DNA from: Acidimicrobiales bacterium
Lineage (GTDB): Bacteria > Actinomycetota > Acidimicrobiia > Acidimicrobiales > Palsa-688
NCBI GenBank assembly: GCA_035533095.1
Contig: DATLUM010000054.1
Location: 62,001-126,000 of the forward strand
Direction: 5' to 3'
DNA: 64,000 nt
The notes below the pieces were generated by a model. The model saw only the letters and a list, made by a program, of their open reading frames with translations. It searched no databases and had not been told where the DNA came from. This document shows positions 1 through 64,000 of the stretch, piece after piece (the stretch's first letter is position 1; each line of letters opens with the position of its first letter). Both the position numbers and the translations under genes were made by a program.

Positions 1-1100
1 CCTATTCGATCGGGACGGTCATGTCTCCGTCCATGCTGGCGGAGCCCAACAGCGGCAACCTCAAGCCGATAGGGACCGGGCCCTTCGTCTTCAAGGAGTG
101 GGTCCCCAACGACCACCTCACCGTCGTGCGGAACCCGAACTACTGGCGGCAAGGTCGCCCGTACCTCGACCAGGTCACTTTCCGGCCGATACCGGACCAC
201 CAGTCGAGGGCGAACGCGCTGCTCGCCGGGGACATCGACATCATGCACACCGACGATCCCCAGGACGCTCAGTCGCTACCGAAGAAAAGGAGCCTGGTGT
301 CGATCACCGACCTCGACAACAACGCGACCGAGCGCGAGGTCCACTTCTACATGATCAACACCGCCAAGCCGCCGTTCGACGATGTTCGCGTCCGGCAGGC
401 GCTCGCTTACGCCACCGACCAGAACCGGGTGCATTCGATCATCGACGTGGTCAACCCGGTCGTCAAGAGCCCGTTCAGCACAAAATCGCCCTACTACGTC
501 GACGTCGATTACCCGACGTACGACCCGGCCAAGGCGAAGCAGCTGATAGCGGCCTACGAGCACGACAAGGGCCCGCTTCGCACGTTCACCCTCTCGACCG
601 TCACCGACGCGAAGGACCTCGCCCGAACCACCCTCGTGCAGGCGATGTGGAAGGAAGCCGGGATCAACTGCCAGGTCCAACAGGTCGAGCAGAGCCAGTA
701 CATCGTGCAGGCTCTCTTGGGAAACTACGACGTGCGGGAGTGGAGGCAGTTCTCCGCTGCCGACCCCGACGAGAACTACGTCTGGTGGTCGAGCCTCACC
801 GCGTCGCCGATAGGGGCGCTCGCTCTCAACTTCGCCCGCAACAAGGACCCGCAGATCCAGGCTGCTCTCGAAAAGGGGCGGACCAGCCTCAACCAGGCCG
901 ACCGTGTGGCCGCGTACCAGGAGATCTCCCGGAGGTTCGCGGCCGACGTCCCTTACGTCTGGCTGGACCAGACCGTGTGGCTCGTCTCCGCCAAGCCGAC
1001 GGTGATGAACTTCAACAACCCCACCTTGCCCGACGGGTCGCCGGCGCTGAGGATGACGGCGGGATTCATCAACGTCGGGCAGATCTGGCTGAACAAGTAG
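1..1100 (+). CDS. Oligopeptide/dipeptide ABC transporter substrate-binding protein (5' truncated)
   Basis: C-terminal part of an extracellular solute-binding protein of family 5 (SBP_bac_5, DppA/OppA-like). The frame is open from the left edge of the window, so the signal peptide and N-terminal lobe are missing; about 365 residues remain of the usual 500-600. The family fold is recognisable from the GTGPFVFKEW motif, the NPNYW segment and the DVRVRQALAYATD stretch. It would bind peptides or a similar ligand outside the membrane and hand it to the permeases that follow 9 bases downstream. The ligand cannot be told from sequence; nickel- and sugar-specific members exist in the same family. Confidence 0.93.
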   Translation, partial: YSIGTVMSPSMLAEPNSGNLKPIGTGPFVFKEWVPNDHLTVVRNPNYWRQGRPYLDQVTFRPIPDHQSRANALLAGDIDIMHTDDPQDAQSLPKKRSLVSITDLDNNATEREVHFYMINTAKPPFDDVRVRQALAYATDQNRVHSIIDVVNPVVKSPFSTKSPYYVDVDYPTYDPAKAKQLIAAYEHDKGPLRTFTLSTVTDAKDLARTTLVQAMWKEAGINCQVQQVEQSQYIVQALLGNYDVREWRQFSAADPDENYVWWSSLTASPIGALALNFARNKDPQIQAALEKGRTSLNQADRVAAYQEISRRFAADVPYVWLDQTVWLVSAKPTVMNFNNPTLPDGSPALRMTAGFINVGQIWLNK

Positions 1101-1109
1101 GGGGACACT

Positions 1110-2060
1110 ATGGCGCGGCTGGCGCTACGCAAGTTCCTGATGCTGGTGCCAGTGGTCCTGGTCGTCTCCATCCTGACGTTCTTGCTGCTCAACCTGCTAC
1201 CCGGCAATCCGGTGTTCATGATCCTGGGCCCCGGCGCGACCCCGAAGGGTGTGGCGCAGCTGACCAATCAGCTCCACCTGAACAAGCCCATCTACGTCCG
1301 CTACGTGGACTGGCTGTGGGCCGCTCTGCACGGCAACTTCGGCCAGTCCTACCTCAACCACGAGCCCGCATCGACTCTCATCCACCAGGCTCTTCCGGTC
1401 ACGATCGAGCTGCTGGTGATATCGCAGATCATCGCTCTCGTCATCGCCATACCGCTCGGCGTCTACGCCGCACGCCGGCCGGGCGGTTGGATCGACCAGG
1501 GCTCCTCGGCGTTCTCCTTCGGCATGCTGGCTATCCCCGCCTTCCTTCTGGGAGTGCTGCTCGTCGGGGTCTTCGCGGTCCACTGGCACCTGTTCCCGGC
1601 GACCGGCTATACGCACCTCACGGCCAACCTCGGCCGCAACGTTCAGTCCCTCTTCCTCCCGGCGCTCACCCTCGCACTCGGTTCGCTGGCCGCTTACGTC
1701 CGGCTGCTGCGTTCGGACATGATCGCCACCCTGCAGCAGGACTTCGTCACCGTCGCTCGGTCCAAAGGCCTGAGCTCCCGCTACATCCTCTGGCATCACG
1801 CCTTCAGACCCTCGACATTCTCGTTGGTGACCCTCGCAGGACTGAACGTCGGATCGCTGATCGGAGGGGCCTTCATCGTCGAGATCATCTTCGGGATTCC
1901 GGGTATCGGCTCCCTCACGCTCCACTCGATATACCAACGCGACTACCTGGTGGTGCAGGCGTGCGTGTTGATAATCGCGGTTGGCTACGTCTTCGTCAAC
2001 TTCGTCGTAGACCTGCTCTACCCGTTGCTCGACCCGAGGGTCCGCCGTGTCGTTGCCTGA
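1110..2060 (+). CDS. Peptide ABC transporter permease, DppB type
   Basis: 316-residue inner-membrane permease with the DppB/OppB layout: an N-terminal membrane helix (LMLVPVVLVVSILTFLLLN), a periplasmic segment, then five more helices. The cytoplasmic EAA loop that docks the ATPase is visible around residues 230-250 (SKGLSSRYILWHHAFRP). It pairs with the DppC-type permease whose gene overlaps its 3' end by 14 bases, so the two are translationally coupled. ATG start follows a GGGGGA Shine-Dalgarno. Substrate not determinable. Confidence 0.95.
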   Translation: MARLALRKFLMLVPVVLVVSILTFLLLNLLPGNPVFMILGPGATPKGVAQLTNQLHLNKPIYVRYVDWLWAALHGNFGQSYLNHEPASTLIHQALPVTIELLVISQIIALVIAIPLGVYAARRPGGWIDQGSSAFSFGMLAIPAFLLGVLLVGVFAVHWHLFPATGYTHLTANLGRNVQSLFLPALTLALGSLAAYVRLLRSDMIATLQQDFVTVARSKGLSSRYILWHHAFRPSTFSLVTLAGLNVGSLIGGAFIVEIIFGIPGIGSLTLHSIYQRDYLVVQACVLIIAVGYVFVNFVVDLLYPLLDPRVRRVVA

Positions 2061-2967
2061 GGTGGGGACCGGGCTGATCGCCGGCGGAACCTCGATCGAC
2101 CCGGCTGCCACGGGGATCGAGGGAACAGCCACGCCGGGGTTCGGGGTCGCTGCTCACAAACGTCTGGGATGGGTGTTCTGGGTGGCGGCCGGTTGGGTGG
2201 TGCTGGTGATCCTCGCCGCCATATTCGCCGGGTTGCTGCCGCTTCAGGACCCGTCCGTGCCGTCCGCTCTGCCAGGGCTCGATCCGAGCGGATCCCATTT
2301 GCTCGGCACTGACGAGCTCGGTCGTGACCTTCTGTCGAGAGTTGTCTACGGGTCGAGGGTTTCGCTCATCGTCGGGTTCTCTTCCATTGCCCTGGGACTG
2401 GCCGTCGGGGGGATGCTCGGCCTGCTCGCCGGGTACTACCGCGGCTTTCTCGATTCGGTGATCACGGGTGCTGCCAACATCCTGCTCGCGTTCCCGGCTC
2501 TGGTACTCGGTTTGGCGATCGTGACCTTCTGGGGTCCGAGTCTCTTCCACGTCACGATCGCCATCGCCATCCTGTCCATAGCGCCGTTGACGCTCGTCGT
2601 GCGTGGCTCCACCGTGATCTACTCGGAGCGGGAGTTCGTGTCCGCCGCCCGCATGCTGGGAGCGTCCAACCGTCCCATCATCCTCCGTGAGATCTTCCCA
2701 AACGTGGTCCCTGCTGCCGTGTCGCTAGGACTCATAAGCGTTGCCGTCGCGATCGTCGCCGAGGGAGGGTTGTCGTTTCTCGGGCTGTCCGTCAGGGCGC
2801 CCACCCCGACCTGGGGCAACATGATCGCCGAGGGTCAGGCGGTGATCGGCCAGCATCCCCTGATAGCGCTCTGGCCGGGTCTCGCAATGTTCCTGACCGT
2901 GCTCGCGCTCAACATCGCCGGCGACCGGTTGCGCGGTTACTTCGACATCAAGGAGGGGGGGCTTTGA
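2047..2967 (+). CDS. Peptide ABC transporter permease, DppC type
   Basis: 306-residue second permease subunit, OppC/DppC family. A cytoplasmic N-terminal extension of about 40 residues precedes the first helix (VFWVAAGWVVLVILAAIFAGLL), followed by the conserved HLLGTDELGRDLLSR motif that identifies DppC-type proteins and an EAA loop near residue 200 (AARMLGASNRPIILREIFPN). The GTG start lies inside the 3' end of the DppB-type gene. An ATG further in is not excluded, but the overlap fits the packed operon. Confidence 0.95.
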   Translation: MSLPEVGTGLIAGGTSIDPAATGIEGTATPGFGVAAHKRLGWVFWVAAGWVVLVILAAIFAGLLPLQDPSVPSALPGLDPSGSHLLGTDELGRDLLSRVVYGSRVSLIVGFSSIALGLAVGGMLGLLAGYYRGFLDSVITGAANILLAFPALVLGLAIVTFWGPSLFHVTIAIAILSIAPLTLVVRGSTVIYSEREFVSAARMLGASNRPIILREIFPNVVPAAVSLGLISVAVAIVAEGGLSFLGLSVRAPTPTWGNMIAEGQAVIGQHPLIALWPGLAMFLTVLALNIAGDRLRGYFDIKEGGL

Positions 2968-4016
2968 CCGGCGACCCTCTTCTCGACGTGGTCGACCTGG
3001 TCACTCACTTCTACACCGAACAGGCGGTAGTCCGCGCGGTGGACGGTGTGTCCCTCCGGCTGGAGCAGGGCCGTACGCTGGGCATTGTCGGCGAATCCGG
3101 TTCGGGAAAGACCATCCTGTCCCGCTCGATCATGGGCCTGCTGCCGCGGCGCAACGTGGTCCGCCGTGGCGAAGTGCGCTTCCAGGGCAGGGACATCGCC
3201 AAGCTTGCGGAGAGAGAGCTCTCGAGGATCTGGGGGGCCGACATCGCCATGGTCTTCCAGGACCCGATGACGTCGCTCAACCCCGTGGTGCGCCTCGGGC
3301 GGCAGTTGACGGAGCACATCCAGGTTCACACGGGGGTCGGGAAGAAGGAGGCCCGCAACCGGGCAGTCGACCTTCTCCGGTCCGTCGGCATCCCCGAAGC
3401 GCGCCGGCGACTGCGGGAATACCCGCACCAGCTCTCCGGCGGTATGCGCCAGAGGGTGATGATCGCCGTGGCCCTGGCGTGCGGACCGAAGCTTTTGCTG
3501 GCCGACGAACCGACGACTGCTCTCGACGTGACTGTGCAAGCCCAGATCCTGGACCTGCTCACAGCGCAGCAAGAGGAACGCCACATGGGCATGATCCTCG
3601 TCACCCACGACCTGGGTGTGGTCGCCGGGCGGACCGACGAAATCGCGGTCATGTACGCCGGCAAGGTCGTGGAGAAGGCGCCGACACGCACCCTGTTCAC
3701 CGACATGCGGATGCCGTACACCGAGGCGCTGATCCAGTCCATCCCGCGTCTCGCCAATCCCAGCCACACCCGCCTCACCGTCATTCCCGGCCGGCCGCCG
3801 GACCTCGGCCGGCCACTCGCCGGTTGCCGGTTCGCGCCGCGGTGCGCGTACGCCCAGGACCGCTGCTCGGTCGAGGAGCCACCGCTGGTGGAAGCGGCGC
3901 CCGGGCACTCGTACGCGTGCTGGTACCCCGTGGGGACTCCCGAGGGCTCCGATGCGCTCGCCCGCAACCGGCGAAACGGGCAGATCCACTCGTCTGCCGC
4001 GATCGGGGAGGCCTGA
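2964..4016 (+). CDS. Peptide ABC transporter ATP-binding protein, DppD type
   Basis: 350-residue ABC ATPase that powers the importer from the cytoplasmic side. Visible motifs: Walker A GESGSGKTI (about residues 44-52), Q-loop VFQDPMTSLNP, signature LSGGMRQR, Walker B LLLADEPTTALD and the switch histidine in LVTHDLGV. The C-terminal oligopeptide-transporter extension contains the CRFAPRC and CSVEEPP cysteines seen in peptide-type ATPases. TTG start, overlapping the stop of the previous gene by four bases, with a G-rich ribosome site just upstream. Confidence 0.95.
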   Translation: MTGDPLLDVVDLVTHFYTEQAVVRAVDGVSLRLEQGRTLGIVGESGSGKTILSRSIMGLLPRRNVVRRGEVRFQGRDIAKLAERELSRIWGADIAMVFQDPMTSLNPVVRLGRQLTEHIQVHTGVGKKEARNRAVDLLRSVGIPEARRRLREYPHQLSGGMRQRVMIAVALACGPKLLLADEPTTALDVTVQAQILDLLTAQQEERHMGMILVTHDLGVVAGRTDEIAVMYAGKVVEKAPTRTLFTDMRMPYTEALIQSIPRLANPSHTRLTVIPGRPPDLGRPLAGCRFAPRCAYAQDRCSVEEPPLVEAAPGHSYACWYPVGTPEGSDALARNRRNGQIHSSAAIGEA

Positions 4017-5068
4017 TGGCAGGGAGCGGGACGGCACACCTGCGCGACTCCGACGATCCCCTCCTGCGGGTCGAGAACCTGGTGGTGGAGTTCCCGGCCG
4101 GGTCGGGCCGCCGGGTCCACGCGGTGTCGGACGTCAGCTTCGACGTACTGAGAGGCGAGACCCTGGGGCTGGTGGGGGAGTCGGGGTGCGGCAAGTCGAC
4201 TACGGCCCGAGCAGTCATCCAGATGATCAAGCCCAACGCGGGGCGTGTCGTGTTCGACGGGACCGAGCTCACCGGACTGCGCGGGAAGGAGCTTCGCCAG
4301 CTCCGCCCGGAGCTGCAGATGATCTTCCAGGACCCGATCTCGTCCCTGAACCCGCGCCGGCGGGTCGTGGACATAGTCGCCGAGCCGCTCACGATCTGGA
4401 AGAGGGACACACCGAGCGAGCGCTCCGACCGGGTGCGGGAGATCTTCGACGTCGTCGGTCTCGACTACGACGCAGCCCGTGACCGCTACCCGCACCAGTA
4501 CTCGGGCGGCCAGTGCCAGCGGATAAGCATCGCAAGGTCACTCGTGCTCGAGCCGAAGCTCCTCATCTGCGATGAACCCGTGTCGGCGCTCGACGTATCC
4601 GTCCAAGCTCAGATACTCAACCTGCTCGAGGATCTGAAGGAGCGTTACGGCTTGACCATGATCTTCATCGCCCACGACCTGGCTGTCGTGAAGAACATCA
4701 GCGACAGGGTGGCGGTGATGTACCTGGGGAAGGTCTGCGAAGTCGCGCGAGCCGACGATCTGTACTCGCGTGCCGCCCACCCCTACACGAACACCCTCCT
4801 CGCCTCTATACCCGAGCCGGACCCGGACTTCCGGCCGTCGACCACCTACAAGGCCCGCGGCGAGTTCCCGTCCCCGGTGTCCCCGCCGTCGGGGTGCCGG
4901 TTCCGGACCCGCTGCCCGAGGGCCGAGGCACTATGTGCCGAAGAGGAACCCGTCATCCGCGCCAACGGCCCTGACCACTATGTCGCCTGCCATTTTCCGG
5001 TCGAGGCACCCGTCACGATGACCGCCGGCGCACCGGCGGGTTGGAGCGGCCCCGCCGCTGGGGGCTAG
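4016..5068 (+). CDS. Peptide ABC transporter ATP-binding protein, DppF type
   Basis: 350-residue partner ATPase of the same importer. Walker A GESGCGKST, Q-loop IFQDPISSLNPRR, Walker B LLICDEPVSALD and switch IAHDLAV are intact; the signature loop reads YSGGQCQRISIA, with Cys where Arg is commoner. The C-terminal extension carries the CRFRTRC and ALCAEEEP motif of oligopeptide ATPases. ATG start overlaps the upstream TGA. It is the last gene of the five-gene importer; the next gene has its own function. Confidence 0.95.
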   Translation: MAGSGTAHLRDSDDPLLRVENLVVEFPAGSGRRVHAVSDVSFDVLRGETLGLVGESGCGKSTTARAVIQMIKPNAGRVVFDGTELTGLRGKELRQLRPELQMIFQDPISSLNPRRRVVDIVAEPLTIWKRDTPSERSDRVREIFDVVGLDYDAARDRYPHQYSGGQCQRISIARSLVLEPKLLICDEPVSALDVSVQAQILNLLEDLKERYGLTMIFIAHDLAVVKNISDRVAVMYLGKVCEVARADDLYSRAAHPYTNTLLASIPEPDPDFRPSTTYKARGEFPSPVSPPSGCRFRTRCPRAEALCAEEEPVIRANGPDHYVACHFPVEAPVTMTAGAPAGWSGPAAGG

Positions 5069-5080
5069 TGTGCCTCCTTC

Positions 5081-5179
5081 GTGGGTTCGCTGATCAAGAA
5101 GCGCCGCAAGCGCATGCGCAAGAAGAAGCACAAGAAGATGCTGAAGGCGACCCGCTGGCAGCGGCGGGCCGGCCGCTAG
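5081..5179 (+). CDS. bS22-like small ribosomal protein (AURKAIP1/COX24 family)
   Basis: Encodes 32 residues starting MGSLIKKRRKRMRKKKHKKM. It closely matches the actinobacterial AURKAIP1/COX24-type mini-protein, known as bS22 in mycobacterial ribosomes, which lies in the small subunit near the decoding region. More than half the residues are Lys or Arg. GTG start; no convincing Shine-Dalgarno is visible, as is common for leaderless or weakly led actinobacterial genes. It lies 12 bases after the importer operon and 14 bases before the next gene, so it may be in either transcript. Easily missed because of its size. Confidence 0.85.
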   Translation: MGSLIKKRRKRMRKKKHKKMLKATRWQRRAGR

Positions 5180-5193
5180 GGCGAGCCGCGCCT

Positions 5194-5646
5194 GTGGGGG
5201 TCAACCGGCGCAGCGAGATCAGGATGAGCCCGCAGGAAGTCGAAGCGTTCCTGCAAGAGGAGCGCACCACGACGATGTGCACGATGCACCCCGACGGGTC
5301 CATCCATGCCGTGGCGATGTGGTACGCCTTCCTCGACGGGAAGATGGCGGTCGAGACCAAGGCCAAGTCCCAGAAAGTGCAGAACCTGCGGCGCGACCCG
5401 CGGCTTACCTTCCTCGTCGAAGCCGGGGACCGCTACGAGGAGCTCCGAGGGGTGGAGACAGTCGGCAAGGCGCGGATCATCGAAGACCCCGATTCGATCT
5501 GGTCGTTCGGCGTCTCCATGTGGGAGCGCTACATGGGCCCCTACAGCGAGGAGCACCGGGCCGGCGTCGAATTCATGATGAAGAACCGGGTCGTGGTCGT
5601 GATCGACCCGGTCAAGGTGGTCTCCTGGGACCACCGCAAGCTGTAA
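5194..5646 (+). CDS. Pyridoxamine 5'-phosphate oxidase-fold (FDOR-type) protein
   Basis: About 150 residues with the split beta-barrel of the PNPOx-like superfamily. The N-terminal segment RMSPQEVEAFLQEERTTTM, the MWYAFLDGKMAVET strand pair and the LRRDPRLTFLVEAG segment are typical of actinobacterial flavin/deazaflavin oxidoreductases, many of which use F420. The cofactor and substrate are inferred, not visible. The GTG at 5194 gives the usual short N-terminus (VNRRSEIRMS); an ATG at 5224 is the alternative. Its end lies seven bases from the end of the convergent F420-type gene. Confidence 0.85.
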   Translation: MGVNRRSEIRMSPQEVEAFLQEERTTTMCTMHPDGSIHAVAMWYAFLDGKMAVETKAKSQKVQNLRRDPRLTFLVEAGDRYEELRGVETVGKARIIEDPDSIWSFGVSMWERYMGPYSEEHRAGVEFMMKNRVVVVIDPVKVVSWDHRKL

Positions 5647-5652
5647 ACGTCT

Positions 5653-6825
5653 TCAGTGACCTGAGGCGGTCGGCTTCGCCGGCGGCACACCGAGTCTCGG
5701 CGCTGCGACGGCGGTCTCCGGCCACCGGCGCCTCGAGACGGTCGAGAGTTTCCGCATGAGGGCAATCGCGCCCGGGTCATCGTCGCCGGGCCTGGTCTCG
5801 ATGGCACCGTCGGCGATCATCCCGTCGATGATCTCCCGACCGGCGTCGGTGCGCACGACGGTGAGGGTCCAGTCGTTGAACGCGCCTATCCCCCCGGTGG
5901 AGATGTCCGCGTGCTCCGCCGCGAAGTCAGGGCAGAGCTTGCACCCCTCGCGCGTCCAGGCATGGCATTCCTTCAACGGAATCTCGTGGTAGCTGCCGTC
6001 GCGCATCCAGATCTGGAACACGCCCTTGATGTTCATCTTCACCATGTCGGCCTTCTTGAGGCCGTACTTCGCTTCGAAGAGCTCCTCGAAGATGGCGTCG
6101 TCGAAGGTCTTGGAGCACAAGAGCCCTATAGAGAGCGCGAGGCGCCTCGCGACCTTGCCGGCCTTGCGGGCCTTCATCACCCCTGGGACGGATGCCTGGC
6201 AGCTCATGCCCACGAGAGCCAGCCGCTCCGCCCCGTCCTCGATGGCCTGCACGTAAGCCAGCGTGTTGGCGGAGTAGGTGTATCGCGAGCCGGCCGACGC
6301 GAGTATCTCTTCCCGTGTTCGGGCGATGCCCGGCACCGCCTTCCAGGTCGAGCCGTCACCCTCCAGCATCGACACGAGGGCCGCGTCGATGCGGCCATGG
6401 TCCAAGCACCACAGCAGGATCGCCGAGACGAGCCCGCCGTCCTGCCCGTTGGAGTGCAGCTCGGGGTCGGTCGCCCGGGCCAGGAAGACGTCCTTCGACA
6501 TGCCGGCCTGCTCCTCGGGCTGGCGCTCTCGGCCGAACATGAAAGTGTCGATCTCTGTTTCCCAGTTGCGGAAACGCGGGCAGGCACGGGTGCAGCTCGT
6601 GCACCCACGCTGGCCGTGGCCGCAGTCGGCGGGACCTAGCTCCTCCTCGAGGTGGAAGGGCTTGTACACGCCGTTCGTGTCGTCGTAGCCGAGCACATCG
6701 TGTGGACACGCGACGATGCACCCCGCGCATCCCGTGCAGAGTCCCGATGTAACCACTTCGGAAAAGAGCTCCGCCCATTGGGCGCGCCAGCGTTCCTTCG
6801 CAGGTGCAGATTCGGTCGCGGTCAC
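5653..6825 (-). CDS. Coenzyme F420 hydrogenase/dehydrogenase beta-subunit family protein (FrhB-like)
   Basis: About 390 residues. Two iron-sulfur cysteine clusters near the N-terminus (LCTGCAGCIVACP and CTSCTRACP) indicate [4Fe-4S] ferredoxin-type centres, and the rest matches the FrhB/FdhB domain that binds FAD and F420, including CKLCPDF and the GGIGAFNDWT segment. Family members pass electrons between F420 and an iron-sulfur partner. No hydrogenase subunits are nearby, so this is probably a stand-alone F420-dependent reductase; the substrate is unknown. I prefer the GTG at 6825 because residues upstream look like promoter DNA shared with the divergent exporter gene. Confidence 0.88.
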   Translation of the reverse strand: MTATESAPAKERWRAQWAELFSEVVTSGLCTGCAGCIVACPHDVLGYDDTNGVYKPFHLEEELGPADCGHGQRGCTSCTRACPRFRNWETEIDTFMFGRERQPEEQAGMSKDVFLARATDPELHSNGQDGGLVSAILLWCLDHGRIDAALVSMLEGDGSTWKAVPGIARTREEILASAGSRYTYSANTLAYVQAIEDGAERLALVGMSCQASVPGVMKARKAGKVARRLALSIGLLCSKTFDDAIFEELFEAKYGLKKADMVKMNIKGVFQIWMRDGSYHEIPLKECHAWTREGCKLCPDFAAEHADISTGGIGAFNDWTLTVVRTDAGREIIDGMIADGAIETRPGDDDPGAIALMRKLSTVSRRRWPETAVAAPRLGVPPAKPTASGH

Positions 6826-6886
6826 GAATTGGCAGGCTAGTAGCCGGTTCCCGCCTACAGCACACCCGGTACGGTGTCCCCTGCCC

Positions 6887-8083
6887 ATGAGTACGACGAC
6901 GCCCGCCGGAACCCGACTTTCCGGGGCGATGGTCCTGCTGTTCGCGGTCGGGTGCGGTCTGTCGGCGGCCAATCTCTACTACGCCCAGCCGCTGCTGCAC
7001 ACCATCGCGACCGATCTGCACGCCGGCTCCGGTGAAGCAGGACTGATGATCACCTCGGCCCAGCTGGGGTACGCCGTGGGCCTGGCGCTCCTCGTGCCCA
7101 TCGGCGACATCGCCCCTCGCCGCCGCCTCGTGCCTGCAGTCCTTCTCCTCACGGCCGCCGCTCTTGCCGTGTCGGCTGCTGCGGGGTCGATCGCGGTGCT
7201 GATCGCCCTCGCGCTCTTCGCAGGAATCGGATCGGTCGCCGCCCAGATGCTCGTACCTCTCGCGGCGGAGCTCGCGGGTGAACAACGACGCGGTCGGGTC
7301 GTGGGATCGGTCATGAGCGGGCTGCTCCTGGGGATCCTCCTGGCCCGGACGGTGTCCGGCGCGGTCGCCGGCGCATCGAGCTGGCGGGTCGTGTACGGCG
7401 TCGCTGCTCTCGCCGTGGTGCTGCTGGCAGCCGTTCTTTCACGGGCCCTGCCACGCGAACACGACCGGCCCCACCTCGCCTACCACCGCCTGCTGGCGTC
7501 GACGGTCGAGGTGTTCAAGCGCGACCAGGTGCTTCGCCGGCGGGCGTTGTTCGGCTCGCTCGCTTTCGCCGGGTTCAGCATCCTCTGGACGACGCTCGCC
7601 TTCCTGCTTTCAGGCTCGCCGTACCACTACGGCGACACCTTGATCGGGCTGTTCGGGTTGTTCGGAGCAGCCGGAGCGCTGTGCGCCTCGTTCGCCGGAC
7701 GCCTCGCCGACCGCGGTTGGCACCGTAGGGCGACGATCGGATTTGCCGCTGTCACGCTCGCCGCCTGGCTGCCGCTCTGGCTCGGCGGTCGTCACCTCGC
7801 CGGCCTCGTGGCCGGCATCGTCATCCTGGATGTCGGGGTGCAGGGCACGCACGTGATCAACCAGAGCGTCATGTTCTCCTCCGGCGGCCGCGATCGCAGC
7901 CGTGCGAATGCCGTCTACATGGTGATCTACTTCGCGGGAGGAGCCGCTGGCAGCGCCGTGGCGGCGGCGCTGTACTCCACCGGGCGGTGGGCAGCGGTGT
8001 CAGCGCTGGGAGCGTCCGTCGCCTTCGTCGGGCTGGCCGCCGCCGCAGTCGACCGTGCCCGCCCCGTCCTCCAGAACGGCTGA
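6887..8083 (+). CDS. MFS transporter (drug/metabolite exporter type)
   Basis: 398-residue major facilitator with about twelve hydrophobic segments. The start (GLSAANLYYAQPLL) and the loop-2/3 region (PIGDIAPRRRLVP) resemble DHA1-family efflux proteins of the YdhP/Bcr group. Substrate unknown. The ATG at 6887 follows a short spacer from the divergent F420-type gene. The last 84 bases run antisense to the end of the MarR gene, so the two transcripts overlap tail to tail. Confidence 0.88.
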   Translation: MSTTTPAGTRLSGAMVLLFAVGCGLSAANLYYAQPLLHTIATDLHAGSGEAGLMITSAQLGYAVGLALLVPIGDIAPRRRLVPAVLLLTAAALAVSAAAGSIAVLIALALFAGIGSVAAQMLVPLAAELAGEQRRGRVVGSVMSGLLLGILLARTVSGAVAGASSWRVVYGVAALAVVLLAAVLSRALPREHDRPHLAYHRLLASTVEVFKRDQVLRRRALFGSLAFAGFSILWTTLAFLLSGSPYHYGDTLIGLFGLFGAAGALCASFAGRLADRGWHRRATIGFAAVTLAAWLPLWLGGRHLAGLVAGIVILDVGVQGTHVINQSVMFSSGGRDRSRANAVYMVIYFAGGAAGSAVAAALYSTGRWAAVSALGASVAFVGLAAAAVDRARPVLQNG

Positions 8084-8548
8084 GCAGGCGGACTCCGAAC
8101 GTAGGTGCTCGAGCACCCTGCGCGAGATCCCGGCCAGGGCCTCGAGGTCGCCGGGGTCGAGCAGGTCGATGAAGTGGCGTCTCACGCTCTGAACGTGCCC
8201 GGGAGCGGCCGAACGGATCTGTTCCATCCCGGCGTCGGTCAGCACCGCGAACGCCCCGCGGGCGTCAGAGCTGCATTCCTGCCTTCGTACCAGGCCCCTG
8301 GCCTCCATGCGCGCCACCTGGTGCGAAGCCCGGCTCTTCGACCAGTCGAGCCGCGTCGCTAGATCGGACATGCGGATGCTGTGGTCGGCGGCCTCCGACA
8401 GGTGCACGAGGATCTGGTAATCGGCGTAGGAGAGCCCCGAGTCGGCGAGCAGGTCGCTTGCCAGCTGGCTGTGTAGCCGGTCGGTCATGGCGAGCCACCC
8501 GCGCCACGCACGGTCCTCGTCAGCGTCGAGCCATCGGGCGGCGGCCAT
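8000..8548 (-). CDS. MarR-family transcriptional regulator
   Basis: 182-residue winged-helix regulator. Core MarR features: dimerisation helix, then the recognition region LSYADYQILVHLSEAA and LATRLDWSKSRASHQVARMEARGLV, and the wing ECSSDARGAFAVLTDAG. It is divergent from the YceI gene, and two TTGA-N4-TCAA dyads lie in the 85 bases between them, so it probably represses both genes and is released by a small ligand or oxidation. One Cys in the wing segment and one near the C-terminus are the only obvious redox candidates. The last 28 codons overlap the MFS gene on the other strand. Confidence 0.93.
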   Translation of the reverse strand: MAAARWLDADEDRAWRGWLAMTDRLHSQLASDLLADSGLSYADYQILVHLSEAADHSIRMSDLATRLDWSKSRASHQVARMEARGLVRRQECSSDARGAFAVLTDAGMEQIRSAAPGHVQSVRRHFIDLLDPGDLEALAGISRRVLEHLRSESACSAVLEDGAGTVDCGGGQPDEGDGRSQR

Positions 8549-8565
8549 GCCTACAGTCTAGGTAG

Positions 8566-8610
8566 TTGACAGATCAAATAGCTGTGATAGAGTGGTTGTT
8601 GACATATCAA
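8566..8610. promoter_or_regulatory. Paired MarR operators over the YceI promoter
   Basis: Two perfect dyads, TTGACAGATCAA at 8566-8577 and TTGACATATCAA at 8599-8610, share the form TTGA-N4-TCAA with centres 33 bases (about three helical turns) apart. A promoter fits between them: -35 TTGACA (8566-8571) inside the first dyad and -10 TAGAGT (8588-8593) with a 16-base spacer, so the second dyad would cover the transcription start. The first dyad is only 18 bases from the MarR start, implying autorepression. Confidence 0.75.
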
Positions 8611-8633
8611 CTCAAGCACCGGAGGTATCCGAC

Positions 8634-9188
8634 ATGAGCGCAACCCTCGAGACCACCGGCCTGGCCGCCGGCACCTGGAACATCGATCCGGTCCACTCCG
8701 AGGTCGGTTTCGTTGTCCGCCACGTCATGGTGAGCAAGGTCAAGGGCGTCTTCTCCAAGTTCGAAGGCGCCATCACCGTCGACGAGGATCCGTTGAAGTC
8801 AAAGGTCGAGGCCACGATCGACGCCTCGTCGATCGACACGCGCGAGGCTCAGCGCGACGCCCACCTGCGTTCGTCCGACTTCTTCGACGTCGAGACCCAT
8901 CCCGAGATCCGCTTCGTCTCGACCTCAGTGGCTCGCGCCGGCGACGACTTCAAGGTCACCGGTGACCTGACCATCCACGGCGTCACCCGCCCGGTCGATT
9001 TGGCTCTCGAGCTCAACGGCGTCGGCCCCGACCCGTGGGGTGGCCTGCGCGCCGGCTTCTCGGCCACGACCGAGATCAGCCGGGCCGACTTCGGCATCGT
9101 CTTCAACATCCCCCTTGACGGCGGCGGGGTAGTCGTCGGTGACAAGATCAAGATCTACCTGGAGATAGAGGCCGTCCTCGCCAGCTGA
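8634..9188 (+). CDS. YceI family protein (lipid-binding lipocalin-like)
   Basis: 184 residues spanning one YceI domain: WNIDPVHSEVGFVVRHVMVSKVKGVF at the start, the SIDTREAQRDAHLRSSDFFDVE centre and the GDLTIHGVTRPVDL and FSATTEISRADFGI strands. YceI proteins form a long beta-barrel that binds isoprenoids or other hydrophobic chains. No signal peptide is visible, so this copy is probably cytoplasmic. ATG start with a GGAGG site 10 bases upstream, under the MarR-type operators described at 8566-8610; the pairing MarR-YceI is common in actinobacteria. Confidence 0.93.
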   Translation: MSATLETTGLAAGTWNIDPVHSEVGFVVRHVMVSKVKGVFSKFEGAITVDEDPLKSKVEATIDASSIDTREAQRDAHLRSSDFFDVETHPEIRFVSTSVARAGDDFKVTGDLTIHGVTRPVDLALELNGVGPDPWGGLRAGFSATTEISRADFGIVFNIPLDGGGVVVGDKIKIYLEIEAVLAS

Positions 9189-9193
9189 CCCTT

Positions 9194-9238
9194 AAAAGAG
9201 GTTCGCGCCATTCGCCGGCAACTCTGCGAACCTTCTTT
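9194..9238. terminator. Bidirectional terminator between convergent genes
   Basis: Inverted repeat GGTTCGC (9200-9206) / GCGAACC (9226-9232) extended by AAAAGA on one side and TTCTTT on the other. It lies between the YceI gene and the convergent dioxygenase gene and touches the stop codon of the latter. Confidence 0.75.
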
Positions 9239-10097
9239 AGTTGCCGTCGTCGCCCGCCCACGGTTGCAACCACCTCGGGTCCACGGTGTCGCCTTCACGG
9301 ATGAACCGGATGTCGGCCGAGAGCCGCATCGCGTCGGTTCCCGTGTCGAGCGACGCGTGCACCATGTGGGGTGAGTGCGCCGCGACGTCCCCGGCTTTGT
9401 AGTCGGCCCACAACCAACGCCGGCCGGTGGTTTCCGCCACCCAGGCGAGGTCGTGGCTCAAAGGTCGGGCGTCGCCGGGGCGGTCGGTGACGGCGCGCAG
9501 GGGTGCGAGCTCCGCCGGATCCATACGGTGGCTGCCTTCGAGGTAGACGAGACCGCCCGTGGCCAAGGGGCAGTCGCCCAGGGGGATCCACACCGTGACG
9601 AGCTGGTCGCTCCCCTCGTCGAGGTAGGTGTAGTCGGTGTGCGCCCGAGAGGCGCGCCTCGAGGCTCGGTCGAAGTGCCGCACGATCGAGCGGGGGAGGC
9701 GCCATGCCGGCCCGTCCAGGGTCGACTCTGCGAGACGCAGCAACTCCGGCTGGGAAGCGAACCGGTCGAATTCCTCGCCCCGTACGAACCCGTGCGCCGG
9801 GTGACCTTCGACCCCGTGTGGCGGCAGGCCCGAGGGGGCGCGCCCAGAGAAGACGCCGTCGGCGGCCGTAGACCCCTCGCGCAGGTAGCCGGGGTCGAAG
9901 AGCGAGAAGTAGGCCGACCGCATCGCGATAGATCTGGCCGGGTCCAAGAAGCCTGGGAGGTAGAGGTAGCCGTCCTCGAGGTACCGGGCCCTCAACTCGC
10001 CGGGGTCGTGCAGCAGGTCGGAGCTGTCGCGCAACGGCGCGAAATGATCGGTGTCGAAGGGAACCGGTGTCCCGTTGGAAGTGAGCGTCGTCGGCAT
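9237..10097 (-). CDS. Phytanoyl-CoA dioxygenase (PhyH) family protein
   Basis: 286-residue Fe(II)/2-oxoglutarate-dependent oxygenase. The metal triad is visible as H153-x-D155 (AHTDYT) and H247 (HMVHASLD), with a basic residue R258 placed to bind 2-oxoglutarate, and the N-terminal YLEDGYLYLPGFLDP typical of PhyH. The family hydroxylates lipids, ectoine, halogenated compounds and others, so the substrate is open. ATG at 10097 is chosen because the frame upstream of it lacks PhyH similarity. Confidence 0.88.
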   Translation of the reverse strand: MPTTLTSNGTPVPFDTDHFAPLRDSSDLLHDPGELRARYLEDGYLYLPGFLDPARSIAMRSAYFSLFDPGYLREGSTAADGVFSGRAPSGLPPHGVEGHPAHGFVRGEEFDRFASQPELLRLAESTLDGPAWRLPRSIVRHFDRASRRASRAHTDYTYLDEGSDQLVTVWIPLGDCPLATGGLVYLEGSHRMDPAELAPLRAVTDRPGDARPLSHDLAWVAETTGRRWLWADYKAGDVAAHSPHMVHASLDTGTDAMRLSADIRFIREGDTVDPRWLQPWAGDDGN

Positions 10098-10182
10098 GGC
10101 CTTGCCTTGATCGGGAGGTCGGCGGGCCAGACTACGCGCTTGGCCCGGTGCACTCCCGGATCCTGTCGGGGCGGCCCCCACG

Positions 10183-10902
10183 TCAGCGGTCGTCGAAGGG
10201 CGAGCAGATCTGGCAGGGCCGGAAACCGGGCTCGTGGGGCCCCACCGCGCGAAGGTTGTCCTTGTTGGCCACGACCGGGCAGTCCGGACGGTGGATCAGG
10301 TTGCCCCGCTCGGTGGCCACCAGCGGAATCGTGGTGGTAGCCGCAGCGGCCGCCGGCTCGGCTCCGCGGCCTGCCGGGCGCGGGGCGGCGTCTTTCTCCG
10401 TGGTCTCGTCCGCGACCTTTGAACGTGCGCGGGCACTGCGGCCCCGGGGCGGGGCTATGGCGGCCGCCGAAACCCCGAGCGGCGCCACAGTGTGCTTCCC
10501 GTTGGCTCCCGCCCCGAGCTGCGCTTCTATGCGCCCCAGGGCCTGGAGCATCTGCTGGTTCGCGGTCGTCGACGTGCGGATCTGGCGGGTCATCCAGTAA
10601 CCGAAGTACAAGAAGCCCCCGATGAACACGAGTCCGAGGCCGAGTAGGCCGCCGGAGATGAGGTAGTCGTTCTGCTCGTAGGTGTGGAACGTGTGGGCCG
10701 AGCCGTACCAGCCGACGATGATGACGATGATCCCTATCGGCAGCAGGAGGCCTCCCGCCACCAACAAGACCGTCTCTATAGGGAAGGGCCGTCTCCGTCT
10801 CGACCGCAGCTTCGCCGCCGCGCCGATCAGCGAGAGGTGACGCGCAGGGACGGACTCTTGACCTGCTCCTTCTTCACGCCCGGGATCGACGGTCGCATTC
10901 AT
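10183..10902 (-). CDS. Membrane protein with C-terminal Ada-like metal-binding motif
   Basis: 239 residues. Two membrane helices (about residues 43-65 and 84-104), a Pro/Ala-rich linker, and a C-terminal motif HRPDCPVVANKDNLRAV followed by FRPCQIC. That spacing resembles the zinc-cysteine fold at the N-terminus of Ada DNA-repair proteins, which also occurs fused to unrelated proteins. Start overlaps the stop of the secreted-protein gene by four bases, so it is the last gene of the 17.3-10.2 kb operon. Function unknown; a role beside the ABC importer is inferred only from position. Confidence 0.7.
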   Translation of the reverse strand: MNATVDPGREEGAGQESVPARHLSLIGAAAKLRSRRRRPFPIETVLLVAGGLLLPIGIIVIIVGWYGSAHTFHTYEQNDYLISGGLLGLGLVFIGGFLYFGYWMTRQIRTSTTANQQMLQALGRIEAQLGAGANGKHTVAPLGVSAAAIAPPRGRSARARSKVADETTEKDAAPRPAGRGAEPAAAAATTTIPLVATERGNLIHRPDCPVVANKDNLRAVGPHEPGFRPCQICSPFDDR

Positions 10903-12383
10903 GTCCCCTCCTCTAGCGGGCAGTTGCTGGCAGGCGGCAGATCAGGTATGTGGCGCGTCATCCGCACCAATCCTGCGCCGGCGATCGCCGCCAGGATGAG
11001 TAGTGACACCAGCAGCCCGGCCTTGACCGGTTTGGACAAGGCCGCCGGCGTGATGGCCCCCAGCGTGCCTCCCGGACCGTTGGAGCGCGACGTGCCCCCC
11101 GCCGGGGTGGTCGGCGTGCCTGCGAGCGACGGAGACGACGACCCTGTGGGCAGGGTTGACATGCTCGCGGCGACCCCGGCTGCGGTGGTCGAGCCTCCGA
11201 GGTTGCCGAGCACGCCGGTGTCGGTCGGCAAGGATCCAGAGCCGAGGTCCAGCGGGAACGGTGGTGTGGCGATGGCTGTGGCCGTCGCGCGCCCGAGGGT
11301 GATCGTGAGGCTGGAGCCGGTGAGGAAACCGGGGAGCGTGCAGAGCACCCCGAGCTGCGAAAGTTGAGACGGCAGGGCGCTGCAGTCGAGGTTCACCGAC
11401 GCGTCGGAGGGAAGCGCGAGGCTGATCTTCAGTCCGCCGGCCGTTATCTCCTCGGCGGGTGACTGGTTGGTCTCGACAACTGGCAGGGGCGTCATCGTGA
11501 CGTTGAACGCGGAGATGAACTGGTTGACCTGGGCGGCGGTCGGAGCGGCCAGAGCGTTGGGAAGGTTGGTGCTGACGGGGCCGACGCTGATGCCGTCGGT
11601 GCCGACGCTCACCTGGTGACCTTCGATCGTGATCTCTCCGATGTGCGTATAGGCACGCCCGATCGGCGAGGTCCCGTCACTAGAGGCAGTTGCGCTCGAC
11701 GTGGTCGCTCCCACCGTGATCAGGCCACCGAGGATCGACAAGCTCGAGAACGCACCCGTCGCGGTCGACTGAGCTTCTGTGTCCGTCGTCGTCGCTTGCG
11801 AGTTGCCTTGCACTCCCTTCACGTCGAACAGTCCACTCACGCTGAAATCGGATAGCGCCGACTTCGTGCTCGTGCCGTTGCCGTCGGCATGAGAGACCAT
11901 CTCGGCCGCGCCGCTGGTGTTGCCCTGCGGGTAGGTCGAGTCGGTCGGGCCTGCGGGGTAGAAGGTCTCGGCGCGCATGGGGTCATTGGCCTGCGCCGCC
12001 AACGGGGCCAGCTGGTCCGGGAGTCCCAGCTCGCCCGAGAGGGAGCCGAGGTTGCCGGCCGTGCCGCCGGGCCACACGACCGAAGCCAAGCCGTGGCCGA
12101 ACGGGCCAGTCTCGAAGTCCGAGCTGTCCTCGGGTACGTCGCCCTCGGCGAGTGGATGCGCCCCGGCGAGGCCGGCGGTGTTGTCGATCACGAAGTCGAG
12201 GCTGTTGGCGTCCGCCTGGGACGTCCACCCGATCAGCGAGGTGTCGGCATGCGCGGAACCGCTGGGCGCGACAGCCCATACGAGGAACGACGCTGCGGCC
12301 AGGCAGACCAGTCGCCCTCCGAGCCGCCTCGAAGCCCGTCCCGGACCCGGGCCCTGCGGCACCGGTTCGTGTCTCCCTCTCAT
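10899..12383 (-). CDS. Secreted, C-terminally anchored protein of unknown function
   Basis: 494 residues. A Sec signal peptide (LVCLAAASFLVWAVAPSGSAHA, cleavage after AHA) and a C-terminal helix (KAGLLVSLLILAAIAGAGLV) followed by a basic patch suggest an exported protein anchored in the membrane. The mature part is rich in Ser, Thr, Gly and Ala and low in Cys, with no domain I recognise. It sits between an amino-acid-type ABC importer and the Ada-motif membrane protein in one operon. It may be a cell-surface component; that is inference. Confidence 0.75.
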   Translation of the reverse strand: MRGRHEPVPQGPGPGRASRRLGGRLVCLAAASFLVWAVAPSGSAHADTSLIGWTSQADANSLDFVIDNTAGLAGAHPLAEGDVPEDSSDFETGPFGHGLASVVWPGGTAGNLGSLSGELGLPDQLAPLAAQANDPMRAETFYPAGPTDSTYPQGNTSGAAEMVSHADGNGTSTKSALSDFSVSGLFDVKGVQGNSQATTTDTEAQSTATGAFSSLSILGGLITVGATTSSATASSDGTSPIGRAYTHIGEITIEGHQVSVGTDGISVGPVSTNLPNALAAPTAAQVNQFISAFNVTMTPLPVVETNQSPAEEITAGGLKISLALPSDASVNLDCSALPSQLSQLGVLCTLPGFLTGSSLTITLGRATATAIATPPFPLDLGSGSLPTDTGVLGNLGGSTTAAGVAASMSTLPTGSSSPSLAGTPTTPAGGTSRSNGPGGTLGAITPAALSKPVKAGLLVSLLILAAIAGAGLVRMTRHIPDLPPASNCPLEEGT

Positions 12384-12414
12384 CGGTTCACCTCGCGGGT
12401 AGTGCGGAAGTCGG

Positions 12415-13125
12415 TCACGACGCGGCCCCCAGGTAGGCGCCGGCGACGTCCTGCATGTCGGCCGGTTGCCCGACGTCCTGGACCCTCCCGTGCACGAGCA
12501 CGGCTGCGTAGTCGGCTATCGCGAGCGCGGTCCGGGCGAACTGCTCCACCAGCAGCACCGTCATCCCGTCGGCCGCTAACTGCCCGAGGACGTCGTAGAG
12601 CTCCTTGACGACGAGGGGGGCGAGTCCCATCGAGAGCTCGTCCACCAACAGCAGGGAAGGGTCGGTCACCACAGCCCGGGAGATCGCGAGCATCTGCTGC
12701 TGGCCGCCCGACAGCGTCCCCGAGAGCTGCTTGCGCCTCTCTCCCAGAATCGGAAATCTTGTGTACGTCTTGTCCTGCACGTCCGACGCAGAGAGACCCG
12801 AGCGGCCGTAGGTCATGATCTTGAGGTTCTCCTCGACCGTCAGGTTCGGGAAGATCCCACGGCCTTCGGGGATGCTGCACACGCCAGCGCGCGCGAGGCT
12901 GTCAGCTCCGACGCCGTTGACGTGCTGGCCGGCTATGTGCACACATCCGGCGGACGCCTCGTGGCGCCCGTCTATGACCTTCAACGTGGTCGTCTTGCCG
13001 GCGCCGTTGGGGCCGAGCAGGGCGAAGAGAGTGCCGGCAGGCACGAGCAGGTCGACGCCGCGAAGGACTTCGATGCGCCCGTAGGCTGCGCGCATCCCGA
13101 TGAGCTGGATCGCCGGGGGTATCAA
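12415..13125 (-). CDS. Branched-chain amino acid-type ABC transporter ATP-binding protein, LivF type
   Basis: 236-residue ATPase. Walker A LGPNGAGKTT, Q-loop and LSGGQQQMLAISRAV signature, Walker B LLLVDELSMGLAP (Glu then Leu, typical of LivF) and the switch histidine replaced in the LLVEQF segment, which is normal for LivF (EQ instead of EH). Its start overlaps the end of the LivG-type gene. Works with LivG, the fused permease and the binding protein of the same operon. Confidence 0.93.
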   Translation of the reverse strand: MIPPAIQLIGMRAAYGRIEVLRGVDLLVPAGTLFALLGPNGAGKTTTLKVIDGRHEASAGCVHIAGQHVNGVGADSLARAGVCSIPEGRGIFPNLTVEENLKIMTYGRSGLSASDVQDKTYTRFPILGERRKQLSGTLSGGQQQMLAISRAVVTDPSLLLVDELSMGLAPLVVKELYDVLGQLAADGMTVLLVEQFARTALAIADYAAVLVHGRVQDVGQPADMQDVAGAYLGAAS

Positions 13126-13910
13126 CGCAGCGCCTCGAACTCGATGGTCGGGTCGGCGGGATGGCCCTGATCGGGCTCGATGATCTCGTCTCCGGCGCCG
13201 AGGTAGGCCTCTTGCACCTTGGGGTTGTTACGGACCTCGTCGGCCGTGCCCTGCGCGATGTGGATGCCGAAGTCGAGCACATGGATCCAGTCGCACACTT
13301 CCATGATCAGGTCCATGTCATGCTCGACCAGGAGCACCGCTATACCGTCGCCGGCGAGCTCGCCGAGCCGGCGGCCGAACTCCTCCGATTCGTGGGTGTC
13401 GAGACCCGACCCGGGCTCGTCGAGCAGCAAGAGCCGCGGCTGGGCGGCCAGGGCCCGGCCGAGCTCGGTTAGGCGGGCGAGCCCGGTCGGTAGGGTGTTG
13501 GCCGGGGCGTCGGCAACCCGGTCCAGCCCGATCCTGTCCACGATCTCGTCGGTCTGCGCGTCGACGTCGAAGCGGGTACGGCTCCAACGCCGGCGGATCT
13601 CGGCCGCGACCTGGATGTTCTCGCGGACTGTCAACGAGCCGAAGATCTCCAGCCGCTGGAACGTACGGGCGATGCCCATGCGGGCGCGCCGGTGCACCGG
13701 CAGGGACGTGACGTCGCTGCCGTCGATCATGACCCGGCCCTGCGTCGGGGACTGCAGGCCCGTGATGACGTTGAAGATGGTGGTCTTGCCGGCGCCGTTC
13801 GGTCCGATCAAGCCGGTCACCTTGCCCGAGTCCGCGTCGATGCTCACGGTGTCGAGCGCGGTCACGCCGCCGAAGCGGACGCTCACGTCAAGCGTCTGCA
13901 ACAGTGGCAT
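13122..13910 (-). CDS. Branched-chain amino acid-type ABC transporter ATP-binding protein, LivG type
   Basis: 262-residue ATPase with Walker A IGPNGAGKTTIFNVITG, Walker B LLLLDEPGSGLD and switch LLVEHDMDL, matching LivG. The signature region is degenerate: LPTGLARLTELGRAL where LSYGQQRRLEIARAL is usual, so the canonical signature is weak (TG instead of GG/YG). LivF carries an intact one, so one of the two ATP sites may be impaired. Start overlaps the 3' end of the permease gene by 23 bases. Confidence 0.9.
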   Translation of the reverse strand: MPLLQTLDVSVRFGGVTALDTVSIDADSGKVTGLIGPNGAGKTTIFNVITGLQSPTQGRVMIDGSDVTSLPVHRRARMGIARTFQRLEIFGSLTVRENIQVAAEIRRRWSRTRFDVDAQTDEIVDRIGLDRVADAPANTLPTGLARLTELGRALAAQPRLLLLDEPGSGLDTHESEEFGRRLGELAGDGIAVLLVEHDMDLIMEVCDWIHVLDFGIHIAQGTADEVRNNPKVQEAYLGAGDEIIEPDQGHPADPTIEFEALR

Positions 13911-15807
13911 GGCTGACCTCTGCAGGGATGGGTGGAATCGACGACGGACCGAACCTTGGGGACCGGGAGAAAATCTCCCGGAAGCGCTCGCCCGTGCTGG
14001 CGATGATCCCCTCGGGACGCAGCACCAGACCCAGCGCGCCGAAGCCCGTCATGAAATAGGTGACCGCAGTGAACCTGGTGGGCAGGTGGATGGCGATCTG
14101 TGGAGCGAGTGACAGCGACAGGGCGCCGGCGAGCGCGGCGCCGGGTGTGGAAACGCCCCAGATGTAGACGATGAGCACGATGAACAGGCTCTGGATGTAC
14201 TGGAAGTTGTCGCTGGTGACCGTGTGCTGGGTCGATCCGTAGAGGGCGCCCCCGAACGTCGCCAAGGCGGTGGCCACCGAGAACAGTGCGATCTTGGTGA
14301 TCCTGAGGTTGAGGCCAAGGGTCGCGCACGCCGCCTGGCTGTCCTTCGTGGCGTTGAGCAGCCTTCCGAACGGACCCCTACGGATGGCGAGGACACCGGC
14401 CGCGAGAATGGCGAATATCGCGGTCATCACGATGAGGTTCGTGCGGTTGTTCTCGAGACTGAGGCCGGGGAGGTGCAGGCGCGGGACGACCAGGTCGCTG
14501 CGACCCATGACCGAGTCCTGCAAGAAGAACAGGTAGTAGGCGAGCTGCCCGAACGCCAGCGTCGACAGGGCGAGCTCGAGGCCGCGAAGTCGCAGTGCCG
14601 GTAGGGCGACCACCGCGCCCAGAGCGGCGCCGGCGAGTGCCGCTACGAGGAGCCCGACGGGGTTCCCGCCGTGGCCGGTGTGGGCGAAGATCCACGCGCC
14701 GAACCCGAAGAACGTGTACTGGGATAGGGAGATCTGCCCGCCGTAGCCCGACAGCAGGACGATCGAGAGTGCGCCGATGCCGAGCGAGACGCCGGCGTTG
14801 ACGTTGCCTAGAACCGTCCCGTGCAGGAGCGGGGCGATGACGGCTGCGAGGACCACGAGGAGTGCGCCGGTGGTGAGGCTGGCCCGCGCCGATGGCACCC
14901 TGGTCGCCTTCGCGACCGGCGCGACCCCGGCACGGAGGCGGACGGCTGGGAGCACGAGGAGGACGATGAAGAGGAACAGCGTCGGCAGCACGGGCCGCAG
15001 GTGGAGGAGCCAGCCGCTCAGGTTCACGTAACCGGTCACGTACGCGTCGGCCAACCCCAGGACCATCGCCCCGGCGAAGGTCAGCGGCAGGCTTCGCAGC
15101 CGTCCGAGCATCGCCGCCGCGAAGCTGTTGAGGACCAGCAGCGTGAGGTTTAGGACGTCGAGCGCCGACGTGGAAGCCTGCAGTATCCCGGCGAGTGCAC
15201 CCAGCGCAGCACCGATCATCCATGACAGCGCATTGAGTGATGCCGGCCGGCCGCCGTTGAGCGCCATCAGGGACCGGTCGTCCACCACACCGCGCATCGC
15301 GATGCCCAGGCGGGTGTTGTAGAAGAACAGCCGCAGCCCTCCCGCCACCGCCGCTGCCAGGACGATGCTTATGAGCTCCTCATAGCTGACGCGGTTGCCG
15401 GCGATGCTGACGTGCCGGTTCGCCCCGAAGAACAGGCTGAGGTTCCTCCCAGTCGTCTGGGGCCAGACCGTGAAGGCAATGCCCATGAGCGCGACGAGGA
15501 TCGCAAGGGTGACGACGAGCATCAGGCCCGTGTCGTTGATGTTCACGTGTCGTATCAGGACGCGCTGAAGGAGCACCCCGATCGCAGGGGCGATTATCAG
15601 CAGGCACAGGCCCAGCGCGAAGGGTGCCGCCCAGTGGTCGCTGACCCGAAGCTGCCAGTAGGTGAACGCCATCACCATGCCGATCGCCCCATGGGCGAAG
15701 TTGAACACGCCGCTCGTCGTGTAGGTGACGACGAGTCCCGACGCGGCTATCGCGTAGATGGCTCCGAGCGAGATGCCGGCGATGGTGAGGCCGATGAACT
15801 CGTTCAT
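13888..15807 (-). CDS. Fused LivH-LivM type ABC permease
   Basis: 639 residues, about twice one permease. Residues 1-290 match LivH (GISLGAIYAIAASGLVVTYTTSGVFNFAHGAIGM is the diagnostic start), and residues 305-620 match LivM (LGIGALSIVLLSGYGGQISLSQYTFFGFGAW). Each half has its own EAA-like loop (TRLGIAMRGVVDDRSLMALNG; GPFGRLLNATKDSQAACATLG). A single chain therefore supplies both halves of the membrane pore. Fusions of this kind are known in actinobacteria. The transported compound may be an amino acid, amide or aromatic acid. Confidence 0.92.
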   Translation of the reverse strand: MNEFIGLTIAGISLGAIYAIAASGLVVTYTTSGVFNFAHGAIGMVMAFTYWQLRVSDHWAAPFALGLCLLIIAPAIGVLLQRVLIRHVNINDTGLMLVVTLAILVALMGIAFTVWPQTTGRNLSLFFGANRHVSIAGNRVSYEELISIVLAAAVAGGLRLFFYNTRLGIAMRGVVDDRSLMALNGGRPASLNALSWMIGAALGALAGILQASTSALDVLNLTLLVLNSFAAAMLGRLRSLPLTFAGAMVLGLADAYVTGYVNLSGWLLHLRPVLPTLFLFIVLLVLPAVRLRAGVAPVAKATRVPSARASLTTGALLVVLAAVIAPLLHGTVLGNVNAGVSLGIGALSIVLLSGYGGQISLSQYTFFGFGAWIFAHTGHGGNPVGLLVAALAGAALGAVVALPALRLRGLELALSTLAFGQLAYYLFFLQDSVMGRSDLVVPRLHLPGLSLENNRTNLIVMTAIFAILAAGVLAIRRGPFGRLLNATKDSQAACATLGLNLRITKIALFSVATALATFGGALYGSTQHTVTSDNFQYIQSLFIVLIVYIWGVSTPGAALAGALSLSLAPQIAIHLPTRFTAVTYFMTGFGALGLVLRPEGIIASTGERFREIFSRSPRFGPSSIPPIPAEVSHATVADA

Positions 15808-15815
15808 CTACGTCG

Positions 15816-17294
15816 TCATGCGCTGGTGAGGTAGTAGTTCGGGGTGTTGGCGCAGTCGAACCCGGTCGCCGGCATGCCCGGGGCACGAATGAACTTGCCG
15901 TTGGAGACGTCTATGACGATCCAGCAGTACGCAGGTGTCTTCTTCGCCGGGTTGTCGGTCGCCACCATCCCGCCGGCGGTGAACTGCTGGACGGCGCCGA
16001 GACCCGAGAGAAGGGCGGCTCGTGTCGGCAGGCCACCGGCGTTGATGCCCTCGACGAAGAGCATTCCCGACATCCAGCCGTACGCGGCGAACAGGTCAGG
16101 GGTGGTGTGGTAGAGGGCCTCGTACCACTTGTCGAACAGTGCAACCTGGGGCACTGCCCCCGCGTCCTCGCCTCCGTACAGGGCGACGCTCTGGGTGAGG
16201 ACCGCGCCGTTCGCTGCCGGCCCCGCGCCGCTGATGAAGGCTGGATCGTAGGCGGGCGCCCCGTAATCGGCGAAGGGGATCTGGTAGCCGATGTTGTAGA
16301 GCGACTTCGCCATGTCGGCGTAGACCGAGGCAGTGGCCTGGAACACGATCCCCTGAACGCCGGCCTGCTGCATGGCGCGTGCTTCGGCGTCGAAGTTCGT
16401 CTGGGTGGGCTCGATCGCGTCCTCGTGGTAGACGAAGTTGTAACCGATCGACTGCAGCGCCTGGACCTCGGCGAGACCTTCCTGCTCGGCGGTGGAGTTG
16501 TTCTCCGTGAAATACGCCATCTTCGTGATCGCCTGCGGGTATCGCTGCTTGAAGTAGATGTAGGGCGCGATGTTCCAGCCCAGCGGCTCCGGTTGCGGCG
16601 AGAAGTTGTTCGGCAGGTTGAACCGTTGAGGGCTGAGGGCCTCCCCGATGTCGGGGATGTTGTCCTTCTGCAGAACGGCGGCACCCCCCTGGTCGTCGAC
16701 CGAGAAGGATCCGACGAAGGCCAGCACCGAGTTCGCGAGCGACTGGGTGGCGGTCGCGTTCTGGCTGGCGTCGAGGTTGTCGTCGGCGGACTTGAGGACC
16801 AGCTTTCGGCCGCAAACACCTCCGATGCTGTTCTGGTATGCGGCGAACGCCTGCGTCCCGCGCTGAGCGCCGACGAACAAACCGGGGATCGGGCCGGTCA
16901 GGGTGCTGACGTTGCCGACGTCGATTTCACTGGCAGATACTCCCGGATCGTGGCTCGGCGCTCCCGCCGGGCACACCTTCCCGCCGGCCGCTGCCGCCGT
17001 CCCGGCGCCCGAAGAAGACGAGCCCCCAGCGGCCCCCGAAGCGGCTTGACCGGTAGGGGTTGACCCTCCCGTCGTCCCGGAGCTGCCGGCGGTCGTCGCA
17101 GCCGATCCTGATGAGAGAGCCCCACCCACCGCACTCGCACCGGAGTTCCCGTTGCCCGATCCGACCCCGACGCTGCCGCCACCGGACTGGAGACGGTTCG
17201 CCGCTTGCAGCTGCGCCTGGGTGAGGCGCGCCCCGCAGGCGCCTGTCAGGAGCGACAGGCAGGCGACGACGGCGAACGTTGCGTGCTTTCTCAT
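15816..17294 (-). CDS. ABC transporter substrate-binding lipoprotein (Peripla_BP_6)
   Basis: 492 residues. Lipoprotein signal with lipobox LTGAC near residue 20, an unusually long Gly/Ser/Ala/Thr linker (about residues 30-100), then a type-I periplasmic-binding fold of the Leu/Ile/Val class (IDVGNVSTLTGPIPGLFVGA, LVLKSADDNLD, AMQQAGVQGIVFQA). First gene of the minus-strand importer operon, eight bases before the permease. The linker probably spans the cell wall. Ligand unknown. Confidence 0.92.
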   Translation of the reverse strand: MRKHATFAVVACLSLLTGACGARLTQAQLQAANRLQSGGGSVGVGSGNGNSGASAVGGALSSGSAATTAGSSGTTGGSTPTGQAASGAAGGSSSSGAGTAAAAGGKVCPAGAPSHDPGVSASEIDVGNVSTLTGPIPGLFVGAQRGTQAFAAYQNSIGGVCGRKLVLKSADDNLDASQNATATQSLANSVLAFVGSFSVDDQGGAAVLQKDNIPDIGEALSPQRFNLPNNFSPQPEPLGWNIAPYIYFKQRYPQAITKMAYFTENNSTAEQEGLAEVQALQSIGYNFVYHEDAIEPTQTNFDAEARAMQQAGVQGIVFQATASVYADMAKSLYNIGYQIPFADYGAPAYDPAFISGAGPAANGAVLTQSVALYGGEDAGAVPQVALFDKWYEALYHTTPDLFAAYGWMSGMLFVEGINAGGLPTRAALLSGLGAVQQFTAGGMVATDNPAKKTPAYCWIVIDVSNGKFIRAPGMPATGFDCANTPNYYLTSA

Positions 17295-17483
17295 TCCACC
17301 TCCAGGGGCACCGGAAGGGCGCGCGAAACGTCGAAATTCACAGTGGTGAGGATTTCGGCGCCGCCGAGCATCATCCCTGCGCAACACGCTCGGCGGCAAT
17401 GATTGCGGTTCCACCAGTCGGGACATCCCCAGCAGGCGACTACGCTCCGCGGTCGACCACGGAAAACGAGGGGGAATTCGGAC

Positions 17484-18458
17484 ATGGCACAGGTCAACAC
17501 GATCAAGGGACCGGTGGACACCTCGCAGCTCGGCCCCACGTTGATGCACGAGCACGTCTTCGTGCTCCAGCCAGACCTACTGCAGAACTACCCGGACCCT
17601 TGGGACGAGAAGGAGCGGGTCGGCGACGCCATCGAGAAACTCCGGCGCCTTGCTGCGCTCGGGATCAAGACGATCGTCGATCCCACCGTGGTCGGCCTCG
17701 GGCGCTACATCCCCCGACTCCAGCGGATCAATGACGAAGTCGACATCAACATCGTCGCCGCGACCGGGCTGTACACCTACAACGACATCCCCCACACCTT
17801 CCACTACGTCGGTCCCGGCACGATGGTCGGTGGTGACGACCCGATGGTCGACATGTTCGTCCGCGACATCCAGGAGGGGATAGCGGGGACAGGGGTGAAG
17901 GCGGCGTTCCTCAAGTGCGCCATCGATGAGCCGGGCCTCACACCAGGAGTTGAGAGGGTGATGCGCGCCGTCGCGAAAGCCCATCGCGCGACGGGTGCTC
18001 CAATCACGGTCCACACCTTCGTCGGGAATCAGAGCGGCCTCATCGCACAGAAGGTGTTCTCCGAGGAAGGAGTGGATCTTTCGCGGGTCGTGATCGGCCA
18101 TAGCGGCGACTCGACCGATCTCGACTACCTGCGCGCCCTCGCCGACGCCGGGTCCTTTCTCGGCATGGATCGCTTTGGTATCGACGTGATTCTCCCCACG
18201 TCGGACCGCGTGGCGACGGTGGCGGCTCTGTGCAAGGACGGCTACGCCGACAGGATCGTCCTGGCCCACGACGCGTCGTGCTTCATCGACTGGTTCAACC
18301 CGGACATGATCAAGGCGATTGCGCCCAACTGGAACTACGAGCACATCTCCAACGACGTGATCCCGGCGCTGCGCGAGGCAGGGGTCACCGAAGATCAGAT
18401 CACGACGATGATGGAGGCGAATCCGCGCAACTACTTCGAGAAGGTGAGCGCCTACTGA
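17484..18458 (+). CDS. Phosphotriesterase-family hydrolase
   Basis: 324-residue amidohydrolase-fold enzyme of the phosphotriesterase family. Metal ligands are visible in order: H22-x-H24 (MHEHVF), bridging carbamylated Lys K144 (AAFLKCAID), H177, H206 (VIGHSGD) and D263 (LAHDAS). Members are lactonases, aryldialkylphosphatases or related esterases; lactonase activity is common but not shown here. ATG at 17484 is chosen because the protein begins just before strand 1; the upstream 180 bases are the promoter region shared with the divergent importer operon. Confidence 0.9.
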   Translation: MAQVNTIKGPVDTSQLGPTLMHEHVFVLQPDLLQNYPDPWDEKERVGDAIEKLRRLAALGIKTIVDPTVVGLGRYIPRLQRINDEVDINIVAATGLYTYNDIPHTFHYVGPGTMVGGDDPMVDMFVRDIQEGIAGTGVKAAFLKCAIDEPGLTPGVERVMRAVAKAHRATGAPITVHTFVGNQSGLIAQKVFSEEGVDLSRVVIGHSGDSTDLDYLRALADAGSFLGMDRFGIDVILPTSDRVATVAALCKDGYADRIVLAHDASCFIDWFNPDMIKAIAPNWNYEHISNDVIPALREAGVTEDQITTMMEANPRNYFEKVSAY

Positions 18459-18503
18459 ACCTCGCCGGCAGCGTCTCGTGCCGGGCCGTGGCTGCAGAAG
18501 GGT

Positions 18504-19004
18504 TCAGTCGCTCTGCCTCGGGTTGGCGGCGACCCAGTCCGGCCATGGCGTGGGGGGCGCCCCGCTGATCTGGCCGACGAACTCGCCGAAGTACCAGCGC
18601 CGCAGATCGAGTGCATCCGGCGGAGTGGCCAGCGTGAGCAGGTGCTCGCCCGCGAGGCAGTAGCTGTCCGCCGCGTCGAGGGCTTCACCCAGCCGGATGG
18701 CCGCCTTCGCCACCGAAGAGGGCATCCGGTACACGAGATCGACGCTCGTGGCTCCGTTTTCGCGCGCCTCCAGCACCTTTGCGTCCTGCTCGAGGGTGGT
18801 GCCCGCGAAGTCGCGCTGTATCTCCTCGACCAGGTCCAGAAGTTGGCGTGGCACGTGGGTCCGGGGTCCCTGTTCGCTCGCGGCCGCGATGAGCATGAAC
18901 TCTCTCAGGAGGTCGTCGAGGTGTTCCTGGGCGCGCTGATGGATCTGAACGGGGAACCCGATGATCGAGACTTCGCAGAGGTCCTCCTCCGAGACGCCCC
19001 TCAC
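18504..19004 (-). CDS. Conserved protein of unknown function next to an anti-sigma-type ATPase
   Basis: 166 residues, mostly helical, acidic, no membrane segment or signal. It starts on the last four bases of the ATPase gene (ATGA overlap), so the two are co-translated. Motifs such as GFPVQIHQRAQEHLDDLLREF and PDALDLRRWYFGEFVGQI are distinctive but I cannot assign a family with certainty. Given the partner, it may be its regulator or binding partner. Confidence 0.7.
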   Translation of the reverse strand: MRGVSEEDLCEVSIIGFPVQIHQRAQEHLDDLLREFMLIAAASEQGPRTHVPRQLLDLVEEIQRDFAGTTLEQDAKVLEARENGATSVDLVYRMPSSVAKAAIRLGEALDAADSYCLAGEHLLTLATPPDALDLRRWYFGEFVGQISGAPPTPWPDWVAANPRQSD

Positions 19005-19501
19005 GCCGTGCTCTGGAAAACTGAGAGGTTCGACAGGCCGGTGCGCGAGGCCGGGCTCGCCGAGGTCTCCTCCATGGCGTCGTCGACGTCGTCATCGATG
19101 CTGACCAGATGTCGCATACCGCGTCGTGCCGGACCAGACCGCAACGTGCACCAGACCGTCTTGCCGCCCGGCCACGTCTCCGCGCCCCACTCGTCGGCCA
19201 GGGTGGCTACCAGCCGGAGCCCGCGGCCGGTCGTTGCCTGTGCGCTGTGCGACTTGGTCATCGGGCTTCTCGGTGAGCTGTCCGAAACGCGGATCTGAAA
19301 CACGTCCGACTCGTATATGAGCTCGACCACGAATGGGGTCACCGCGTGTATGACGCAATTCGTCGCAAGCTCACTCACCACCTGGCATGCCTCGAACTCC
19401 AGATCCTCCGCTTGCATGTCTATCAGGGCACGGCGAACGAAGCGGCGGGCTTCACCAACGCTGGCGAGGTCAGCCCCGAAACCGGCGCTGGCATGACTCA
19501 T
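19001..19501 (-). CDS. ATP-binding anti-sigma factor (RsbW/SpoIIAB-like kinase)
   Basis: 166 residues with a GHKL HATPase_c_2 domain. N-box SELATNCVIHA, G1-type DSSPRSP and G2 GRGLRLVATLADEWG are visible. Such stand-alone proteins bind sigma factors or phosphorylate anti-anti-sigma proteins, usually in stress signalling. GTG at 19504 directly precedes the ATG used here. The integrated element begins 50 bases upstream; this gene belongs to the host. Confidence 0.85.
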   Translation of the reverse strand: MSHASAGFGADLASVGEARRFVRRALIDMQAEDLEFEACQVVSELATNCVIHAVTPFVVELIYESDVFQIRVSDSSPRSPMTKSHSAQATTGRGLRLVATLADEWGAETWPGGKTVWCTLRSGPARRGMRHLVSIDDDVDDAMEETSASPASRTGLSNLSVFQSTA

Positions 19502-19552
19502 CACAGGGCAGCGTAGGTCGTGTCACGAAACCTCGCACGGTGCCATTGTCGG

Positions 19553-19601
19553 GTGGCTGGCGGGGGAGGACTCGAACCTCCAACATCCGGATCCAAAGTC
19601 C
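19553..19601. repeat. attL core (49 bp)
   Basis: Identical, base for base, to 34942-34990. It is the anticodon-loop-to-3'-end part of tRNA-Gln, left behind as a non-functional half at this end; the next base differs (C here, G at the right end). Confidence 0.92.
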
Positions 19602-19716
19602 CGCCCGAGTCGTGAGGTTTAGAACGGTCTGAAGCGTTCTGGCAGGTCAGCGGGGGTGCCGGGAACTACATCGTTGTGGCTAGTTGGGTCCCGAGAGGGT
19701 GGCGCGGTGAAGTTCC

Positions 19717-19737
19717 GTTGACAAATCCGTTGACAAG
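19717..19737. promoter_or_regulatory. Candidate integrase arm-type sites, left arm
   Basis: Direct repeat GTTGACAAA (19717) and GTTGACAAG (19729), 12 bases apart, 116 bases inside the left core. The same pair in the same order and orientation occurs 56 bases inside the right core, as expected of the two arms of attP. A -35-like TTGACA hexamer is contained in the repeat, so promoter function is an alternative. Confidence 0.5.
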
Positions 19738-19763
19738 ACGCAAGCGGGGGGCAAGGTTGCACT

Positions 19764-19819
19764 AGGAACGTGATGGCGCATTCTTTCCAAACCCCCTGAG
19801 AGAGGTAGCCCCTCCAAAA
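19764..19819. repeat. 56-bp direct repeat with hairpin, copy 1
   Basis: Identical to 22122-22177. It ends in CCCTCC, which can pair with GGAGGG about 20 bases downstream in the diverged continuation, giving a stable stem. The stretch 19602-19901 otherwise holds no gene that I can support. Confidence 0.85.
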
Positions 19820-19901
19820 AAGCGCGGAACCCCAGGGAGGGGGTGCCTCGTGTGCACGGGCCACGCGGCACTCCCCCTCCCCCTGCCCTCAGGCCGGGGT
19901 T

Positions 19902-20186
19902 TTACTGCCCGTCGCGCATCTGAGGCAAAGCTTCAGCGACCGCAGGAGCAGACCCGAGTTTCTGGTTCATTGCGATCAGCTCCTTCCAGATCAACTGGAG
20001 CAAGTATCCATTCGCCAGGTCGGCAGCCGCAGTCGCCATCGTCGCATGGCGCGTCTCGGCATCCAATCGGCCGCCCTTCCCCGCTCGCTGAAGTTGGTCA
20101 ATAGCTTGCGCTCGGTACTCGTCGATAAGTTGGGCGGTCGTCTTTGGCGGTGCCGGCGCCGGCACCGCCTTCTTCCCGAATGGCAT
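19902..20186 (-). CDS. Small element protein, function unknown
   Basis: 94 residues. A basic start (MPFGKKAVPAPAPP), then predicted helices with TTAQLIDEYRAQAIDQLQRAGKGGRL; no known domain. A purine-rich site (CGGAGGTAAGCC) precedes the ATG. Transcribed toward the left end. Confidence 0.6.
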   Translation of the reverse strand: MPFGKKAVPAPAPPKTTAQLIDEYRAQAIDQLQRAGKGGRLDAETRHATMATAAADLANGYLLQLIWKELIAMNQKLGSAPAVAEALPQMRDGQ

Positions 20187-20232
20187 GGCTTACCTCCGTT
20201 GCGGATGCTTCCCGCCGAGTCTCGCGCGCTCA

Positions 20233-20364
20233 CTACGCTGCGCGTCTCCCGGCCCGGATCGCTCGACGCTCCCGTTGGGTGAGCCCGGCCCATATCCCGT
20301 CCAAGTCCGCTCCTTGCTCAAGGGGACCAGCTACAGGGTGACCCGAATAGGACCCAAAGGCAAT
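20233..20364 (-). pseudogene. WhiB-like C-terminal fragment, copy 2
   Basis: A 43-codon open stretch ending EQGADLDGIWAGLTQRERR-AIRAGRRAA. The G[VI]W[AG]GL-x-[EQ]RER turn and basic tail are the DNA-binding end of WhiB-family regulators. The iron-sulfur cysteine region is missing and there is no ATG, GTG or TTG in frame before the upstream stop; only an ATT preceded by GAGGAG. Either a remnant, a very short protein with a rare start, or part of a frameshifted product. Compare 21188-21319. Confidence 0.45.
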
Positions 20365-20369
20365 CTCCT

Positions 20370-20933
20370 CTAACCCGGCGCGTCCTCGTCTGATTCGGCG
20401 AGAAGTTCGGCCGAGTAGAGGAGGTACTTCCCATCCTCCGGATCGGTCGTCGCGGGAATGCCTAGCGTCTTGTTGACGCTCTGCATCTTGCCGTTCTTGC
20501 GGTGGACGCTTGATCTAACCCTTGTGGCCCCTGCGGCCGAGCAGTTGTCAAGCACCTGGCGCTTCAGGTCCGTCGCTATCCCGTTGTTTTGCTTAGGGAC
20601 GGCTACACCGATCGAGTAGATGACACCGAACCCCTGGTCGTCGCGGTACGTATAGACAACGACGCCAATGATGCTTCCATCCTCTACGGCGACAAGACAG
20701 TCAAGGGTTTCGTCCGCGCCGAGATCGTCGACCGCCTCATGCAGAACGGTCTGCGCATGCATCGCGTACGACCCCGAGCGCGACTTGGCGCAGCGAAAGG
20801 CCTTGATCTCCTCGACGTCCGCAGGACTCCACCTGCGGATCTCCCAAACGGGCCGCGCCAGGCGTTCAGATGGCCCGGGACGGGTGCGTATACACCGGGC
20901 TGGTGGCGGCGAGCAGGGCCTCGATCGCGGCAA
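20370..20933 (-). CDS. GNAT-family acetyltransferase-like protein
   Basis: 187 residues if the ATG at 20933 is used. The N-terminal 30 residues overlap another small gene and look non-native, so translation may begin later with a rare codon near LARPVWEIRRWS. The rest has the GNAT pattern: EIRRWSPADVEEIKAF, IIGVVVYTYRDDQGFGVIYSIGVAVPKQNNGIATDLKRQVLD (acetyl-CoA loop region). Acetyl acceptor unknown; such genes are frequent cargo or anti-host factors in phage elements. Confidence 0.62.
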   Translation of the reverse strand: MPRSRPCSPPPARCIRTRPGPSERLARPVWEIRRWSPADVEEIKAFRCAKSRSGSYAMHAQTVLHEAVDDLGADETLDCLVAVEDGSIIGVVVYTYRDDQGFGVIYSIGVAVPKQNNGIATDLKRQVLDNCSAAGATRVRSSVHRKNGKMQSVNKTLGIPATTDPEDGKYLLYSAELLAESDEDAPG

Positions 20934-20991
20934 GCTGAGCGGCGCTCAGCGGCGCGCCCTTGCCCAACTTTCCGTCCTTCGACCTGCCCAA
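20866..20991 (-). CDS. 41-residue element protein
   Basis: TTG start eight bases after a perfect GGAGG. Product begins MGRSKDGKLGKGAPLSAAQL and continues with an Ala-rich helix. It overlaps the 5' end of the GNAT frame and probably couples to it. No family recognised. Confidence 0.5.
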   Translation of the reverse strand: MGRSKDGKLGKGAPLSAAQLAAIEALLAATSPVYTHPSRAI

Positions 20992-21187
20992 GGCCCTCAC
21001 CTCCGCACTATCGGTTGTCTGCCTGTTGTCACTTTAAATGATGTGTTCCCAATACAGAAGGCCCGGAAGTCCATTTCTTTCATCGTTTCTTCTGTTCGTT
21101 TCTATCTCTATCATAGATGGCGTACCGGGGGGATTGACCTTAGCCCGGATGGCACCGATCGGCCTCGGGCGACTTCTCGCTCTTCTC

Positions 21188-21319
21188 TTAGGCGGCGCGC
21201 CGGTCGGCCCTGATCTGCCGCCGCTCCCGTTCGTCCAGACCGCCCCAGACACCCGCAAGCTCCGCTCCCTGTTCCGGGCTCCACGCGCGGCACTGCGAGT
21301 ACGAGACGCGGATGATCGC
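21188..21319 (-). pseudogene. WhiB-like C-terminal fragment, copy 1
   Basis: Open stretch of 43 codons with QCRAWSPEQGAELAGVWGGL followed by DERERRQIRADRRAA. The GVWGGL-DERER turn is the WhiB signature for sigma-factor/DNA contact. One Cys remains; the other three cluster ligands are absent and no normal start codon is in frame. The reading is paralogous to 20233-20364 at the same length. The rest of 20992-21336 shows no other gene. Confidence 0.5.
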
Positions 21320-21336
21320 TCAAGGCGAACCGAAAC

Positions 21337-21615
21337 CTAAGAGCTAGGAGGCGCGTCCCCCGGCTTGTACTGCGTGTACTCAGACGATCCGCAACCAGGA
21401 CAGCGGGCGTTGCTCAGAACACGCTCCTGCTGGCCCTGAAGGGCCATTGACTGCATCGAATAGCGCTCCCGCTGCTTGCCGATGGCGAAGAGCGAGGCCC
21501 GGCCCATCGCCTTCACCTGGGAGCCCCTTGGCGCCTTCTCGGTCGCCCATTCCTTTGGCAGTAGCCACCGGTTGCCGCAGTTGTTGCAGATCCTCGTGTA
21601 GTCCTTGGCTGCCAT
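21337..21615 (-). CDS. Zinc-ribbon protein of the element
   Basis: 92 residues with two cysteine pairs, CNNCG near residue 10 and CPGCG near residue 72, the layout of a rubredoxin-like zinc ribbon split by a helical insert (RGSQVKAMGRASLFAIGKQRERY). Probably binds nucleic acid or protein. No family name can be given. Confidence 0.7.
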   Translation of the reverse strand: MAAKDYTRICNNCGNRWLLPKEWATEKAPRGSQVKAMGRASLFAIGKQRERYSMQSMALQGQQERVLSNARCPGCGSSEYTQYKPGDAPPSS

Positions 21616-21731
21616 ACCGGCCCTCCCCCGTCGCCCCGCTGGCCCCGTCCGGGAGCCTACGCCGCGCGCGAGCGTCGTTTTAGGGCCGAAGGACCCTACC
21701 GGCGTAACGGCGCGAAGCCGACAATAAGGAA

Positions 21732-21881
21732 GTGGAACAACTATCGCTTAACGATGTTCGCTTCTTGCTCGACGAGATGGCGGAGTGGCGGGTGCTCATC
21801 CCCTTCGACGCGGCGGAGCTAGTCCGATATCAACGCCTCTGCGAACTTGAGCAGGAGATGATCCACGCTCAGTCAAGGTGA
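21732..21881 (+). CDS. 49-residue element protein
   Basis: GTG start after AAGGAA. Acidic helical product starting MEQLSLNDVRFLLDEMAEWR. The last four bases (GTGA) are the start of the next small gene, so the pair is co-translated. Not recognised. Confidence 0.55.
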   Translation: MEQLSLNDVRFLLDEMAEWRVLIPFDAAELVRYQRLCELEQEMIHAQSR

Positions 21882-22006
21882 CCCAGGGTGAGCCGTACAC
21901 GTCGACCGACTGTCGTATCGGGGACCACACGAGCTGCCAGGAGAGGCGGATCGCCCCGCACTGCGCCTGCCCTTGCCACCCCGAGGAACCAACGAAGTCT
22001 CGCTAG
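21878..22006 (+). CDS. 42-residue cysteine-rich element protein
   Basis: Five Cys and three His in 42 residues, ending HCACPCHPEEP, with earlier DCRIGDHTSC. The density suggests one bound zinc. GTG start overlapping the previous stop. Small Cys-rich proteins of this style are common in actinophage genomes; function unknown. Confidence 0.55.
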   Translation: MTQGEPYTSTDCRIGDHTSCQERRIAPHCACPCHPEEPTKSR

Positions 22007-22121
22007 GCCGGTCGGTCGGTCGAGCCGATTCGGTTAGCAGCGCTAACTGGCGGCGGTCCGGGCCCACCCGTAACGTCCACTCCGCGGGGACGCGCCCGGC
22101 TACCAAATCTCACCACCTGGA

Positions 22122-22177
22122 AGGAACGTGATGGCGCATTCTTTCCAAACCCCCTGAGAGAGGTAGCCCCTCCAAAA
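22122..22177. repeat. 56-bp direct repeat with hairpin, copy 2
   Basis: Same 56 bases as 19764-19819. Here CCCCTCC (22168-22174 region) pairs with GGAGGGG about 17 bases later to form a compact stem without a long T-run. Nothing else is identifiable in 22007-22275. Confidence 0.85.
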
Positions 22178-22275
22178 GCGCGAACTCCACGGAGGGGCGT
22201 GCCTTGTGCTTCGTCCACTCGGCACGCCCCTCCCTCCACTGAGATGTCTCCCGGCCGGCGTTGGCAGACGGTCGA

Positions 22276-22473
22276 CTAGTCGGGCGGTAGCCGGCCGGTC
22301 TCGCGCGCCCATGCCTCCACGTCCCGCCAGTCCCACACGAGCCCGGCTCTCAGCCGCGCGACCGGCTGGGGGAAGTCGTCATAGCGAGCGATCCAGTCGT
22401 GCACGAGAGAGGCGTGACGGGCCCCCAGGCGCTCCGCTATCTCGGATGCCCCTACAAGTTGGTCGGCAGGCAC
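22276..22473 (-). CDS. Excisionase-like helix-turn-helix protein
   Basis: 65 residues from the GTG at 22473. LVGASEIAERLGARHASLVHDWIARYDDFPQPVARLRAGLVWDW matches the MerR/AlpA-type winged helix used by excisionases and small phage regulators: ASEIAERLG turn, then a W-rich wing and the DVEAWARETG recognition end. An in-frame ATG at 22647 would add 58 unlikely residues over the dyad region. It may be the Xis that works with the integrase. Confidence 0.65.
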   Translation of the reverse strand: MPADQLVGASEIAERLGARHASLVHDWIARYDDFPQPVARLRAGLVWDWRDVEAWARETGRLPPD

Positions 22474-22530
22474 TTCCTTAGCCCCCACGAGTCGGGGAAC
22501 GTAGCCGAGCGGTTCCCGAAGATTGGTTAT

Positions 22531-22584
22531 TGCGGGCGACCACCCGCAGGGCTTATGGTACGTCTTGCGAGGGACCACTCGCAA
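22531..22584. promoter_or_regulatory. Two dyads between divergent element genes
   Basis: TGCGGG-N6-CCCGCA at 22531-22548 and TTGCGA-N8-TCGCAA at 22565-22584, with ACCAC in both loops and centres about 35 bases apart. They lie between the minus-strand HTH gene and the plus-strand five-gene set, a fitting place for operators. Confidence 0.5.
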
Positions 22585-22639
22585 CGGGTCCGGGGGATTC
22601 TGGGGGCCCTTCCCGTACAACCAGAGGGAAAGGGGAAAC

Positions 22640-22978
22640 ATGACCATTCAGGAAGCACGGGTTCCGCTTAGGACCCCGGCGAACGAAACGATCACAGTCG
22701 GAGAGTTGCTCGACACCATCGCCCGGGCGACAGGACTCCACGCCCAAATCCTCGACCCGGCACTCGCAGACGTAAGGCTCTACGCCCGGACGCAGACCGG
22801 GGACTACGTGGACCACGCGTACCTCGATGTCGCCGGGGTCGACGACTCGGGCTATCTGGTGTTCGGCCTTCAGGGCGAGTGCGGCCTGGCTGTGGTCAGT
22901 GTCCCGTCTGGCTCAGAGGGCATCGTTGCGATCCTGGAGGACGCGAGGAACGCCTACGGGACGGACGAGGCGTCGTGA
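22640..22978 (+). CDS. Element protein, paralog of the next gene
   Basis: 112 residues; ATG preceded by AGGGGAAA. It contains ITVGELLDTIARATGLHAQI and SGSEGIVAILEDARNAY. The next protein has the same two blocks, so these arose by duplication. First of five plus-strand genes with ATGA/GTGA overlaps. No known family. Confidence 0.72.
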   Translation: MTIQEARVPLRTPANETITVGELLDTIARATGLHAQILDPALADVRLYARTQTGDYVDHAYLDVAGVDDSGYLVFGLQGECGLAVVSVPSGSEGIVAILEDARNAYGTDEAS

Positions 22979-23328
22979 GCGCCGCGACAGCCGATATCGA
23001 CGTCGCGGCAAAGGAGTCGATCCGCGTCGGGGAGTTGCTCGACACGATCGCTGAGGCGACCGGACTGCGGGCCGATGACCCAGGGCTGCTCAAGGTCCGC
23101 TTGCATGTAGTCGACCAGTTCGGCCGCTTCGCCGACCTTGAGTTCGACAGGATGCTGCTGTCCGAATGGGATCAGGACCGCGACCCGGACATCGTGTTCC
23201 TCGCGACCCGCGAAAGCGATTACGGGCCGATGGTCGCCATCCCGGCCGGCACCGAGGGCATCGCCGACATCCTGTGGGATGCGCACGAGGCCGCGTGGAG
23301 CGACGGCCGCGAGTGGGGCAAGCGATGA
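22975..23328 (+). CDS. Element protein, paralog of the previous gene
   Basis: 117 residues from a GTG overlapping the previous stop. IRVGELLDTIAEATGLRADD and AGTEGIADILWDAHEAAW mirror the blocks in the upstream paralog; the middle (DQFGRFADLEFDRM) corresponds to QTGDYVDHAYLD. Acidic and soluble. Function unknown. Confidence 0.72.
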   Translation: MSAATADIDVAAKESIRVGELLDTIAEATGLRADDPGLLKVRLHVVDQFGRFADLEFDRMLLSEWDQDRDPDIVFLATRESDYGPMVAIPAGTEGIADILWDAHEAAWSDGREWGKR

Positions 23329-23594
23329 GCGCCGCCGACCGCATCACGGCCCTAGAGGCTGAGGTAGCCGAACTGAGGGCGTTCGTGCCAATGCTGGCCC
23401 GGATGGCCTTCTACGAGGCGCTGAACGGGGTGTCGATCCCGGACGCTGTCCGTGCGGTCAACGACTGCTGCGAGCAGGGTGTCATCCCGGAGAGCCGCCG
23501 GTCCGCGGACGAACCGCTCCCCGCTGCCGCTCAGGTTCTCCATGACGCCTACGACAGACGCGAACGGACCCAGCGCGCGAGGAGGGCGTCATGA
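23325..23594 (+). CDS. Element protein with short coiled coil
   Basis: 89 residues. N-terminal heptads (ADRITALEAEVAELRAFVPM) followed by a helical region and a basic tail. ATGA overlap with both neighbours. Function unknown; probably acts in a complex. Confidence 0.68.
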   Translation: MSAADRITALEAEVAELRAFVPMLARMAFYEALNGVSIPDAVRAVNDCCEQGVIPESRRSADEPLPAAAQVLHDAYDRRERTQRARRAS

Positions 23595-24106
23595 GCACCA
23601 CCAGCGCCGCCTTCGACGTGGACCTCGCGGACATCAAGAGGCAGGCCCTACCGGCCGTCGAGGAGCTACTCCGGTTCTCGGCGTGTCTGCCTGGGATCCT
23701 CCGCCTGCACGACTACCTGGACGCCGAGGTGATGGCCCTCTCCGGCGACCCCGAAGCAGGTGAGGCCTACGAGAGTGTCCGGGACCGGTCCGGGGTCACC
23801 GCCGTTCGGCACATGCTGATGCACATTGCCGGCTCAATCGAGGAGATGTTCGACGGGACCGGCTTCTGCACTATCGACAACGCGGGTGATCGTGCCGCTT
23901 TGATCGCCGGGCTCAACCTGCCGGCCCCGGTGCGGGCGGAACTGACCGAGGATTCGAGGGCCTTCCCGTTGCGCGCAGCAGACGACAGCGACGAGGATCC
24001 CGCCCTTGGGCCGGTTCGCAAGGCGTTCGACCTCCTGCGTGAGGCAGAGGCACAGCTCCTCCTCGCCTCCGTCCGTCTGGAGGTGCCACCCGATGACGCC
24101 TCGTAA
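23591..24106 (+). CDS. Acidic element protein
   Basis: 171 residues, helical, strongly acidic in the second half (EDSRAFPLRAADDSDEDPALG). No recognised domain. Overlaps both adjacent genes. Confidence 0.7.
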   Translation: MSTTSAAFDVDLADIKRQALPAVEELLRFSACLPGILRLHDYLDAEVMALSGDPEAGEAYESVRDRSGVTAVRHMLMHIAGSIEEMFDGTGFCTIDNAGDRAALIAGLNLPAPVRAELTEDSRAFPLRAADDSDEDPALGPVRKAFDLLREAEAQLLLASVRLEVPPDDAS

Positions 24107-24308
24107 CCCGCAACCGTCGCGGCCGCTCACGGTCACTGTGCTCGACCCGAAAGCCATCGCCCGCATCGAGCGGCTGACGAAGCTCCTGCTCCCCCGGGGG
24201 TGGCCCGCGCTAACCCAACCGAACCTAACACCAAACGAGGCGCCCCGCTCTTACCGGCGGGGCGTTTCCGCGTTCAGAGCGGCTGAACGATTAGCAAAGG
24301 GTCGTTGA
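24093..24308 (+). CDS. Small basic element protein at the end of the plus-strand set
   Basis: 71 residues. The first 45 (PLTVTVLDPKAIARIERLTKLLLP) look protein-like; the remainder is read through a terminator hairpin and into the 3' end of the convergent gene, so the C-terminus may be incidental. ATG inside the preceding gene. Confidence 0.5.
   Translation: MTPRNPQPSRPLTVTVLDPKAIARIERLTKLLLPRGWPALTQPNLTPNEAPRSYRRGVSAFRAAERLAKGR
24242..24269. terminator. Terminator between convergent element operons
   Basis: Stem CGCCCCGC (24242-24249) / GCGGGGCG (24258-24265) with an 8-base loop, followed by TTTCC. Placed exactly where the plus-strand set and the long minus-strand operon meet. Confidence 0.75.
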
Positions 24309-25065
24309 AGTCAACGGTCCCGCTCGCCGTCTTGTACCCCATCGTGAACGTGTGAGAACCGGCCGGGATTCCCGTCCAAAAGTTGGAGTTCCCGGCGAAC
24401 ACTTGAGCCCCGGACGTGGCCGAGCACGACATCAGGTAAAAGTCATACCAAGTGCCTCCGTCGAGTTGCACCCCCACGACCCCTTCGACGTTCGCCCCTC
24501 CGGTCGCGATATCTGCGTGCACCTGGACGAGCGCGGTGGTCGACGGGCCGATCACCGCTGTGATCGTGTTCGTCCCACCGAAGGCAGTGTAGGCGGTGTT
24601 CGTCGCACCGGTCACGCCGGTCGGCGCGATGCCGATGAAGCCGCCGACCTGCTGAAGAGTACCCGGAGTGCTGCCGGTCGACGGAGCGACACCTAACCCG
24701 TAGATCGCCGGTGATGTGTTCAGTTCTCCGAGGCGAGCCTCCTCGTTTCCCGCGGTGTCGTAAACATGGAGACCCTGGTAGTCGATCTCCAAGCGCAGCA
24801 CGCCCGAAGCCGGATCGAAGAACTTGAGTGCCACGTTCCCCGCGGCGTCCTCGCCGAAGAACGCCAACTGGCCTCCGGGGTTCGGCGCCACCAACTGCAT
24901 GCCATATTCGGCAGGGTTCGACCCTGGGATCAAACCGAAGTTCATGATCGGGAGACCGTTGCCGTTCGACAACGTCATCTGCTGCTGCGTTTCGAGTGCA
25001 CGAATGCGTTGAGCGAGCCCGCGGATGATCGCGCCGAGGCTGCCGTCGCCATAAACACCTGGCAT
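24274..25065 (-). CDS. Phage minor tail / receptor-binding-like protein
   Basis: 263 residues, last gene of the late-type minus-strand operon. Short N-terminal coiled coil (AIIRGLAQRIRALETQQQ), then beta-rich repeats of the kind seen in actinophage minor tail proteins: GQLAFFGEDAAGNVALKFFD, LRLEIDYQGLHVYD, EEARLGEL. The C-terminal half is Gly/Thr-rich and resembles a carbohydrate-binding-like beta sandwich. It is the only structural-looking gene in the element and could redirect host range of a helper particle, which is speculation. Confidence 0.62.
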   Translation of the reverse strand: MPGVYGDGSLGAIIRGLAQRIRALETQQQMTLSNGNGLPIMNFGLIPGSNPAEYGMQLVAPNPGGQLAFFGEDAAGNVALKFFDPASGVLRLEIDYQGLHVYDTAGNEEARLGELNTSPAIYGLGVAPSTGSTPGTLQQVGGFIGIAPTGVTGATNTAYTAFGGTNTITAVIGPSTTALVQVHADIATGGANVEGVVGVQLDGGTWYDFYLMSCSATSGAQVFAGNSNFWTGIPAGSHTFTMGYKTASGTVDFNDPLLIVQPL

Positions 25066-25068
25066 TTG

Positions 25069-25335
25069 TCAGAACTCCTTTTCAGTGGCGAAGCTGGCCG
25101 CTTCGCCTGCTAGACGGTCGATGACGTTGGCGACCGGTTCCATTTTCAGGTCGCTCAGCGCGAACGCGTACGAGGCGGCGACAGTGGCCAGGGCCGTGAT
25201 CGTCTCGCGGGCGTCGTCGCCTCTCAGGATCTCGTCGGCAAGTGCCATGACACCGTTCATGTCGTCCGCGACAACGAGGGCGACCATCGCGGCGGCCGCC
25301 GCGTAGCCGGCGCCCTCGTGGTGGTTCGTGCTCAC
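25069..25335 (-). CDS. Small acidic element protein
   Basis: 88 residues, Ala-rich helices (GYAAAAAMVALVVADDMNGVMALADEIL). GTG start overlapping the stop of the terminase nuclease gene. Position after the terminase suggests a packaging or head accessory, but nothing in the sequence shows it. Confidence 0.6.
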   Translation of the reverse strand: MSTNHHEGAGYAAAAAMVALVVADDMNGVMALADEILRGDDARETITALATVAASYAFALSDLKMEPVANVIDRLAGEAASFATEKEF

Positions 25336-25991
25336 AATGCAACTCCTTCGCTTTCTGTTCGGCGGCCTATGTCGGCGCGCATCATGTCCACGAACGCGGC
25401 GGCCGGGCCGGCGCCGCGCTCCGCTCCCCACACGCCCAACGCCAACGCCGTAACAAGGTCGTCGTGCGCGCCGCGCCCCTCGTACTTCGGGCGGCCAGTG
25501 GCCGACATCTCGTAACTGAACGCGCGCATCTCCTTGCCCAACTCTTTCGCCAACGTCAGGTCTGGCGCGGCGTGAAGCCGGCGGGTCGACAGGGCGACTT
25601 CCAAGCATCCGACAAGGTCGGTTTTCGGCACGGCGAAGTCCTGACCGTTCCTCGTCACCGTGGCGCCGGGAGTGATCGTGACACCGTTGACCGGGAACGG
25701 GCAGCCCTGGCGGAGCAGGTCGAGGACAGGGCGGCCCACGCCGGTAGCGTCGACGAACAACACTGGCCTTTCGTCGCAGTCCAAGGTCTCGGCGAACGCC
25801 GTGATCATCTCCGCCTGCTGCGGGTATGGGATCCCGGGCCGCAACCGGTCCAAGGCGATCAGATCGTGCTCTAGGGGCCGACGTTTGCGGCCCTTGGCGT
25901 TCTCGACCGGTTCCCCACGCCACGACGCCACAGCGGCGAGAGCGGTACGGTCCCGGGCCTGGGCGAGGTCGATTCCGATCGACAAGCTCAT
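25332..25991 (-). CDS. Terminase large subunit, nuclease domain (separate gene)
   Basis: 219 residues with the RNase H-like nuclease fold of TerL. The three acidic metal sites are visible: D8 in SIGIDLAQ, D81 in LFVDATGVGRPVLDLL and D177/D178 in GAHDDLVTALALGVW. There is no ATPase motor in this chain. ATG overlaps the stop of the ATPase gene (ATGA), so both chains are made together and should act as one packaging enzyme. In most phages these two domains are one protein. Confidence 0.85.
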   Translation of the reverse strand: MSLSIGIDLAQARDRTALAAVASWRGEPVENAKGRKRRPLEHDLIALDRLRPGIPYPQQAEMITAFAETLDCDERPVLFVDATGVGRPVLDLLRQGCPFPVNGVTITPGATVTRNGQDFAVPKTDLVGCLEVALSTRRLHAAPDLTLAKELGKEMRAFSYEMSATGRPKYEGRGAHDDLVTALALGVWGAERGAGPAAAFVDMMRADIGRRTESEGVAL

Positions 25992-26917
25992 GGTCTTGTC
26001 GCCCCGCAACCGAACGCACAGAAGTGCGGTGGTTCTGGGCGCCAACGGTGCTGACAGAGCTTCTGCTCACGTTCACGCATCCGCTCACCACGGCCCTGAG
26101 CCGCCTGCAGGCTCCGCACATGGCGCCGGAAGGCACGCATGCCGGGATCGACTGGCTGGGCCGGCCGGGGGGCAGCAGGGGCCGCTGGGTGCGCTCTGGC
26201 CGCGAACAGGGCGGCCACGTCGGCGTCTCGGAACGCTGCGCCGGCCGAATCAATGAACGAGCACATGTACTCCGCGGAGAACGCGGCCTCACCTAGCCGT
26301 TCCCGTTCCTCGTCCAGGAACTCGGGGGCGATGCGCGGGCATTCCGTCGCCGGGATGGTGACGTGCTCCCAACGGTCGGAAAGGGTCGCCTCGTACCACC
26401 AGCCGCGCCTGCCCGCGGGGGTCGACATGGCGACAAGGCGGCCACCCGAAACGGCGAGCATCGGGGAGACGGACTGATACAGGGCGTCAGGGACGTAGGC
26501 GGCCTCGTCCACGAGCAGAAGGTCGACGGTGTAACCGCGGATGCCGCCCTCGGATGCTGGGAGCGAAATGACCCGGCTGCCGTTCTCCAAGCGCAACATG
26601 TGAACGTTCTCCTGGAGCGCGTCGACCGGCTTGCCGAGCAACCGGTAGAAAGCCGTGATCTTCAGGAAAAGCTCGTTCGACTGGCGCTCCGAGGGACTGA
26701 CGATCAGCACCGTGGCATTCGGCTTGAACAACGCCGCGTGCAGTGCAGCAATAGACGTGACAGTCGACTTTCCTACCTGGCGCGAACAGTTGAGATGCAT
26801 CCGGGGCGCGGTCGAGCGCAGCACCCGGGCTTGCCAAGGGTCGGGGGAGAACTTGAGTTGTTTCGCGAGCCGTACCGGGTCGGCTGCGCCGGCGAGCCAC
26901 GCCGTCAACTTGCTCAT
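25988..26917 (-). CDS. Terminase large subunit, ATPase domain with zinc-finger-like tail
   Basis: 309 residues. Walker A-like CSRQVGKST (44-52), Walker B VDLLLVDEAAY (131-141), coupling motif LVAMSTPAG (161-169) and the EYMCSFIDSAGAAF segment (216-229) that normally leads into the nuclease domain. Instead there is a Pro/Ala linker and a C-terminal C288-x-H290...C300-x3-C304 cluster resembling small phage zinc ribbons. The nuclease is supplied by the next gene. It powers DNA translocation into a procapsid. Confidence 0.88.
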   Translation of the reverse strand: MSKLTAWLAGAADPVRLAKQLKFSPDPWQARVLRSTAPRMHLNCSRQVGKSTVTSIAALHAALFKPNATVLIVSPSERQSNELFLKITAFYRLLGKPVDALQENVHMLRLENGSRVISLPASEGGIRGYTVDLLLVDEAAYVPDALYQSVSPMLAVSGGRLVAMSTPAGRRGWWYEATLSDRWEHVTIPATECPRIAPEFLDEERERLGEAAFSAEYMCSFIDSAGAAFRDADVAALFAARAHPAAPAAPRPAQPVDPGMRAFRRHVRSLQAAQGRGERMREREQKLCQHRWRPEPPHFCAFGCGATRP

Positions 26918-27441
26918 GATGAGGGGTCTCCTTCGGGTAGTGCGTCGATGGCGTCGAGCGCGTCAGCGATCGCGATCCGCGCGTCCGGGTAGCGTTCCGT
27001 GGCCCCAAGGATCGCGGCCACCGCCTGCGCGAACTCCGGCGTGGTAAGGACATTCACCGTTGTGAACGTCGGGCGCTCGTCCAGTTCACCGCGTAGTCGG
27101 GCGATCAGCTCCAAGCTCTGCCTGATCTCGCGCGCGACGTTGCTGCCACCGGTCAGCGCGCCCTTCTCCTCAGCGAGTGTCAGCAGACTTTCGAGACGGC
27201 CAACGAGCGATTCGACGCGGTCCACGACCGAATCGAACGCCTGACGCGCAGAGTCGGTCCCGAACCGTTCGACAGCGACCTTCGCCAACGCCGGCGAAAG
27301 ATGGTTCGACTTGTGACGGCGGAGGGCGTCCTCGCTAAGCCGGTGCCTGCGTGCGATCGCGGCAGGGCTCTCACCGCCGGCCAGTTCGCTGTCGACGCGG
27401 TCACGGGCGGGCAACGTACACACGGTGCAGGTGCGGGCCAC
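26914..27441 (-). CDS. Small terminase-like DNA-binding protein
   Basis: 175 residues. N-terminal CTVCTLPARDRVDSELAGGE, then a helix-turn-helix (SPAAIARRHRLSEDALRRHKSNH), a central coiled coil and a C-terminal helical region. Position immediately before the large terminase and the domain order HTH-oligomerisation-tail match TerS, which recognises the packaging site. The assignment is by context and architecture. Confidence 0.72.
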   Translation of the reverse strand: MARTCTVCTLPARDRVDSELAGGESPAAIARRHRLSEDALRRHKSNHLSPALAKVAVERFGTDSARQAFDSVVDRVESLVGRLESLLTLAEEKGALTGGSNVAREIRQSLELIARLRGELDERPTFTTVNVLTTPEFAQAVAAILGATERYPDARIAIADALDAIDALPEGDPSS

Positions 27442-27861
27442 CTAGAACGGCTCCTCTTCGACCGGCGTCGGGGCGCGGCGTTCGACCCGCTGCACTTCGA
27501 CAGCGGCGAACCTCAGGTCCGGTCCGATCCCGTCGGCGACGATCTTCTTGGTGCTTCGTTCGACGCCGTCCCGGTCTTTCCAGTGTTCGACCTCGCCCTT
27601 GCCGACGACCACGACCCGGTCACCCTTCTGCAACGACCGGGCGACGTGCTCCGCGAGGGTGCCGAACGCGACGACCTCGTAGAAGACCGTCTCGGCCTCG
27701 GGCTCGCCCTTCGGGACGTGCGGTCGGTGGGCAAGACCGACGCGTGCAAACGCGGTACCGGTCTTGCCGAACCGCAGTTCAGGGTGGCTACTGAGGTTGC
27801 CGATCCTCGCCACCGGTGTCGCGGTATCCGGGGCCGTCACGAGACGATCCGCCTCTTCCAC
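27442..27861 (-). CDS. ssb: Single-stranded DNA-binding protein
   Basis: 139 residues, one OB fold: ARIGNLSSHPELRFGKTGTAFARVGLA, FYEVVAFGTLAEHVARSLQKGDRVVVVGKGEVEHW. The acidic C-terminal tip ends EEEPF, close to the DDDIPF tip of bacterial SSB that recruits partners. Probably coats replication intermediates of the element. It overlaps the upstream gene by 25 bases. Confidence 0.9.
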   Translation of the reverse strand: MEEADRLVTAPDTATPVARIGNLSSHPELRFGKTGTAFARVGLAHRPHVPKGEPEAETVFYEVVAFGTLAEHVARSLQKGDRVVVVGKGEVEHWKDRDGVERSTKKIVADGIGPDLRFAAVEVQRVERRAPTPVEEEPF

Positions 27862-28376
27862 ATCGCGAAGGACGTGGTGCCGCCCTGGTTGCGGTAGTGA
27901 CGGAACCCGACCTGTAGCGCCGTGGTGACGTCGTCAGCGACCGCTAGGGCGTCGCGGGTCCGCTTCAGGGACTTTCGAACCGCTCGGCCCTCAATCGCGG
28001 CCGGCGAAGTTAGCGCGGCGGCCTTCTTTGCCCGGCGAAGCTGCTTAACGGCCTTCTTGGCCTGCTTGTCGCGTGCCCGGGCGCGGTCAGTGGCGGTGAC
28101 CTTGACAAGTCGGTCCTGCGCTGATTGCAGGTCGGCTCGAAGCGTCTTGAGAACGTCGGGGTCGGCCTCCTGCGCGTCCCTCCATCGCCGATAGGCGTCG
28201 AGCAACGGGCTGGAAGTGTCCATGCCGCTCTTTACGGCGTTGATCCTCGACGTGTCGCCGATGGTCATGCGGTCGCGGCCGATCGTGGACGCTCCGCCGG
28301 AGATGTCGACACCGCGAAGGGTGCCGGCGATGCGCTCCGCTCGCTGATCGGGATGCGAAGGATCCGGGCGGGCCAT
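27837..28376 (-). CDS. Basic helical element protein
   Basis: 179 residues, very rich in Lys/Arg/Ala (RARARDKQAKKAVKQLRRAKKAA), long helices. ATGA overlap with the upstream gene. Could bind nucleic acid or scaffold assembly. No family recognised. Confidence 0.65.
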   Translation of the reverse strand: MARPDPSHPDQRAERIAGTLRGVDISGGASTIGRDRMTIGDTSRINAVKSGMDTSSPLLDAYRRWRDAQEADPDVLKTLRADLQSAQDRLVKVTATDRARARDKQAKKAVKQLRRAKKAAALTSPAAIEGRAVRKSLKRTRDALAVADDVTTALQVGFRHYRNQGGTTSFAMWKRRIVS

Positions 28377-28810
28377 CAGATACCCCCAACCGCGGGGTCG
28401 CTGCCGAGCGGGCCGGCGGGCGACGTGGACCCGTCGAACAGTTTCGTCACACCCGGCGGGAGATCCCGGCCCGACTTTCCGGCCCGACCGTTCTCCGCGA
28501 GGACCATTCGCATCGAGCCGAGTTCGCGGCGAGCTTCGCGAAGCTCCCACCCGCCGGCGTCACCGGCCTTGACGGCCTTCTCGAGCCGGGCGACCTTGCG
28601 CTCCAAGGGCTCGATTGCGGCACGGATCGCGGCGCGAGGGCCGGTTTCGGCGAAGGCGGACTTGATAACGGAGTCTTGAGACATGGGTTCTTCCTTTGGC
28701 GTGAGGGCCGCGGTGATCCACGGCCTCGGGGTGGGTTGGCTCCGGACCTCGTCGACGGTCGGGTCGGCGAGAGACTTGGTCAGAAGAAGCGGGAAGGACT
28801 CGGGCATCAC
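28376..28810 (-). CDS. Element protein with central coiled coil
   Basis: 144 residues from a GTG overlapping the previous stop; an ATG at 28684 with AGGAAG upstream would give a 102-residue version starting MSQDSV. The C-terminal part has heptads (IEPLERKVARLEKAVKAG) and a Gly/Pro tail. The longer form fills what would otherwise be a 120-base gap in a packed operon. Confidence 0.6.
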   Translation of the reverse strand: MMPESFPLLLTKSLADPTVDEVRSQPTPRPWITAALTPKEEPMSQDSVIKSAFAETGPRAAIRAAIEPLERKVARLEKAVKAGDAGGWELREARRELGSMRMVLAENGRAGKSGRDLPPGVTKLFDGSTSPAGPLGSDPAVGGI

Positions 28811-29217
28811 GCGCGTCCCGTCAGGTGCGGTGAGAACTGGGGCCCGAGCGCGTGGGCCGCGGCTTGGCGCAGAGGCTCCACCAGGTCCCGGCAGGCGTTC
28901 ACCCGGATCTGCGCGGCGATAGCAGCCTCCGCGTCGCCGGCCACGAACGCGCCGTGCCGGTCACCTTCAGCGCGCCGCTGGGCATCCAGGATCGCCGCGT
29001 GGAGACCGGTCCAGAAGTCCCGGTCGGCCGCCTTCTGTTTCCTGGCCTCCTCGGCACGGGCATGAAGCTCCTTCTGCCCTTCGATCGAGCGCCGTTGCCG
29101 GTCCTCTTCGGCACGTTGCCGAGCCTGGACGTTCGCGGGAAGCTCGGTCGGCTGCACGCGACGCTCCTCCCGGTACTCGATCAGCGGATGGCGGCGATTA
29201 GTTCCCCACGTGGGCAT
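28807..29217 (-). CDS. Charged coiled-coil element protein
   Basis: 136 residues; long charged helix (RQRAEEDRQRRSIEGQKELH, ARAEEARKQKAADRDFW) then helical C-terminus. ATG at 29217 within TAATG overlap with the upstream small gene, preceded by AAAGGAA. Function unknown. Confidence 0.65.
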   Translation of the reverse strand: MPTWGTNRRHPLIEYREERRVQPTELPANVQARQRAEEDRQRRSIEGQKELHARAEEARKQKAADRDFWTGLHAAILDAQRRAEGDRHGAFVAGDAEAAIAAQIRVNACRDLVEPLRQAAAHALGPQFSPHLTGRA

Positions 29218-29369
29218 TAGATGGTTCCTTTCTGTGACACCGCGGCGATCGCAGTCACGTCGCGGCGCTTCGACGCATCCGACTGCAATCGACGACGACG
29301 GCGCGCCGCACGCGACAACGGACGTTGACCCGTGGACGCCGGCTTTCGATGCGAATGTGACCGGGCCAA
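29217..29369 (-). CDS. 50-residue very basic element protein
   Basis: TTG start after AAGGAG. Product begins MARSHSHRKPASTGQRPLSR and contains five Arg in a row; probably DNA-binding. TAATG overlap links it to the next gene. First recognisable gene of the late-type operon. Confidence 0.55.
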   Translation of the reverse strand: MARSHSHRKPASTGQRPLSRAARRRRRLQSDASKRRDVTAIAAVSQKGTI

Positions 29370-30144
29370 GATGAACTCTCCTTGTGCTTCGTGGATTGCG
29401 AAAATGGGTCCAGCCGGGGACGGGGTGCCGAGCTGAGACACACCCGCCCGCGGCCGGACCAGAACGCGCTGGGGGATCGTCGGCCGGAGATAGTGGCCTC
29501 CTCGCCCATCGGCGCGGCACACGGCTGATGAAGACCGCGGCGTTGTCCGTTGACGCACTGAAAGAAAGAGGGGTTGCTCGGCCGGCGTCGGGTGGAGTTA
29601 AGACCCGAGCACCGGCCCGCCCCCGAAAGGGCGAACGACGGCTGACAAGACCGTCGCGAGCGGCCCGGGTAACGCGGCCGGCAGTGGGAGGGCGACCGCG
29701 CACCCAGGGAAGTTGTGATGTTGCGATTGGCCCAGCGACCAAGCGACCACCAGGGCAGAAGTCGAAGGGACCTGAAGTGCCCTTTGTCCCCCCTTGCCCG
29801 AAACGCAGGTTTGGGGGTGATAACGCCGGGATAGCGCTGCCGATATCGCGGCGCGTGATCGGGTCGGCTGATCGGCGTGACCAGGCCCGCTTCAGCCGAC
29901 CATCCGTGCGTTGACATCGCATTGACACGGTGCCCCTGACCTGCTCTTTTGCGGCCGTCACTTGATGTGCAGTCAAGAGGTCGGGACTGCCGGGCACCAT
30001 CGGCGCGGTGGGGTAGCGCGCGCGGGGCTGGGCGACCCTCCCTCCGAGATGGCACGAGCGCCGCGCTGGAGCGGGACCCCCTGTTCTCATCGGCTCTGTC
30101 CTGGGGTGTCGATGTCGTTGGAGTCGACACCGTGCTCTGATCAT
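29370..30144. other. Gene-poor region between replication and packaging modules
   Basis: No frame here has convincing protein character, although a minus-strand frame opens with an ATG at 30148 overlapping the ATPase stop (MNDQSTVSTPTTSTPQDRAD). Visible elements: the pair GTTGACA (29910) and ATTGACA (29921), 11 bases apart, like the att-arm repeats; and AAGGGACCTGAAGTGCCCTT near 29764, a dyad. The region probably holds the promoter of the packaging operon and perhaps the replication origin. Confidence 0.5.
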
Positions 30145-31440
30145 TCATGGCTGGCTCCTGTTGGCGCGGGTGCCGGGAGACTCCACCGACTGCTCCGACT
30201 GCGCCGACTGGGGTTCGCTTTGTCCAGTGGGTGCAGTCAGCGCTGTTAGAGCACTCTCCCCATGGCTGCTCCGACTGGGCTGCTCCGACTGTGAGAGGTC
30301 GACCAGGATGCGGTCCACGTCGTCGGGGGTGAGGGTTGGTGCGGACCAGTAGGTGCGCCTGGGGAAGCCGTGTGCGGTGGCGCCAGCACCGATCTTCTGT
30401 CGGGCACGTTTGAGGGCGTCAATGCCGTGGCCATCAGCCTTGCCGGCGTCCTTGATCTCCTTCGACGATGCGACCTTGTGCATGGTGAGGAAGTCGGAGA
30501 GCCATGCGGCTGCCTCCTGGGTCGCGCTGCGGCTGTCGTTGGACTCTGCTGCGGTGCGGAGCACGTCGTCGATGCTGCGGGAGGTCTCGCCGCGCCAGAC
30601 GAGCCGTGCCGTCCAAACCTGGCCCTCGTCTGTCTCGGCCACGACGGCGCCTTCGATGGTGAAGGTGAGGCTCGGCAGGTCGGTTCGCCCGAGGTTGTTC
30701 TTCGGCTGGCCGAGAATCCTGACCTGTTCGCTCTCGGGGTCGACGGTTACGAACAGGACCGCGCGAGCGACAGCAGCGAACGCGCGTGACGCCATGAGCA
30801 TGGTGAGCGGGTCCGTCGTGGTGGACTTGTTCAGGTGGATCAGCCCGAGCAGCGCGATCTGGCATCGGTCGGCGAGCGCGACCAACGGCTCGAGTGCCTG
30901 GCGGACGTCGGCGTCTTTGTGTGTGTCGAGGTTGGCGTCGAGGCGGCTCATCAGTGGGTCGAGCAGCACCATCGCAGCGTCAGCTTCGGTGATCAGCTTG
31001 CGGAGCTCGCCGAGGTCACCGGGAAGGTTGAGCGAACCGTGAAAGCCGGCCGAGGTGGTCACGTCGACCCGGTAAATCCGGTCCAGGTCGGCACCTGCGG
31101 CCATCAACCTGGGGACGATGGTGTGCTCCCACGAGTCCTCGGTCGCGGCCACGACCACCGATCTCGGGTCGCCGAAATAGGCGCCGGTCAGCCTCCCACG
31201 GGTTATGTCGGCCGCGATCTGATAGCAGACAGTGGACTTGCCGATACCCTCGCGGCCGCCCATCAGCGCGAGCGTCCCGAGCGCGACCCTGCCGTCCCAC
31301 AGCCAGCGGACCGGGCGCACCTTGATCGAAGACGCCGGCGTCAGCGTCAGGGCGCGGTGACCGTCCTCACCGAACGCGGCTGGCTCGTTTGGGATGGACC
31401 GGGAACCTGCCGGCAACTCAAGCCGTTCGATCGCGCTCAC
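30145..31440 (-). CDS. AAA-family replicative ATPase (RepA-like, AAA_25)
   Basis: 431 residues. Walker A GGREGIGKST (61-70), Walker B AAMVLLDPLMSR and a sensor region LGLIHLNKSTTTDP are those of RecA-fold hexameric helicases such as RSF1010 RepA. The C-terminal third has a helical DNA-binding-like part and a Ser/Gln-rich tail. Preceded by a separate DnaB-N-type protein with a 4-base overlap, so the pair may substitute for a DnaB helicase at the element's origin. Confidence 0.82.
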   Translation of the reverse strand: MSAIERLELPAGSRSIPNEPAAFGEDGHRALTLTPASSIKVRPVRWLWDGRVALGTLALMGGREGIGKSTVCYQIAADITRGRLTGAYFGDPRSVVVAATEDSWEHTIVPRLMAAGADLDRIYRVDVTTSAGFHGSLNLPGDLGELRKLITEADAAMVLLDPLMSRLDANLDTHKDADVRQALEPLVALADRCQIALLGLIHLNKSTTTDPLTMLMASRAFAAVARAVLFVTVDPESEQVRILGQPKNNLGRTDLPSLTFTIEGAVVAETDEGQVWTARLVWRGETSRSIDDVLRTAAESNDSRSATQEAAAWLSDFLTMHKVASSKEIKDAGKADGHGIDALKRARQKIGAGATAHGFPRRTYWSAPTLTPDDVDRILVDLSQSEQPSRSSHGESALTALTAPTGQSEPQSAQSEQSVESPGTRANRSQP

Positions 31441-31886
31441 GACGCCACTCCCACCAGCCGGCGGAGATCCGGGGCGAGATCGGCGACGACTTGCTCAAGG
31501 GGTTCGCCTTCGCCCAGACGGTTGAACAGATCGCGGGCCGCCGTCATCGCGCGTCTTGCGTCCGCGGCCCGTCTAACCCGGCCGGCGAGGGTACCGTTCG
31601 TGTCCCATTGCAGCGGCCGGTCGTCGACAATGCGACGAACCTGGTCGACCGCAACGCCAGCTAGCTCGGCGGCGCGAGCAATCCGGGCTTCACGCGTGTC
31701 GAGATCCGTGCCGGGCAGATCGAGCCGTCCGCACGCCTCGAAAAGTCGGCGGAGGTCTGGACGGTAAAAGTCGTCGGCGGCGACGCGCGACGCGGCCATC
31801 TGGTAGCCGCGCTCACTGTCGACGCAGCAGCCGCTCACGCCCTCCTCGGCCGTCGCGTCCTCGGGGATGTGGAGATCGGCGCCCAT
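31437..31886 (-). CDS. Stand-alone DnaB N-terminal domain-like protein
   Basis: 149 residues. HIPEDATAEEGVSGCCVDSE followed by AADDFYRPDLRRLFEACGRL matches the DnaB helicase N-terminal domain (P-x5-E-x2-V-LG; DFY-x3-H/L-x2-IF), which normally contacts primase. The helicase domain is absent here and provided by the next gene. Overlaps both neighbours (ATGA). Confidence 0.75.
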   Translation of the reverse strand: MGADLHIPEDATAEEGVSGCCVDSERGYQMAASRVAADDFYRPDLRRLFEACGRLDLPGTDLDTREARIARAAELAGVAVDQVRRIVDDRPLQWDTNGTLAGRVRRAADARRAMTAARDLFNRLGEGEPLEQVVADLAPDLRRLVGVAS

Positions 31887-32065
31887 CAGGCGACGGCCTC
31901 GCCGTGCTCATGTGCGACCGACGCCCACAGTGCGCAACGCCCGGCTACGCGTTCAAGCGAGACGATCAGGGCCGGATCCGCCGGGCAGCGCCCGTCCGCG
32001 CAGGCTGCGAGCACTCGTTGAAGGGCCTGCGCCCGAAGAAGCGCTTCGCGGGCGGAGTCGGTCAT
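31886..32065 (-). CDS. 59-residue element protein
   Basis: MTDSAREALLRAQALQRVLA opening, helical with two Cys. ATGA overlaps at both ends; part of the early operon. Not recognised. Confidence 0.6.
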   Translation of the reverse strand: MTDSAREALLRAQALQRVLAACADGRCPADPALIVSLERVAGRCALWASVAHEHGEAVA

Positions 32066-32247
32066 GCAGACTCCTGCGAGTCCATTCCGAGGGCCCGGTC
32101 CACCAGAGCCCGCGGCCACACGAGACGCCGGCCGATACGGATGGGCTCGAAGGGGCAGGTTCCGTTGCGGACGGCCTCGTAGATGCTCCAGGCCGAGACA
32201 CCCAGTAGTTCGCTCAACTGCTCGGCGGTGTAGGTCGCTGAGGGCAT
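32062..32247 (-). CDS. Helix-turn-helix excisionase/AlpA-like protein
   Basis: 61 residues from the ATG at 32247: YTAEQLSELLGVSAWSIYEA, then NGTCPFEPIRIGRRLVWPRA, the HTH_17 fold of excisionases and small regulators. It is a second candidate Xis beside the 22276-22473 gene; its place early in the lytic-type operon fits. Confidence 0.78.
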   Translation of the reverse strand: MPSATYTAEQLSELLGVSAWSIYEAVRNGTCPFEPIRIGRRLVWPRALVDRALGMDSQESA

Positions 32248-32426
32248 CAGCGGGCCCCGAACTTCTCGAAGCCGCCTCCGCAACCCCGGTGGATAAGCCG
32301 GCGGTGGCGCCGCATCGCCGGGAGAGTCACCCGGTCGACGCCACGTACCCGATCACACGTGCCCACGGCCCCGCACGTGGCGCACTGAACCAGCCAGGTC
32401 CCCTCTGTCCCGGCCTCAGGTCTCAT
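32247..32426 (-). CDS. Small zinc-finger-like element protein
   Basis: 59 residues from the ATG at 32426, with CATC and a later HRRLIHRGCGG that could close a zinc site. TGATG overlap with the HTH gene. Function unknown. Confidence 0.55.
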   Translation of the reverse strand: MRPEAGTEGTWLVQCATCGAVGTCDRVRGVDRVTLPAMRRHRRLIHRGCGGGFEKFGAR

Positions 32427-32470
32427 GTTGGGCGCCCCACTCAGCAGGGAGCCTCCGGTGGGCGTGGCCC

Positions 32471-32719
32471 TCAATCGCCGCCTCCATGATCAACACCGGC
32501 CAAGTCCGCCAGTTCGTAGATCAACTCCGCATATCGAATGGCCGCGTCGCCGCGCGGCACCCGTTTGCTGTGCTCCCACCGCCACAACGTGGACGGTGCG
32601 ACCCCAACGGCCGCTGCGGCCTCCGGAATGGTTAGCCCTGCTGCGGCCCGAATGCGGGGCCCGTGGCTGCGAGCGAGGCTCCGGGCTGCTGCCACTACTA
32701 TCGCATCGGAAGCGTTCAT
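32471..32719 (-). CDS. Cro-like helix-turn-helix regulator
   Basis: 82 residues: AAGLTIPEAAAAVGVAPSTLWRWEHSKRVPRG is an XRE-type HTH. It is the first gene of the early operon and divergent from the repressor, the classical position of Cro. No Shine-Dalgarno is seen before the ATG, so the mRNA may be nearly leaderless. Confidence 0.78.
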   Translation of the reverse strand: MNASDAIVVAAARSLARSHGPRIRAAAGLTIPEAAAAVGVAPSTLWRWEHSKRVPRGDAAIRYAELIYELADLAGVDHGGGD

Positions 32720-32959
32720 TAAGCCAACACGCTACCCGGGTCGTGCCAAGTGCAAAGGCACGAGAAAGGCTTTCTCAGGGGCGAAGAGCGTTTTATTCGG
32801 AGCTGTCTCAACTCTTGACTTAAGCCATAACCGCAAGGTGGGGATTGAGGTCTTCCGACCGGGGACGGCTCTCTTCTGCTCCCGGTCGGGGCCCCAGGCG
32901 AGAGACGTCTGCCGATTAGCTGTTGTAATAGTGAACACGCTGTGGCAAGATGTTGGCAC
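32720..32959. promoter_or_regulatory. Divergent control region of the element (repressor/Cro switch)
   Basis: 240 bases without a gene. AACACGCT occurs at 32726-32733, beside the Cro-like start, and again at 32934-32941, 19 bases before the repressor ATG; GTGCC-N9-GGCAC lies at about 32743. These are operator candidates. TTGTAATAGT at about 32922-32931 may hold the repressor -10. Confidence 0.5.
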
Positions 32960-33727
32960 ATGGCTGATCACGTCACGTTCGAGCAAGCGGTGGGAGCGAA
33001 CGTCTCCCGGCTGCGAATCGCCGCAGGGAAGACTCAGGGCCAGGTGGCCGACCACCTAGCGATGCGCGGGCTTAGCTGGCGGCGCAGCACCGTCGCTCAG
33101 GTCGAGACGGCGCGTCGGCAGATAGGGCTCGCCGAGGCTCTCGCTTTGGCGGATGTACTCGACGTCCCGCTTGTGGAACTCCTGCGAACGCAAACGCCGG
33201 TCCGGGTCGATCTCGGGCAGTGGCACCCGAAGTTCCTCGTGGCGGCGCTAGAGGGAACCACCGGCGACCTTCTCGCAATCGAGTCCTACACATCCCCCAG
33301 CCGCGAGAAGATGTACTCGCAGATTCACGTCGTCCTCGGTGCGCTGAACTCCGCGGATCAGCGACACGCCGACCGCTGGCCAGGACGGTACCGCGAGCGA
33401 GACCTCGGGGCTGCGACCCCCTTTGAGTATGCGACCGCTCGGCGCATCGAATCCCAGGTTCGGCTCGGGGTCCGTGCCCCGGACGTGGTGGCCGCCGCCG
33501 ACACGCTGTGGAGGCACTCACTCACCGAAGAGCGCGACCGACGGGTAAAGCGCCGCGCGAACGCGAAGGCATCCCCGCGGACCCTTCAAGCCGTTCGCGG
33601 GCTTGTCATGCGTGAACTCGACAAAGAACTCGAAGCCGCCATCGAGGAAGCAGCCAACCGTGCGGCCGTCGAGCCGGCACCGAAACCCAAGCGAGGGGCG
33701 CAACGCCCCGGAAAGGGCAACCGATGA
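32960..33727 (+). CDS. XRE-family repressor of the element
   Basis: 255 residues. N-terminal HTH (VSRLRIAAGKTQGQVADHLA ... RSTVAQVETARRQIG) and a helical C-terminal region with a basic tail rich in Lys and Pro. No LexA-like Ser-Lys autoprotease motif is seen, so induction may need an antirepressor, as in satellites. Divergent from the Cro-like gene; its stop overlaps the integrase start, so repressor and integrase are one lysogeny operon. Confidence 0.82.
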   Translation: MADHVTFEQAVGANVSRLRIAAGKTQGQVADHLAMRGLSWRRSTVAQVETARRQIGLAEALALADVLDVPLVELLRTQTPVRVDLGQWHPKFLVAALEGTTGDLLAIESYTSPSREKMYSQIHVVLGALNSADQRHADRWPGRYRERDLGAATPFEYATARRIESQVRLGVRAPDVVAAADTLWRHSLTEERDRRVKRRANAKASPRTLQAVRGLVMRELDKELEAAIEEAANRAAVEPAPKPKRGAQRPGKGNR

Positions 33728-35007
33728 AGGGAAGCACTCGCAAACGTGGCAGCACGTGGACGGCGTATTGGTTCACGACCGACCCGGCGACGGGGGAGCG
33801 CAAGCAGCACACCCGGGGTGGCTTCCGGACGCAGAAGCTCGCCCAGGGCCACCTGAACGGGATCCTGGAGAAGGTCGAGACCGGGGCGTGGAAGCCCGAT
33901 CAGAAGCTCACCGTCGGGCAACTGCTGACCGAGCATTGGCTGCCGGCCATCAGGACCGAGGGACACCGACCCGCGACGGTCGAGCAGTACGAGTCCGTGG
34001 TCGAGCACTGGATCGTGCCGCACATCGGGGCCAAGGTCGTGTCCACCCTCACGCCGTCCGACGCGCAGGGCTACGTCGAGCGGATCCGGACCACCAAGAC
34101 CGCTTCGGGACGCAAGGGGCTGTCGGCCCGGAGTGCCCAACTGTCGGTCGGGATCCTCAAGGCCGCTACCGCGTGGGCCCTGACGGCCGGGCTTCTCGGA
34201 CGGGACCCTCTGTCCGGCGTGAAGCGCCCGAAGGTGACCCGCAAGCCCGTCTCTGCCTGGTCGACCGACGAGGCCCGCAGATTCCTCGCGGCGACCAAGG
34301 ACAGCCGCCACGCGTGGGCGTGGGCTCTTCTCCTGAGCCGTGGTCTGCGCCGGGGTGAGCTTTGCGGGCTGCGTTGGGACGCTGTCGACGTGGAGGGCGG
34401 CTCCATCCGGATCACCCGGACCAGGATCCTCATCGACGGCAAGGTCGCCGACTCGATCCCCAAGACGCTCTCGGGCCTCCGGTCGGTCCCGATCGACTCC
34501 TACCTCGTGGCACTCCTGAAAGCCCACAAGGCCCGCCAAGCGGCCGAGCAGCTCGCTGCCGGCGAGGCGTACGAGGATGAGGGCTGGCTGTTCGCCGACG
34601 AACTCGGCAAGCCCTACTACCCCTCCAGCCTGTCCGTATGGTTCGAGGAGGAGCGGGCCAAGGCGAAGCTCCCGAAGATCCCGCTCCACGGCACAAGGCA
34701 CACGGCCGCGAGCCTCATGCTCGCCGACCGAGTACCCGTCCGGGTCGTCTCCGAGATGCTGGGCCACTCGGACCCGAACATCACCTTGAGCGTCTACGCG
34801 CACGTGATCCCGGGGATGGCGGAGACGGCCGGGGCCAGCCTGTCCGCGTCGCTCCTCGGGGTCGATGTTGACAAAGCGTTGACAAGCCCCGAATCCGGGG
34901 ACCCTGCCGAGGGGGTCATAGTGCCTCTGACCAGGGCCGTTGTGGCTGGCGGGGGAGGACTCGAACCTCCAACATCCGGATCCAAAGTCCGGTGTTCTGC
35001 CAATTGA
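33724..35007 (+). CDS. int: Tyrosine integrase whose C-terminus is read through attR into tRNA-Gln
   Basis: 427 residues in the integrated state. N-terminal arm-binding domain (about 1-60), SAM-like core-binding domain (65-165) and catalytic domain with R210 (GLRRGEL), K248, H322 and R325 (HGTRHT), H348 (LGHSDPN) and the nucleophile Y358 (SVYAHV). The last residues GGGGLEPPTSGSKV are encoded by the att core, antisense to the tRNA; the final RCSAN and stop are host DNA. In the excised circle the frame would continue with the left-end sequence and end PPES. ATG overlaps the repressor stop. Confidence 0.95.
   Translation: MKGSTRKRGSTWTAYWFTTDPATGERKQHTRGGFRTQKLAQGHLNGILEKVETGAWKPDQKLTVGQLLTEHWLPAIRTEGHRPATVEQYESVVEHWIVPHIGAKVVSTLTPSDAQGYVERIRTTKTASGRKGLSARSAQLSVGILKAATAWALTAGLLGRDPLSGVKRPKVTRKPVSAWSTDEARRFLAATKDSRHAWAWALLLSRGLRRGELCGLRWDAVDVEGGSIRITRTRILIDGKVADSIPKTLSGLRSVPIDSYLVALLKAHKARQAAEQLAAGEAYEDEGWLFADELGKPYYPSSLSVWFEEERAKAKLPKIPLHGTRHTAASLMLADRVPVRVVSEMLGHSDPNITLSVYAHVIPGMAETAGASLSASLLGVDVDKALTSPESGDPAEGVIVPLTRAVVAGGGGLEPPTSGSKVRCSAN
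34867..34886. promoter_or_regulatory. Candidate integrase arm-type sites, right arm
   Basis: GTTGACAAA (34867) and GTTGACAAG (34878), 11 bases apart, inside the 3' end of int and 56 bases from the core. Matches the left-arm pair at 19717-19737. Confidence 0.5.
34942..34990. repeat. attR core (49 bp)
   Basis: Identical to attL. Covers the tRNA-Gln anticodon loop, T arm, acceptor 3' strand, encoded CCA and one further base, and simultaneously codes for the end of the integrase on the opposite strand. Confidence 0.92.
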
Positions 35008-35018
35008 ACTACCCGCCA
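34943..35018 (-). tRNA. tRNA-Gln (anticodon UUG)
   Basis: 76 bases with genomically encoded CCA. Acceptor TGGCGGG pairs with CCCGCCA; the anticodon loop is CTTTGGA with anticodon TTG; the T loop GGTTCGAGTCC is standard. Integration kept the gene whole because the att core restores its 3' half. Confidence 0.95.
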
Positions 35019-35100
35019 CCGCGGGCTAACAGCGTCGCACATATCGTCCTGGCGGGGCGCCTGGGGATCGGTCGGCGCGCACCCTGGGAACCTCCGCGCA

Positions 35101-35140
35101 AAAGCCCCCGTGCCGACCGGTGGATCGACACGGGGGCTTC
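35101..35140 (-). terminator. Intrinsic terminator after the 35.2 kb membrane-protein gene
   Basis: AAGCCCCCGTG (35102-35112) pairs perfectly with CACGGGGGCTT (35129-35139); on the minus strand the stem is followed by TTTT. It also insulates the tRNA gene. Confidence 0.85.
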
Positions 35141-35164
35141 TGAATCCCGCCCCTGGAGGTGGGA

Positions 35165-35752
35165 TCAGGCGGTCACTGGGCGGTTGGCCTTGACCCTCGC
35201 AGGGGGGAACTCTTCCTGCGGGCTGACCGTGCGCAGGTGCCAGAATCCAAGCCCCGACAGGATCAGCATCACACCCGCCAGGACGAACGATGCGATCGAG
35301 GCGATGAGGGCGATCTGGCCCATCATCCAGAACGCGTAGGCCTCGAGCAGCAGGCCTCTGAGGGTCGTGCCCTGGAACACGGTCTGCACCTCGGCTTTGA
35401 GGGTGGCGTTGTTCGGGTCGGCGCGAGAAGCGTCGCTCACCTTGGAGTACACGCCGCCGTATTGCATCTCGCTCAGGTGGACGCCGATGAAGTGGTCAGC
35501 GTAGGCCTTGGCCTGCGGACCGGTTGTCAGCTGCTGCCCTGCGTACTGGTTGAGGTAGGGCCCGATCCTCGGGCTGGCCAGTGCCGAGTTTCCCTTTGCC
35601 GGGAAGCTGATCTGCTGCTGTACCAGCTGGCTGTGCACGTTCGAGTCGGCGAAGTTGTGGCCCCACATCAGGAGGCTGCCGGCGACGAGGAGGACGATCG
35701 CAACGACGAGCCCTCCTGCCGTCAAGAGTGTGTCCAAAGCCTTGCGGCGCAT
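35165..35752 (-). CDS. Two-helix membrane protein of unknown function
   Basis: 195 residues: helix near residues 14-34 (GLVVAIVLLVAGSLLMWGHN), an external domain of about 105 residues with LVQQQISFPAKGNSALASP and NQYAGQQLTTGPQAKAYADH, then hydrophobic segments at 135-170. ATG at 35752 preceded by AAGGAG. The upstream sequence has two DevR-box-like elements, so it may belong to the dormancy-type regulon; mycobacterial hypoxia regulons also contain uncharacterised membrane proteins. Function not inferred. Confidence 0.72.
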   Translation of the reverse strand: MRRKALDTLLTAGGLVVAIVLLVAGSLLMWGHNFADSNVHSQLVQQQISFPAKGNSALASPRIGPYLNQYAGQQLTTGPQAKAYADHFIGVHLSEMQYGGVYSKVSDASRADPNNATLKAEVQTVFQGTTLRGLLLEAYAFWMMGQIALIASIASFVLAGVMLILSGLGFWHLRTVSPQEEFPPARVKANRPVTA

Positions 35753-35837
35753 TTGAGTGCTCCTTGCTCTCTCTCTGCTGGTCCGCCCCCTCGGGCGGTA
35801 CGAGAACAGTCTGAGGGCAAGGCCACCTTGCGCCATA

Positions 35838-35873
35838 GAGCACAAAGTCCTTCTCAGCAGGCGGAAAGTCCCC
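35838..35873 (-). promoter_or_regulatory. DevR-box-like pair upstream of the membrane-protein gene
   Basis: On the minus strand GGGGACTTTCCGC (35873-35861) and AAGGACTTTGTGCTC (35852-35838). Both resemble half or degenerate forms of the mycobacterial DosR site, whose published core is GGGACT-N4-AGTCCC. The pair lies 86-121 bases before the ATG. Confidence 0.45.
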
Positions 35874-35909
35874 TCGCAGAACGCCCATCGGCAAGGGCGG
35901 ACGGCCGGC

Positions 35910-36578
35910 TCAGGGTCGCCGGCGGCGCTCCTCGAGCCGTGCGGCGTAGGCGGCGGCCTCGGACCTGCGCGCCATGCCGAGCTTCGCGAGCAGGTGCGAC
36001 ACGTAGTTCTTCACGGTCTTCTCCGCGAGGAACATCACGTCGGCGATCTCGCGGTTGGTGCGACCCTCTGCGATCAAGTCGAGGATCTTGCGCTCCTGCG
36101 GAGACAGATCCTTTAGCGGGTCGTCCTCTTCGGGCGGGTTGCGGAGTCGGTCGAGGACCCTCGCGGTCACCGCGCTGTCGAGCAGGCTCTCGCCCCCGGC
36201 CACTCGCCTTATGGCGTCGATCAGATCGGTTCCCCGGATCTGTTTGAGGACGTAACCCGCGGCGCCGGCCATGATCGAGGCGAAGAGGGCCTCGTCATCC
36301 GCGAACGAGGTCAGCATGATGCAGGAAACCTCCGGGTGGGCTGAGCGGATCTCCCTGCACACCTCGACCCCCGAGATCCCCTCACCGAGCCGGACGTCCA
36401 GCACCGCCACGTCGGGCCTCGTCATCGGTATCTTCTCGAGCGCTTCCTCGCCGTTCGACGCTTCGCCGACGACGGTGACGTCGCCCTCGGTGTACAGCAT
36501 GTCCTTGATACCTCGACGGACCAGCTCATGGTCGTCGAGGAGGAAGACGCGTATCTGGGGGTTGTCGTTGGCGTCCAC
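35910..36578 (-). CDS. DevR/DosR-like response regulator
   Basis: 222 residues, NarL family. Receiver: DD at 15-16, phosphoacceptor D61 (VAVLDVRLGEG), T90, K112. C-terminal LuxR HTH LSPQERKILDLIAEGRTNREIADVMFLAEKTVKNYVSHLLAKLGMARRS closely resembles mycobacterial DevR, including the MFLAEKTVKNYVS core. Likely partner is the kinase at 37453-38943 on the same strand, separated by the opposite-strand Ric gene. A GGGACC-N3-GGCCC palindrome 33 bases upstream suggests autoregulation. Confidence 0.93.
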   Translation of the reverse strand: MDANDNPQIRVFLLDDHELVRRGIKDMLYTEGDVTVVGEASNGEEALEKIPMTRPDVAVLDVRLGEGISGVEVCREIRSAHPEVSCIMLTSFADDEALFASIMAGAAGYVLKQIRGTDLIDAIRRVAGGESLLDSAVTARVLDRLRNPPEEDDPLKDLSPQERKILDLIAEGRTNREIADVMFLAEKTVKNYVSHLLAKLGMARRSEAAAYAARLEERRRRP

Positions 36579-36610
36579 CCGACCAGGTATAGCGCAGTGT
36601 GGGCGCCATA

Positions 36611-36628
36611 AAGGGACCTTAGGCCCTT
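36611..36628. promoter_or_regulatory. DevR-box-like palindrome, devR/ric intergenic region
   Basis: AAGGGACCTTAGGCCCTT, near-perfect dyad of the form GGGACC-N3-GGCCC. Lies between the divergent DevR-like and Ric-like genes, 33 and 79 bases from their starts. Confidence 0.7.
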
Positions 36629-36706
36629 ACGGCGGCATTTGCGGAGACCCGACAATGAGCGGGCAGGACCCGCTGGACGGCTTGTGCGGGCCCGGGAGGA
36701 GCGAAA

Positions 36707-37435
36707 ATGAGCGTTGGCACGGATTCAAACCTGGGGGGAACGACCCTCGCTCACCTGATCGCGGGCCGCCCGGCCCTTGCGGCCGAGTTCGAGAGGCTCG
36801 GTCTCGACTTCTGTTGCCACGGTGACCGCACCCTTGCCGAGGCGTGCGAGGCAGCGGGAGTGCCGCTGGTCAAGGCGCTGGATACCGCGATGGCCGACGG
36901 TTCGTGGCAAGACGAGGCGTCCGTGGTCAACTGGCCGCAGCTGCGATTGGTGGACCTGATCGACCACATCGAAGACGTCCATCACCGGTACCTGCACATG
37001 GAGCTGCCGTGGTTGATCGCCTTGTCCTCGAAGGTGCTCTCGGTCCATGGTGAACGCCACCCGGAGCTCGAGCGTGTCGACGAGATCGTCTCGACCCTGC
37101 GGGAGGAGATCGTTCCCCACCTCGCCAAGGAGGAGCGGGTCCTGTTCCCGGCCATACGGGAACTGGCAGCCGGGCACACCGGTTTCGCGTTCGGCTCGGT
37201 GAGCGCCCCCATCGCGGTGATGATGAACGAGCACGAATCGGTGGGCGACCTCCTGCGCCAAGTCAGGGAGGTGACGTCGGGGTACGCGGTGCCGGCGGAT
37301 GGTTGCCAGAGCTACCGGCGGCTGTACGAGCGGCTGACTGCTCTGGAGTCGGACACCCACGTGCACGTTCTGAAGGAGCACTCCTTCCTGTTCCCGAGGG
37401 CGGTCGAGCTCGAAGCGGCGCTCGCCACGCGCTGA
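36707..37435 (+). CDS. Iron-sulfur cluster repair di-iron protein (Ric/ScdA/YtfE-like)
   Basis: 242 residues. N-terminal DUF542 domain with LAHLIAGRPALAAEFERLGL and the CC pair in DFCCHG, then a hemerythrin-like four-helix bundle whose His/Glu ligands appear in HIEDVHHRYLH, VPHLAKEERVLFPAI, MNEHESVGDLL and HVHVLKEHSFLFPRA. Family members repair clusters damaged by nitric oxide or oxidants. ATG with GGAGGAG seven bases upstream. Confidence 0.92.
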   Translation: MSVGTDSNLGGTTLAHLIAGRPALAAEFERLGLDFCCHGDRTLAEACEAAGVPLVKALDTAMADGSWQDEASVVNWPQLRLVDLIDHIEDVHHRYLHMELPWLIALSSKVLSVHGERHPELERVDEIVSTLREEIVPHLAKEERVLFPAIRELAAGHTGFAFGSVSAPIAVMMNEHESVGDLLRQVREVTSGYAVPADGCQSYRRLYERLTALESDTHVHVLKEHSFLFPRAVELEAALATR

Positions 37436-37452
37436 CCTACCCCCCAGCGGCC

Positions 37453-38943
37453 CTACCCCCCAGCGGCGGGGACCTTCCACTCCAGAACGGTCCCCCGCGG
37501 GCGCCGGGTCGACACCCGGAACTCCCCGCCGAGCTCTTCCGCCCTCGAACGCAGGTTGCCCAGCCCCTGGCCGGCCGTGCGCCCCTCGGGGAGCCCGCGG
37601 CCGTCGTCCGCCAGAGTCAGCTCGACGGTTCCGTCGTCGGCGCTGACGACGATGTCCACCGAGCTCGCCTGAGCGTGGCGCGCGACGTTCGACAGCCCCT
37701 CGCGGACAACGGCGATGACGTGGGCGACCAGATCGCCCGACAAGGCCCGATCGATGTCGCCCCGGAACGCCAACCTTGGCCGGAAGCCCAGCTGTTGCGC
37801 GCTCGACTCGGCCAGCTCCGAGAGTTCCCGGCGGACAACCCCGCCGGCACCGGCCGCGAGGGCAGGATCGTTGAGCTCGAAGATCGTCTGGCGGATCTCC
37901 CGGATCACCTGGTCGATGGCGTCCACCGCCTCGTCTATGCGGTCCGCCACCACAGCTTCCGCCAGGCGCCGCAAGCCCTGCAACGACATCCCGACTGCGA
38001 AGAGGCGCTGGATCACCGTGTCGTGAAGGTCTCGTGCAATCCGCTCGTGCTCCGAGACGAGCCTCAGCACCTCGAGCTCCTCCCTCGCCTGGCCGAGTGA
38101 GAGCACTATCGAGGCGGCGGACGCGAACACCTCGAGCGCCTGGACCTCCGCCGGCTCGAACGGGTCGTCGTCGCTGGCACGGCCCATGACCAGCACCCCC
38201 TCCACGGCCTCGTTGGCGAGCATCGGGAGGTACATCCCGGGGCCCAGGCCCAGTAGCCGCCCCGCGGGGAGGACCGCGGGGTCTGCGGACATGTCCTTGA
38301 CCCAGAGGGGCTCTCCTCCGGCCATGGCGCGTGCGGCCAGGCTTTCGGTCGCGGAGAGCGTCGATCCGACCAGATGTTCCGCCCCCCCGCCGTCGGCCGC
38401 CGCGACGACCAGCCCTTTGCGTGCGCTCGGGATGACCACCCACGACCCTGCCGCGCCGACCAGGTTGCGCGCCCTGCGGGCGATCAGCCCCAGCGTGTCC
38501 GACGTCGGCTCGCCCGCCAGCAGGTGCTGGCTGATCTCGTTCACGTAGCGCAGCACATCCTCGCCCCGCCGGCGCTCCGTCGCGTCCCGGATGAACGCCC
38601 CGACAAGGTTCGTGCCATCCAGCTCGATCGGAGCCAGGCTCACGTCCACCGGAAATGTCGACCCGTCCCGCCGCCGGCCGTACAGGGCGAGCCCTGTGCC
38701 CATCGATCGTGCTGAGGGGTGAGCGTGGTAACGAGAACGGTGGGACTCGTGGATCCCCCGCAGATCTCGGGGGACCAGCACCTCCACCGGTTCCCCGACG
38801 AGATCCCCCGGCGGCCAACCGAAGAGCCGCTCGATCGGCGCGCTGGCGGCCTGGATCCTGCCCTCTGCATCCACCACGATCACCGCGTCGGGGGACGCCT
38901 GGAGCAGCGCTTCGAACAGCTCAGCCCGCTGCATATTCATCAT
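37453..38943 (-). CDS. DevS-like sensor histidine kinase (PAS-GAF-HisKA_3-HATPase)
   Basis: 496 residues, cytoplasmic. PAS domain at about 1-125 ([38 protein letters not shown]), one GAF domain at about 150-290, the phosphoacceptor helix [16 protein letters not shown] at about 305, and the ATPase with [13 protein letters not shown] and ADDGRGLP. The dimerisation region matches mycobacterial DevS/DosT, but those use two GAF domains with haem in the first; here a PAS stands in that place. Probable partner of the DevR-like regulator. Confidence 0.92.
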
Positions 38944-38992
38944 TCTGACCTTAAATGCCCCGCTCGTAGGATTGTTCAGGTCAAATGGGGGC

Positions 38993-41350
38993 GTGAAGGC
39001 TGCACCACCGCTGACCGAGGAGGAGGTCTCGCTGATCGACGCCTGGTGGCGTGCGGCGAACTACCTGTCCGTCGGCCAGATCTACCTGCTCGACAACCCG
39101 CTTCTCGGGGAGGAGTTGAAGCCCGAGCACATCAAACCCCGCCTGCTCGGCCACTGGGGCACCACCCCCGGCCTGAACTTCTGCTACGCCCACCTGAACC
39201 GGGTGATACGCAACCGGGACCTCGACATGATCTATGTGATGGGGCCCGGTCACGGGGGTCCGGCAGCGGTGGCCAACGCCTATCTGGAAGGCACCTACTC
39301 GGAGGTCTATCCGGCCATCGGGCGCGACGAGCGGGGGCTCAAGGCCTTGTTCCGGCAGTTCTCGTTTCCGGGAGGCATTCCCTCCCACGTCGCCCCCGAG
39401 ACGCCGGGTTCCATCCACGAGGGAGGCGAGCTCGGGTACGCCCTTTCGCACGCCTTCGGCGCGGCGTTCGACAACCCCGACCTGGTCGTCGCCTGCATCA
39501 TCGGCGATGGCGAAGCCGAGACGGGTCCGCTCGCCACGGGTTGGCACGGGAACAAGTTCCTCAACCCTGTCACAGACGGGGCGGTCCTGCCCATCCTGCA
39601 CCTGAACGGATACAAGATCGCCAACCCGACGGTCCTCGCCCGCATCGAGCCCGACGAGCTGACCCAGCTTCTCCGCGGGTACGGGTACTCCGTGCACTGG
39701 GTGGCGGGCGACGAGCCTGCCGAGATGCACCAGTTGATGGCGGCCACCCTCGACAGGGTGATGGACGACATCGGCGCCATCCAGCACGCAGCGCGCGTCG
39801 ACGGTGCGAAGGGGCGCCCCGCCTGGCCGATGATCGTGCTGCGAACGCCGAAGGGTTGGACCGGACCGAAGGAGGTCGACGGGCTGCCGACCGAAGGGAG
39901 CTGGCGCTCCCACCAGGTGCCAATCGCAGAGGTGCGGACGAATCGTGAGCACCTTCGGATGCTGCGCGACTGGCTCAGCAGCTACAGGCCGGAGGAGCTC
40001 TTCGACGGGCAGGGCCGGCTCGCCGGCCGGGTCGCCGCCCTGGCGCCGGTGGGCTATAGGCGGATGAGCGCGAACCCCCACGCAAACGGTGGTTCGCTCC
40101 TGCGGGATCTGGTGCTCCCTGACTTCAGGGACTACGCGGTGGACGTCCCGCAGCCCGGGACGAAGTTCTCCGAGGCGACGCGGGTCCTCGGTACCTATCT
40201 GCGTGGCGTCATCAGAGAGAACCCCACCGACTTCCGTCTCTTCGGTCCCGACGAGACCGTTTCCAACCGCCTCGAGGCGGTGTTCGATGCCACGGAACGC
40301 CAGTGGGAAGCTCAGCTGCTGCCCACCGACGAGCACCTTGCACCACAGGGCCGTGTGATCGAGGTTCTCTCCGAGCACCAGTGCCAGGGCTGGTTGGAGG
40401 GATACCTGCTAACCGGCCGGCACGGGTTGTTCAACTGCTACGAGGCGTTCATCCACATCGTCGACTCCATGTTCAACCAGCACGCGAAGTGGCTGAAGAC
40501 GACCCGGTTGATCCCGTGGCGCCAACCGCTGGCGTCGCTCAACTACCTGCTTTCGTCCCACGTGTGGCGCCAGGACCACAATGGTTTCTCGCACCAGGAC
40601 CCCGGGTTCATCGACCACGTGGTCAACAAGAAGGCCGAGATAATCCGGGTCTACCTCCCCCCGGACGCCAACTGCCTGCTTTCGGTGGCAGACCAGTGCC
40701 TGCGAAGCCGGCAGGTCGTCAACGTGATCGTCGCCGGCAAGCAGCCGGCTCTCGACTACCTGCCGATCGAGGACGCGGTCCTGCACTGCACGCGGGGTCT
40801 CGGCATCTGGGAGTGGGCGTCCAACGACGCGGGCGATCCGGAGGTGGTCCTCGCCTGCTGCGGCGACATCCCGACCCTCGAGACCCTCGCGGCTGCGTCC
40901 ATCCTCCGTGAAGAGCTGCCCGATCTGCGGGTGCGCGTGGTCAACGTCGTCGATCTGATGCGGCTCGAGCCTCCCAGCGAACACCCCCATGGGTTGCCTG
41001 ACACCGAATTCGACGGTCTGTTCACCGAGGACCAGCCGGTGATCTTCGCCTACCACGGCTATCCGTGGCTCATCCATCGCCTCACATATCGCCGCACCAA
41101 CCACGACAACATCCATGTCCGTGGGTACAAGGAGGAGGGCACCACCACCACCCCGTTCGACATGGTGATGCTCAACGACCTCGACCGGTACCACCTGGTG
41201 ATGGACGTCATCGACCGGGTGCCGCGCCTTCGACGGCGCGCAGCCGCGCTGCGGCAGAGGATGGTCGACGCCCGCGTTCGGGCTCGCGCGTACACCCGAG
41301 CTCGGGGCGAGGATGCTCCGGAGGTCTCGGGCTGGACCTGGCCCCACTGA
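38993..41350 (+). CDS. xfp: Phosphoketolase (xylulose-5-phosphate/fructose-6-phosphate)
   Basis: 785 residues, full length for the family. Diagnostic blocks: [68 protein letters not shown] (thiamine-diphosphate binding), [20 protein letters not shown]. It splits sugar phosphates with phosphate into acetyl phosphate, which acetate kinase, 12 bases downstream, turns into acetate plus ATP. GTG at 38993 is favoured over an in-frame TTG at 38972. A weak half-site (GACCTTAAAT) lies upstream. Confidence 0.95.
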
Positions 41351-41362
41351 CCCGGAGCTTTC

Positions 41363-42451
41363 GTGCGCGTACTCGTGGTGAACGCTGGATCCTCGAGCCT
41401 CAAGCTCTCCGTCCTCGAAGACGACGACGTCGTGGAGCAGGAGGTCCTCGAGGGAGAGGCGCGATCTGCTGACGTGCAGGAGTTCGTGGAGCGAAGCGGC
41501 AGCGTGGAAGCGGTAGGTCACCGCATCGTCCACGGGGGTACGGACTTCACGGGACCCACCCTGATCACCGGATCAGTCCTCGAACGGATGACCGCCCTGA
41601 CGGATCTGGCACCACTGCACCAACCGAAGTCGCTCGCAACTCTCCATGCCGTCGCCGGCGTTCTTCCCGACACCCCGGCGGTCGCCTGCTTCGACACGGC
41701 GTTCCACGCGACCATTCCACCGGCTGCACACACGTACGCCCTGCCACGCGAATGGCGCCGGCGGTGGCCGCTCCGCCGCTTCGGGTTCCACGGGCTCTCT
41801 CATGCACACGCAGCCGTCCGGGCCGCTGAGATGGCCGGCAGGAGGATCGACGACATGAGGACGGTGAGCTGCCACCTCGGCGCAGGCGCATCGGTGACAG
41901 CGATCCGTGACGGGCGCTCCGTCGACACCACCATGGGGTTCACGCCACTCGAAGGCCTGATCATGGCGACTCGTTCGGGAAGCGTGGACCCCGGTCTCAT
42001 CCTTTGGCTCGAGCAGCACGAGTCCCTCTCGTCCGCGGAGCTCGCAGAGACACTCGAGTACCGCTCGGGGCTGCTGGGGATGGCCGGCTCTTCCGACATG
42101 CGCGAGGTCCTCGCTTCGGCGGCCGCCGGGGACGCCGACGCGGAGATCGCCGCAGAGGCGTACCTGCACAGGCTCCGCGGCTCCATTGCTTCGATGACCG
42201 CCGCGATGGGTGGCCTCGACGCCCTGGTGTTCACCGGAGGGGTAGGCGAACATTCCGCTGAGATACGAAGCCGCGCCACCCACGGCCTCGACTTCTTGGG
42301 GGTGGGCATCGACGGGACGGCCAACGAGAGCGCGCATCCCGACGCCGACATCAGCGTGGAGTCGGCGAAGGTTCGGACCCTCGTCATAGTCGCCCGAGAG
42401 GATCTCGAGATATCACGCGAAGTCAGGCAGGTGCTGTCCGGCGGCGGTTGA
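41363..42451 (+). CDS. ackA: Acetate kinase
   Basis: 362 residues, shorter than the usual 400 but with all main motifs: VLVVNAGSSSLKLSV, VGHRIVHGG, ACFDTAFHATIP, RRFGFHGLSH, SCHLGAGASVTAIRDG, DTTMGFTPLEGL, VFTGGVGEHSAEIR. Forms the second step of the phosphoketolase bypass, yielding ATP without respiration. GTG start with GGAG seven bases upstream; clearly co-transcribed with xfp. Confidence 0.95.
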   Translation: MRVLVVNAGSSSLKLSVLEDDDVVEQEVLEGEARSADVQEFVERSGSVEAVGHRIVHGGTDFTGPTLITGSVLERMTALTDLAPLHQPKSLATLHAVAGVLPDTPAVACFDTAFHATIPPAAHTYALPREWRRRWPLRRFGFHGLSHAHAAVRAAEMAGRRIDDMRTVSCHLGAGASVTAIRDGRSVDTTMGFTPLEGLIMATRSGSVDPGLILWLEQHESLSSAELAETLEYRSGLLGMAGSSDMREVLASAAAGDADAEIAAEAYLHRLRGSIASMTAAMGGLDALVFTGGVGEHSAEIRSRATHGLDFLGVGIDGTANESAHPDADISVESAKVRTLVIVAREDLEISREVRQVLSGGG

Positions 42452-42487
42452 GGCCCTTGGTCCGGTCGGTAGGGACCTTTGGCCCTA
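42451..42487. promoter_or_regulatory. DevR-box-like palindromes before the ferritin-like gene
   Basis: TAGGGACCTTTGGCCCTA at 42470-42487 is the best copy (GGGACC-TTT-GGCCC). A degenerate AGGCCCTTGGTCC lies at 42451-42463, touching the ackA stop. Together they form a tandem site 64 bases before the next ATG. Confidence 0.72.
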
Positions 42488-42550
42488 TCTGATGCGGGCG
42501 GCCGCGGCCATCGTTGAATGAACAGCTCCCACCCAGAAAGGGATCCGACG

Positions 42551-43045
42551 ATGGCTGCGACCACAGACAACAAGCTGATCGGCGCCAGTGTTATCGAGCA
42601 GGAAGCGTTCGACGCCCTCGTCTCGCACGAGCGGGACGAGGCCGATGTCATAGCCGCATACGAGACCTTGGCGAAGGACACCGAGTCCGAAGTCGTCCGG
42701 TTCCTCATCCAGCTCATAGTCGATGACGAGCGGCGTCACCACAGGGTCATAGAGCAGATTGCCAACACCGTCCGCGCCCAGGCGACGTTCGAGGACGTCA
42801 ACCCGCGCATCCCGTATCTCGACGTCCACCGCCACCGCGACAAGCAGCTGCTGGCAGCGACGCGGATGTTCCTCGACATCGAGCGCAAGGACCGGTCCCA
42901 TCTGAAGCAACTGGCCAAGTCGGTCGAAGCGTCCGCCGGCGAGGTCGACGCCTTCGTGGTGGACCTCATGCGCATGGACACCGAGCGCCATATCACCATC
43001 CTCAAGTTCATCGAGCACCTGATTCGCCGCTCGCCAATCCGCTGA
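42551..43045 (+). CDS. Ferritin-like / rubrerythrin-type four-helix protein, copy 1
   Basis: 164 residues, all helical, with IVDDERRHHRVIEQIANTV and a repeat of His/Glu pairs (YLDVHRHRDKQLLA; DTERHITILKFIEHL) suitable for a di-metal site. A paralog is at 45625-46134. An in-frame ATG at 42518 is possible; the one at 42551 has AAAGGGAT upstream. Behind a strong DevR-type box, so likely hypoxia/NO-induced. Confidence 0.75.
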   Translation: MAATTDNKLIGASVIEQEAFDALVSHERDEADVIAAYETLAKDTESEVVRFLIQLIVDDERRHHRVIEQIANTVRAQATFEDVNPRIPYLDVHRHRDKQLLAATRMFLDIERKDRSHLKQLAKSVEASAGEVDAFVVDLMRMDTERHITILKFIEHLIRRSPIR

Positions 43046-43069
43046 AGCCGCGCCCGGTAGGCTCTGGCC

Positions 43070-43960
43070 ATGCCTACGACTGGCAGGTTCGGGGCCGTGG
43101 GATGCGCCATGGTCACCCCCTTCGACGACCAGGGCGGCCTCGACGTCGACGCCGCCGTGGAGCTCGCCCGCTGGCTCGTGGCCCACGGCAACGACTTCCT
43201 CGTCCTCACCGGCACCACCGGGGAGAGCCCCGTTCTCTCCGATTCGGAAAAAGAGCGGCTGTGGCGGGCGGTCACGTCCGCGGTGGCCGCTCCCGTCGTC
43301 GCCGGCACGAGCACCGCAGACACCCGCCACTCGGTCGAGCTAACCGAGATCGCCCGCCGCGCGGGAGTGTCGGGGATCCTCGCCGTGACCCCCTACTACA
43401 GCCGCCCTTCCCAAGCGGGCATCGAGGCTCACATCCGCGCGGTCTCCGAGGCCGCGGGCGACCTGCCCGTGCTCCTCTACGACATACCGGTGCGCACCGG
43501 TCGCAAGGCCGAGCAGGACACGATTGTCCGCTTGGCGCGCGACGGGGTGATTGCCGGCGTCAAAGACGCCACCGCCAACATCGCTCCCAGTGCGGCGCTC
43601 CTGACCGAGGTCCCCGAGGGCTTCGAGCTCTACAGCGGCAACGACGGGGACACCCTCCCGCTCCTTTCAATCGGCGCCGTCGGCGTGATCTCCGTCGAGT
43701 CGCACTGGGCCGGCGATCATGTCCGCGAGATGATCGCCACGTTCGGCAAGGGTGACGTCGACCGGGCCTGCGAGATCAACGCCAAGCTTGTGCCGTCGCA
43801 CCGTTTCCAGTCGACCGACGACGCGCCCAACCCGGTCCCCACGAAAGCGATGATGAGGACGTTGGGGCACAAGGTCGGCTCGTGCAGGCTGCCGATGGGC
43901 GCCGAGCCAGAGGGGCTCGAGGAGCGCGCCCGCCAGGTCTTTTCCCAACTAAATGCCTGA
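43070..43960 (+). CDS. dapA: 4-hydroxy-tetrahydrodipicolinate synthase
   Basis: 296 residues; condenses pyruvate with aspartate semialdehyde in lysine/diaminopimelate synthesis. Schiff-base lysine K165 in AGVKDATANI, Y137 in LLYDIP, the TTG motif in LTGTTGESP and TPYYSRPSQ are present. Its last eight bases overlap the ribonuclease J gene, an order often seen in actinobacteria. Confidence 0.95.
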   Translation: MPTTGRFGAVGCAMVTPFDDQGGLDVDAAVELARWLVAHGNDFLVLTGTTGESPVLSDSEKERLWRAVTSAVAAPVVAGTSTADTRHSVELTEIARRAGVSGILAVTPYYSRPSQAGIEAHIRAVSEAAGDLPVLLYDIPVRTGRKAEQDTIVRLARDGVIAGVKDATANIAPSAALLTEVPEGFELYSGNDGDTLPLLSIGAVGVISVESHWAGDHVREMIATFGKGDVDRACEINAKLVPSHRFQSTDDAPNPVPTKAMMRTLGHKVGSCRLPMGAEPEGLEERARQVFSQLNA

Positions 43961-45617
43961 GGACACCGTCAGGATCGTCTTCCTCGGCGGGCTCGGCGAG
44001 ATCGGGCGCAACTGCGCCTGCATCGAGGTGGCTGGCCGGATCATGATCCTCGACTGCGGGTTGATGTTCCCCGACTCGGAGATGCCCGGTATCGACCTGG
44101 TGCTGCCCGACTTCACCTACCTGCGCGAGAACGCGGAGCGCGTCGAGGGCTGCATCATCACGCATGGGCACGAGGACCACTGCGGTGGCCTGTCGTTCCT
44201 GCTGCGCGAGCTGTCGTTCCCGATCTACGGCTCGGAGTTGTCGCTCGGCCTCGCCCGCAGCCGTATCGAGGAAGCAGGGTTGCTCGACCGCACGACGCTG
44301 AACCCCGTCCGCGACGGCGAAAGGCGCATCATCGGGCCGTTCGACGTCGAGTTCATCCCGGTCACCCACTCGGTGCCGCACGGTTTCGCGACCGCGTTCC
44401 ACACGCCGCAGGGGGTGATCCTCCACTCGGGTGACTTCAAGATCGACCTGACACCGGTCGACGGCCGTGCCACTGATCTGGCGCGCATCGGCGCCATCGC
44501 GTCCGGCCCCGGCGTTCGGTTGCTGCTGTCCGATTCCACGAACGCGGAGGAAGAGGGCCACACCCGGAGCGAGCGTTCCGTCGGGCGGGCCCTCTCCGAA
44601 CTCTTCGCCGCGCACGCAGACAAGCGGGTGATCGTCGCCTGCTTCGCCAGCCACATCCACCGGATCCAGCAGATCGCCGACGCCGCGTTGGACAACGGGC
44701 GGATCATCGCGACGCTGGGTCGTTCGATGGGGAAGAACGTCGCGCTGGCACGGTCGATGGGCCTGCTGCGCATCCCCGACGACAGCATCGTCGACATCGA
44801 GCAGATCGGCGACCGGGACCCCCGCCGGGTGTGCGTCATCTCGACAGGGTCGCAGGGGGAGCCGATGTCGGCTCTCGCGTTGATGGCCGCCGCCGACAAC
44901 AAGTGGATCTCCGTCGGCGAGGGCGACCTCGTGGTGCTCTCGTCCCACGCCATCCCGGGCAACGAGACCAACGTAGGCAAGGTCATCGACGGTCTGCACC
45001 GCCTGGGCGCGGAGGTAGTGCACTCGGGTATCGCAGCGGTGCACGTGAGCGGCCATGCGATGCGCGAGGAACTGAAGACCCTGCTCTCGCTCACCCATCC
45101 CGACTGCTTCATCCCGGTGCACGGCGAGTTCCGCCACCTCACGCACCACGCCCGCCTCGCCGAGGTGATGGGTGTCCCTCCCGAGCGCGTGCTGCTGGCC
45201 GAGGACGGCGATGTCGTCGAGCTCACCCAGTCCGGAATCGACTTCGCCGGCGAGGTGCCGGCCGGCTATCTCTACGTCGACGGGATCGTCGGCGACGTCG
45301 GCACGGGCGTGCTGCGCGACCGCCGCGTGCTGGCGGAAGAGGGCGTCGTGATCGTCGTGGTGACCGTCGACGCCAAGTCCGGGGAGGTGCTCACCGGTCC
45401 CGAGATCATCACCCGGGGATGGGTGTACGCCCCCGAGGCCGAGGAGTTGTTGGGCGAGGCCCGCCAAGCTGTGCTCGAAGCGCTGGAGGAGGCGGCAGAC
45501 TCGGGCGCCGTCGACTTCGACACCCTGAAACGCCGGGCCCGGTCGGCCCTCGGCCGGTTCGTCAACGAGCGCACCCGCCGGCGCCCCATGATCGTCCCTG
45601 TGGTCATGGAGGTCTAA
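43953..45617 (+). CDS. rnj: Ribonuclease J
   Basis: 554 residues. Metallo-beta-lactamase core with FLGGLGEIGRNC, the metal motif HGHEDHCGG, the beta-CASP segment (CFASHIHRIQQI) and LTHPDCFIPVHGE. It performs 5' exonucleolytic and endonucleolytic RNA processing. ATG start inside the dapA end. Its 3' end is seven bases from that of the convergent ferritin-like gene. Confidence 0.95.
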   Translation: MPEDTVRIVFLGGLGEIGRNCACIEVAGRIMILDCGLMFPDSEMPGIDLVLPDFTYLRENAERVEGCIITHGHEDHCGGLSFLLRELSFPIYGSELSLGLARSRIEEAGLLDRTTLNPVRDGERRIIGPFDVEFIPVTHSVPHGFATAFHTPQGVILHSGDFKIDLTPVDGRATDLARIGAIASGPGVRLLLSDSTNAEEEGHTRSERSVGRALSELFAAHADKRVIVACFASHIHRIQQIADAALDNGRIIATLGRSMGKNVALARSMGLLRIPDDSIVDIEQIGDRDPRRVCVISTGSQGEPMSALALMAAADNKWISVGEGDLVVLSSHAIPGNETNVGKVIDGLHRLGAEVVHSGIAAVHVSGHAMREELKTLLSLTHPDCFIPVHGEFRHLTHHARLAEVMGVPPERVLLAEDGDVVELTQSGIDFAGEVPAGYLYVDGIVGDVGTGVLRDRRVLAEEGVVIVVVTVDAKSGEVLTGPEIITRGWVYAPEAEELLGEARQAVLEALEEAADSGAVDFDTLKRRARSALGRFVNERTRRRPMIVPVVMEV

Positions 45618-45624
45618 AGAGCGG

Positions 45625-46134
45625 TTACCAGCTGGGGCGGGGCGTGTGCGCCAGGACGAACTCCAGCATCGCGATGTGCTTGTCGGTGTCGCGGCGCATC
45701 AAGCCGACGACCAGGTCCCACAGGGTCGTGTGCTGGACCTCCTGGAGCCCGTCGTGCAGGCGGCGGAGTTCCCTGGCATCGGCGTCCTCGTTGCGCAACA
45801 TCTTCAGCGAGAGCTCGCGGATCTTGTCGGAATCCACCCGGTCGAAGTCCATGTAGGGGATGACGGGGGAGCCGGGTATGAGCTCCGCCTCGCTCTTCAC
45901 CGTCTGGGCGAGGGACTTGAACAGCTCGTGGTGGCGCTTCTCGTCCTCGACCAGTAGCCCCACTACGTAGGCGAACGCCTTCGATCGCGTCTCCTGGGCG
46001 GCTTGCATGTACTCCTGGAGAGTCTCGCGCTCGCGTTCCATGTGGCTCACGAGGAGTTCGAACAACTGCCGCTCCCAGGTGCTCGCGCTTATCGGGGGCG
46101 AAATCTTCGTCTCGTCACCGGTGCCGGGGGTCAT
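45625..46134 (-). CDS. Ferritin-like / rubrerythrin-type four-helix protein, copy 2
   Basis: 169 residues. LLVEDEKRHHELFKSLAQTV corresponds to IVDDERRHHRVIEQIANTV of the 42551-43045 protein, and MRRDTDKHIAMLEFVL to MRMDTERHITILKFIE. N-terminal extension of about 18 polar residues. Three bases from the hemerythrin gene on the same strand, so it is the second gene of a DevR-box-controlled pair. Confidence 0.78.
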   Translation of the reverse strand: MTPGTGDETKISPPISASTWERQLFELLVSHMERERETLQEYMQAAQETRSKAFAYVVGLLVEDEKRHHELFKSLAQTVKSEAELIPGSPVIPYMDFDRVDSDKIRELSLKMLRNEDADARELRRLHDGLQEVQHTTLWDLVVGLMRRDTDKHIAMLEFVLAHTPRPSW

Positions 46135-46137
46135 GCC

Positions 46138-46587
46138 TCACCACCGGATCAGCATTGCCTGATGGACTTCTTCGATCAGGGCCCAGTTCTCGTTCGGGAG
46201 GCGCTGCAGGGCAAACGGGAACAGGTCATTGTCCTCTGTCTGGGCGTGGACGGTCAGGCGGTCGAGCGCCTGGCGGAGCAGCTCAGTGTCCCGGGCGCCG
46301 GCAGCGACGGACATCCCCGCCAGGATCTCTCGGTGGTCGGCCTCCAGCAGCGCCACCTCCTCGACGGCCTCGTCGGCGGCCCGGAGCTGGCTGAAAAGGC
46401 CCCTCTCCTCTGTGCGCGCATGGCACCTGAACATGACCTCGAGGTCGGCGGCGCATTGGAACGCACTTGACAGGTCTCCTTGATCAAGGCACTTTTCGAT
46501 GTCCCTGACCAGCGAGGCGATCGTCGCGTGGTCATCCATGAGCACGGCGATCACCGGCTCGGCCTCGCATCCGCAGTAGCTGCACAT
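46138..46587 (-). CDS. Hemerythrin-domain protein
   Basis: 149 residues. N-terminal MCSYCGCEAEP precedes the bundle; ligands appear as LMDDHATIASLV, CHARTEERGLFSQL, EADHREILAG and VHAQTEDNDLFPFAL, the H-HxxxE-H-HxxxD set for an oxo-bridged di-iron site binding O2 or NO. The extra CSYCGC motif could bind another metal. ATG with GGAGGAG upstream. Divergent from the universal stress protein. Confidence 0.88.
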   Translation of the reverse strand: MCSYCGCEAEPVIAVLMDDHATIASLVRDIEKCLDQGDLSSAFQCAADLEVMFRCHARTEERGLFSQLRAADEAVEEVALLEADHREILAGMSVAAGARDTELLRQALDRLTVHAQTEDNDLFPFALQRLPNENWALIEEVHQAMLIRW

Positions 46588-46650
46588 TGTGACTCCTCCC
46601 TGCACGTCCACCCGCTCGCAATCCTCGGCGGGACAGCCGCTTCCATGGCA

Positions 46651-46708
46651 GGGTCTTTCGGACCTTTCCAGGGGGTATTCCAACCCCTCCCGATGACCTT
46701 CGGCCCTA
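46651..46708. promoter_or_regulatory. DevR-box-like elements between hemerythrin and universal stress genes
   Basis: GGGTCTTTCGGACC at 46651-46664 (reverse GGTCC-GAA-AGACCC) and TGACCTTCGGCCCTA at 46694-46708 share the ACC-N3-GG core. Placed in a 156-base divergent promoter region. Weaker than the copies at 36611, 42470 and 48076. Confidence 0.55.
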
Positions 46709-46743
46709 CTCCCGAGCGTGTGCAGAGGCTTACGTTCGGAACC

Positions 46744-47646
46744 ATGGAGAAGATCGAGACGGGCAAGAAGGTCCTCGTCGGGGTCGACGGATCGAAGCAC
46801 AACCGGGCTGCCGTGGAGTGGGCGCTGCGAGAAGCCCGCGCGCGCGATTGCGAGTTGATCGCTGCGTACGCGTGGCACCTCCCGACTCTCGTCTACTACG
46901 CGCCGGGCTACCTGCCGATCGCTGCCGACGAGATGGCCGAGGAAGGCACCAAGCTGCTGCAGGGCGCCATCGGCGACATCCCAGGTCACGAGGACGTCAA
47001 GGTGGAGATGCGCGTCGTGCAGGGACCCGCACGAGTTGCCCTCTCACGAGTCGCGGAGGAACCGGGCGTCGGGTTGGTCGTGGCGGGAACCCACGGGCAC
47101 GGCAGCGCTCCGGGAGCCCTGCTCGGTTCCGTCAGCCACGGGTTGTCCCACCGTTGCACGAAGCCGTTGGTGATCGTGCCCGACACCCCGCACGGCATCG
47201 ACGTCCCGCCTTCGATCCGGCGGATAGTGGTAGGTATCGACGGCTCCTCTGCAGCAGAAGCAGCCCTTGAGTGGGCCGCAGAGGAGGCGGGCCTCCACGG
47301 CTCCCTCCTCGAGGTGGTGACGGCCTGGTCATGGACGAGCAGCCCCTCGGAAATGGTCGCGGAGATTCCTGCCGGCGAGAGCCTCGAATCAGTGGCACGG
47401 GACCTCCTGCGGCGCTCGGTCGACTCGCTTGCACCCAGCGACATCCGGCTGAACTGCGTTACCCGCGAGGGGCAGCCGGCAGCGGTCCTGCTGGACATGG
47501 CAGAAGGAGCGGACCTGCTGGTCGTGGGTTCTCGCGGACGGGGTAGGGCGGCCGAGATGGTTCTGGGCTCTACCAGTCACCAGTGCGTCCATCGGTCTTC
47601 GGTCCCCGTTGTCGTGGTTCCGTCGGAGGTGAAAGGCCGTGGCTGA
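46744..47646 (+). CDS. Tandem universal stress protein
   Basis: 300 residues, two Usp domains. Domain 1: VLVGVDGSKHNRAAVEWALREA and GTHGHGSAPGALLGSVS; domain 2: IVVGIDGSSAAEAALEWAAEEA and GSRGRGRAAEMVLGSTS. The G-2x-G-9x-G(S) loops indicate ATP binding in both. Two-domain Usps are prominent in the mycobacterial DosR regulon. Start ATG 36 bases after the DevR-type box. Overlaps the next gene by eight bases. Confidence 0.94.
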   Translation: MEKIETGKKVLVGVDGSKHNRAAVEWALREARARDCELIAAYAWHLPTLVYYAPGYLPIAADEMAEEGTKLLQGAIGDIPGHEDVKVEMRVVQGPARVALSRVAEEPGVGLVVAGTHGHGSAPGALLGSVSHGLSHRCTKPLVIVPDTPHGIDVPPSIRRIVVGIDGSSAAEAALEWAAEEAGLHGSLLEVVTAWSWTSSPSEMVAEIPAGESLESVARDLLRRSVDSLAPSDIRLNCVTREGQPAAVLLDMAEGADLLVVGSRGRGRAAEMVLGSTSHQCVHRSSVPVVVVPSEVKGRG

Positions 47647-48061
47647 CCACTCCGGTTACCAGGAGATTCCACGCGACGAATGCGTCGGGCTGCTCGCGAC
47701 GGCGACGGTGGGACGCATCGCCGGTACCGCCGGCGGCAGACCGTTCCTCCTCCCGGTCAACTATGCGGTAGACGGGGATCGTGTGGTGTTCAGAACGTCG
47801 GCGGGCACCAAGCTGTCAGGGACGGCGTTCGGAAGGGTCGCGTTCGAGATCGATGGTTTCGATGACGCCGACCGCAGCTGGTGGAGCGTCGTAGTGGAGG
47901 GGGTGGCGTCGGACATTTCGGATATGGTGGACGAGCAGTCGACGAAGTTGCGTTCACTTGACCTGCATCCGTTCGCTCCAGGTGAGAAGGCGTATTGGGT
48001 CGCCATCCAGCCCGAGTCGATCACGGGCCGGAGGGTACGACCGCCAGCTGACCTTCACTGA
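47639..48061 (+). CDS. PNPOx-like flavin-binding-fold protein
   Basis: 140 residues. ECVGLLATATVGRIAGTAGGRPFLLPVNYAVDGDRVVFRTSAGTK is the split-barrel N-terminal half of pyridoxamine-phosphate-oxidase-like proteins; mycobacterial relatives lie in the hypoxia regulon. Cofactor (FMN or F420) not deducible. GTG start overlapping the Usp gene. Confidence 0.85.
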   Translation: MADHSGYQEIPRDECVGLLATATVGRIAGTAGGRPFLLPVNYAVDGDRVVFRTSAGTKLSGTAFGRVAFEIDGFDDADRSWWSVVVEGVASDISDMVDEQSTKLRSLDLHPFAPGEKAYWVAIQPESITGRRVRPPADLH

Positions 48062-48075
48062 GCGCCTCGCCGAGA

Positions 48076-48092
48076 TAGGGCCATTGGTCCCA
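48076..48092. promoter_or_regulatory. DevR-box-like palindrome before the cytochrome b gene
   Basis: TAGGGCCATTGGTCCCA; read on the minus strand it is GGGACC-AAT-GGCCCTA, the same form and spacing as the boxes at 36611 and 42470. It lies 82 bases before the cytochrome b ATG. Confidence 0.68.
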
Positions 48093-48173
48093 TGATCCAG
48101 AGACCATCGCCCCGGTGCGCGTGACACTAGGTTCGTCAACGATCTGAGGAACCAACACCCCAGGGGGGTAAGC

Positions 48174-50075
48174 ATGCCATCCAGCGTTCTAGCCACGGCG
48201 ATCCAGTTGAACAGCCCAGGCCACTACCTGCACTGGTCCATATTCATCGTCTCGGTGGCCAACCTGGTCCTGATCGCCGTGATGGTGGTCATCTTCGGAG
48301 CGGCGCTGTTGATCCCCTTCCCGAAGGCGAGGATCGCCGAAGGTGGCTCCGAAGCCGAGCCGCCGGCGTCAGTGCCGGCGTCAGCGCCGGCGTCACAGCC
48401 CGCCACAGATGCCGAGCCCCCGTCGGACATGTGGACGGCTCGCATCCGCCGCCTGGGACTTCGCTACCTGCCTCCGAGCAAACTGCTGCCGGACCGCCAG
48501 CCGGCTTACGTGTCGTCCTGGGTGTACGTGTTCGGGGTCGGTGCGCTGGCCGCACTTGGCTTCGCGATCGTCTCGGGGTTCGCGATCGCAATCGGTGGCA
48601 CCGACTGGTGGCACACCAATCCGGTGGGTCACTTCTTCAACAGCCTCCACCTGTGGAGCGTCGAGCTCTTCATGGCCTTGCTGGTCATACACCTGTGGGG
48701 CAAGTTCTGGATGGCCGCTTGGAGAGGACGTAGGACCTTGACCTGGGTGACAGGCGTGGTCGCCTTCGTTGCCTCGGTCCTGGAGTGCTTCACGGGTTAC
48801 CTCTCCCAGCAGAACTTCGACTCGCAGTGGATCGCCACCAACGGCAAGGACGCGATGAACGCCGCCGGCGTAGGTGGCTTCTTCAATCTCATGAACTTCG
48901 GCCAGATGCTTCTCTGGCACGTCGTGCTCATCCCCATCGTGCTGGTCGCCCTCGTGGGCGCTCACATCCTCCTGGTCCGGGTACGTGGCGTTTCCCACCC
49001 TCTGCCGGTAGCGCGCCAAACTCGGCGCGAGCGCCGAGCAGCGCTGGCCGCGGATCGGCAGGAGTGGCGCGGGCCGACCCGGCACTACGACATCGCCAAG
49101 GAGGGCGCAATTGCATTGGCGATCGTCTCCATCCTGGTCGTGGTGCTCGCCGGGCTGCTGTCGTCGCCCGACGACCCACCCGTGACCGTGCAGACCTGGT
49201 CGCGCGTGGCGCCGGCGGACTTCCTCGGCACGGCCGCCAGCGAGCTGGCGGGCACGAGCGAGACCGCGACCTACGGGCCGCCGTACACCAACGACTCCTC
49301 CGCCGCCCAGCGGCTCGGGTTCTCGCCACAGGCTCTCGCGGGGCAGCTCCAGCCGATCGACTCCGCCCAGACGTTCGTGATCTCGCCGTTGTCGAAGCTC
49401 GCGCCGACCGACGCGGCGCTGTCCTCCGCTCTCGCCCGCTACACGTCGGCCAGCAGCACGCAGCAGCAGGCCTGGAACGACGCGTACTCGAAGGCGCTCG
49501 ACAAGGTGACCTTCCAGGGCGGCAACCCGGTGCTGCCAGCGGGTGACTACGGCCCTGTGACGACGATGCTCAACACCGAGCTGACGCTCGCCCGTTCCGG
49601 CGCTCTGGACGCCGACCTCCTGGCCCAGCGTCCGTTCTTCGGCACGAACTTCACCAAGCCTCTGCTCTTCCTCGAGGACGGTAACTACTTCGCCGGCCTG
49701 GCCCAGGCGGACCACCTCACCGGCGAGCAGTGGGGCGTCATGAACGAGACCGGCAGCTACCCCGGCCAGCCCTGGCTGTGGCTCTACACATTGTGGTACC
49801 AGGTGAGGCCCTTCAAGAACTCGGCCAACGTGGACCTCATGGCGATCTACCTGACCGGGGCCGCGACGGTGCTGCTGCTGGCCGTGCCGTGGGTGCCGGG
49901 CCTTCGCGACATCCCGCGCCTGGTTCCGGTCCACCGGCTGGTCTGGAGGGACTGGAACCGCTCCGAGGGCGGGACCGGCGCTCCGGGCGCTCCGGACGCT
50001 CCGGACGCTCCGGACGCTCCGGACACCGGCGCCGGCCCGGAGGTCGAGGGCGCACAGTCAGCGCCGACCACGTAG
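48174..50075 (+). CDS. Orphan di-haem cytochrome b with extended extracytoplasmic domain
   Basis: 633 residues. A first helix (about 23-48) and Ala/Pro linker precede a cytochrome b N-terminal domain: helix B holds H159-x13-H173 and helix D holds H249-x14-H264, the four axial ligands of two b haems; SVLECFTGYLSQQNFDSQW sits between them. After a helix at about 315-335 comes a 240-residue region without obvious haem motifs, then a last helix and an (APD)4 tail. No Rieske or cytochrome c gene is adjacent. It may take electrons from quinol; a DevR-type box precedes it. Confidence 0.85.
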   Translation: MPSSVLATAIQLNSPGHYLHWSIFIVSVANLVLIAVMVVIFGAALLIPFPKARIAEGGSEAEPPASVPASAPASQPATDAEPPSDMWTARIRRLGLRYLPPSKLLPDRQPAYVSSWVYVFGVGALAALGFAIVSGFAIAIGGTDWWHTNPVGHFFNSLHLWSVELFMALLVIHLWGKFWMAAWRGRRTLTWVTGVVAFVASVLECFTGYLSQQNFDSQWIATNGKDAMNAAGVGGFFNLMNFGQMLLWHVVLIPIVLVALVGAHILLVRVRGVSHPLPVARQTRRERRAALAADRQEWRGPTRHYDIAKEGAIALAIVSILVVVLAGLLSSPDDPPVTVQTWSRVAPADFLGTAASELAGTSETATYGPPYTNDSSAAQRLGFSPQALAGQLQPIDSAQTFVISPLSKLAPTDAALSSALARYTSASSTQQQAWNDAYSKALDKVTFQGGNPVLPAGDYGPVTTMLNTELTLARSGALDADLLAQRPFFGTNFTKPLLFLEDGNYFAGLAQADHLTGEQWGVMNETGSYPGQPWLWLYTLWYQVRPFKNSANVDLMAIYLTGAATVLLLAVPWVPGLRDIPRLVPVHRLVWRDWNRSEGGTGAPGAPDAPDAPDAPDTGAGPEVEGAQSAPTT

Positions 50076-50087
50076 ACCACCCGGTCC

Positions 50088-50173
50088 TTTTTGAGGGACA
50101 TACCGGTTCTGCGGGACAGGGACGTCATATGGCGACGGCCCTGTCCCGCAAAAAGCCGATGTCCCTTAAAAAA
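50088..50173. repeat. 86-bp nested inverted repeat
   Basis: Outer arms TTTTTGAGGGACAT (50088-50101) and ATGTCCCTTAAAAAA (50159-50173); inner arms TGCGGGACAGGG (50110-50121) and CCCTGTCCCGCA (50139-50150), the latter perfect. T-rich at one end and A-rich at the other, so it could terminate transcription both ways; alternatively a small non-autonomous insertion. Confidence 0.85.
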
Positions 50174-50234
50174 CCCGCCGGCGGGCAGGTCTTCCCGTGT
50201 GGGAACTGTGACTGCTGTTACGCTCGGGGCTGCT

Positions 50235-52664
50235 GTGAGTACTGTGACCCGTCGTCGCCCCAGCTCCAAGTCGGCAGCCTCGAGGCGCACGTCCGCTGCG
50301 AAGACGCCGGCAAGGAGACGGTCGCTCCGGGGCAGCCTGGCCCACCTGCTGGGCCGCCAATCCGACGACGTGTGGGGGCTGGCGCTACTGGTCCTTGCCG
50401 GACTGTGTGCCCTGGGCGTCTACAGCAGTCTCGCCGGCCCCGCCGGCCGGGTCCTCGACCACGGCACGGCGGACATCCTCGGGTGGTGCCGTTACCTTCT
50501 GCCGCCGGCGCTCGCGGCGGTCAGCTGGGCGCTTCTACGGGAGTCGCACGAGCGCAGCCGGCGACGCCGCCCCCGCGCCGATGAGGGCGACGAGCGGGCA
50601 GCCCGCCCGCCGTCCCGTGTCGCCTTCGGTGCGGCTGTCTTCCTTGTGGCGACCGCCGGTATCGCCGACGAGATCGGAGGGCCGTCCCACTGGCACGGAT
50701 CCCTCGCCGGCTTGCGCCCCGCCGGCGGGCTGATCGGCGCCGGCATCGGGGTGCCCCTTCGCGCCGGCGTCGGTGTCTGGGGCGCAGCACTGGTCCTGTC
50801 GGCGCTGCTGGCCACCGCGCTGCTGATCCTCACCGGCACGCCGGCGCGCGACGCGGCTCACTGGCTGTACGTGGGGGCCCTGTCGTTCGGCCGGGCCGCA
50901 CGCGCGGTCACCCGGGCCGTCGTGAACGGCGTGGCGGGGGCGCAGCGGCGGGCCGCCGCCGGCAGGCATCCTTCCACCACCGCAGCGAAGCCGCCGTACG
51001 ACGTCGAAGCCGATCAGGAGGCCGGGGCCGCCGGCACGGACGCCGATCCGGACCCTTCAAACCACGAAGGCGAGGCCTCCGCCGAACCGGAACCGGCCCG
51101 CGCTGGCGTCCCGGTCCACCTCCCCGTGCCCGACACGCCGGTCGATCCCGAGCAGCTCTCGATATCGCTCGGGCCCGCCGCTCAGCCGGGAACGTGGCGG
51201 CTGCCGCCCGTCGCGTTGCTCAAGAAGACCAAGGCGGCGGAGATCGACCGCAAGCAGGTGGAGTCCCTCGGTCACACACTCGAGGACGCCCTTGCGGCCC
51301 ACGGCGTGGACACGCGCTTGGTCGGGATGACGGTGGGCCCGACGGTGACCCGCTACGAGCTGGAGTTGGGAGCGGGCGTGAAGGTCGCGAAGGTCACCAA
51401 CCTGCAGCGCGACATCGCCTATGCGATGGCAGCGGCCGATGTGCGGATCCTCGCGCCGATTCCGGGTCGTTCGGCGATCGGGGTCGAGGTCCCGAACCAG
51501 CAGCGCCAATTGGTGGGCGTCGGCGACATCCTCGGTTCGGCCGAAGCGCACGCGGCCACTCACCCGCTCGAGGTCGCTCTCGGGCGTGACATCGCCGGCC
51601 GGCCGGTCATCGAGAACCTCGCCACGATGCCGCACATCCTCATCGCCGGCGCGACCGGAGCTGGGAAGTCGTCGTGCATCAACTCGCTGCTCACGTCGGT
51701 ATTGGTGCGGGCGACCCCCGACCAGGTGCGGCTCATCCTCGTCGACCCCAAGCGAGTCGAGCTCGGCCAGTACAACGGACTCCCGCACCTCCTGACCGGT
51801 GTCGTCACCAACCCGAAGAAGGCGGCGAACGCGCTGTCTTGGGCTGTGCACGAGATGGAGCGCCGCTACGACCTGCTCGCTGAGGTCGGCGTGCGGGACA
51901 TCACCGGGTACAACGCGGCGTTCGACCGCGGAGAGCTCGAGGACAGGGCCGGGCTTGGAGAGGAGCCGCGGAACTACGAGCGGCTTCCCTTCATCCTCGT
52001 CGTCGTAGACGAGCTCAACGACCTGATGATGGTGGCAGCCCGCGACGTCGAAGAATCCATCTGCCGCATCGCGCAGATGGCCCGCGCCGTCGGCATCCAC
52101 CTCGTCATCGCGACCCAGCGCCCGTCGGTCGACGTCATCACCGGCGTGATCAAGGCCAACATCCCGTCCCGCCTGGCCTTCGCCGTTTCCTCTCTCGCGG
52201 ACAGCCGGGTGATCCTCGACCAGCCCGGCGCCGAGCGCCTGATCGGGAAGGGCGACATGCTCCTGCTCTCCGCCTCGTCCAGCGTGTCACGCCGCATCCA
52301 GGGCGCCTGGGTGACCGAGGAGGAGGTCCGCAAGGTCGTCGCTCACTGGCGCCGGCAGTCGGCGCCGCGCTACGTCGAGGGCGTCGAGGGGTCCGACGAC
52401 GGGCCCGGCGGCGCCGGCCGCGGCGGCTTCGGCGACGACGATGACGACGACCTCCTCGAACAGGCACGTGAGCTGGTCGTCCGCTCGCAGCTCGGCTCGA
52501 CCTCGATGCTGCAGCGCAAGCTCCGCGTCGGGTTCGCCCGCGCCGGCCGCCTGATGGATCTGTTGGAGCAGCGCGGGGTCGTGGGCCCGTCCGAGGGCTC
52601 CAAGGCGCGCGCCGTACTCATGACCGTAGAGGAGCTCGAGAACCTCCAGGAGTCCGGCGCCTAG
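50235..52664 (+). CDS. ftsK: DNA translocase FtsK/SpoIIIE
   Basis: 809 residues from the first GTG (a second GTG is nine bases on). Basic N-terminus, membrane helices in the first 240 residues, a low-complexity linker, then the motor: Walker A GATGAGKSS, ILVDPKRVEL, Walker B FILVVVDELNDLMM, IATQRPSVDVITG. The C-terminal gamma winged helix (LLEQARELVVRSQLGSTSMLQRKLRVGFARAGRLMDLL) reads chromosome polarity sequences. Moves DNA through the division septum. Confidence 0.95.
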   Translation: MSTVTRRRPSSKSAASRRTSAAKTPARRRSLRGSLAHLLGRQSDDVWGLALLVLAGLCALGVYSSLAGPAGRVLDHGTADILGWCRYLLPPALAAVSWALLRESHERSRRRRPRADEGDERAARPPSRVAFGAAVFLVATAGIADEIGGPSHWHGSLAGLRPAGGLIGAGIGVPLRAGVGVWGAALVLSALLATALLILTGTPARDAAHWLYVGALSFGRAARAVTRAVVNGVAGAQRRAAAGRHPSTTAAKPPYDVEADQEAGAAGTDADPDPSNHEGEASAEPEPARAGVPVHLPVPDTPVDPEQLSISLGPAAQPGTWRLPPVALLKKTKAAEIDRKQVESLGHTLEDALAAHGVDTRLVGMTVGPTVTRYELELGAGVKVAKVTNLQRDIAYAMAAADVRILAPIPGRSAIGVEVPNQQRQLVGVGDILGSAEAHAATHPLEVALGRDIAGRPVIENLATMPHILIAGATGAGKSSCINSLLTSVLVRATPDQVRLILVDPKRVELGQYNGLPHLLTGVVTNPKKAANALSWAVHEMERRYDLLAEVGVRDITGYNAAFDRGELEDRAGLGEEPRNYERLPFILVVVDELNDLMMVAARDVEESICRIAQMARAVGIHLVIATQRPSVDVITGVIKANIPSRLAFAVSSLADSRVILDQPGAERLIGKGDMLLLSASSSVSRRIQGAWVTEEEVRKVVAHWRRQSAPRYVEGVEGSDDGPGGAGRGGFGDDDDDDLLEQARELVVRSQLGSTSMLQRKLRVGFARAGRLMDLLEQRGVVGPSEGSKARAVLMTVEELENLQESGA

Positions 52665-52738
52665 GCCGTTCGACTGCAGCAGCCCGGCAGTCCGTTGCCC
52701 GGCTCAGGACGCAGTGAACCTGCGGGTCCCGGTCCTCG

Positions 52739-52794
52739 CTCACAAGAGCCGACTCACAAGATCCGACTCACAAGAGCTGGCTCACGAGATCCGA
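52739..52794. repeat. Four 14-bp tandem repeats before thrB
   Basis: CTCACAAGAGCCGA, CTCACAAGATCCGA, CTCACAAGAGCTGG and CTCACGAGATCCGA in direct succession, ending 16 bases before the thrB ATG. The pattern could be a slippage repeat or a set of protein sites. Confidence 0.9.
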
Positions 52795-52810
52795 CTAGCG
52801 TCTCACCCTC

Positions 52811-53671
52811 ATGCGAGCGCGCGCCCCCGCGTCGTCGGCGAACCTCGGCCCCGGTTTCGACACGCTCGCTCTCGCCCTGGCCCTTTATGTAGAGGTGACC
52901 GTCGAGCCGGCGGACAGGCTGAGCGTCACTGCCACAGGGCAGGGCCGGGACATCCCCGCCGGCCCCGATCACCTCGCCGCTCGGGTTGCCACACGCGTCG
53001 CCGGCCACGACCGCATGGCCATCACCGTCCACTCGGACATCCCCGTCGGGCGGGGGCTCGGCTCCTCGGCGGCTCTCGCCGTCGCAGCGGCAGCGGCCGC
53101 TGGCGCGGCAGACCCGTTCGTCATCGGCGCGCAAGTCGACGGCCATCCAGAAAACGCGGCGGCCTCGACGTTCGGCGGCCTCGTCACCGCCGCCACGGTC
53201 GACGGGCGACCCACCGCCCGGCGCCTGCCGCTGGACCCGCAGCTCGCCTTCGTCGTGATCGTCCCGGACCGCACGCTGCTCACCACCGACGCACGCGCGG
53301 CCCTCCCCGCGCAGGTGGACCACGCAGACGCCGCGTTCAATCTCGGGCGCATGGGCCTGCTGGTCGCAGGCCTGGCGGACCGCACGCAATTACTCCCGGC
53401 AGCGTGTGACGACCGACTTCACCAAGGCGCCCGCTCGGGGTTGTTCCCGGAGGCGACAGCGCTGCTTCAGGGGCTTCGAGACGCCGGCGCCTTCGCGTCC
53501 TGCTGGTCGGGCGCCGGGCCGAGCCTGCTCGCCATCTGTGACCAGGAGTCTGCGAACAGCATCGAAAAGGCAGCAGAGACACTGATGGATGCCGCCAATG
53601 TTGCCGGGCGCGCCTACCGCCTCGAGGCAGATCTGGGGGGGATCACCGTATCCGGCAGCCCCGCTGGCTAG
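52811..53671 (+). CDS. thrB: Homoserine kinase
   Basis: 286 residues, GHMP kinase fold: APASSANLGPGFDTLALAL, the phosphate loop IPVGRGLGSSAALAVAAAAA and a C-terminal SWSGAGPSLLAIC. Phosphorylates homoserine for threonine synthesis. No thrA or thrC is adjacent in this window. No clear Shine-Dalgarno; the tandem repeats occupy the leader. Confidence 0.88.
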   Translation: MRARAPASSANLGPGFDTLALALALYVEVTVEPADRLSVTATGQGRDIPAGPDHLAARVATRVAGHDRMAITVHSDIPVGRGLGSSAALAVAAAAAAGAADPFVIGAQVDGHPENAAASTFGGLVTAATVDGRPTARRLPLDPQLAFVVIVPDRTLLTTDARAALPAQVDHADAAFNLGRMGLLVAGLADRTQLLPAACDDRLHQGARSGLFPEATALLQGLRDAGAFASCWSGAGPSLLAICDQESANSIEKAAETLMDAANVAGRAYRLEADLGGITVSGSPAG

Positions 53672-53707
53672 CTTGGGCGGGTACCGATCACCCTTAGGAG
53701 GACCGGC

Positions 53708-53860
53708 ATGGCCACATACGAGGGCTACTGCGTCAAGTGCAAGGAGAAGCGGCAGTTCGAAGGTCAGGAAGTCACCCTGGCCAACGGGCGGCCCGCCGCG
53801 CAGGGGACCTGCCCCGTATGCGGCACCAAGATGAACCGGATGCTCGGCTCCAAGAAGTAG
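53708..53860 (+). CDS. DUF5679-type zinc-ribbon mini-protein
   Basis: 50 residues: YCVKCKEKR near the start and CPVCGTKMNRMLG near the end form a two-knuckle zinc ribbon; widespread in actinobacteria with unknown role. AGGAGG six bases before the ATG. Confidence 0.85.
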   Translation: MATYEGYCVKCKEKRQFEGQEVTLANGRPAAQGTCPVCGTKMNRMLGSKK

Positions 53861-53956
53861 CCGCGCGCAGCACCTCAAACACATCCTGAAGTGGCGCCGG
53901 GTCTCCGAGGCCCGGCGCCACATATCCGGCCGGGGAGGCCCCAGTAGGCTTGCCCG

Positions 53957-55252
53957 GTGCGGTACTGGCTCGAGACCCTGGGATGCCCGAAGAACCAGGT
54001 CGACTCCGACAAGCTGTCGGGGACACTGGATGCGCAGGGTTACACGGTCGCGGGTGATCCGTCGCAAGCGGATCTCGTCGTGGTCAATACCTGCGCCTTC
54101 ATAGAGGCGGCCAGGCAGGAATCCGTCGACACCGTGCTGTCGCTTTCGAGCGCGCGCCGCCCGGGCGCTCGACTGGTCGTAACCGGATGCATGGCGGAGC
54201 GCTACGGGCAGGAACTGGCCGATGCCCTGCCCGAGGTGGATCTCGTGGCCGGATTCGGGGTCCCGGTCGCTCTCGGCGCCAAACCGGAACGCAAGGCTCC
54301 CGAGTTCGACCTGCTGAACCTGCCGCGACCGGCGGCGCAGGCTCCGTGGGCCTACGTGAAGGTCGCGGAGGGCTGCGACCGCAAGTGCGGTTTCTGCGCC
54401 ATCCCCTCGTTCAGAGGGCGGCAGCGGTCACGCCACGTCGGCGAGATCCTCGAGGAGATCGACGATCTCGGCAGCGGAATACGCGAGGTGGTGCTCGTCG
54501 CTCAGGACCTGGCTTCCTACGGGCGCGATCAGGGCCGCAAGGAGATCATTCCCCTGGTGCGGCAGGTAGCCGAGCGCGTCGACAGGGTGCGGCTGCTCTA
54601 TTTGTATCCATCCGAGCTCTCCGACGGTCTTATCGACGTGATGGGCCAGACCGGATGCCCCTATTTCGACTTGTCGCTGCAACACGTGTCGCGCTCGCAT
54701 CTCCGTCGCATGCGGCGCTGGGGTGACGGCGACCGGTTCCTCGACCGGATCGGCCGCATCCGGGCCGCCTACCCCGATGCCGCGTTGCGGTCCTCTTTCA
54801 TCGTGGGCTACCCCGGCGAGACCGAAGAGGATCACGACCGGCTGCTCGCGTTCATTGAGGAGGCGGACCTTGACTGGGCGGGATTCTTCTCTTTCTCCAA
54901 AGAGGAAGGCACCCACGCCGCCGGCCTGGACCAGACGGTCCCGCCCGAGCTCATGGCCGAGCGGATCGCGGAGTGCTCCGAGCTACAGGACGCCATCACC
55001 GCACGCAAGCGCCAGGAGTTGACCGGCGAGACCCTGACGGTCCTCGTCGACTCGCCCGGCGTCGGGCGCAGCCACCGCGAGGCCCCCGAGATAGACGGCA
55101 TCGTCCGGGTGCCGGAGCACCTGCAGCCGGGTAGCTGGCACACCGTGACGGTGACCGGCGCGGAAGGCCCCGACCTCGAGGCGGTTTCGTCTCGCCCGGA
55201 CGGGGCCTCCACCGGCCGTGATCGGGAGACCGTTGTGTCCGGAGCGGCCTGA
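53957..55252 (+). CDS. rimO: Ribosomal protein uS12 methylthiotransferase
   Basis: 431 residues. N-terminal MTTase domain with LGCPKNQVDSDKLSG and cysteines in NTCAFIE and TGCMAERYG, the radical-SAM motif CDRKCGFCAIPSFRG, and a C-terminal TRAM domain. The LGCPKNxVDS opening distinguishes RimO from MiaB, which is also present at 61948. Adds a methylthio group to an Asp of uS12. GTG start. Confidence 0.94.
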   Translation: MRYWLETLGCPKNQVDSDKLSGTLDAQGYTVAGDPSQADLVVVNTCAFIEAARQESVDTVLSLSSARRPGARLVVTGCMAERYGQELADALPEVDLVAGFGVPVALGAKPERKAPEFDLLNLPRPAAQAPWAYVKVAEGCDRKCGFCAIPSFRGRQRSRHVGEILEEIDDLGSGIREVVLVAQDLASYGRDQGRKEIIPLVRQVAERVDRVRLLYLYPSELSDGLIDVMGQTGCPYFDLSLQHVSRSHLRRMRRWGDGDRFLDRIGRIRAAYPDAALRSSFIVGYPGETEEDHDRLLAFIEEADLDWAGFFSFSKEEGTHAAGLDQTVPPELMAERIAECSELQDAITARKRQELTGETLTVLVDSPGVGRSHREAPEIDGIVRVPEHLQPGSWHTVTVTGAEGPDLEAVSSRPDGASTGRDRETVVSGAA

Positions 55253-55809
55253 TGGCAACCAAGGTCGCCGGCAAGTTCGAGCCCACCGCGCTTGCGACTC
55301 CCGCCAACGCGATCACCGGAACGAGGCTGCTCGCCGCGCCCCCGGTGATCGTCCTGATCGTTCATTTCGGCGTGTCCTGGGCGGCGGCCATCGCCTGGGC
55401 GCTGATTGCCAGCACCGACTTTCTGGACGGGTGGGTTGCCCGCCGGCAGGGAGCAACGACGTCGGGCGCCTTCCTCGACCCGCTGGCGGACAAGGTCCTC
55501 GTCATCGGAGCGCTGGCGGCCATCGCCGCGTCCGGGCTCGCCAGCTGGGTACCCGTGGTCCTGATCGCCGCCAGGGAGATCGTCATCAGTCTCTACCGCT
55601 CGGCGGTCGCCCGTCGCGGGATCTCGGTTCCCGCGAGGCCTCTCGCGAAGATGAAGACCGCTGCGCAGGATCTCGCCGTGGGCTTCATCCTGTTGCCGGC
55701 GACCGGGCTGCACGACACGTGGATCGGCCTGTCGCTCCTTTGGGTTTCGGTCGCGCTTGCCATCATCAGCGGGGGCCAGTACCTGCTCGACAGCAGACGC
55801 GGAGCCTGA
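55252..55809 (+). CDS. pgsA: CDP-diacylglycerol-glycerol-3-phosphate 3-phosphatidyltransferase
   Basis: 185 residues, membrane enzyme. The CDP-alcohol phosphotransferase motif D-x2-D-G-x2-A-R-x8-G-x3-D-x3-D is seen in TDFLDGWVARRQGATTSG followed by AFLDPLADK. Makes phosphatidylglycerol phosphate; its place after rimO and before cinA supports pgsA over related synthases. ATG overlaps the rimO stop. Confidence 0.92.
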   Translation: MATKVAGKFEPTALATPANAITGTRLLAAPPVIVLIVHFGVSWAAAIAWALIASTDFLDGWVARRQGATTSGAFLDPLADKVLVIGALAAIAASGLASWVPVVLIAAREIVISLYRSAVARRGISVPARPLAKMKTAAQDLAVGFILLPATGLHDTWIGLSLLWVSVALAIISGGQYLLDSRRGA

Positions 55810-55825
55810 TGCCCGGTGCAACCCG

Positions 55826-57079
55826 ATGAAATGTGAGGTTCTGGCGATCGGGACCGAGTTGTTGCTCGGTCAGGTCGTCGACACCAACTCCGCCTGGATC
55901 GGGGAGCAGCTCGCCCTCGCCGGCATCGACTGCCACTTCCAGACGAAGGTCGGCGACAACCAGGTGCGGATAGTCACCGCTATACGCCAGGCGCTCGCGC
56001 GAAGCGACGCTGTCATCTGCTGCGGCGGTCTGGGCCCGACCAAGGACGACATCACCCGCGAATCCATCGCCGAGGTCCTCAACGTGCCCCTCGACGTGGA
56101 CGAGGATGTCGCTGCCCGCATCGAGGCGATGTTCGCCGGCCGCGGCAGGCGCATGGCGCTCAACAACCTCCGCCAAGCGGAAGTCCCGAGCGGCGCGGTA
56201 GTCATCCCGCAGGTGCGCGGGACCGCTCCCGGCTTGATCTGCCGGCTGGGCGACCGCTCCATCTACGCGGTGCCTGGCGTACCGCACGAGATGCGCGAGA
56301 TGGTCGAGCGCGCCGTGATGCCCGATCTCGTGGCGCGATCGGGCACGGCGTCGACCATCGTCAGCCGCACACTTCGCACGTGGGGTATCGCAGAGTCGAC
56401 CCTCGACGAGATGCTGACTCCGCGCATGGCGGCAATCGACGCGGCGGTGTCCGCCGGCGGCGATGTGGTGCCGACGATCGCGTTCCTCGCAAGCGGCATC
56501 GAGGGGATAAAGGTGCGCCTCACCGCGAAGGCTCCCACCCGCGAGGCCGCCGAAACCGTGATCGCCGCCGAAGAGGCGGAGGTGCGCCAGCTGCTCGGCC
56601 CAGCCGTCTTCGGGGCGGACGACGAGACGATGGAGACCGCCGTCGGCAAGCTGCTGATGGACCGTGGCATGACGCTGGCTGTGGCCGAGTCGCTGACCGG
56701 AGGCCTCGTCGGGAGCCGCCTCACCGAGGCGGAGGGGGCGAGCGAGTTCTTCTTGGGGTCGCTCGTTACGTATTCGACGGAGGCGAAGCGGAAGCTGCTC
56801 GGAGTCGGCGACACGCCGGCCGTCAGCGAGGAGACCGCGCGAGATATGGCCGCCGGCACGGCGGCCGCGTTCGGGGCCGATGTCGGGGTTTCCCTCACCG
56901 GGGTGGCCGGGCCCACGGAGCAGGACGGCCAGCCCGTCGGGACGGTGTGGATCGGAATCCACGAGCCCTCCGGCACCGACGCCCGGCTTCTCCGGCTCGC
57001 CGGCGGCCGCGATCAGATCCGCCAGATCGCGGCGATCTCCGCGCTGGACCTTCTGCGCCGTCGCCTGCTGGAGGGGTAG
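55826..57079 (+). CDS. cinA: CinA-family nicotinamide-nucleotide amidase/pyrophosphatase
   Basis: 417 residues. N-terminal MoCF-like domain (LAIGTELLLGQVVDTNS; CGGLGPTKDDITRESIAE) and C-terminal PncC-type amidase domain (LAVAESLTGGLVGSRLTE; GVAGPTEQDGQPVGTVWIG). Cleans up damaged or spent pyridine nucleotides. The frame is open upstream to 55757; ATG at 55826 gives the normal N-terminus. Confidence 0.94.
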   Translation: MKCEVLAIGTELLLGQVVDTNSAWIGEQLALAGIDCHFQTKVGDNQVRIVTAIRQALARSDAVICCGGLGPTKDDITRESIAEVLNVPLDVDEDVAARIEAMFAGRGRRMALNNLRQAEVPSGAVVIPQVRGTAPGLICRLGDRSIYAVPGVPHEMREMVERAVMPDLVARSGTASTIVSRTLRTWGIAESTLDEMLTPRMAAIDAAVSAGGDVVPTIAFLASGIEGIKVRLTAKAPTREAAETVIAAEEAEVRQLLGPAVFGADDETMETAVGKLLMDRGMTLAVAESLTGGLVGSRLTEAEGASEFFLGSLVTYSTEAKRKLLGVGDTPAVSEETARDMAAGTAAAFGADVGVSLTGVAGPTEQDGQPVGTVWIGIHEPSGTDARLLRLAGGRDQIRQIAAISALDLLRRRLLEG

Positions 57080-57624
57080 TGGATCGCCGGCGGCTCTTCG
57101 TCGCCGTGTGGCCGCCCGCCGAGGTAGCAGACCGGCTCGGCGATCTCGAGCGACCCCGGCGTGCCGGGCTGCTCTGGACCACTTCGGACCAGTGGCACGT
57201 GACCCTGCGTTTCCTGGGGAGCCTCGCCACCGACCAGGAACAGGCTGTCCGCTCGGCGCTCGACGCGGTGGACTGGACGGCGTTTGGACCGACCCGCGCG
57301 ACCGCCGGCCCGCAACCGGTCGCGATCGGGCGGAATACGTGGGCGCTTCCCGTCCACGGGGTCGACGCCCTCGCCGGCGTTGCCGGCGCGGCCGTGACCG
57401 AGGCAGGCGTCGATCTCCCCGAGGCCGACCGCGGCCGTCCGTTCCGCGGCCATCTGACATTGGCCAGGGCAAAGACGCCGCCGGCGATGAAACACCTGCC
57501 CGCCCCGCAGTTCAACGCTTCGTGGGTCGTGCAGGACGTGACCCTCGTCTGGAGCACGCTCGACCCGACCGCAGCCCGGTACGAGGTGGTCGAGCGGTGG
57601 CGTCTCGACGCGGCACGCGACTGA
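57079..57624 (+). CDS. thpR: RNA 2',3'-cyclic phosphodiesterase (2'-5' RNA ligase family)
   Basis: 181 residues. Two catalytic H-x-T motifs, HVTLRFLG and HLTLARA, about 100 residues apart, with RLFVAVWPP at the start: the LigT/ThpR fold. Hydrolyses 2',3'-cyclic ends; ligation in vitro is also known for the family. The GTG shares one base with the cinA stop. Confidence 0.92.
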   Translation: MDRRRLFVAVWPPAEVADRLGDLERPRRAGLLWTTSDQWHVTLRFLGSLATDQEQAVRSALDAVDWTAFGPTRATAGPQPVAIGRNTWALPVHGVDALAGVAGAAVTEAGVDLPEADRGRPFRGHLTLARAKTPPAMKHLPAPQFNASWVVQDVTLVWSTLDPTAARYEVVERWRLDAARD

Positions 57625-57653
57625 ACCGGCGTGCCTGCGGCTAGCTTGCGGTT

Positions 57654-60035
57654 ATGCCAGGCTCCCTGTTGGGCACCCAGGTCCGTCGAGTTGAGGACCC
57701 AGACCTACTAACCGGGCGGGGGACGTTCATCGCCAACCTGCGGGTCGAAGGAATGGCGCACGCGGCCTTCGTCAGGTCTCCCGTCGCCCACGCGCGCATC
57801 ACCGGCATCGACACCGGTGAGGCCGGCAAGGCTCCCGGGGTCATCGCGGTCCTCACAGCGAAGGATCTGGACGTCGAGCCGTTCCACGGCTTCATGGTCC
57901 TCAATCCCGAGTGCGCTCGGCCGCCCCTCGCGACCGATCGAGTTCGCTTCGTCGGGGAACCCGTCGCGTTGGTGATCGCCCATGACCTCGCCGCTGCGCT
58001 CGACGCGGCGGAGCTCGTCGCCGTGGACTACGACCCTCTTCCCGTCGCCGTGACCCCGGAGGATGCCGTCGCGCCCGGCGCCCCACTCCAGTTCGAAGCC
58101 ATCGGAAGCAACGTCGTCGCCGGCATGCGCGACCCTGCCGACCCCAATCTCTTCGAAGGCGCGACGCGCGTCGTGCGCGCAAAGCTTCAGAACCAGAGGA
58201 TCGCCGTGGTGCCGATGGAAGGCAACGCGATCGCGGCGATCCCCGACGGCGACGAGTTGACCGTTTACGTTTCGACTCAGATGCCGCACGGCTTCGCGCG
58301 CATGGCAACAAAGGTGCTCGGCCTCGACCGGCACAAGCTGCGCGTCATCACCCCCCACGTCGGGGGTGGATTTGGTGGCAAGGCGGGGCTCACCGCCGAG
58401 CACGCTGCGATCATCGCGGCAGCCCGCGCTCTCCAACGCCCAGTTGTGTGGGTCGAGGGCCGCAACGACAACCTCCTCGGTATGCCCCACGGCCGCGGCC
58501 AGGTTCAGTGGGTCGAGATGGGATTCAAGGACGACGGCACCCTCACGGGCATGCACCTCCGCGTTCTCTCCGACGCCGGCGCGTATGCGGGCTTCGGGGG
58601 CGCGCTCGCGATCGGCCCGACGCGGATGATGGCCCAGGGCGTCTACAAGATCCCGCGCATCCAATACGAGGTAGCCGCGGTCGTGACCAACACGACGCCC
58701 ATGGGGGCGTTCCGCGGGGCCGGCAGGCCCGAGGCAGCCGAGCTGCTCGAACGGATGATGGACATCGCCGCCGGTGAACTCGGCGTCGATCCGGTCGAGC
58801 TCCGCCGGCGCAACCTCATGGAGCCGTTCGACAGCCCCGTCACCACCGTGATGGGCACCACCTACGACACCGGCGACTACCGGCGCGCGCTCGACGAGGC
58901 CGTTCGCGCGGCCGGCTACGAGCAGCTGCGTGCGGAGCAGGCCGAGCGCCGGAAGCGCGGAGACCGTTGGCAGCTGGGCATCGGGGTGGGGGCCTACGTC
59001 GAGGTGACCGCCGGCGGCGGCGGGCAGGAGTACGGCTCGGTCGAGATTCACCGAGATGGCAGCGCGACCATCCGGGTCGGGACCTCGGCGCACGGGCAAG
59101 GGCACGCCACAGCGTTCTCCATGATCGTCTCCGACCGGCTCGGCATCCCGATGGAGTCGATCCGCTTCGTCCAGTCCGACACGGCCGAAGTCCCGAGAGG
59201 GGGCGGAACCGGAGGGTCGAGGTCGTTGCAGCTGGGGGGGAGCGCGGTGTTCTCGGCTGCAGAAGCAGTCTGGGAAAAAGGACGGGCGATAGCGGCCGCG
59301 GAACTGGAGGCGGACGTCGACGACATCGTGGTTCACGGCGAGGGCCAGATCGGTGTGGCAGGCGTGCCCTCGAGGGCGCTTACGTGGGCGCGCCTCGCCG
59401 AGATCGCAGCGGAGTCCTCGCCGGAGGAGGACTCCGGTCTCGGCCCCCTCGCGGCCGCCATCGACTTCGACCAGGGCGGCGCCACCTTCCCGTTCGGCGC
59501 GCACGTGTCGGTGGTCGAGGTCGACGTGGAGACCGGGTTCGTCCGGCCGTTGCGCCACATCGCCGTCGACGACTGCGGCCGGATCCTCAACCCGCTTCTG
59601 GTCGCCGGCCAGCAGCACGGTGGGATCGCGCAAGGGATGGCGCAGGCGCTGTGGGAGCAGGTCGTCTTCGACGAGGAAGGAAACCCGTTGACCGCGAACC
59701 TCGCGGACTACGCGATGCCGAGCGCGGCAGAGTTCCCGTCGTTTGAGGTGTCCAACACCGAAACCCCGACCTTCCGCAACCCCCTTGGTGCGAAGGGGAT
59801 AGGGGAGTCCGGGGCGATCGGCTCGACTCCATCGGTCCACAACGCGGTCGTCGACGCCGTCTCGCATCTCGGCGTGCGCAACATCCCAATACCCTGCACC
59901 CCTGAGCGCGTGTGGCGCGCCATCCAGGAGGCGGCCGGCGCAGCACAGGAACTGTGGTCCGATCCGCCCGCCGCGTTCGAATCCCTGCCTCTCACCGGCG
60001 GTGCGGAGCCCGAGGCCGCCGGCGCGGACATCTGA
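57654..60035 (+). CDS. Lone molybdopterin-binding subunit of a xanthine-oxidase-family hydroxylase
   Basis: 793 residues, CoxL/XdhB-type large subunit. N-terminal VRRVEDPDLLTGRGTFIANL, PHVGGGFGGKAG (cofactor contact), active-site-like MGAFRGAGRPEA (form-II type AxRGAGR, not the AYxCSFR of form-I CO dehydrogenases) and GAKGIGESGAIG with the catalytic Glu. The FAD and iron-sulfur subunits normally encoded beside it are absent here, so partners must be elsewhere. Substrate unknown; calling it CO dehydrogenase is not justified. Confidence 0.88.
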   Translation: MPGSLLGTQVRRVEDPDLLTGRGTFIANLRVEGMAHAAFVRSPVAHARITGIDTGEAGKAPGVIAVLTAKDLDVEPFHGFMVLNPECARPPLATDRVRFVGEPVALVIAHDLAAALDAAELVAVDYDPLPVAVTPEDAVAPGAPLQFEAIGSNVVAGMRDPADPNLFEGATRVVRAKLQNQRIAVVPMEGNAIAAIPDGDELTVYVSTQMPHGFARMATKVLGLDRHKLRVITPHVGGGFGGKAGLTAEHAAIIAAARALQRPVVWVEGRNDNLLGMPHGRGQVQWVEMGFKDDGTLTGMHLRVLSDAGAYAGFGGALAIGPTRMMAQGVYKIPRIQYEVAAVVTNTTPMGAFRGAGRPEAAELLERMMDIAAGELGVDPVELRRRNLMEPFDSPVTTVMGTTYDTGDYRRALDEAVRAAGYEQLRAEQAERRKRGDRWQLGIGVGAYVEVTAGGGGQEYGSVEIHRDGSATIRVGTSAHGQGHATAFSMIVSDRLGIPMESIRFVQSDTAEVPRGGGTGGSRSLQLGGSAVFSAAEAVWEKGRAIAAAELEADVDDIVVHGEGQIGVAGVPSRALTWARLAEIAAESSPEEDSGLGPLAAAIDFDQGGATFPFGAHVSVVEVDVETGFVRPLRHIAVDDCGRILNPLLVAGQQHGGIAQGMAQALWEQVVFDEEGNPLTANLADYAMPSAAEFPSFEVSNTETPTFRNPLGAKGIGESGAIGSTPSVHNAVVDAVSHLGVRNIPIPCTPERVWRAIQEAAGAAQELWSDPPAAFESLPLTGGAEPEAAGADI

Positions 60036-60046
60036 AGCCCGGCGGC

Positions 60047-60070
60047 GCCTCTGGGCCTCTGGGCCTCTGG
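60047..60070. repeat. Three 8-bp tandem repeats
   Basis: GCCTCTGG three times in a row just after the hydroxylase stop and ahead of the recA promoter; probably slippage-derived. Confidence 0.85.
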
Positions 60071-60079
60071 GGTCCACCA

Positions 60080-60095
60080 TCGAACAAACGTTTGG
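60080..60095. promoter_or_regulatory. LexA/SOS box of recA
   Basis: TCGAACAAACGTTTGG matches the actinobacterial SOS box TCGAAC-N4-GTTCGA at 14 of 16 defined or free positions, 107 bases before the recA GTG. Confidence 0.75.
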
Positions 60096-60201
60096 GCCTA
60101 CACTCGCGAATGACACCGCTGTAAGACGGCGGCTCGGCTGTCACACCCCATCCGTAGGGTGAGCCCCCGTAAACGAACCGAAGCGAGAGGAAGGCATTCC
60201 G

Positions 60202-61251
60202 GTGGAGCGAGACAAGGCACTCGAGATGGCGATGGGGCAGATCGAGAAGCAGTTCGGCAAGGGCGCCATCATGCGGATGGGCGAGAACCTCGACATGCAG
60301 ATCGAGGCGATCCCCACCGGCGCCCTCTCCCTCGACATCGCCCTCGGGATCGGGGGCCTCCCCAGGGGCCGAATCGTGGAGATCTACGGTCCGGAGTCCT
60401 CCGGTAAGTCGACCCTCGCCATGCACGTGGTGGCCGAGGCCCAGCGCAACGGGGGGATCTGCGCCTACGTGGACGCCGAACACGCCATGGACCCCGTCTA
60501 CGCCCGGGCGATCGGGGTCAACGTCGACGACCTCCTCATCTCCCAGCCCGACACTGGTGAGCAGGCCCTCGAGATCGCCGACATGCTGATCCGCTCCGGG
60601 GCGCTCGACGTGATCGTCATCGACTCCGTCGCTGCGTTGACCCCCCGTGCAGAGATCGAAGGCGACATGGGCGACACCCACGTCGGTCTACAGGCTCGGC
60701 TCATGTCCCAGGCTCTGCGGAAGCTGACGGCGACGCTCAACAAGTCGAACACCATCGCGGTCTTCATCAACCAGCTCCGGGAGAAGGTCGGTGTCATCTA
60801 CGGCTCACCGGAGGTGACCCCAGGCGGCCGTGCCTTGAAGTTCTACTCGTCGATCCGCCTCGACATCCGCCGGGTGGAGTCCATCAAGGACGGCGCCGAA
60901 GTGATCGGCAACCGCACCCGGGTCAAGGTCGTGAAGAACAAGTGCAGTCCCCCGTTCCGCCAAGCGGAGTTCGACATCATGTACGGCAAGGGCATCAGCC
61001 GCGAAGGCTCGATGCTCGACGTCGCCGTGGACCTGGGCATCGTCAAGAAGTCCGGTGCCTGGTACACCTACGAGGGCGAGCAGCTCGGCCAGGGACGGGA
61101 GAACGCGAAGACGTTCCTCGCCGAGAACCTCGAGTTGATGATCCAGATCTCGGAGAAGGTGCGCCAGCAGGTCGGCATGGACGGCCAGCCGGCCGACGTC
61201 CCCTTGGGCCTCGATCCTGCCGACGACGAGCCGATCACGCTCGACGACTGA
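60202..61251 (+). CDS. recA: Recombinase RecA
   Basis: 349 residues. [19 protein letters not shown], Walker [19 protein letters not shown], Walker [17 protein letters not shown], loop-2 region and [10 protein letters not shown] are all standard. No intein. GTG start with AGAGGAAGG upstream. The usual recX neighbour is absent; spoVS follows after a hairpin. Confidence 0.97.
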
Positions 61252-61290
61252 TCCCCGAAGCGCTGCCCAGCAGCTCGCCTGCCTCCGCCA

Positions 61291-61323
61291 GATCCGGCCG
61301 CGCTCCGCCGGCGCGGCCGGATC
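61291..61323. terminator. Strong GC hairpin after recA
   Basis: GATCCGGCCGCGC (61291-61303) pairs perfectly with GCGCGGCCGGATC (61311-61323) around a 7-base loop, without a T-run. Likely a transcription end for recA. The remaining bases to 61526 hold no gene that I can support. Confidence 0.65.
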
Positions 61324-61526
61324 CGCCGTCGGTTACCGGAGCCGGTGCCGGTAGTTACTGTCCGTTATGCCCGCATCTCGTCCGTTTCTCACTCTGATTC
61401 GTCCGAATTTGCGGATTCTTCGGAAGGAGACCGTATCCCCGCGTCGAATCCGTTCCTCAGCCCAGCTAGCAGACCGGCGCGCGCTGGGGAAAGCGCCACT
61501 AGTTGATCAGCAGCTAGGAGCCACCG

Positions 61527-61904
61527 ATGTCAGAGATCCTGAAGGTGTCGAGTAAGTCGAACCCGAACTCGGTGGCAGGAGCACTGGCCGGGGTTGTTCG
61601 CGGCGAGGGCCACGTTGAGATCCAGGTGGTCGGCGCCGGCGCTCTCAACCAGGCGGTGAAGGCGGTGGCGATTGCCCGCTCCTATGTGGCGGGCTCGGGG
61701 ATGGACCTGGCGTGCAGGCCCACTTTCGCGGACATCGAGATCGACGGTGAGGGCCGCACCGCCATCCGCCTGCTGGTGGAAGGGTGCTCGCCACAGCCGG
61801 CAGGCGTCTGGTCGGCTGCCAACCTGCCGGCCGCCAACGGGTCGGCCGCCAACCTGTCGGCCGCCAACGGGTCGGCCAGCAGCCAGGCACTCGGCCTCAC
61901 CTGA
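61527..61904 (+). CDS. spoVS: Stage V sporulation protein S-like (SpoVS)
   Basis: 125 residues. The first 90 are a full SpoVS/Alba-like domain (LKVSSKSNPNSVAGALAGVV, AVKAVAIARSYVAG, PTFADIEIDGEGRTAIRL). The extra C-terminal tail consists of AANGS/AANLS/AANLP repeats encoded by 15-base DNA repeats. SpoVS-like proteins occur in non-sporulating bacteria as nucleic-acid-binding regulators. ATG preceded by AGGAG. Confidence 0.9.
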   Translation: MSEILKVSSKSNPNSVAGALAGVVRGEGHVEIQVVGAGALNQAVKAVAIARSYVAGSGMDLACRPTFADIEIDGEGRTAIRLLVEGCSPQPAGVWSAANLPAANGSAANLSAANGSASSQALGLT

Positions 61905-61947
61905 CGCCCCGCGCCGCGCACCGCCTGCGCCCGTAGACTTAGGGGCC

Positions 61948-63432
61948 GTGCCCGACACCGAGCAGCCTCGCCGCTATCTCATACGGACCTTCGGCTGCCA
62001 GATGAACGAGCACGACTCCGAGCGCATCGCCGGGCTGCTCGAGACCGACGGCATGGTGCCGGCCACAGACGTCGAGGACGCGGATGTCGTCGTGCTCAAT
62101 ACCTGCTGCATCCGGGAGAATGCCGACAACAAGCTGTACGGCCACCTGGGCCACCTCAAGGCGGTCAAGGACAGGCGTCCCGACCTCCAGATAGCGGTCG
62201 GTGGCTGCCTGGCGCAGAAGGACAAGGATCTCGTTCAGCGGCGCGCCCCGTGGGTCGACGCCGTGTGGGGGACGCACAACGTCGCCAACGCCGCCGGCCT
62301 TCTCTCCACCGCGAGAGCCGCCGGCGGGCCGATTCTCGAGATCCTCGAGGCCGACCCGCATCCCGACCTGGAGGAGTTCCCCTCGGCGCTCCCGGTGAGA
62401 AGGGATCAGGGCTGGGCCGCCTGGGTCACCATCCAGATCGGCTGCGACAACAACTGCGCCTTTTGCATCGTTCCGTCCGTCCGGGGACCCGAGGTGAGCC
62501 GGCCGTTCGGGCAGATCGTCGACGAGGTAGAGCAGCTGGCCGCCGCCGGCACCGTAGAGGTGACGTTGCTGGGCCAGAACGTCAACTCGTACGGGCGGGA
62601 CATCACCACGCGCCTGCGGGGCGTGTCGACCTGGAGAGACCGCCAGGACCTGGCCGGCGCCCCCTGGACCGCCGCGGAGAGGCCCCGGCCGCGGCCTCTG
62701 TTCGCGGACCTGCTCCGAGCCGTGGCCGACGTCGAGGGGATCCGGCGTGTCCGCTTCACCAGCCCCCACCCCAAGGACCTGCGCCCCGAGACCATCGAGG
62801 CGATGGCGACCGAGCCGGCGGTGTGCCCGCAGCTGCACCTGCCGCTGCAATCCGGCAGCGACCGGACCCTCGCTCGGATGCACCGCGGCTACACGGCGGA
62901 GCGCTACCTCGAGCGCCTCGCGGCCGCGCGCGCGGCCGTCGACGACCTGGCTGTCACCACCGACATCATCGTGGGATTCCCTGGCGAGACCGACGAGGAT
63001 TTCGAGCGCACCCTCGAGGTCGCAGCAGTCGCCTCCTACGACAGCGCCTACACGTTCATCTACTCGCCCCGCCCGGGCACCGAGGCGGCGGAGCTCGTGG
63101 AAGACGCGGTGCCGGCCGAGGTCTCCGCCGAACGCTTCGAACGCCTGCGCGTCGTCGTCGAGCGCAGTGCCCTGGCGCACCACGAATCGAGGGTCGGCCG
63201 GGTCGAGGAGGTCCTGGTCGAAGGCCCGTCCAAGCGCGACGCCGCCAACGTGAGCGGCCGCACGGCCCAGGGCAAGCTCGTGCACATCCCCGCCACGCCA
63301 GGCACGCTTCCCGCCGGCAGCTGGGCGGACGTCAGGATCACCCGGGCCGCCCCGCACTTCCTCGAGGGGAAGCTGGTCGCGGTCACGGCCCGGCCCGCCC
63401 ACCGCACACGCATCGCAGTGGTGGCCGGCTGA
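61948..63432 (+). CDS. miaB: tRNA-2-methylthio-N6-dimethylallyladenosine synthase
   Basis: 494 residues. MTTase domain with TFGCQMNEHDSERI, NTCCIRENADNK and GGCLAQKD cysteines; radical-SAM motif CDNNCAFCIVPSVRG; IVGFPGETDEDF; C-terminal TRAM. Adds the methylthio group to i6A37 of tRNAs. GTG at 61948 gives the usual start. Four-base overlap with miaA. Confidence 0.95.
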   Translation: MPDTEQPRRYLIRTFGCQMNEHDSERIAGLLETDGMVPATDVEDADVVVLNTCCIRENADNKLYGHLGHLKAVKDRRPDLQIAVGGCLAQKDKDLVQRRAPWVDAVWGTHNVANAAGLLSTARAAGGPILEILEADPHPDLEEFPSALPVRRDQGWAAWVTIQIGCDNNCAFCIVPSVRGPEVSRPFGQIVDEVEQLAAAGTVEVTLLGQNVNSYGRDITTRLRGVSTWRDRQDLAGAPWTAAERPRPRPLFADLLRAVADVEGIRRVRFTSPHPKDLRPETIEAMATEPAVCPQLHLPLQSGSDRTLARMHRGYTAERYLERLAAARAAVDDLAVTTDIIVGFPGETDEDFERTLEVAAVASYDSAYTFIYSPRPGTEAAELVEDAVPAEVSAERFERLRVVVERSALAHHESRVGRVEEVLVEGPSKRDAANVSGRTAQGKLVHIPATPGTLPAGSWADVRITRAAPHFLEGKLVAVTARPAHRTRIAVVAG

Positions 63433-64000
63433 ACGACACGACCGCCGACCACGAGCAAGGTCCCCGGCACCTCGCCCTCGTCGGGTGCACGGCGTCGGGC
63501 AAGTCGGCGATCGCCGTCGAGCTCGCACGCCGGCTCGGCGACATCGAGATCGTGACCGTCGACTCCATGCAGGTGTACCGCGGCATGGACATCGGCACCG
63601 CCAAACCCACGCCGCAGGAGCGGAGCGAGATCCCGCACCACCTCATCGACATCGGAGACCCCTCCGAGGACTGGAACGTCACCCGCTGGGCGGCGATCGC
63701 CCGCCGGACGGTCGACGAGATCGAGCGACGAGGGCACCGGGTGCTGCTCGTCGGAGGCACCGGTCTGTACTTCCAGGCGCTCGTTGACGGCTTCTCACCG
63801 CCGGGCCGGTTCCCCGAGATCCGCAAGGAGCTCGAAGAAGACCAGGACACCTCCGCCCTGCACTCACGCCTGCGTGAACTTGATCCGCTGGCGGCCTCGA
63901 GGATGGAGCCGACCAACAGGAGGCGCGTGATCCGCGCCCTGGAGGTGACCATCGGCAGCGGCAGGTCTTTTTCCAGCTACGGACCGGGCGTCGCGCACTT
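63429..64000 (+). CDS. miaA: tRNA dimethylallyltransferase (3' truncated)
   Basis: About 190 residues to the window edge. P-loop LALVGCTASGKSAIA, VDSMQVYRGMDIGTAKPT, HHLIDI and LVGGTGLYFQALVDG are typical MiaA blocks. The P-loop uses C where PT is commoner. No ATG, GTG or TTG precedes the P-loop in frame; the CTG overlapping the miaB stop is the best start. Supplies the substrate for MiaB. Confidence 0.92.
   Translation, partial: MNDTTADHEQGPRHLALVGCTASGKSAIAVELARRLGDIEIVTVDSMQVYRGMDIGTAKPTPQERSEIPHHLIDIGDPSEDWNVTRWAAIARRTVDEIERRGHRVLLVGGTGLYFQALVDGFSPPGRFPEIRKELEEDQDTSALHSRLRELDPLAASRMEPTNRRRVIRALEVTIGSGRSFSSYGPGVAH

Follow-up and report, generated by a model that had tools for sequence, protein, structure and literature searches.

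A 15.4-kb element at tRNA-Gln, very probably a phage satellite with a DNA-packing motor and no shell

How is an integrated element to be understood that carries genes for replicating and packaging DNA and none for a head? This question is raised by a 15.4-kb element in the window, by which we mean the whole 64,000-nucleotide stretch of DNA analysed here, and which comes from the G+C-rich genome of a bacterium that is probably actinobacterial. The first-pass annotation had read this capsid-less element as a phage satellite. That reading is supported by our searches, which found no homologue of a head or portal protein, and by the recurrence of capsid-less relatives. We conclude that it is a phage satellite, very probably, with a DNA-packing motor and no shell.

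Boundaries and gene content

A repeat search of the window shows that the element is bounded by exact 49-bp direct repeats, which lie 15,389 bp apart from start to start (Table 1). The window holds just two copies of this repeat at up to three mismatches, and none was found in 100 shuffles. The 3' portion of tRNA-Gln(ttg) makes up the right-hand copy, and the last codons of the integrase read through attR. Exact repeats at a tRNA gene bear out the earlier claim of intact att sites. A 61-bp repeat (at 19764 and 22122), present in this element alone, was considered as a packaging site and set aside; given the adjoining hairpins, a terminator or a duplicated end sequence is equally likely.

The repressor and integrase form an operon that diverges from the early genes, a layout described correctly in the first-pass annotation, but the early gene called Cro-like there encodes an HTH_17, excisionase-type protein and not a proven Cro. 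The DnaB-N protein, ATPase, SSB and two-part TerL listed in the same annotation were all found by family matches, with the DnaB-N call (PF00772) just over the cut-off; the TerS listed there is a probable one, assigned by homology to phage genes next to TerL. Nearly all genes had been said to overlap by 1–4 bases, and 9 of the 12 junctions in the minus-strand operon do so; the others abut or are separated by 3 bp or 927 bp (one junction each). Neither an iteron array nor a cos-like site was demonstrable in the 927-bp gap. Relatives of cargo operon genes 2 and 4 were sought in phages and none were found.

Family profile searches of the element gave no match to portal, capsid, protease, tape-measure or lysis families in any reading frame tested, in agreement with the genes earlier listed as absent. 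A complete temperate prophage would have modules for portal, capsid, tail and lysis; here the terminase and one minor-tail-like gene are all that was recognised. A profile search of the other proteins for head and portal functions, which had been proposed as a check, returned zero homologues, and the products of the unclassified genes, of 263 aa at most, are too short for a portal. Structure models (pLDDT 40 for the minor-tail-like protein and 42 for TerB) were of too low quality for a fold search.

On sequence evidence, the element holds one virion-type gene, the minor-tail-like gene, assigned via one intermediate. Its product has no direct family match and no relative in phage and viral collections; the single relative, in genome G234, matches the minor tail protein family phrog_7565 (7e-18) and also the minor tail protein gp22 of mycobacteriophage Angel. 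The tail-like protein noted earlier therefore does have minor-tail homology, but only through the G234 sequence. The prophage and the satellite of G234 have no tail gene in common. A search for a helper in the element's own genome gave no Phage_portal or PhageMin_Tail match.

In that same genome, one HK97-type capsid gene is located in another small element.

Table 1. Features of the element, with positions numbered from the first letter of the window
Feature	Position	Strand	Evidence
attL, 49-bp direct repeat (tRNA-Gln 3' end)	19553–19601		exact match to 34942–34990
Small 94-aa protein	19902–20186	minus	ORF with coding score
GNAT acetyltransferase, probable cargo	20370–20762	minus	PF00583, 9e-9 on longer reading 20370–20933
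Small CxxC protein, 92 aa	21337–21615	minus	no significant family
HTH protein resembling phage DNA-binding/excisionase families	22276–22647	minus	phrog_597, 3e-5; phrog_2620, 1e-4
Cargo operon gene 1, 112 aa, paralogue of gene 2	22640–22978	plus	repeats D2 and D4
Cargo operon gene 2, 117 aa	22975–23328	plus	no phage homologue
Cargo operon gene 3, 89 aa	23325–23594	plus	ORF
Cargo operon gene 4, 171 aa	23591–24106	plus	no phage homologue
Minor-tail-like protein, 263 aa	24274–25065	minus	40% identical to G234 protein
88-aa protein paired with tail-like gene	25069–25335	minus	weak relative beside tail gene in G234, E 2e-4
TerB, TerL nuclease half	25332–25991	minus	phrog_27743, 4e-32
TerA, TerL ATPase half	25988–26917	minus	PF03237, 1.5e-13; phrog_7579, 5e-61
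TerS (probable)	26914–27441	minus	homologous to gene directly upstream of TerL in Riverbug, MMP7 and MMP17; also in related elements
SSB	27442–27840	minus	PF00436, 2e-20
Charged protein, 179 aa	27837–28376	minus	relative in G387 upstream of TerS, 30% identity, 2e-8
Charged protein, 143 aa	28376–28807	minus	possible counterpart of G387 gene beside XkdF-type protease; weak, 32% over 94 aa, E 0.004
Charged protein, 136 aa	28807–29217	minus	ORF with coding score
927-bp gap without convincing gene, possible replication origin	29218–30144		position only
AAA_25 replication ATPase	30145–31440	minus	PF13481, 4e-27; phrog_10729, 2e-52
DnaB N-terminal-domain protein	31437–31886	minus	PF00772, 7e-5; relative in G387
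59-aa early protein	31886–32065	minus	57% identical relative in G387
HTH_17 protein, probable excisionase/early regulator	32062–32247	minus	PF12728, 8e-7
XRE-type repressor	32960–33727	plus	PF13560, 4e-7
Tyrosine integrase	33724–35007	plus	PF00589, 1e-22
attR, 49-bp direct repeat inside tRNA-Gln	34942–34990		exact repeat
tRNA-Gln(ttg), restored by integrated element	34943–35018	minus	tRNA call

The terminase and its capsid-less relatives

An alignment across the capsid-less relatives shows that the motifs RQxGKST, DEAA and STP of TerA and GxD, VDATG and HDDL of TerB are conserved, and TerB matches the C-terminal half of the TerL of Thermus phage Riverbug (2e-8). The element has a large terminase of its own, as first proposed, and its motifs are intact; known PICIs, by contrast, rely on the TerL of the helper (PMC12597102). 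Its closest phage terminases are those of Riverbug and of the Meiothermus phages MMP7 and MMP17 (TerA ∼48–52% identical). These phages share with the element a related TerA and a TerS homologue directly upstream, but they are full phages in which a fused TerL is followed by portal, protease and capsid genes. Split or fused TerL with a portal close behind is found in Riverbug, MMP17, IMG/VR contigs and the locus L099. Since the terminase has relatives that come with a full head module, the terminase block is phage-derived. A split TerL was rejected as a hallmark of satellites, as contigs and phages with a portal carry it too. The natural separation of the ATPase and nuclease halves in this group would be useful for the study of packaging motors.

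TerS–TerA–TerB without a recognised portal or capsid is found in three integrated elements and in closed circles. Of the integrated elements, G387 (11,869 bp, 11.9 kb) has a 45-bp repeat at tRNA-Phe, L113 (8,942 bp, 8.9 kb) has a 46-bp repeat at tRNA-Met and only proteins of 71–182 aa encoded behind TerB, and G337 has a serine integrase, a 1,227-aa tape measure and host genes on either side. The circles are L163 (15.0 kb) and the closed plasmids (11–16 kb) of Salinibacter and Streptomyces, namely pSR11 and pSR14 of Salinibacter ruber and a 16.3-kb plasmid of Streptomyces virginiae. The 15.9-kb Rhodococcus plasmid pDJL3 carries repressor–integrase, DnaB-N, AAA, terminase and tape-measure genes without a capsid. 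Rhodococcus phage Mbo4 has matches to the tape measure of pDJL3 (52% over 97%) and to its tail chaperone, but not to its terminase. pDJL3 and pSR11/pSR14 are like the element in having a terminase and a replication gene of their own without a recognised capsid; they are circles of 11–16 kb and also carry a tape-measure-like gene. They differ from it in being annotated plasmids. In pDJL3 the TerL is fused and the tail genes stand before the terminase; pSR11/pSR14 carry ParA, and no integrase is listed for them. The first-pass annotation had suggested a search of related genomes for the same gene order at tRNA-Gln without capsid genes; the organisation recurs at tRNA-Phe, at tRNA-Met, in a serine-integrase element and in plasmids.

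We define the proposed group by TerS–TerL with intact motifs, a replication gene of its own and an element in which neither portal nor capsid is recognised. These features are found together in the window element, G387, G337, L113, L163, pSR11, pSR14, pDJL3 and the S. virginiae plasmid, and the sequences point to a little-noticed satellite type. For the broader proposal, we regard the case as evenly balanced: it would be a widespread, unnamed class in Actinomycetota, Rhodothermota and uncultured hosts, integrated at tRNA genes or free as plasmids, with a complete motor of its own (often with split TerL), often a tail-length or tail-tip protein of its own, and the rest of the particle borrowed. 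Its particles would then be three-part chimeras of helper head and portal, satellite motor and satellite tail part.

Satellite, remnant or plasmid

The element is probably a satellite of PICI-like layout. It would excise and replicate, its own complete terminase would load its DNA into the procapsids of a helper, and the satellite would supply a tail part. Helper infection would relieve the divergent repressor switch, and the element would leave tRNA-Gln and replicate by means of its own DnaB-N, AAA_25 and SSB proteins. TerS, TerA and TerB would together constitute a complete terminase; docked on the portal of the helper, it would load satellite DNA into the helper's procapsids. The stolen particle may be modified by the minor-tail-like protein, so that its tail becomes chimeric or its head is altered; relatives have in place of this protein a gene for a tape measure or tail chaperone, or one of protease-like type. 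From these genes we infer excision, induction, packaging and the use of helper heads. A terminase without a cognate portal is unusual because its TerL must fit a foreign one.

It is unlikely that the locus is instead a prophage in decay, what remains at tRNA-Gln of a full temperate phage after the loss of head, tail and lysis genes. All assigned genes are unbroken, as the first reading had argued, the operon is an overlapping one, and the dN/dS values relative to G387 (0.16 for TerS, 0.17 for TerA and 0.31 for TerB) indicate purifying selection on the three genes at the level of sequence. Decay would account for the long stretches without clear genes (29218–30144 and about 21700–22270), for the orphan genes and for a terminase lineage common to full phages with a portal closely behind TerL (Riverbug, MMP17 and L099). 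Relatives with a full head–tail module interrupted only here had been named in advance as grounds for doubting a satellite; head modules do accompany relatives of the terminase alone, but the capsid-less form recurs, so that the element is not a single broken copy. The same block occurs at two other tRNA genes, beside a serine integrase and on closed plasmids, which makes independent decay to one gene set unlikely.

An integrative or plasmid-like element whose terminase serves other ends, such as the resolution of concatemers or interference with an infecting phage, is quite improbable. Satellites often interfere with their helpers, ParA or primase is encoded by several relatives that are plasmids, and one relative carries a candidate defence pair (DUF5131 and PDC-M41A) behind TerB. 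However, TerS, ATPase and nuclease are retained together with all motifs present, and relatives repeatedly combine the terminase genes with tape-measure or tail genes, for which only a virion would have a use. Least probable is an element that does form a capsid but has capsid and portal proteins diverged beyond recognition: several genes lack a family match and the models are too poor for fold comparison, but no unclassified protein reaches the length of a portal, the longest has minor-tail homology via G234, and all the proteins behind TerB in L113 are short.

Comparison with known satellites

Satellites are held either to borrow the packaging motor of the helper, as PICIs do, often adding TerS alone, or to make their own capsids, as cf-PICIs do. 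Relative to both, a complete terminase without a capsid is new. PICIs are recognised by the conserved order of their integrase, replication module and master regulator, att sites that prophages never occupy, no structural or lytic phage genes, a size of ∼12–15 kb, PICI-orthologous genes, and helper induction and packaging with interference (PMC6092414). The element has this order, with a repressor–integrase operon divergent from HTH_17, DnaB-N and AAA_25, and the size; it has no head, portal or lysis gene, and one minor-tail-like gene. It resembles PICIs of the SaPI type in its length of ∼15 kb, chromosomal att repeats, divergent regulatory and excision/replication genes, TerS and lack of head and lysis genes (PMC6092414), but PICI DNA is packaged by the TerL of the helper (PMC12597102), whereas the element brings a TerL of its own, complete though split, together with a minor-tail-like gene. 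Packaging of cf-PICIs does not depend on the packaging complex of the helper (PMC12597102), nor would it here judging from the genes alone, but cf-PICIs make their own capsids and the element has no capsid genes.

The mycobacterial candidate PICIs and phiRv1-like elements and Streptomyces Mulch and Flayer are likewise small, phage-derived and actinobacterial, several of them at tRNA genes, and Mulch and Flayer carry both terminase subunits. They differ from the element in that a major capsid gene is carried or defining (PMC10654092, PMC10690885), and Mulch and Flayer lack replication genes. The PLE of Vibrio cholerae resemble pDJL3 in function: a tape measure and a tail chaperone, the two functions that pDJL3 also carries, are encoded by PLE11 itself and used to build chimeric tails (PMC12987554). 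They differ from the element in that a complete terminase of their own is not mentioned in the available part of that source. The existence of elements with a complete motor also suggests that several small plasmids, pSR11, pSR14 and pDJL3 among them, travel in phage particles. A complete motor without a shell falls between PICI and cf-PICI and raises the question of how a satellite TerL recognises a foreign portal.

Boundaries and gene content of the tRNA-Gln element

The window belongs to contig 54 in a draft genome totalling 3.4 Mb (G+C ∼67%). The element in it is bounded by two exact 49-bp repeats, as expected from the first-pass annotation, which had described intact att sites. The right copy corresponds to the 3′ part of the tRNA-Gln gene; the left one is a duplicate of that end, and integration thereby restored the tRNA. 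The integrase gene runs through the att core, and its last few residues would differ between the integrated and excised forms (RCSAN vs PPES). The element also contains two copies of a ∼90-bp repeat, 92% identical overall and 97% in the first 61 bp, with no others across the genome; a strong hairpin adjoins this repeat.

The genes found include the modules initially proposed: a plus-strand repressor–integrase operon opposite a minus-strand early, replication and terminase operon with DnaB-N, an ATPase, SSB, the terminase small subunit (TerS) and a two-part large subunit (TerL). The order in the minus-strand operon is HTH_17, a 59-aa protein, DnaB-N, AAA_25, a 927-bp gap, three charged proteins with no family match, SSB, TerS, TerA (ATPase), TerB (nuclease), an 88-aa protein and a tail-like protein, with overlaps of 1–4 bp at 9 of 12 junctions. 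A convergent four-gene operon occupies the left arm along with genes for a GNAT acetyltransferase and small proteins; these are probably cargo. Relatives of the replication genes have mostly actinobacterial hosts, which together with the G+C content points to an actinobacterium as the host here.

The 263-aa tail-like protein has no direct family match. It is 40% identical to a protein in another bacterial genome (G234) whose similarity to phage minor tail proteins covers their C-terminal part (phrog_7565, 7e-18; Mycobacterium phage Angel gp22), and minor tail homology is reached through this relative. No head genes were recognised in the G234 element either, where the neighbouring gene encodes a small protein weakly similar to the 88-aa one. 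The reported lack of portal, protease, capsid, tape measure and lysis genes was borne out, with no match to any of them in the element and no unclassified protein longer than 263 aa. The lack of head genes is judged from sequence matches; predicted structures were not usable.

Coordinates of the features discussed (window, unless another locus is named)
Feature	Locus	Position
Left 49-bp repeat	window	19553-19601
Right 49-bp repeat	window	34942-34990
Integrase gene	window	33724-35007
∼90-bp repeat, two copies	window	19764-19852; 22122-22208
tRNA-Val element	G000:C9 (L077, L078)	44448-52650
DUF5131 + PDC-M41A candidate defence gene	L065 (G870)	7869-9832
Second integrase + DNA methyltransferase-like gene	L113	9927-13036
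AAA_25, integrase–repressor operon and tape measure region	L033	6919-18986

A split terminase shared with phages

TerA matches the terminase ATPase families PF03237 and phrog_7579, and TerB matches phrog_27743. The two genes are separate in the element, with a 4-bp overlap, whereas in the Thermus phage Riverbug and in Meiothermus phages the corresponding parts are fused in one protein. TerS is assigned because its homologue lies immediately upstream of TerL in these phages; the annotated TerS of Riverbug is a different gene. Across the relatives, TerA keeps its Walker A, Walker B and coupling motifs, and TerB its three acidic motifs. Pairwise NG86 dN/dS values against a genome of the same bacterial family (G387) are 0.16 for TerS, 0.17 for TerA and 0.31 for TerB, to be read as orders of magnitude only given the high dS; these low values argue against decay.

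A profile search of IMG/VR with the terminase returned 364 relatives. Among the best 80, TerL is fused in 16, most of which are followed by head genes, and many split-TerL contigs have a long portal-sized gene shortly downstream. This rules out split TerL as a satellite marker and indicates a trait of the phage lineage that satellites drew on. Satellites and phages are intermingled in a short TerA tree.

Relatives without recognised capsid genes

The suggested search for capsid-less relatives at tRNA-Gln recovered the same terminase block without recognised capsid genes, at tRNA-Phe and tRNA-Met. The G387 element (11,869 bp between 45-bp repeats, tRNA-Phe) has TerA and TerB 72% and 65% identical to those of the window and carries an XkdF-type protease gene (PF14550, 3.5e-11). 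The IMG/VR contig L113 (8,942 bp between 46-bp repeats, tRNA-Met) has repressor/integrase, ATPase and TerS–TerA–TerB ordered as in the window; the genes right past its attachment repeat suggest tandem elements at one tRNA-Met. In G337, which has a serine integrase, TerS–TerA–TerB precedes a 1,227-aa tape measure. In G870, whose left end is cut, the block is followed by a candidate defence pair, immediately after TerB, and then host gyrase genes; no capsid genes are present. A 95-bp terminal repeat closes L163 into a 15.0-kb circle that carries ParA, primase, TerS–TerA–TerB, protease and a tape-measure-like gene, and no recognised portal or capsid. Two 15-kb IMG/VR contigs of lower G+C (∼52%), L103 and L136, have TerS–TerA–TerB and no recognised portal; L136 adds a tail-collar-type gene. 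At a locus of Aeromicrobium sp. CnD17-E (L033), a related AAA_25 gene occurs with an integrase–repressor operon and a tape measure of 1,056 aa, with no terminase large subunit or capsid recognised within the 21 kb read.

A plasmid search found related TerA on Salinibacter ruber pSR11, pSR14 and pSR31, two Streptomyces virginiae plasmids and Rhodococcus qingshengii pDJL3. All but pSR31 (31.6 kb) form closed circles 11–16 kb in size, and each has a replication gene and terminase; portal or capsid genes were neither annotated nor found among the long unnamed reading frames that were examined. The Salinibacter plasmids bear TerA, TerB and ParA, with two TerB-like genes side by side on pSR31. Tape-measure-like genes occur on pSR11, pSR14 and pDJL3, and pSR11 and pSR14 may be plasmid satellites. 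The plasmid gene set closest to the element is that of pDJL3 (NZ_CP025962.1): repressor–integrase, HTH genes, DnaB-N, tail genes, a TerS candidate (by position), TerL and ATPase. In Rhodococcus phage Mbo4, the tape measure matches that of pDJL3 at 52% identity over 97%, and the tail chaperone matches the protein adjoining it on the plasmid; the pDJL3 terminase has no match in the first 20 kb of Mbo4. These features fit a free satellite equipped with a motor of its own and a tail ruler like a helper's.

Proposed mechanism and comparison with known satellites

Most likely, helper infection would lift the repressor, and the element would excise and replicate by its own proteins. TerS–TerA–TerB would then fill helper procapsids with element DNA, and the tail gene would alter the particle. 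PLE11 is a documented case of chimeric tails that contain the satellite's tape measure and chaperone (PMC12987554). More speculatively, charged or coiled-coil-looking proteins by the terminase in many relatives might alter head size.

A second small element in the same genome, at tRNA-Val on contig 9, encodes an integrase, regulators and DnaB and, near the contig end off which it runs, an HK97-type capsid protein; Phage_portal matches are absent from the genome. This element is reminiscent of the mycobacterial capsid-bearing candidate PICIs (phage-inducible chromosomal islands; PMC10654092).

The literature searched, to which the main satellite survey (PMC10085698) does not belong, describes no satellite with a complete terminase yet no capsid; an earlier description is possible. 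PICIs rely on the helper TerL (PMC12597102). Compared with the published PICI criteria (PMC6092414), the tRNA-Gln element has the gene order and size of a PICI and comes close to the required lack of structural genes, with no head, portal or lysis match but one minor-tail-like gene; unlike the capsid-forming PICIs, it has no recognised capsid gene.

Follow-up and report, generated by a model that had tools for sequence, protein, structure and literature searches.

Our analysis revealed that an integrated element of an Acidimicrobiales bacterium almost certainly encodes its large terminase (TerL) as two polypeptides, a motor and a nuclease, and that this TerL belongs to an old and under-annotated family. 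The window, by which we mean the whole 64,000-nt stretch of DNA analyzed (GCA_035533095.1, contig DATLUM010000054.1, positions 62,001-126,000, forward strand), holds three minus-strand genes chained by ATGA overlaps. Specifically, a TerS-like gene (26914..27441, 175 aa) overlaps the start of the TerL motor gene (25988..26917, 309 aa), whose stop in turn overlaps the start of the TerL nuclease gene (25332..25991, 219 aa) at 25988..25991. The original prediction, that a large terminase is divided here into a motor gene and a nuclease gene, with the Walker A/B and coupling motifs on one chain, the nuclease on the next, and an ATGA overlap between them, is borne out, as both chains are complete and their motifs and profiles agree. 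We give a probability of roughly 0.88 to the reading of a T4/P74-26-type motor and a separate RuvC-like nuclease, probably coupled in translation, that together form a DNA-packaging TerL, and a lower one to the part in which it serves a satellite-like element.

The motor is an ATPase-only chain (ATPase domain, residues ~10-235) that contains SRQVGKST at residues 45-52, LLLVDEAA with D137 and E138, and MSTP with S165 and T166, which we take to be the Walker A, Walker B, and coupling motifs, respectively. It matches Pfam Terminase_6N (1.5e-13) and phrog_7579, annotated “terminase large subunit” (4.6e-61), a profile of motor-only length (239 positions). Further, its own profile retrieves T4 gp17 (9e-16) and structure 4zni (5e-19), presumably the P74-26 terminase. 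The structure model (pLDDT 69) places a long helix at ~258-289, followed by an end (289-309) with pLDDT below 50.

The nuclease chain opens straight on the first nuclease strand (MSLSIGIDLAQ). It matches no Pfam family, and its one good PHROGs match is phrog_27743, “unknown function” (4.4e-32), which at 233 positions is of nuclease-only length; its RNase H/RuvC-like identity emerges from structure, with the profile matching the G20c/P74-26 terminase nucleases (2e-14) and the structure model (pLDDT 84) having the G20c nuclease as its best Foldseek match (5e-8). Residues D8, D81, and D178 are unchanged across 13 aligned nuclease rows and align with G20c D294, D347, and D429, the last being the second Asp of the G20c HDD motif; these three G20c residues are described as indispensable in PMC5389553. 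Of the catalytic set first proposed, D8/D81/D177, the first two residues stand, while D177, which is not kept in one relative (L061), gives way to its neighbor: judging from the alignment, D178 is most likely the third catalytic Asp. The window thus encodes both halves of a TerL of the T4 gp17/P74-26 type, namely an ATPase core that bears the Walker A, Walker B, and coupling motifs and a nuclease of the RuvC/RNase H-like kind in which the three essential carboxylates are present; in that type the two domains share one polypeptide, and here they occupy two ORFs. The upstream 175-aa protein has a CxxC and an HTH-like N terminus, and its family lies upstream of most TerLs in the same ATPase clade; from this position and family conservation, it presumably acts as TerS. 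Downstream, a 4-nt overlap links the nuclease gene to an 88-aa ORF (25069-25335), beyond which a 263-aa protein (24274..25065, minus strand), phage tail- or fiber-like by eye, has no family match in Pfam or PHROGs.

The cassette lies in a 15.4-kb integrated element. A repeat search identified a 49-bp att repeat (34942..34990) in the 3' part of a tRNA-Gln gene (34943-35018) and a 100% identical copy at the far end of the element (19553..19601). Besides the three terminase genes, the element encodes regulators, a tyrosine integrase (33724..35007, plus strand; Pfam 1.2e-22, phrog_1 6.6e-70), and, on the minus strand, a DnaB N-terminal-like protein (31437..31886; 7e-5), a RepA/DnaB-type AAA ATPase (AAA_25; 30145..31440; 4.5e-27), and a single-strand DNA binding protein (27442..27861; Pfam SSB 2e-20). 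Known satellites typically integrate at tRNA genes and measure 10-16 kb; an integrase with att repeats at a tRNA gene, within ~10-20 kb, is one mark of a phage satellite, and the window's element has these features. No portal, capsid, or tail gene was recognized in it by Pfam and PHROGs family models, which may miss divergent genes; this holds too for the capsid and portal that, with TerL/TerS, would mark a capsid-forming PICI. The whole genome has no match to Phage_portal or SPP1_portal, and its only capsid match is on another contig. That genome also contains a second element-like stretch, ended by a contig end (G000:C9 ~44448-51750; L195 1449-8751), with an integrase, DnaB/AAA, and an HK97-like capsid protein (PF05065, 1e-18). 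Within the window's element, a 61-nt direct repeat occurs at 19764-19824 and 22122-22182 (97% identical).

Similar elements, either bounded or circular, occur at L051, L053, L054, L057, and L059. The nearest relative, L051/L029, comes from another genus of the same family in an independent assembly (G022, “Actinomycetes bacterium FK5.bin99”), with 71% identity in the motor and 64% in the nuclease. The L051 element spans 11.9 kb with a 45-bp repeat at tRNA-Phe; the Rhodovibrio element, 11.0 kb with 49 bp at tRNA-Cys; the Magnetococcales element, 10.5 kb with 51 bp at tRNA-Val; and the L057 element, 13.5 kb with 24 bp at tRNA-Glu, while L059 is a 12.1-kb contig whose 47-bp terminal repeat is that expected of a circle. 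The motor-nuclease pair is also found on the Salinibacter ruber plasmids pSR11 (11.2 kb), pSR14 (14.9 kb), and pSR31 (31.6 kb) and on a 16.3-kb Streptomyces virginiae plasmid. The TerS profile matches upstream ORFs on pSR14 and pSR31 and none on pSR11 or the S. virginiae plasmid. Beside this pair, pSR31 carries two more ORFs (L191 5798-6436, 8620-9240), one a second phrog_27743 paralog and the other a match to phrog_13702, “terminase large subunit”.

Among 68 non-terminase genes of six elements, 22 Pfam families were found, one of them a head protease and none a portal or major capsid family; a PHROGs scan of the same elements added a tape measure protein in Rhodovibrio, among the first 25 of 55 families listed. 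This 68-protein scan covered genes other than the terminase genes, most integrases, L051:1766-2449, L051:5669-6868, and the two end genes of L059, with separate Pfam/PHROGs searches covering the window genes among these; L056, L063, L105, and L107, too short or broken, stood outside the element analysis. Genes outside annotated records were called by a custom script, and the absence of capsids is based on family models and these calls. Phage_capsid and Phage_portal were absent from all nine searchable host genomes or plasmid records with such elements, a set that excludes the host genome of L053. The major head protein family phrog_617 matched 1 of 87 neighboring proteins, and a rescan of 10 candidate neighbors for it gave no match. 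The head protease is of the XkdF type (Peptidase_S78_2, 6.4e-11; L031 14034-14552, in the G022/L051 element), with no recognized capsid alongside. Tape-measure-like genes, likewise with no recognized capsid, lie at L053 7344-9320 (Rhodovibrio), L189 7132-9018, L190 9641-11467, and L193 8976-13295; their carriers include S. ruber pSR11 and pSR14 and Rhodococcus pDJL3, where TerL is single-chain.

With no portal or capsid family recognized in the element, a helper phage would most likely supply the portal and shell, and the element would then be satellite-like; that it combines its own packaging motor with the shell of another phage is, from gene content, a reasonably likely reading. The split alone does not imply a satellite, since Methanothrix (L052) and an IMG/VR record (L003) have a split TerL plus a portal in what appear to be full phages; two Pfam families gave some portal signal in 10 of 39 IMG/VR records, 5 of them exceeding the curated cut-off. 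One alternative, which we regard as unlikely, is that the element is a decaying prophage that lost its capsid, portal, and tail genes, the terminase genes being remnants. The head maturation protease kept in the L051 element and the tape-measure-like gene kept in Rhodovibrio and two Salinibacter elements fit such decay. Against it, none of the three terminase genes is damaged and all evolve under purifying selection, with pN/pS between the window and L051 of 0.23 for the motor ATPase domain, 0.45 for the nuclease, and 0.37 for TerS; further, bounded elements from several phyla and closed 11-16 kb plasmids repeatedly show this compact layout, and repeated sparing of exactly these genes is not expected from decay. 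An improbable alternative is that the two chains no longer package DNA and serve, for example, plasmid or element resolution or defense. Some carriers are indeed plasmids with ParA and primase, and the carriers' searchable genomes and records lack portal and capsid by two Pfam families; nevertheless, the TerS-like gene, both catalytic centers, and the gene order are retained, and the tape-measure or head-protease genes of several elements point to virion assembly.

At the junction itself, the sequence comparisons support an evolved split, as the original prediction had proposed. L051 has the identical ATGA junction, and relatives over several phyla also have the split. Across 21 split loci, the nuclease domain starts anywhere from 27 nt before to 587 nt after the motor stop, and each of the three possible frames with respect to the motor occurs among them. 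In the window, both frames are open over 78 nt upstream of the motor stop, and in the window and L051 alike, the nuclease is read in the -1 frame with respect to the motor, a frame that is also open 5' of the motor stop. This arrangement would suit programmed -1 frameshifting that yields a fused TerL besides the two chains, a possibility to which we attach very little weight, given relatives with other frames, gaps of up to 587 nt, or an intervening ORF. Finally, that a sequencing error or recent frameshift broke a single-chain TerL can be set aside, despite the ATGA overlap and the 78 nt of shared open frame, because the independent assembly carries the same split, no frameshift at the junction could join the two chains in 7 of the 21 loci, where the nuclease frame is not open into the motor gene, and dozens more loci are split. 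At L011 (~8800-9240), an additional small ORF with CPLC...CWTC lies between motor and nuclease and is missing in the near relatives L003 and L004, and at L107 (8853-10149, G617), the motor gene is spread over two frames, so that a real frameshift or assembly error may sit there.

Relatives were sought in a genome scan (40 loci), an order search, and a phylum search; the order search gave any match in 16 of 397 genomes, and the phylum search, at 1e-20, in 6 of 396. Two-gene TerL loci occur in Actinomycetota (several lineages), Pseudomonadota, Myxococcota, Acidobacteriota, Rhodothermota, and archaea, with individual loci in Methanothrix, Methanoperedens, Rhodovibrio, Magnetococcales, Gluconobacter, Novacetimonas, a deltaproteobacterium, Thermoanaerobaculia, and Bryobacter. 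The best 80 of 440 IMG/VR relatives comprised 57 split, 10 single-chain, and 1 cut TerL, and 12 without a recognized nuclease, 9 of which, with their long C-terminal parts, are probably single-chain. Viral contigs searched by the nuclease alone gave no matches; the pattern method probably cannot cope with so variable a sequence. In an ATPase tree of 50 domains, all 22 split rows fall inside one clade of 27 (support 99/99), whose other five rows, the group of Thermus phage Riverbug and two Acidobacteria (L064/L065), are single-chain. Owing to these single-chain members, more than one split or re-fusion may have taken place; the ATPase tree requires three split/fusion changes, while an AU test did not reject a single split clade (p 0.175), and the nuclease tree places the split rows on one side of a weakly supported branch (74/21). 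One old split followed by one or two later fusions and two to three separate splits both fit; the single-chain TerL of Riverbug is possibly a re-fusion, although its linker resembles those of distant single-chain TerLs. Motor and nuclease distances are correlated (Mantel r 0.71, p 1e-4, 18 rows; without near twins, r 0.62, p 0.0013, 14 rows). These results show that one TerL clade has long kept its TerL in two genes, mostly by vertical descent, and, as read from the trees, the split is common to the whole clade and far older than the window's element. In Thermoanaerobaculia (L059 7424-9320, L060 8165-9982), three tandem TerL-nuclease paralogs lie 3' of the motor, the first and third without the first catalytic Asp (SVGPPSD, LELGQPSD) and the middle one keeping it; L019 (6543-8897) has a 784-aa single-chain TerL with ~340 residues inserted within the ATPase domain, possibly an intein.

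The C-terminal tail of the motor has a different history. Residues 288-309 (25991..26056, minus strand) form the pattern C288-x-H290...C300-x3-C304, and the usual motor chain ends instead with ~10-20 residues, often EVEPLF-like. The tail that had been noted at the outset is real in the window, although among relatives its cysteines recur only in L051 (CAHRW...CVFC), so that 2 of 22 split rows carry it and none of the 57 split loci among the best 80 of 440 IMG/VR relatives does. Single-chain homologs were checked for the same tail in frame; none of the relatives has it within one chain, and the nearest single-chain proteins (Riverbug, MMP17, and L002) lack it. The two tails match at 30% of 23 aligned residues, yet the C, H, C, and C are kept in both, with the last pair CxxxC in one and CxxC in the other; pN/pS is 0.84, against 0.23 for the ATPase domain, indicating that the tail evolves fast. 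Taken by its distribution, the tail is young and lineage-specific; it may be a zinc finger, and it is a plausible candidate for a metal-binding docking piece.

A plausible mechanism can be outlined from these parts. The ATGA overlap would probably serve to couple translation of the nuclease to translation of the motor. TerS would mark the element's own DNA, the nuclease subunit would make the initial cut, motor subunits assembled into a ring would dock on the portal and pump DNA, and the nuclease would be recruited again for the end cut, with a helper phage supplying portal and shell. A protein-protein contact would take the place of the covalent link of a single-chain TerL and, in the window's lineage, the helix (258-289) and unstructured Cys/His end added to the motor may offer a docking site. 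More tentatively, and with the odds slightly against so broad a claim, 10-16 kb elements and small plasmids across several bacterial phyla, and possibly archaea, may form widespread satellites with TerS and a two-chain TerL and no portal or capsid, in which separate chains may let one adapt to foreign portals, and of which some multiply or inactivate the nuclease. The coordination of ATPase and nuclease in terminases has been studied on single-chain enzymes; in a natural and ancient two-chain TerL, motor and cutter can be purified, mixed, and mutated apart. PHROGs v4 files the nuclease under “unknown function” (27743, with 7579 for the motor), and the Salinibacter and Streptomyces plasmids list it as “hypothetical protein”, so genome annotations will usually show half of the enzyme.

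The closest named phage relatives of both chains are the TerLs of Thermus phage Riverbug (PQ109080) and Meiothermus phages MMP7 and MMP17 (motor, 48-52% over residues 8-224). Riverbug gp33 is the same TerS-like gene just 5' of TerL, as in the window; in contrast, TerL in these phages is a single chain of ~415 aa that has a short linker and lacks the Cys/His tail, and behind its gene come those for portal, protease, and capsid, whereas the window's element has no recognized portal or capsid. A TerL in two genes is already in print: in Arthrobacter cluster AY phages, according to PMC11920828, the ATPase and nuclease occupy two consecutive overlapping genes after TerS. The cluster AY phage BillyTP (PP978841) is, unlike the window's element, a full phage with portal and capsid, and as its chains gave no match at E 10 to the motor and nuclease profiles of the window's clade, the cluster AY TerL is, from these profiles, probably an independent split. 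The accessible parts of PMC5513430, PMC5679792, PMC11841831, PMC12474458, and PMC9915841 hold nothing on a split TerL, that of PMC6060240 merely mentions terminases for small S. ruber plasmids, and in the open-access literature, we found no description of satellites with TerL and no capsid; the setting in elements with no recognized capsid or portal looks new.

Among satellites, the window's element resembles P4-like elements, SaPI/PICI, capsid-forming PICIs, and Streptomyces Mulch/Flayer in being tRNA-integrated with its own integrase and replication genes. As far as the accessible text of PMC10690885 goes, PICIs may bring TerS and cf-PICIs TerS and TerL, and the satellite classes it lists bring either just TerS or else TerL together with capsid and portal; a class with just TerL and TerS is absent there. 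PICIs bring only TerS, and in cf-PICIs and Mulch/Flayer, portal and capsid come along too, whereas window-type elements have TerL, with TerS recognized in most and portal and capsid not recognized. This combination suggests a packaging strategy beyond the classes given in that part of PMC10690885, in which an element would bring its own TerS and TerL and borrow the portal and shell.
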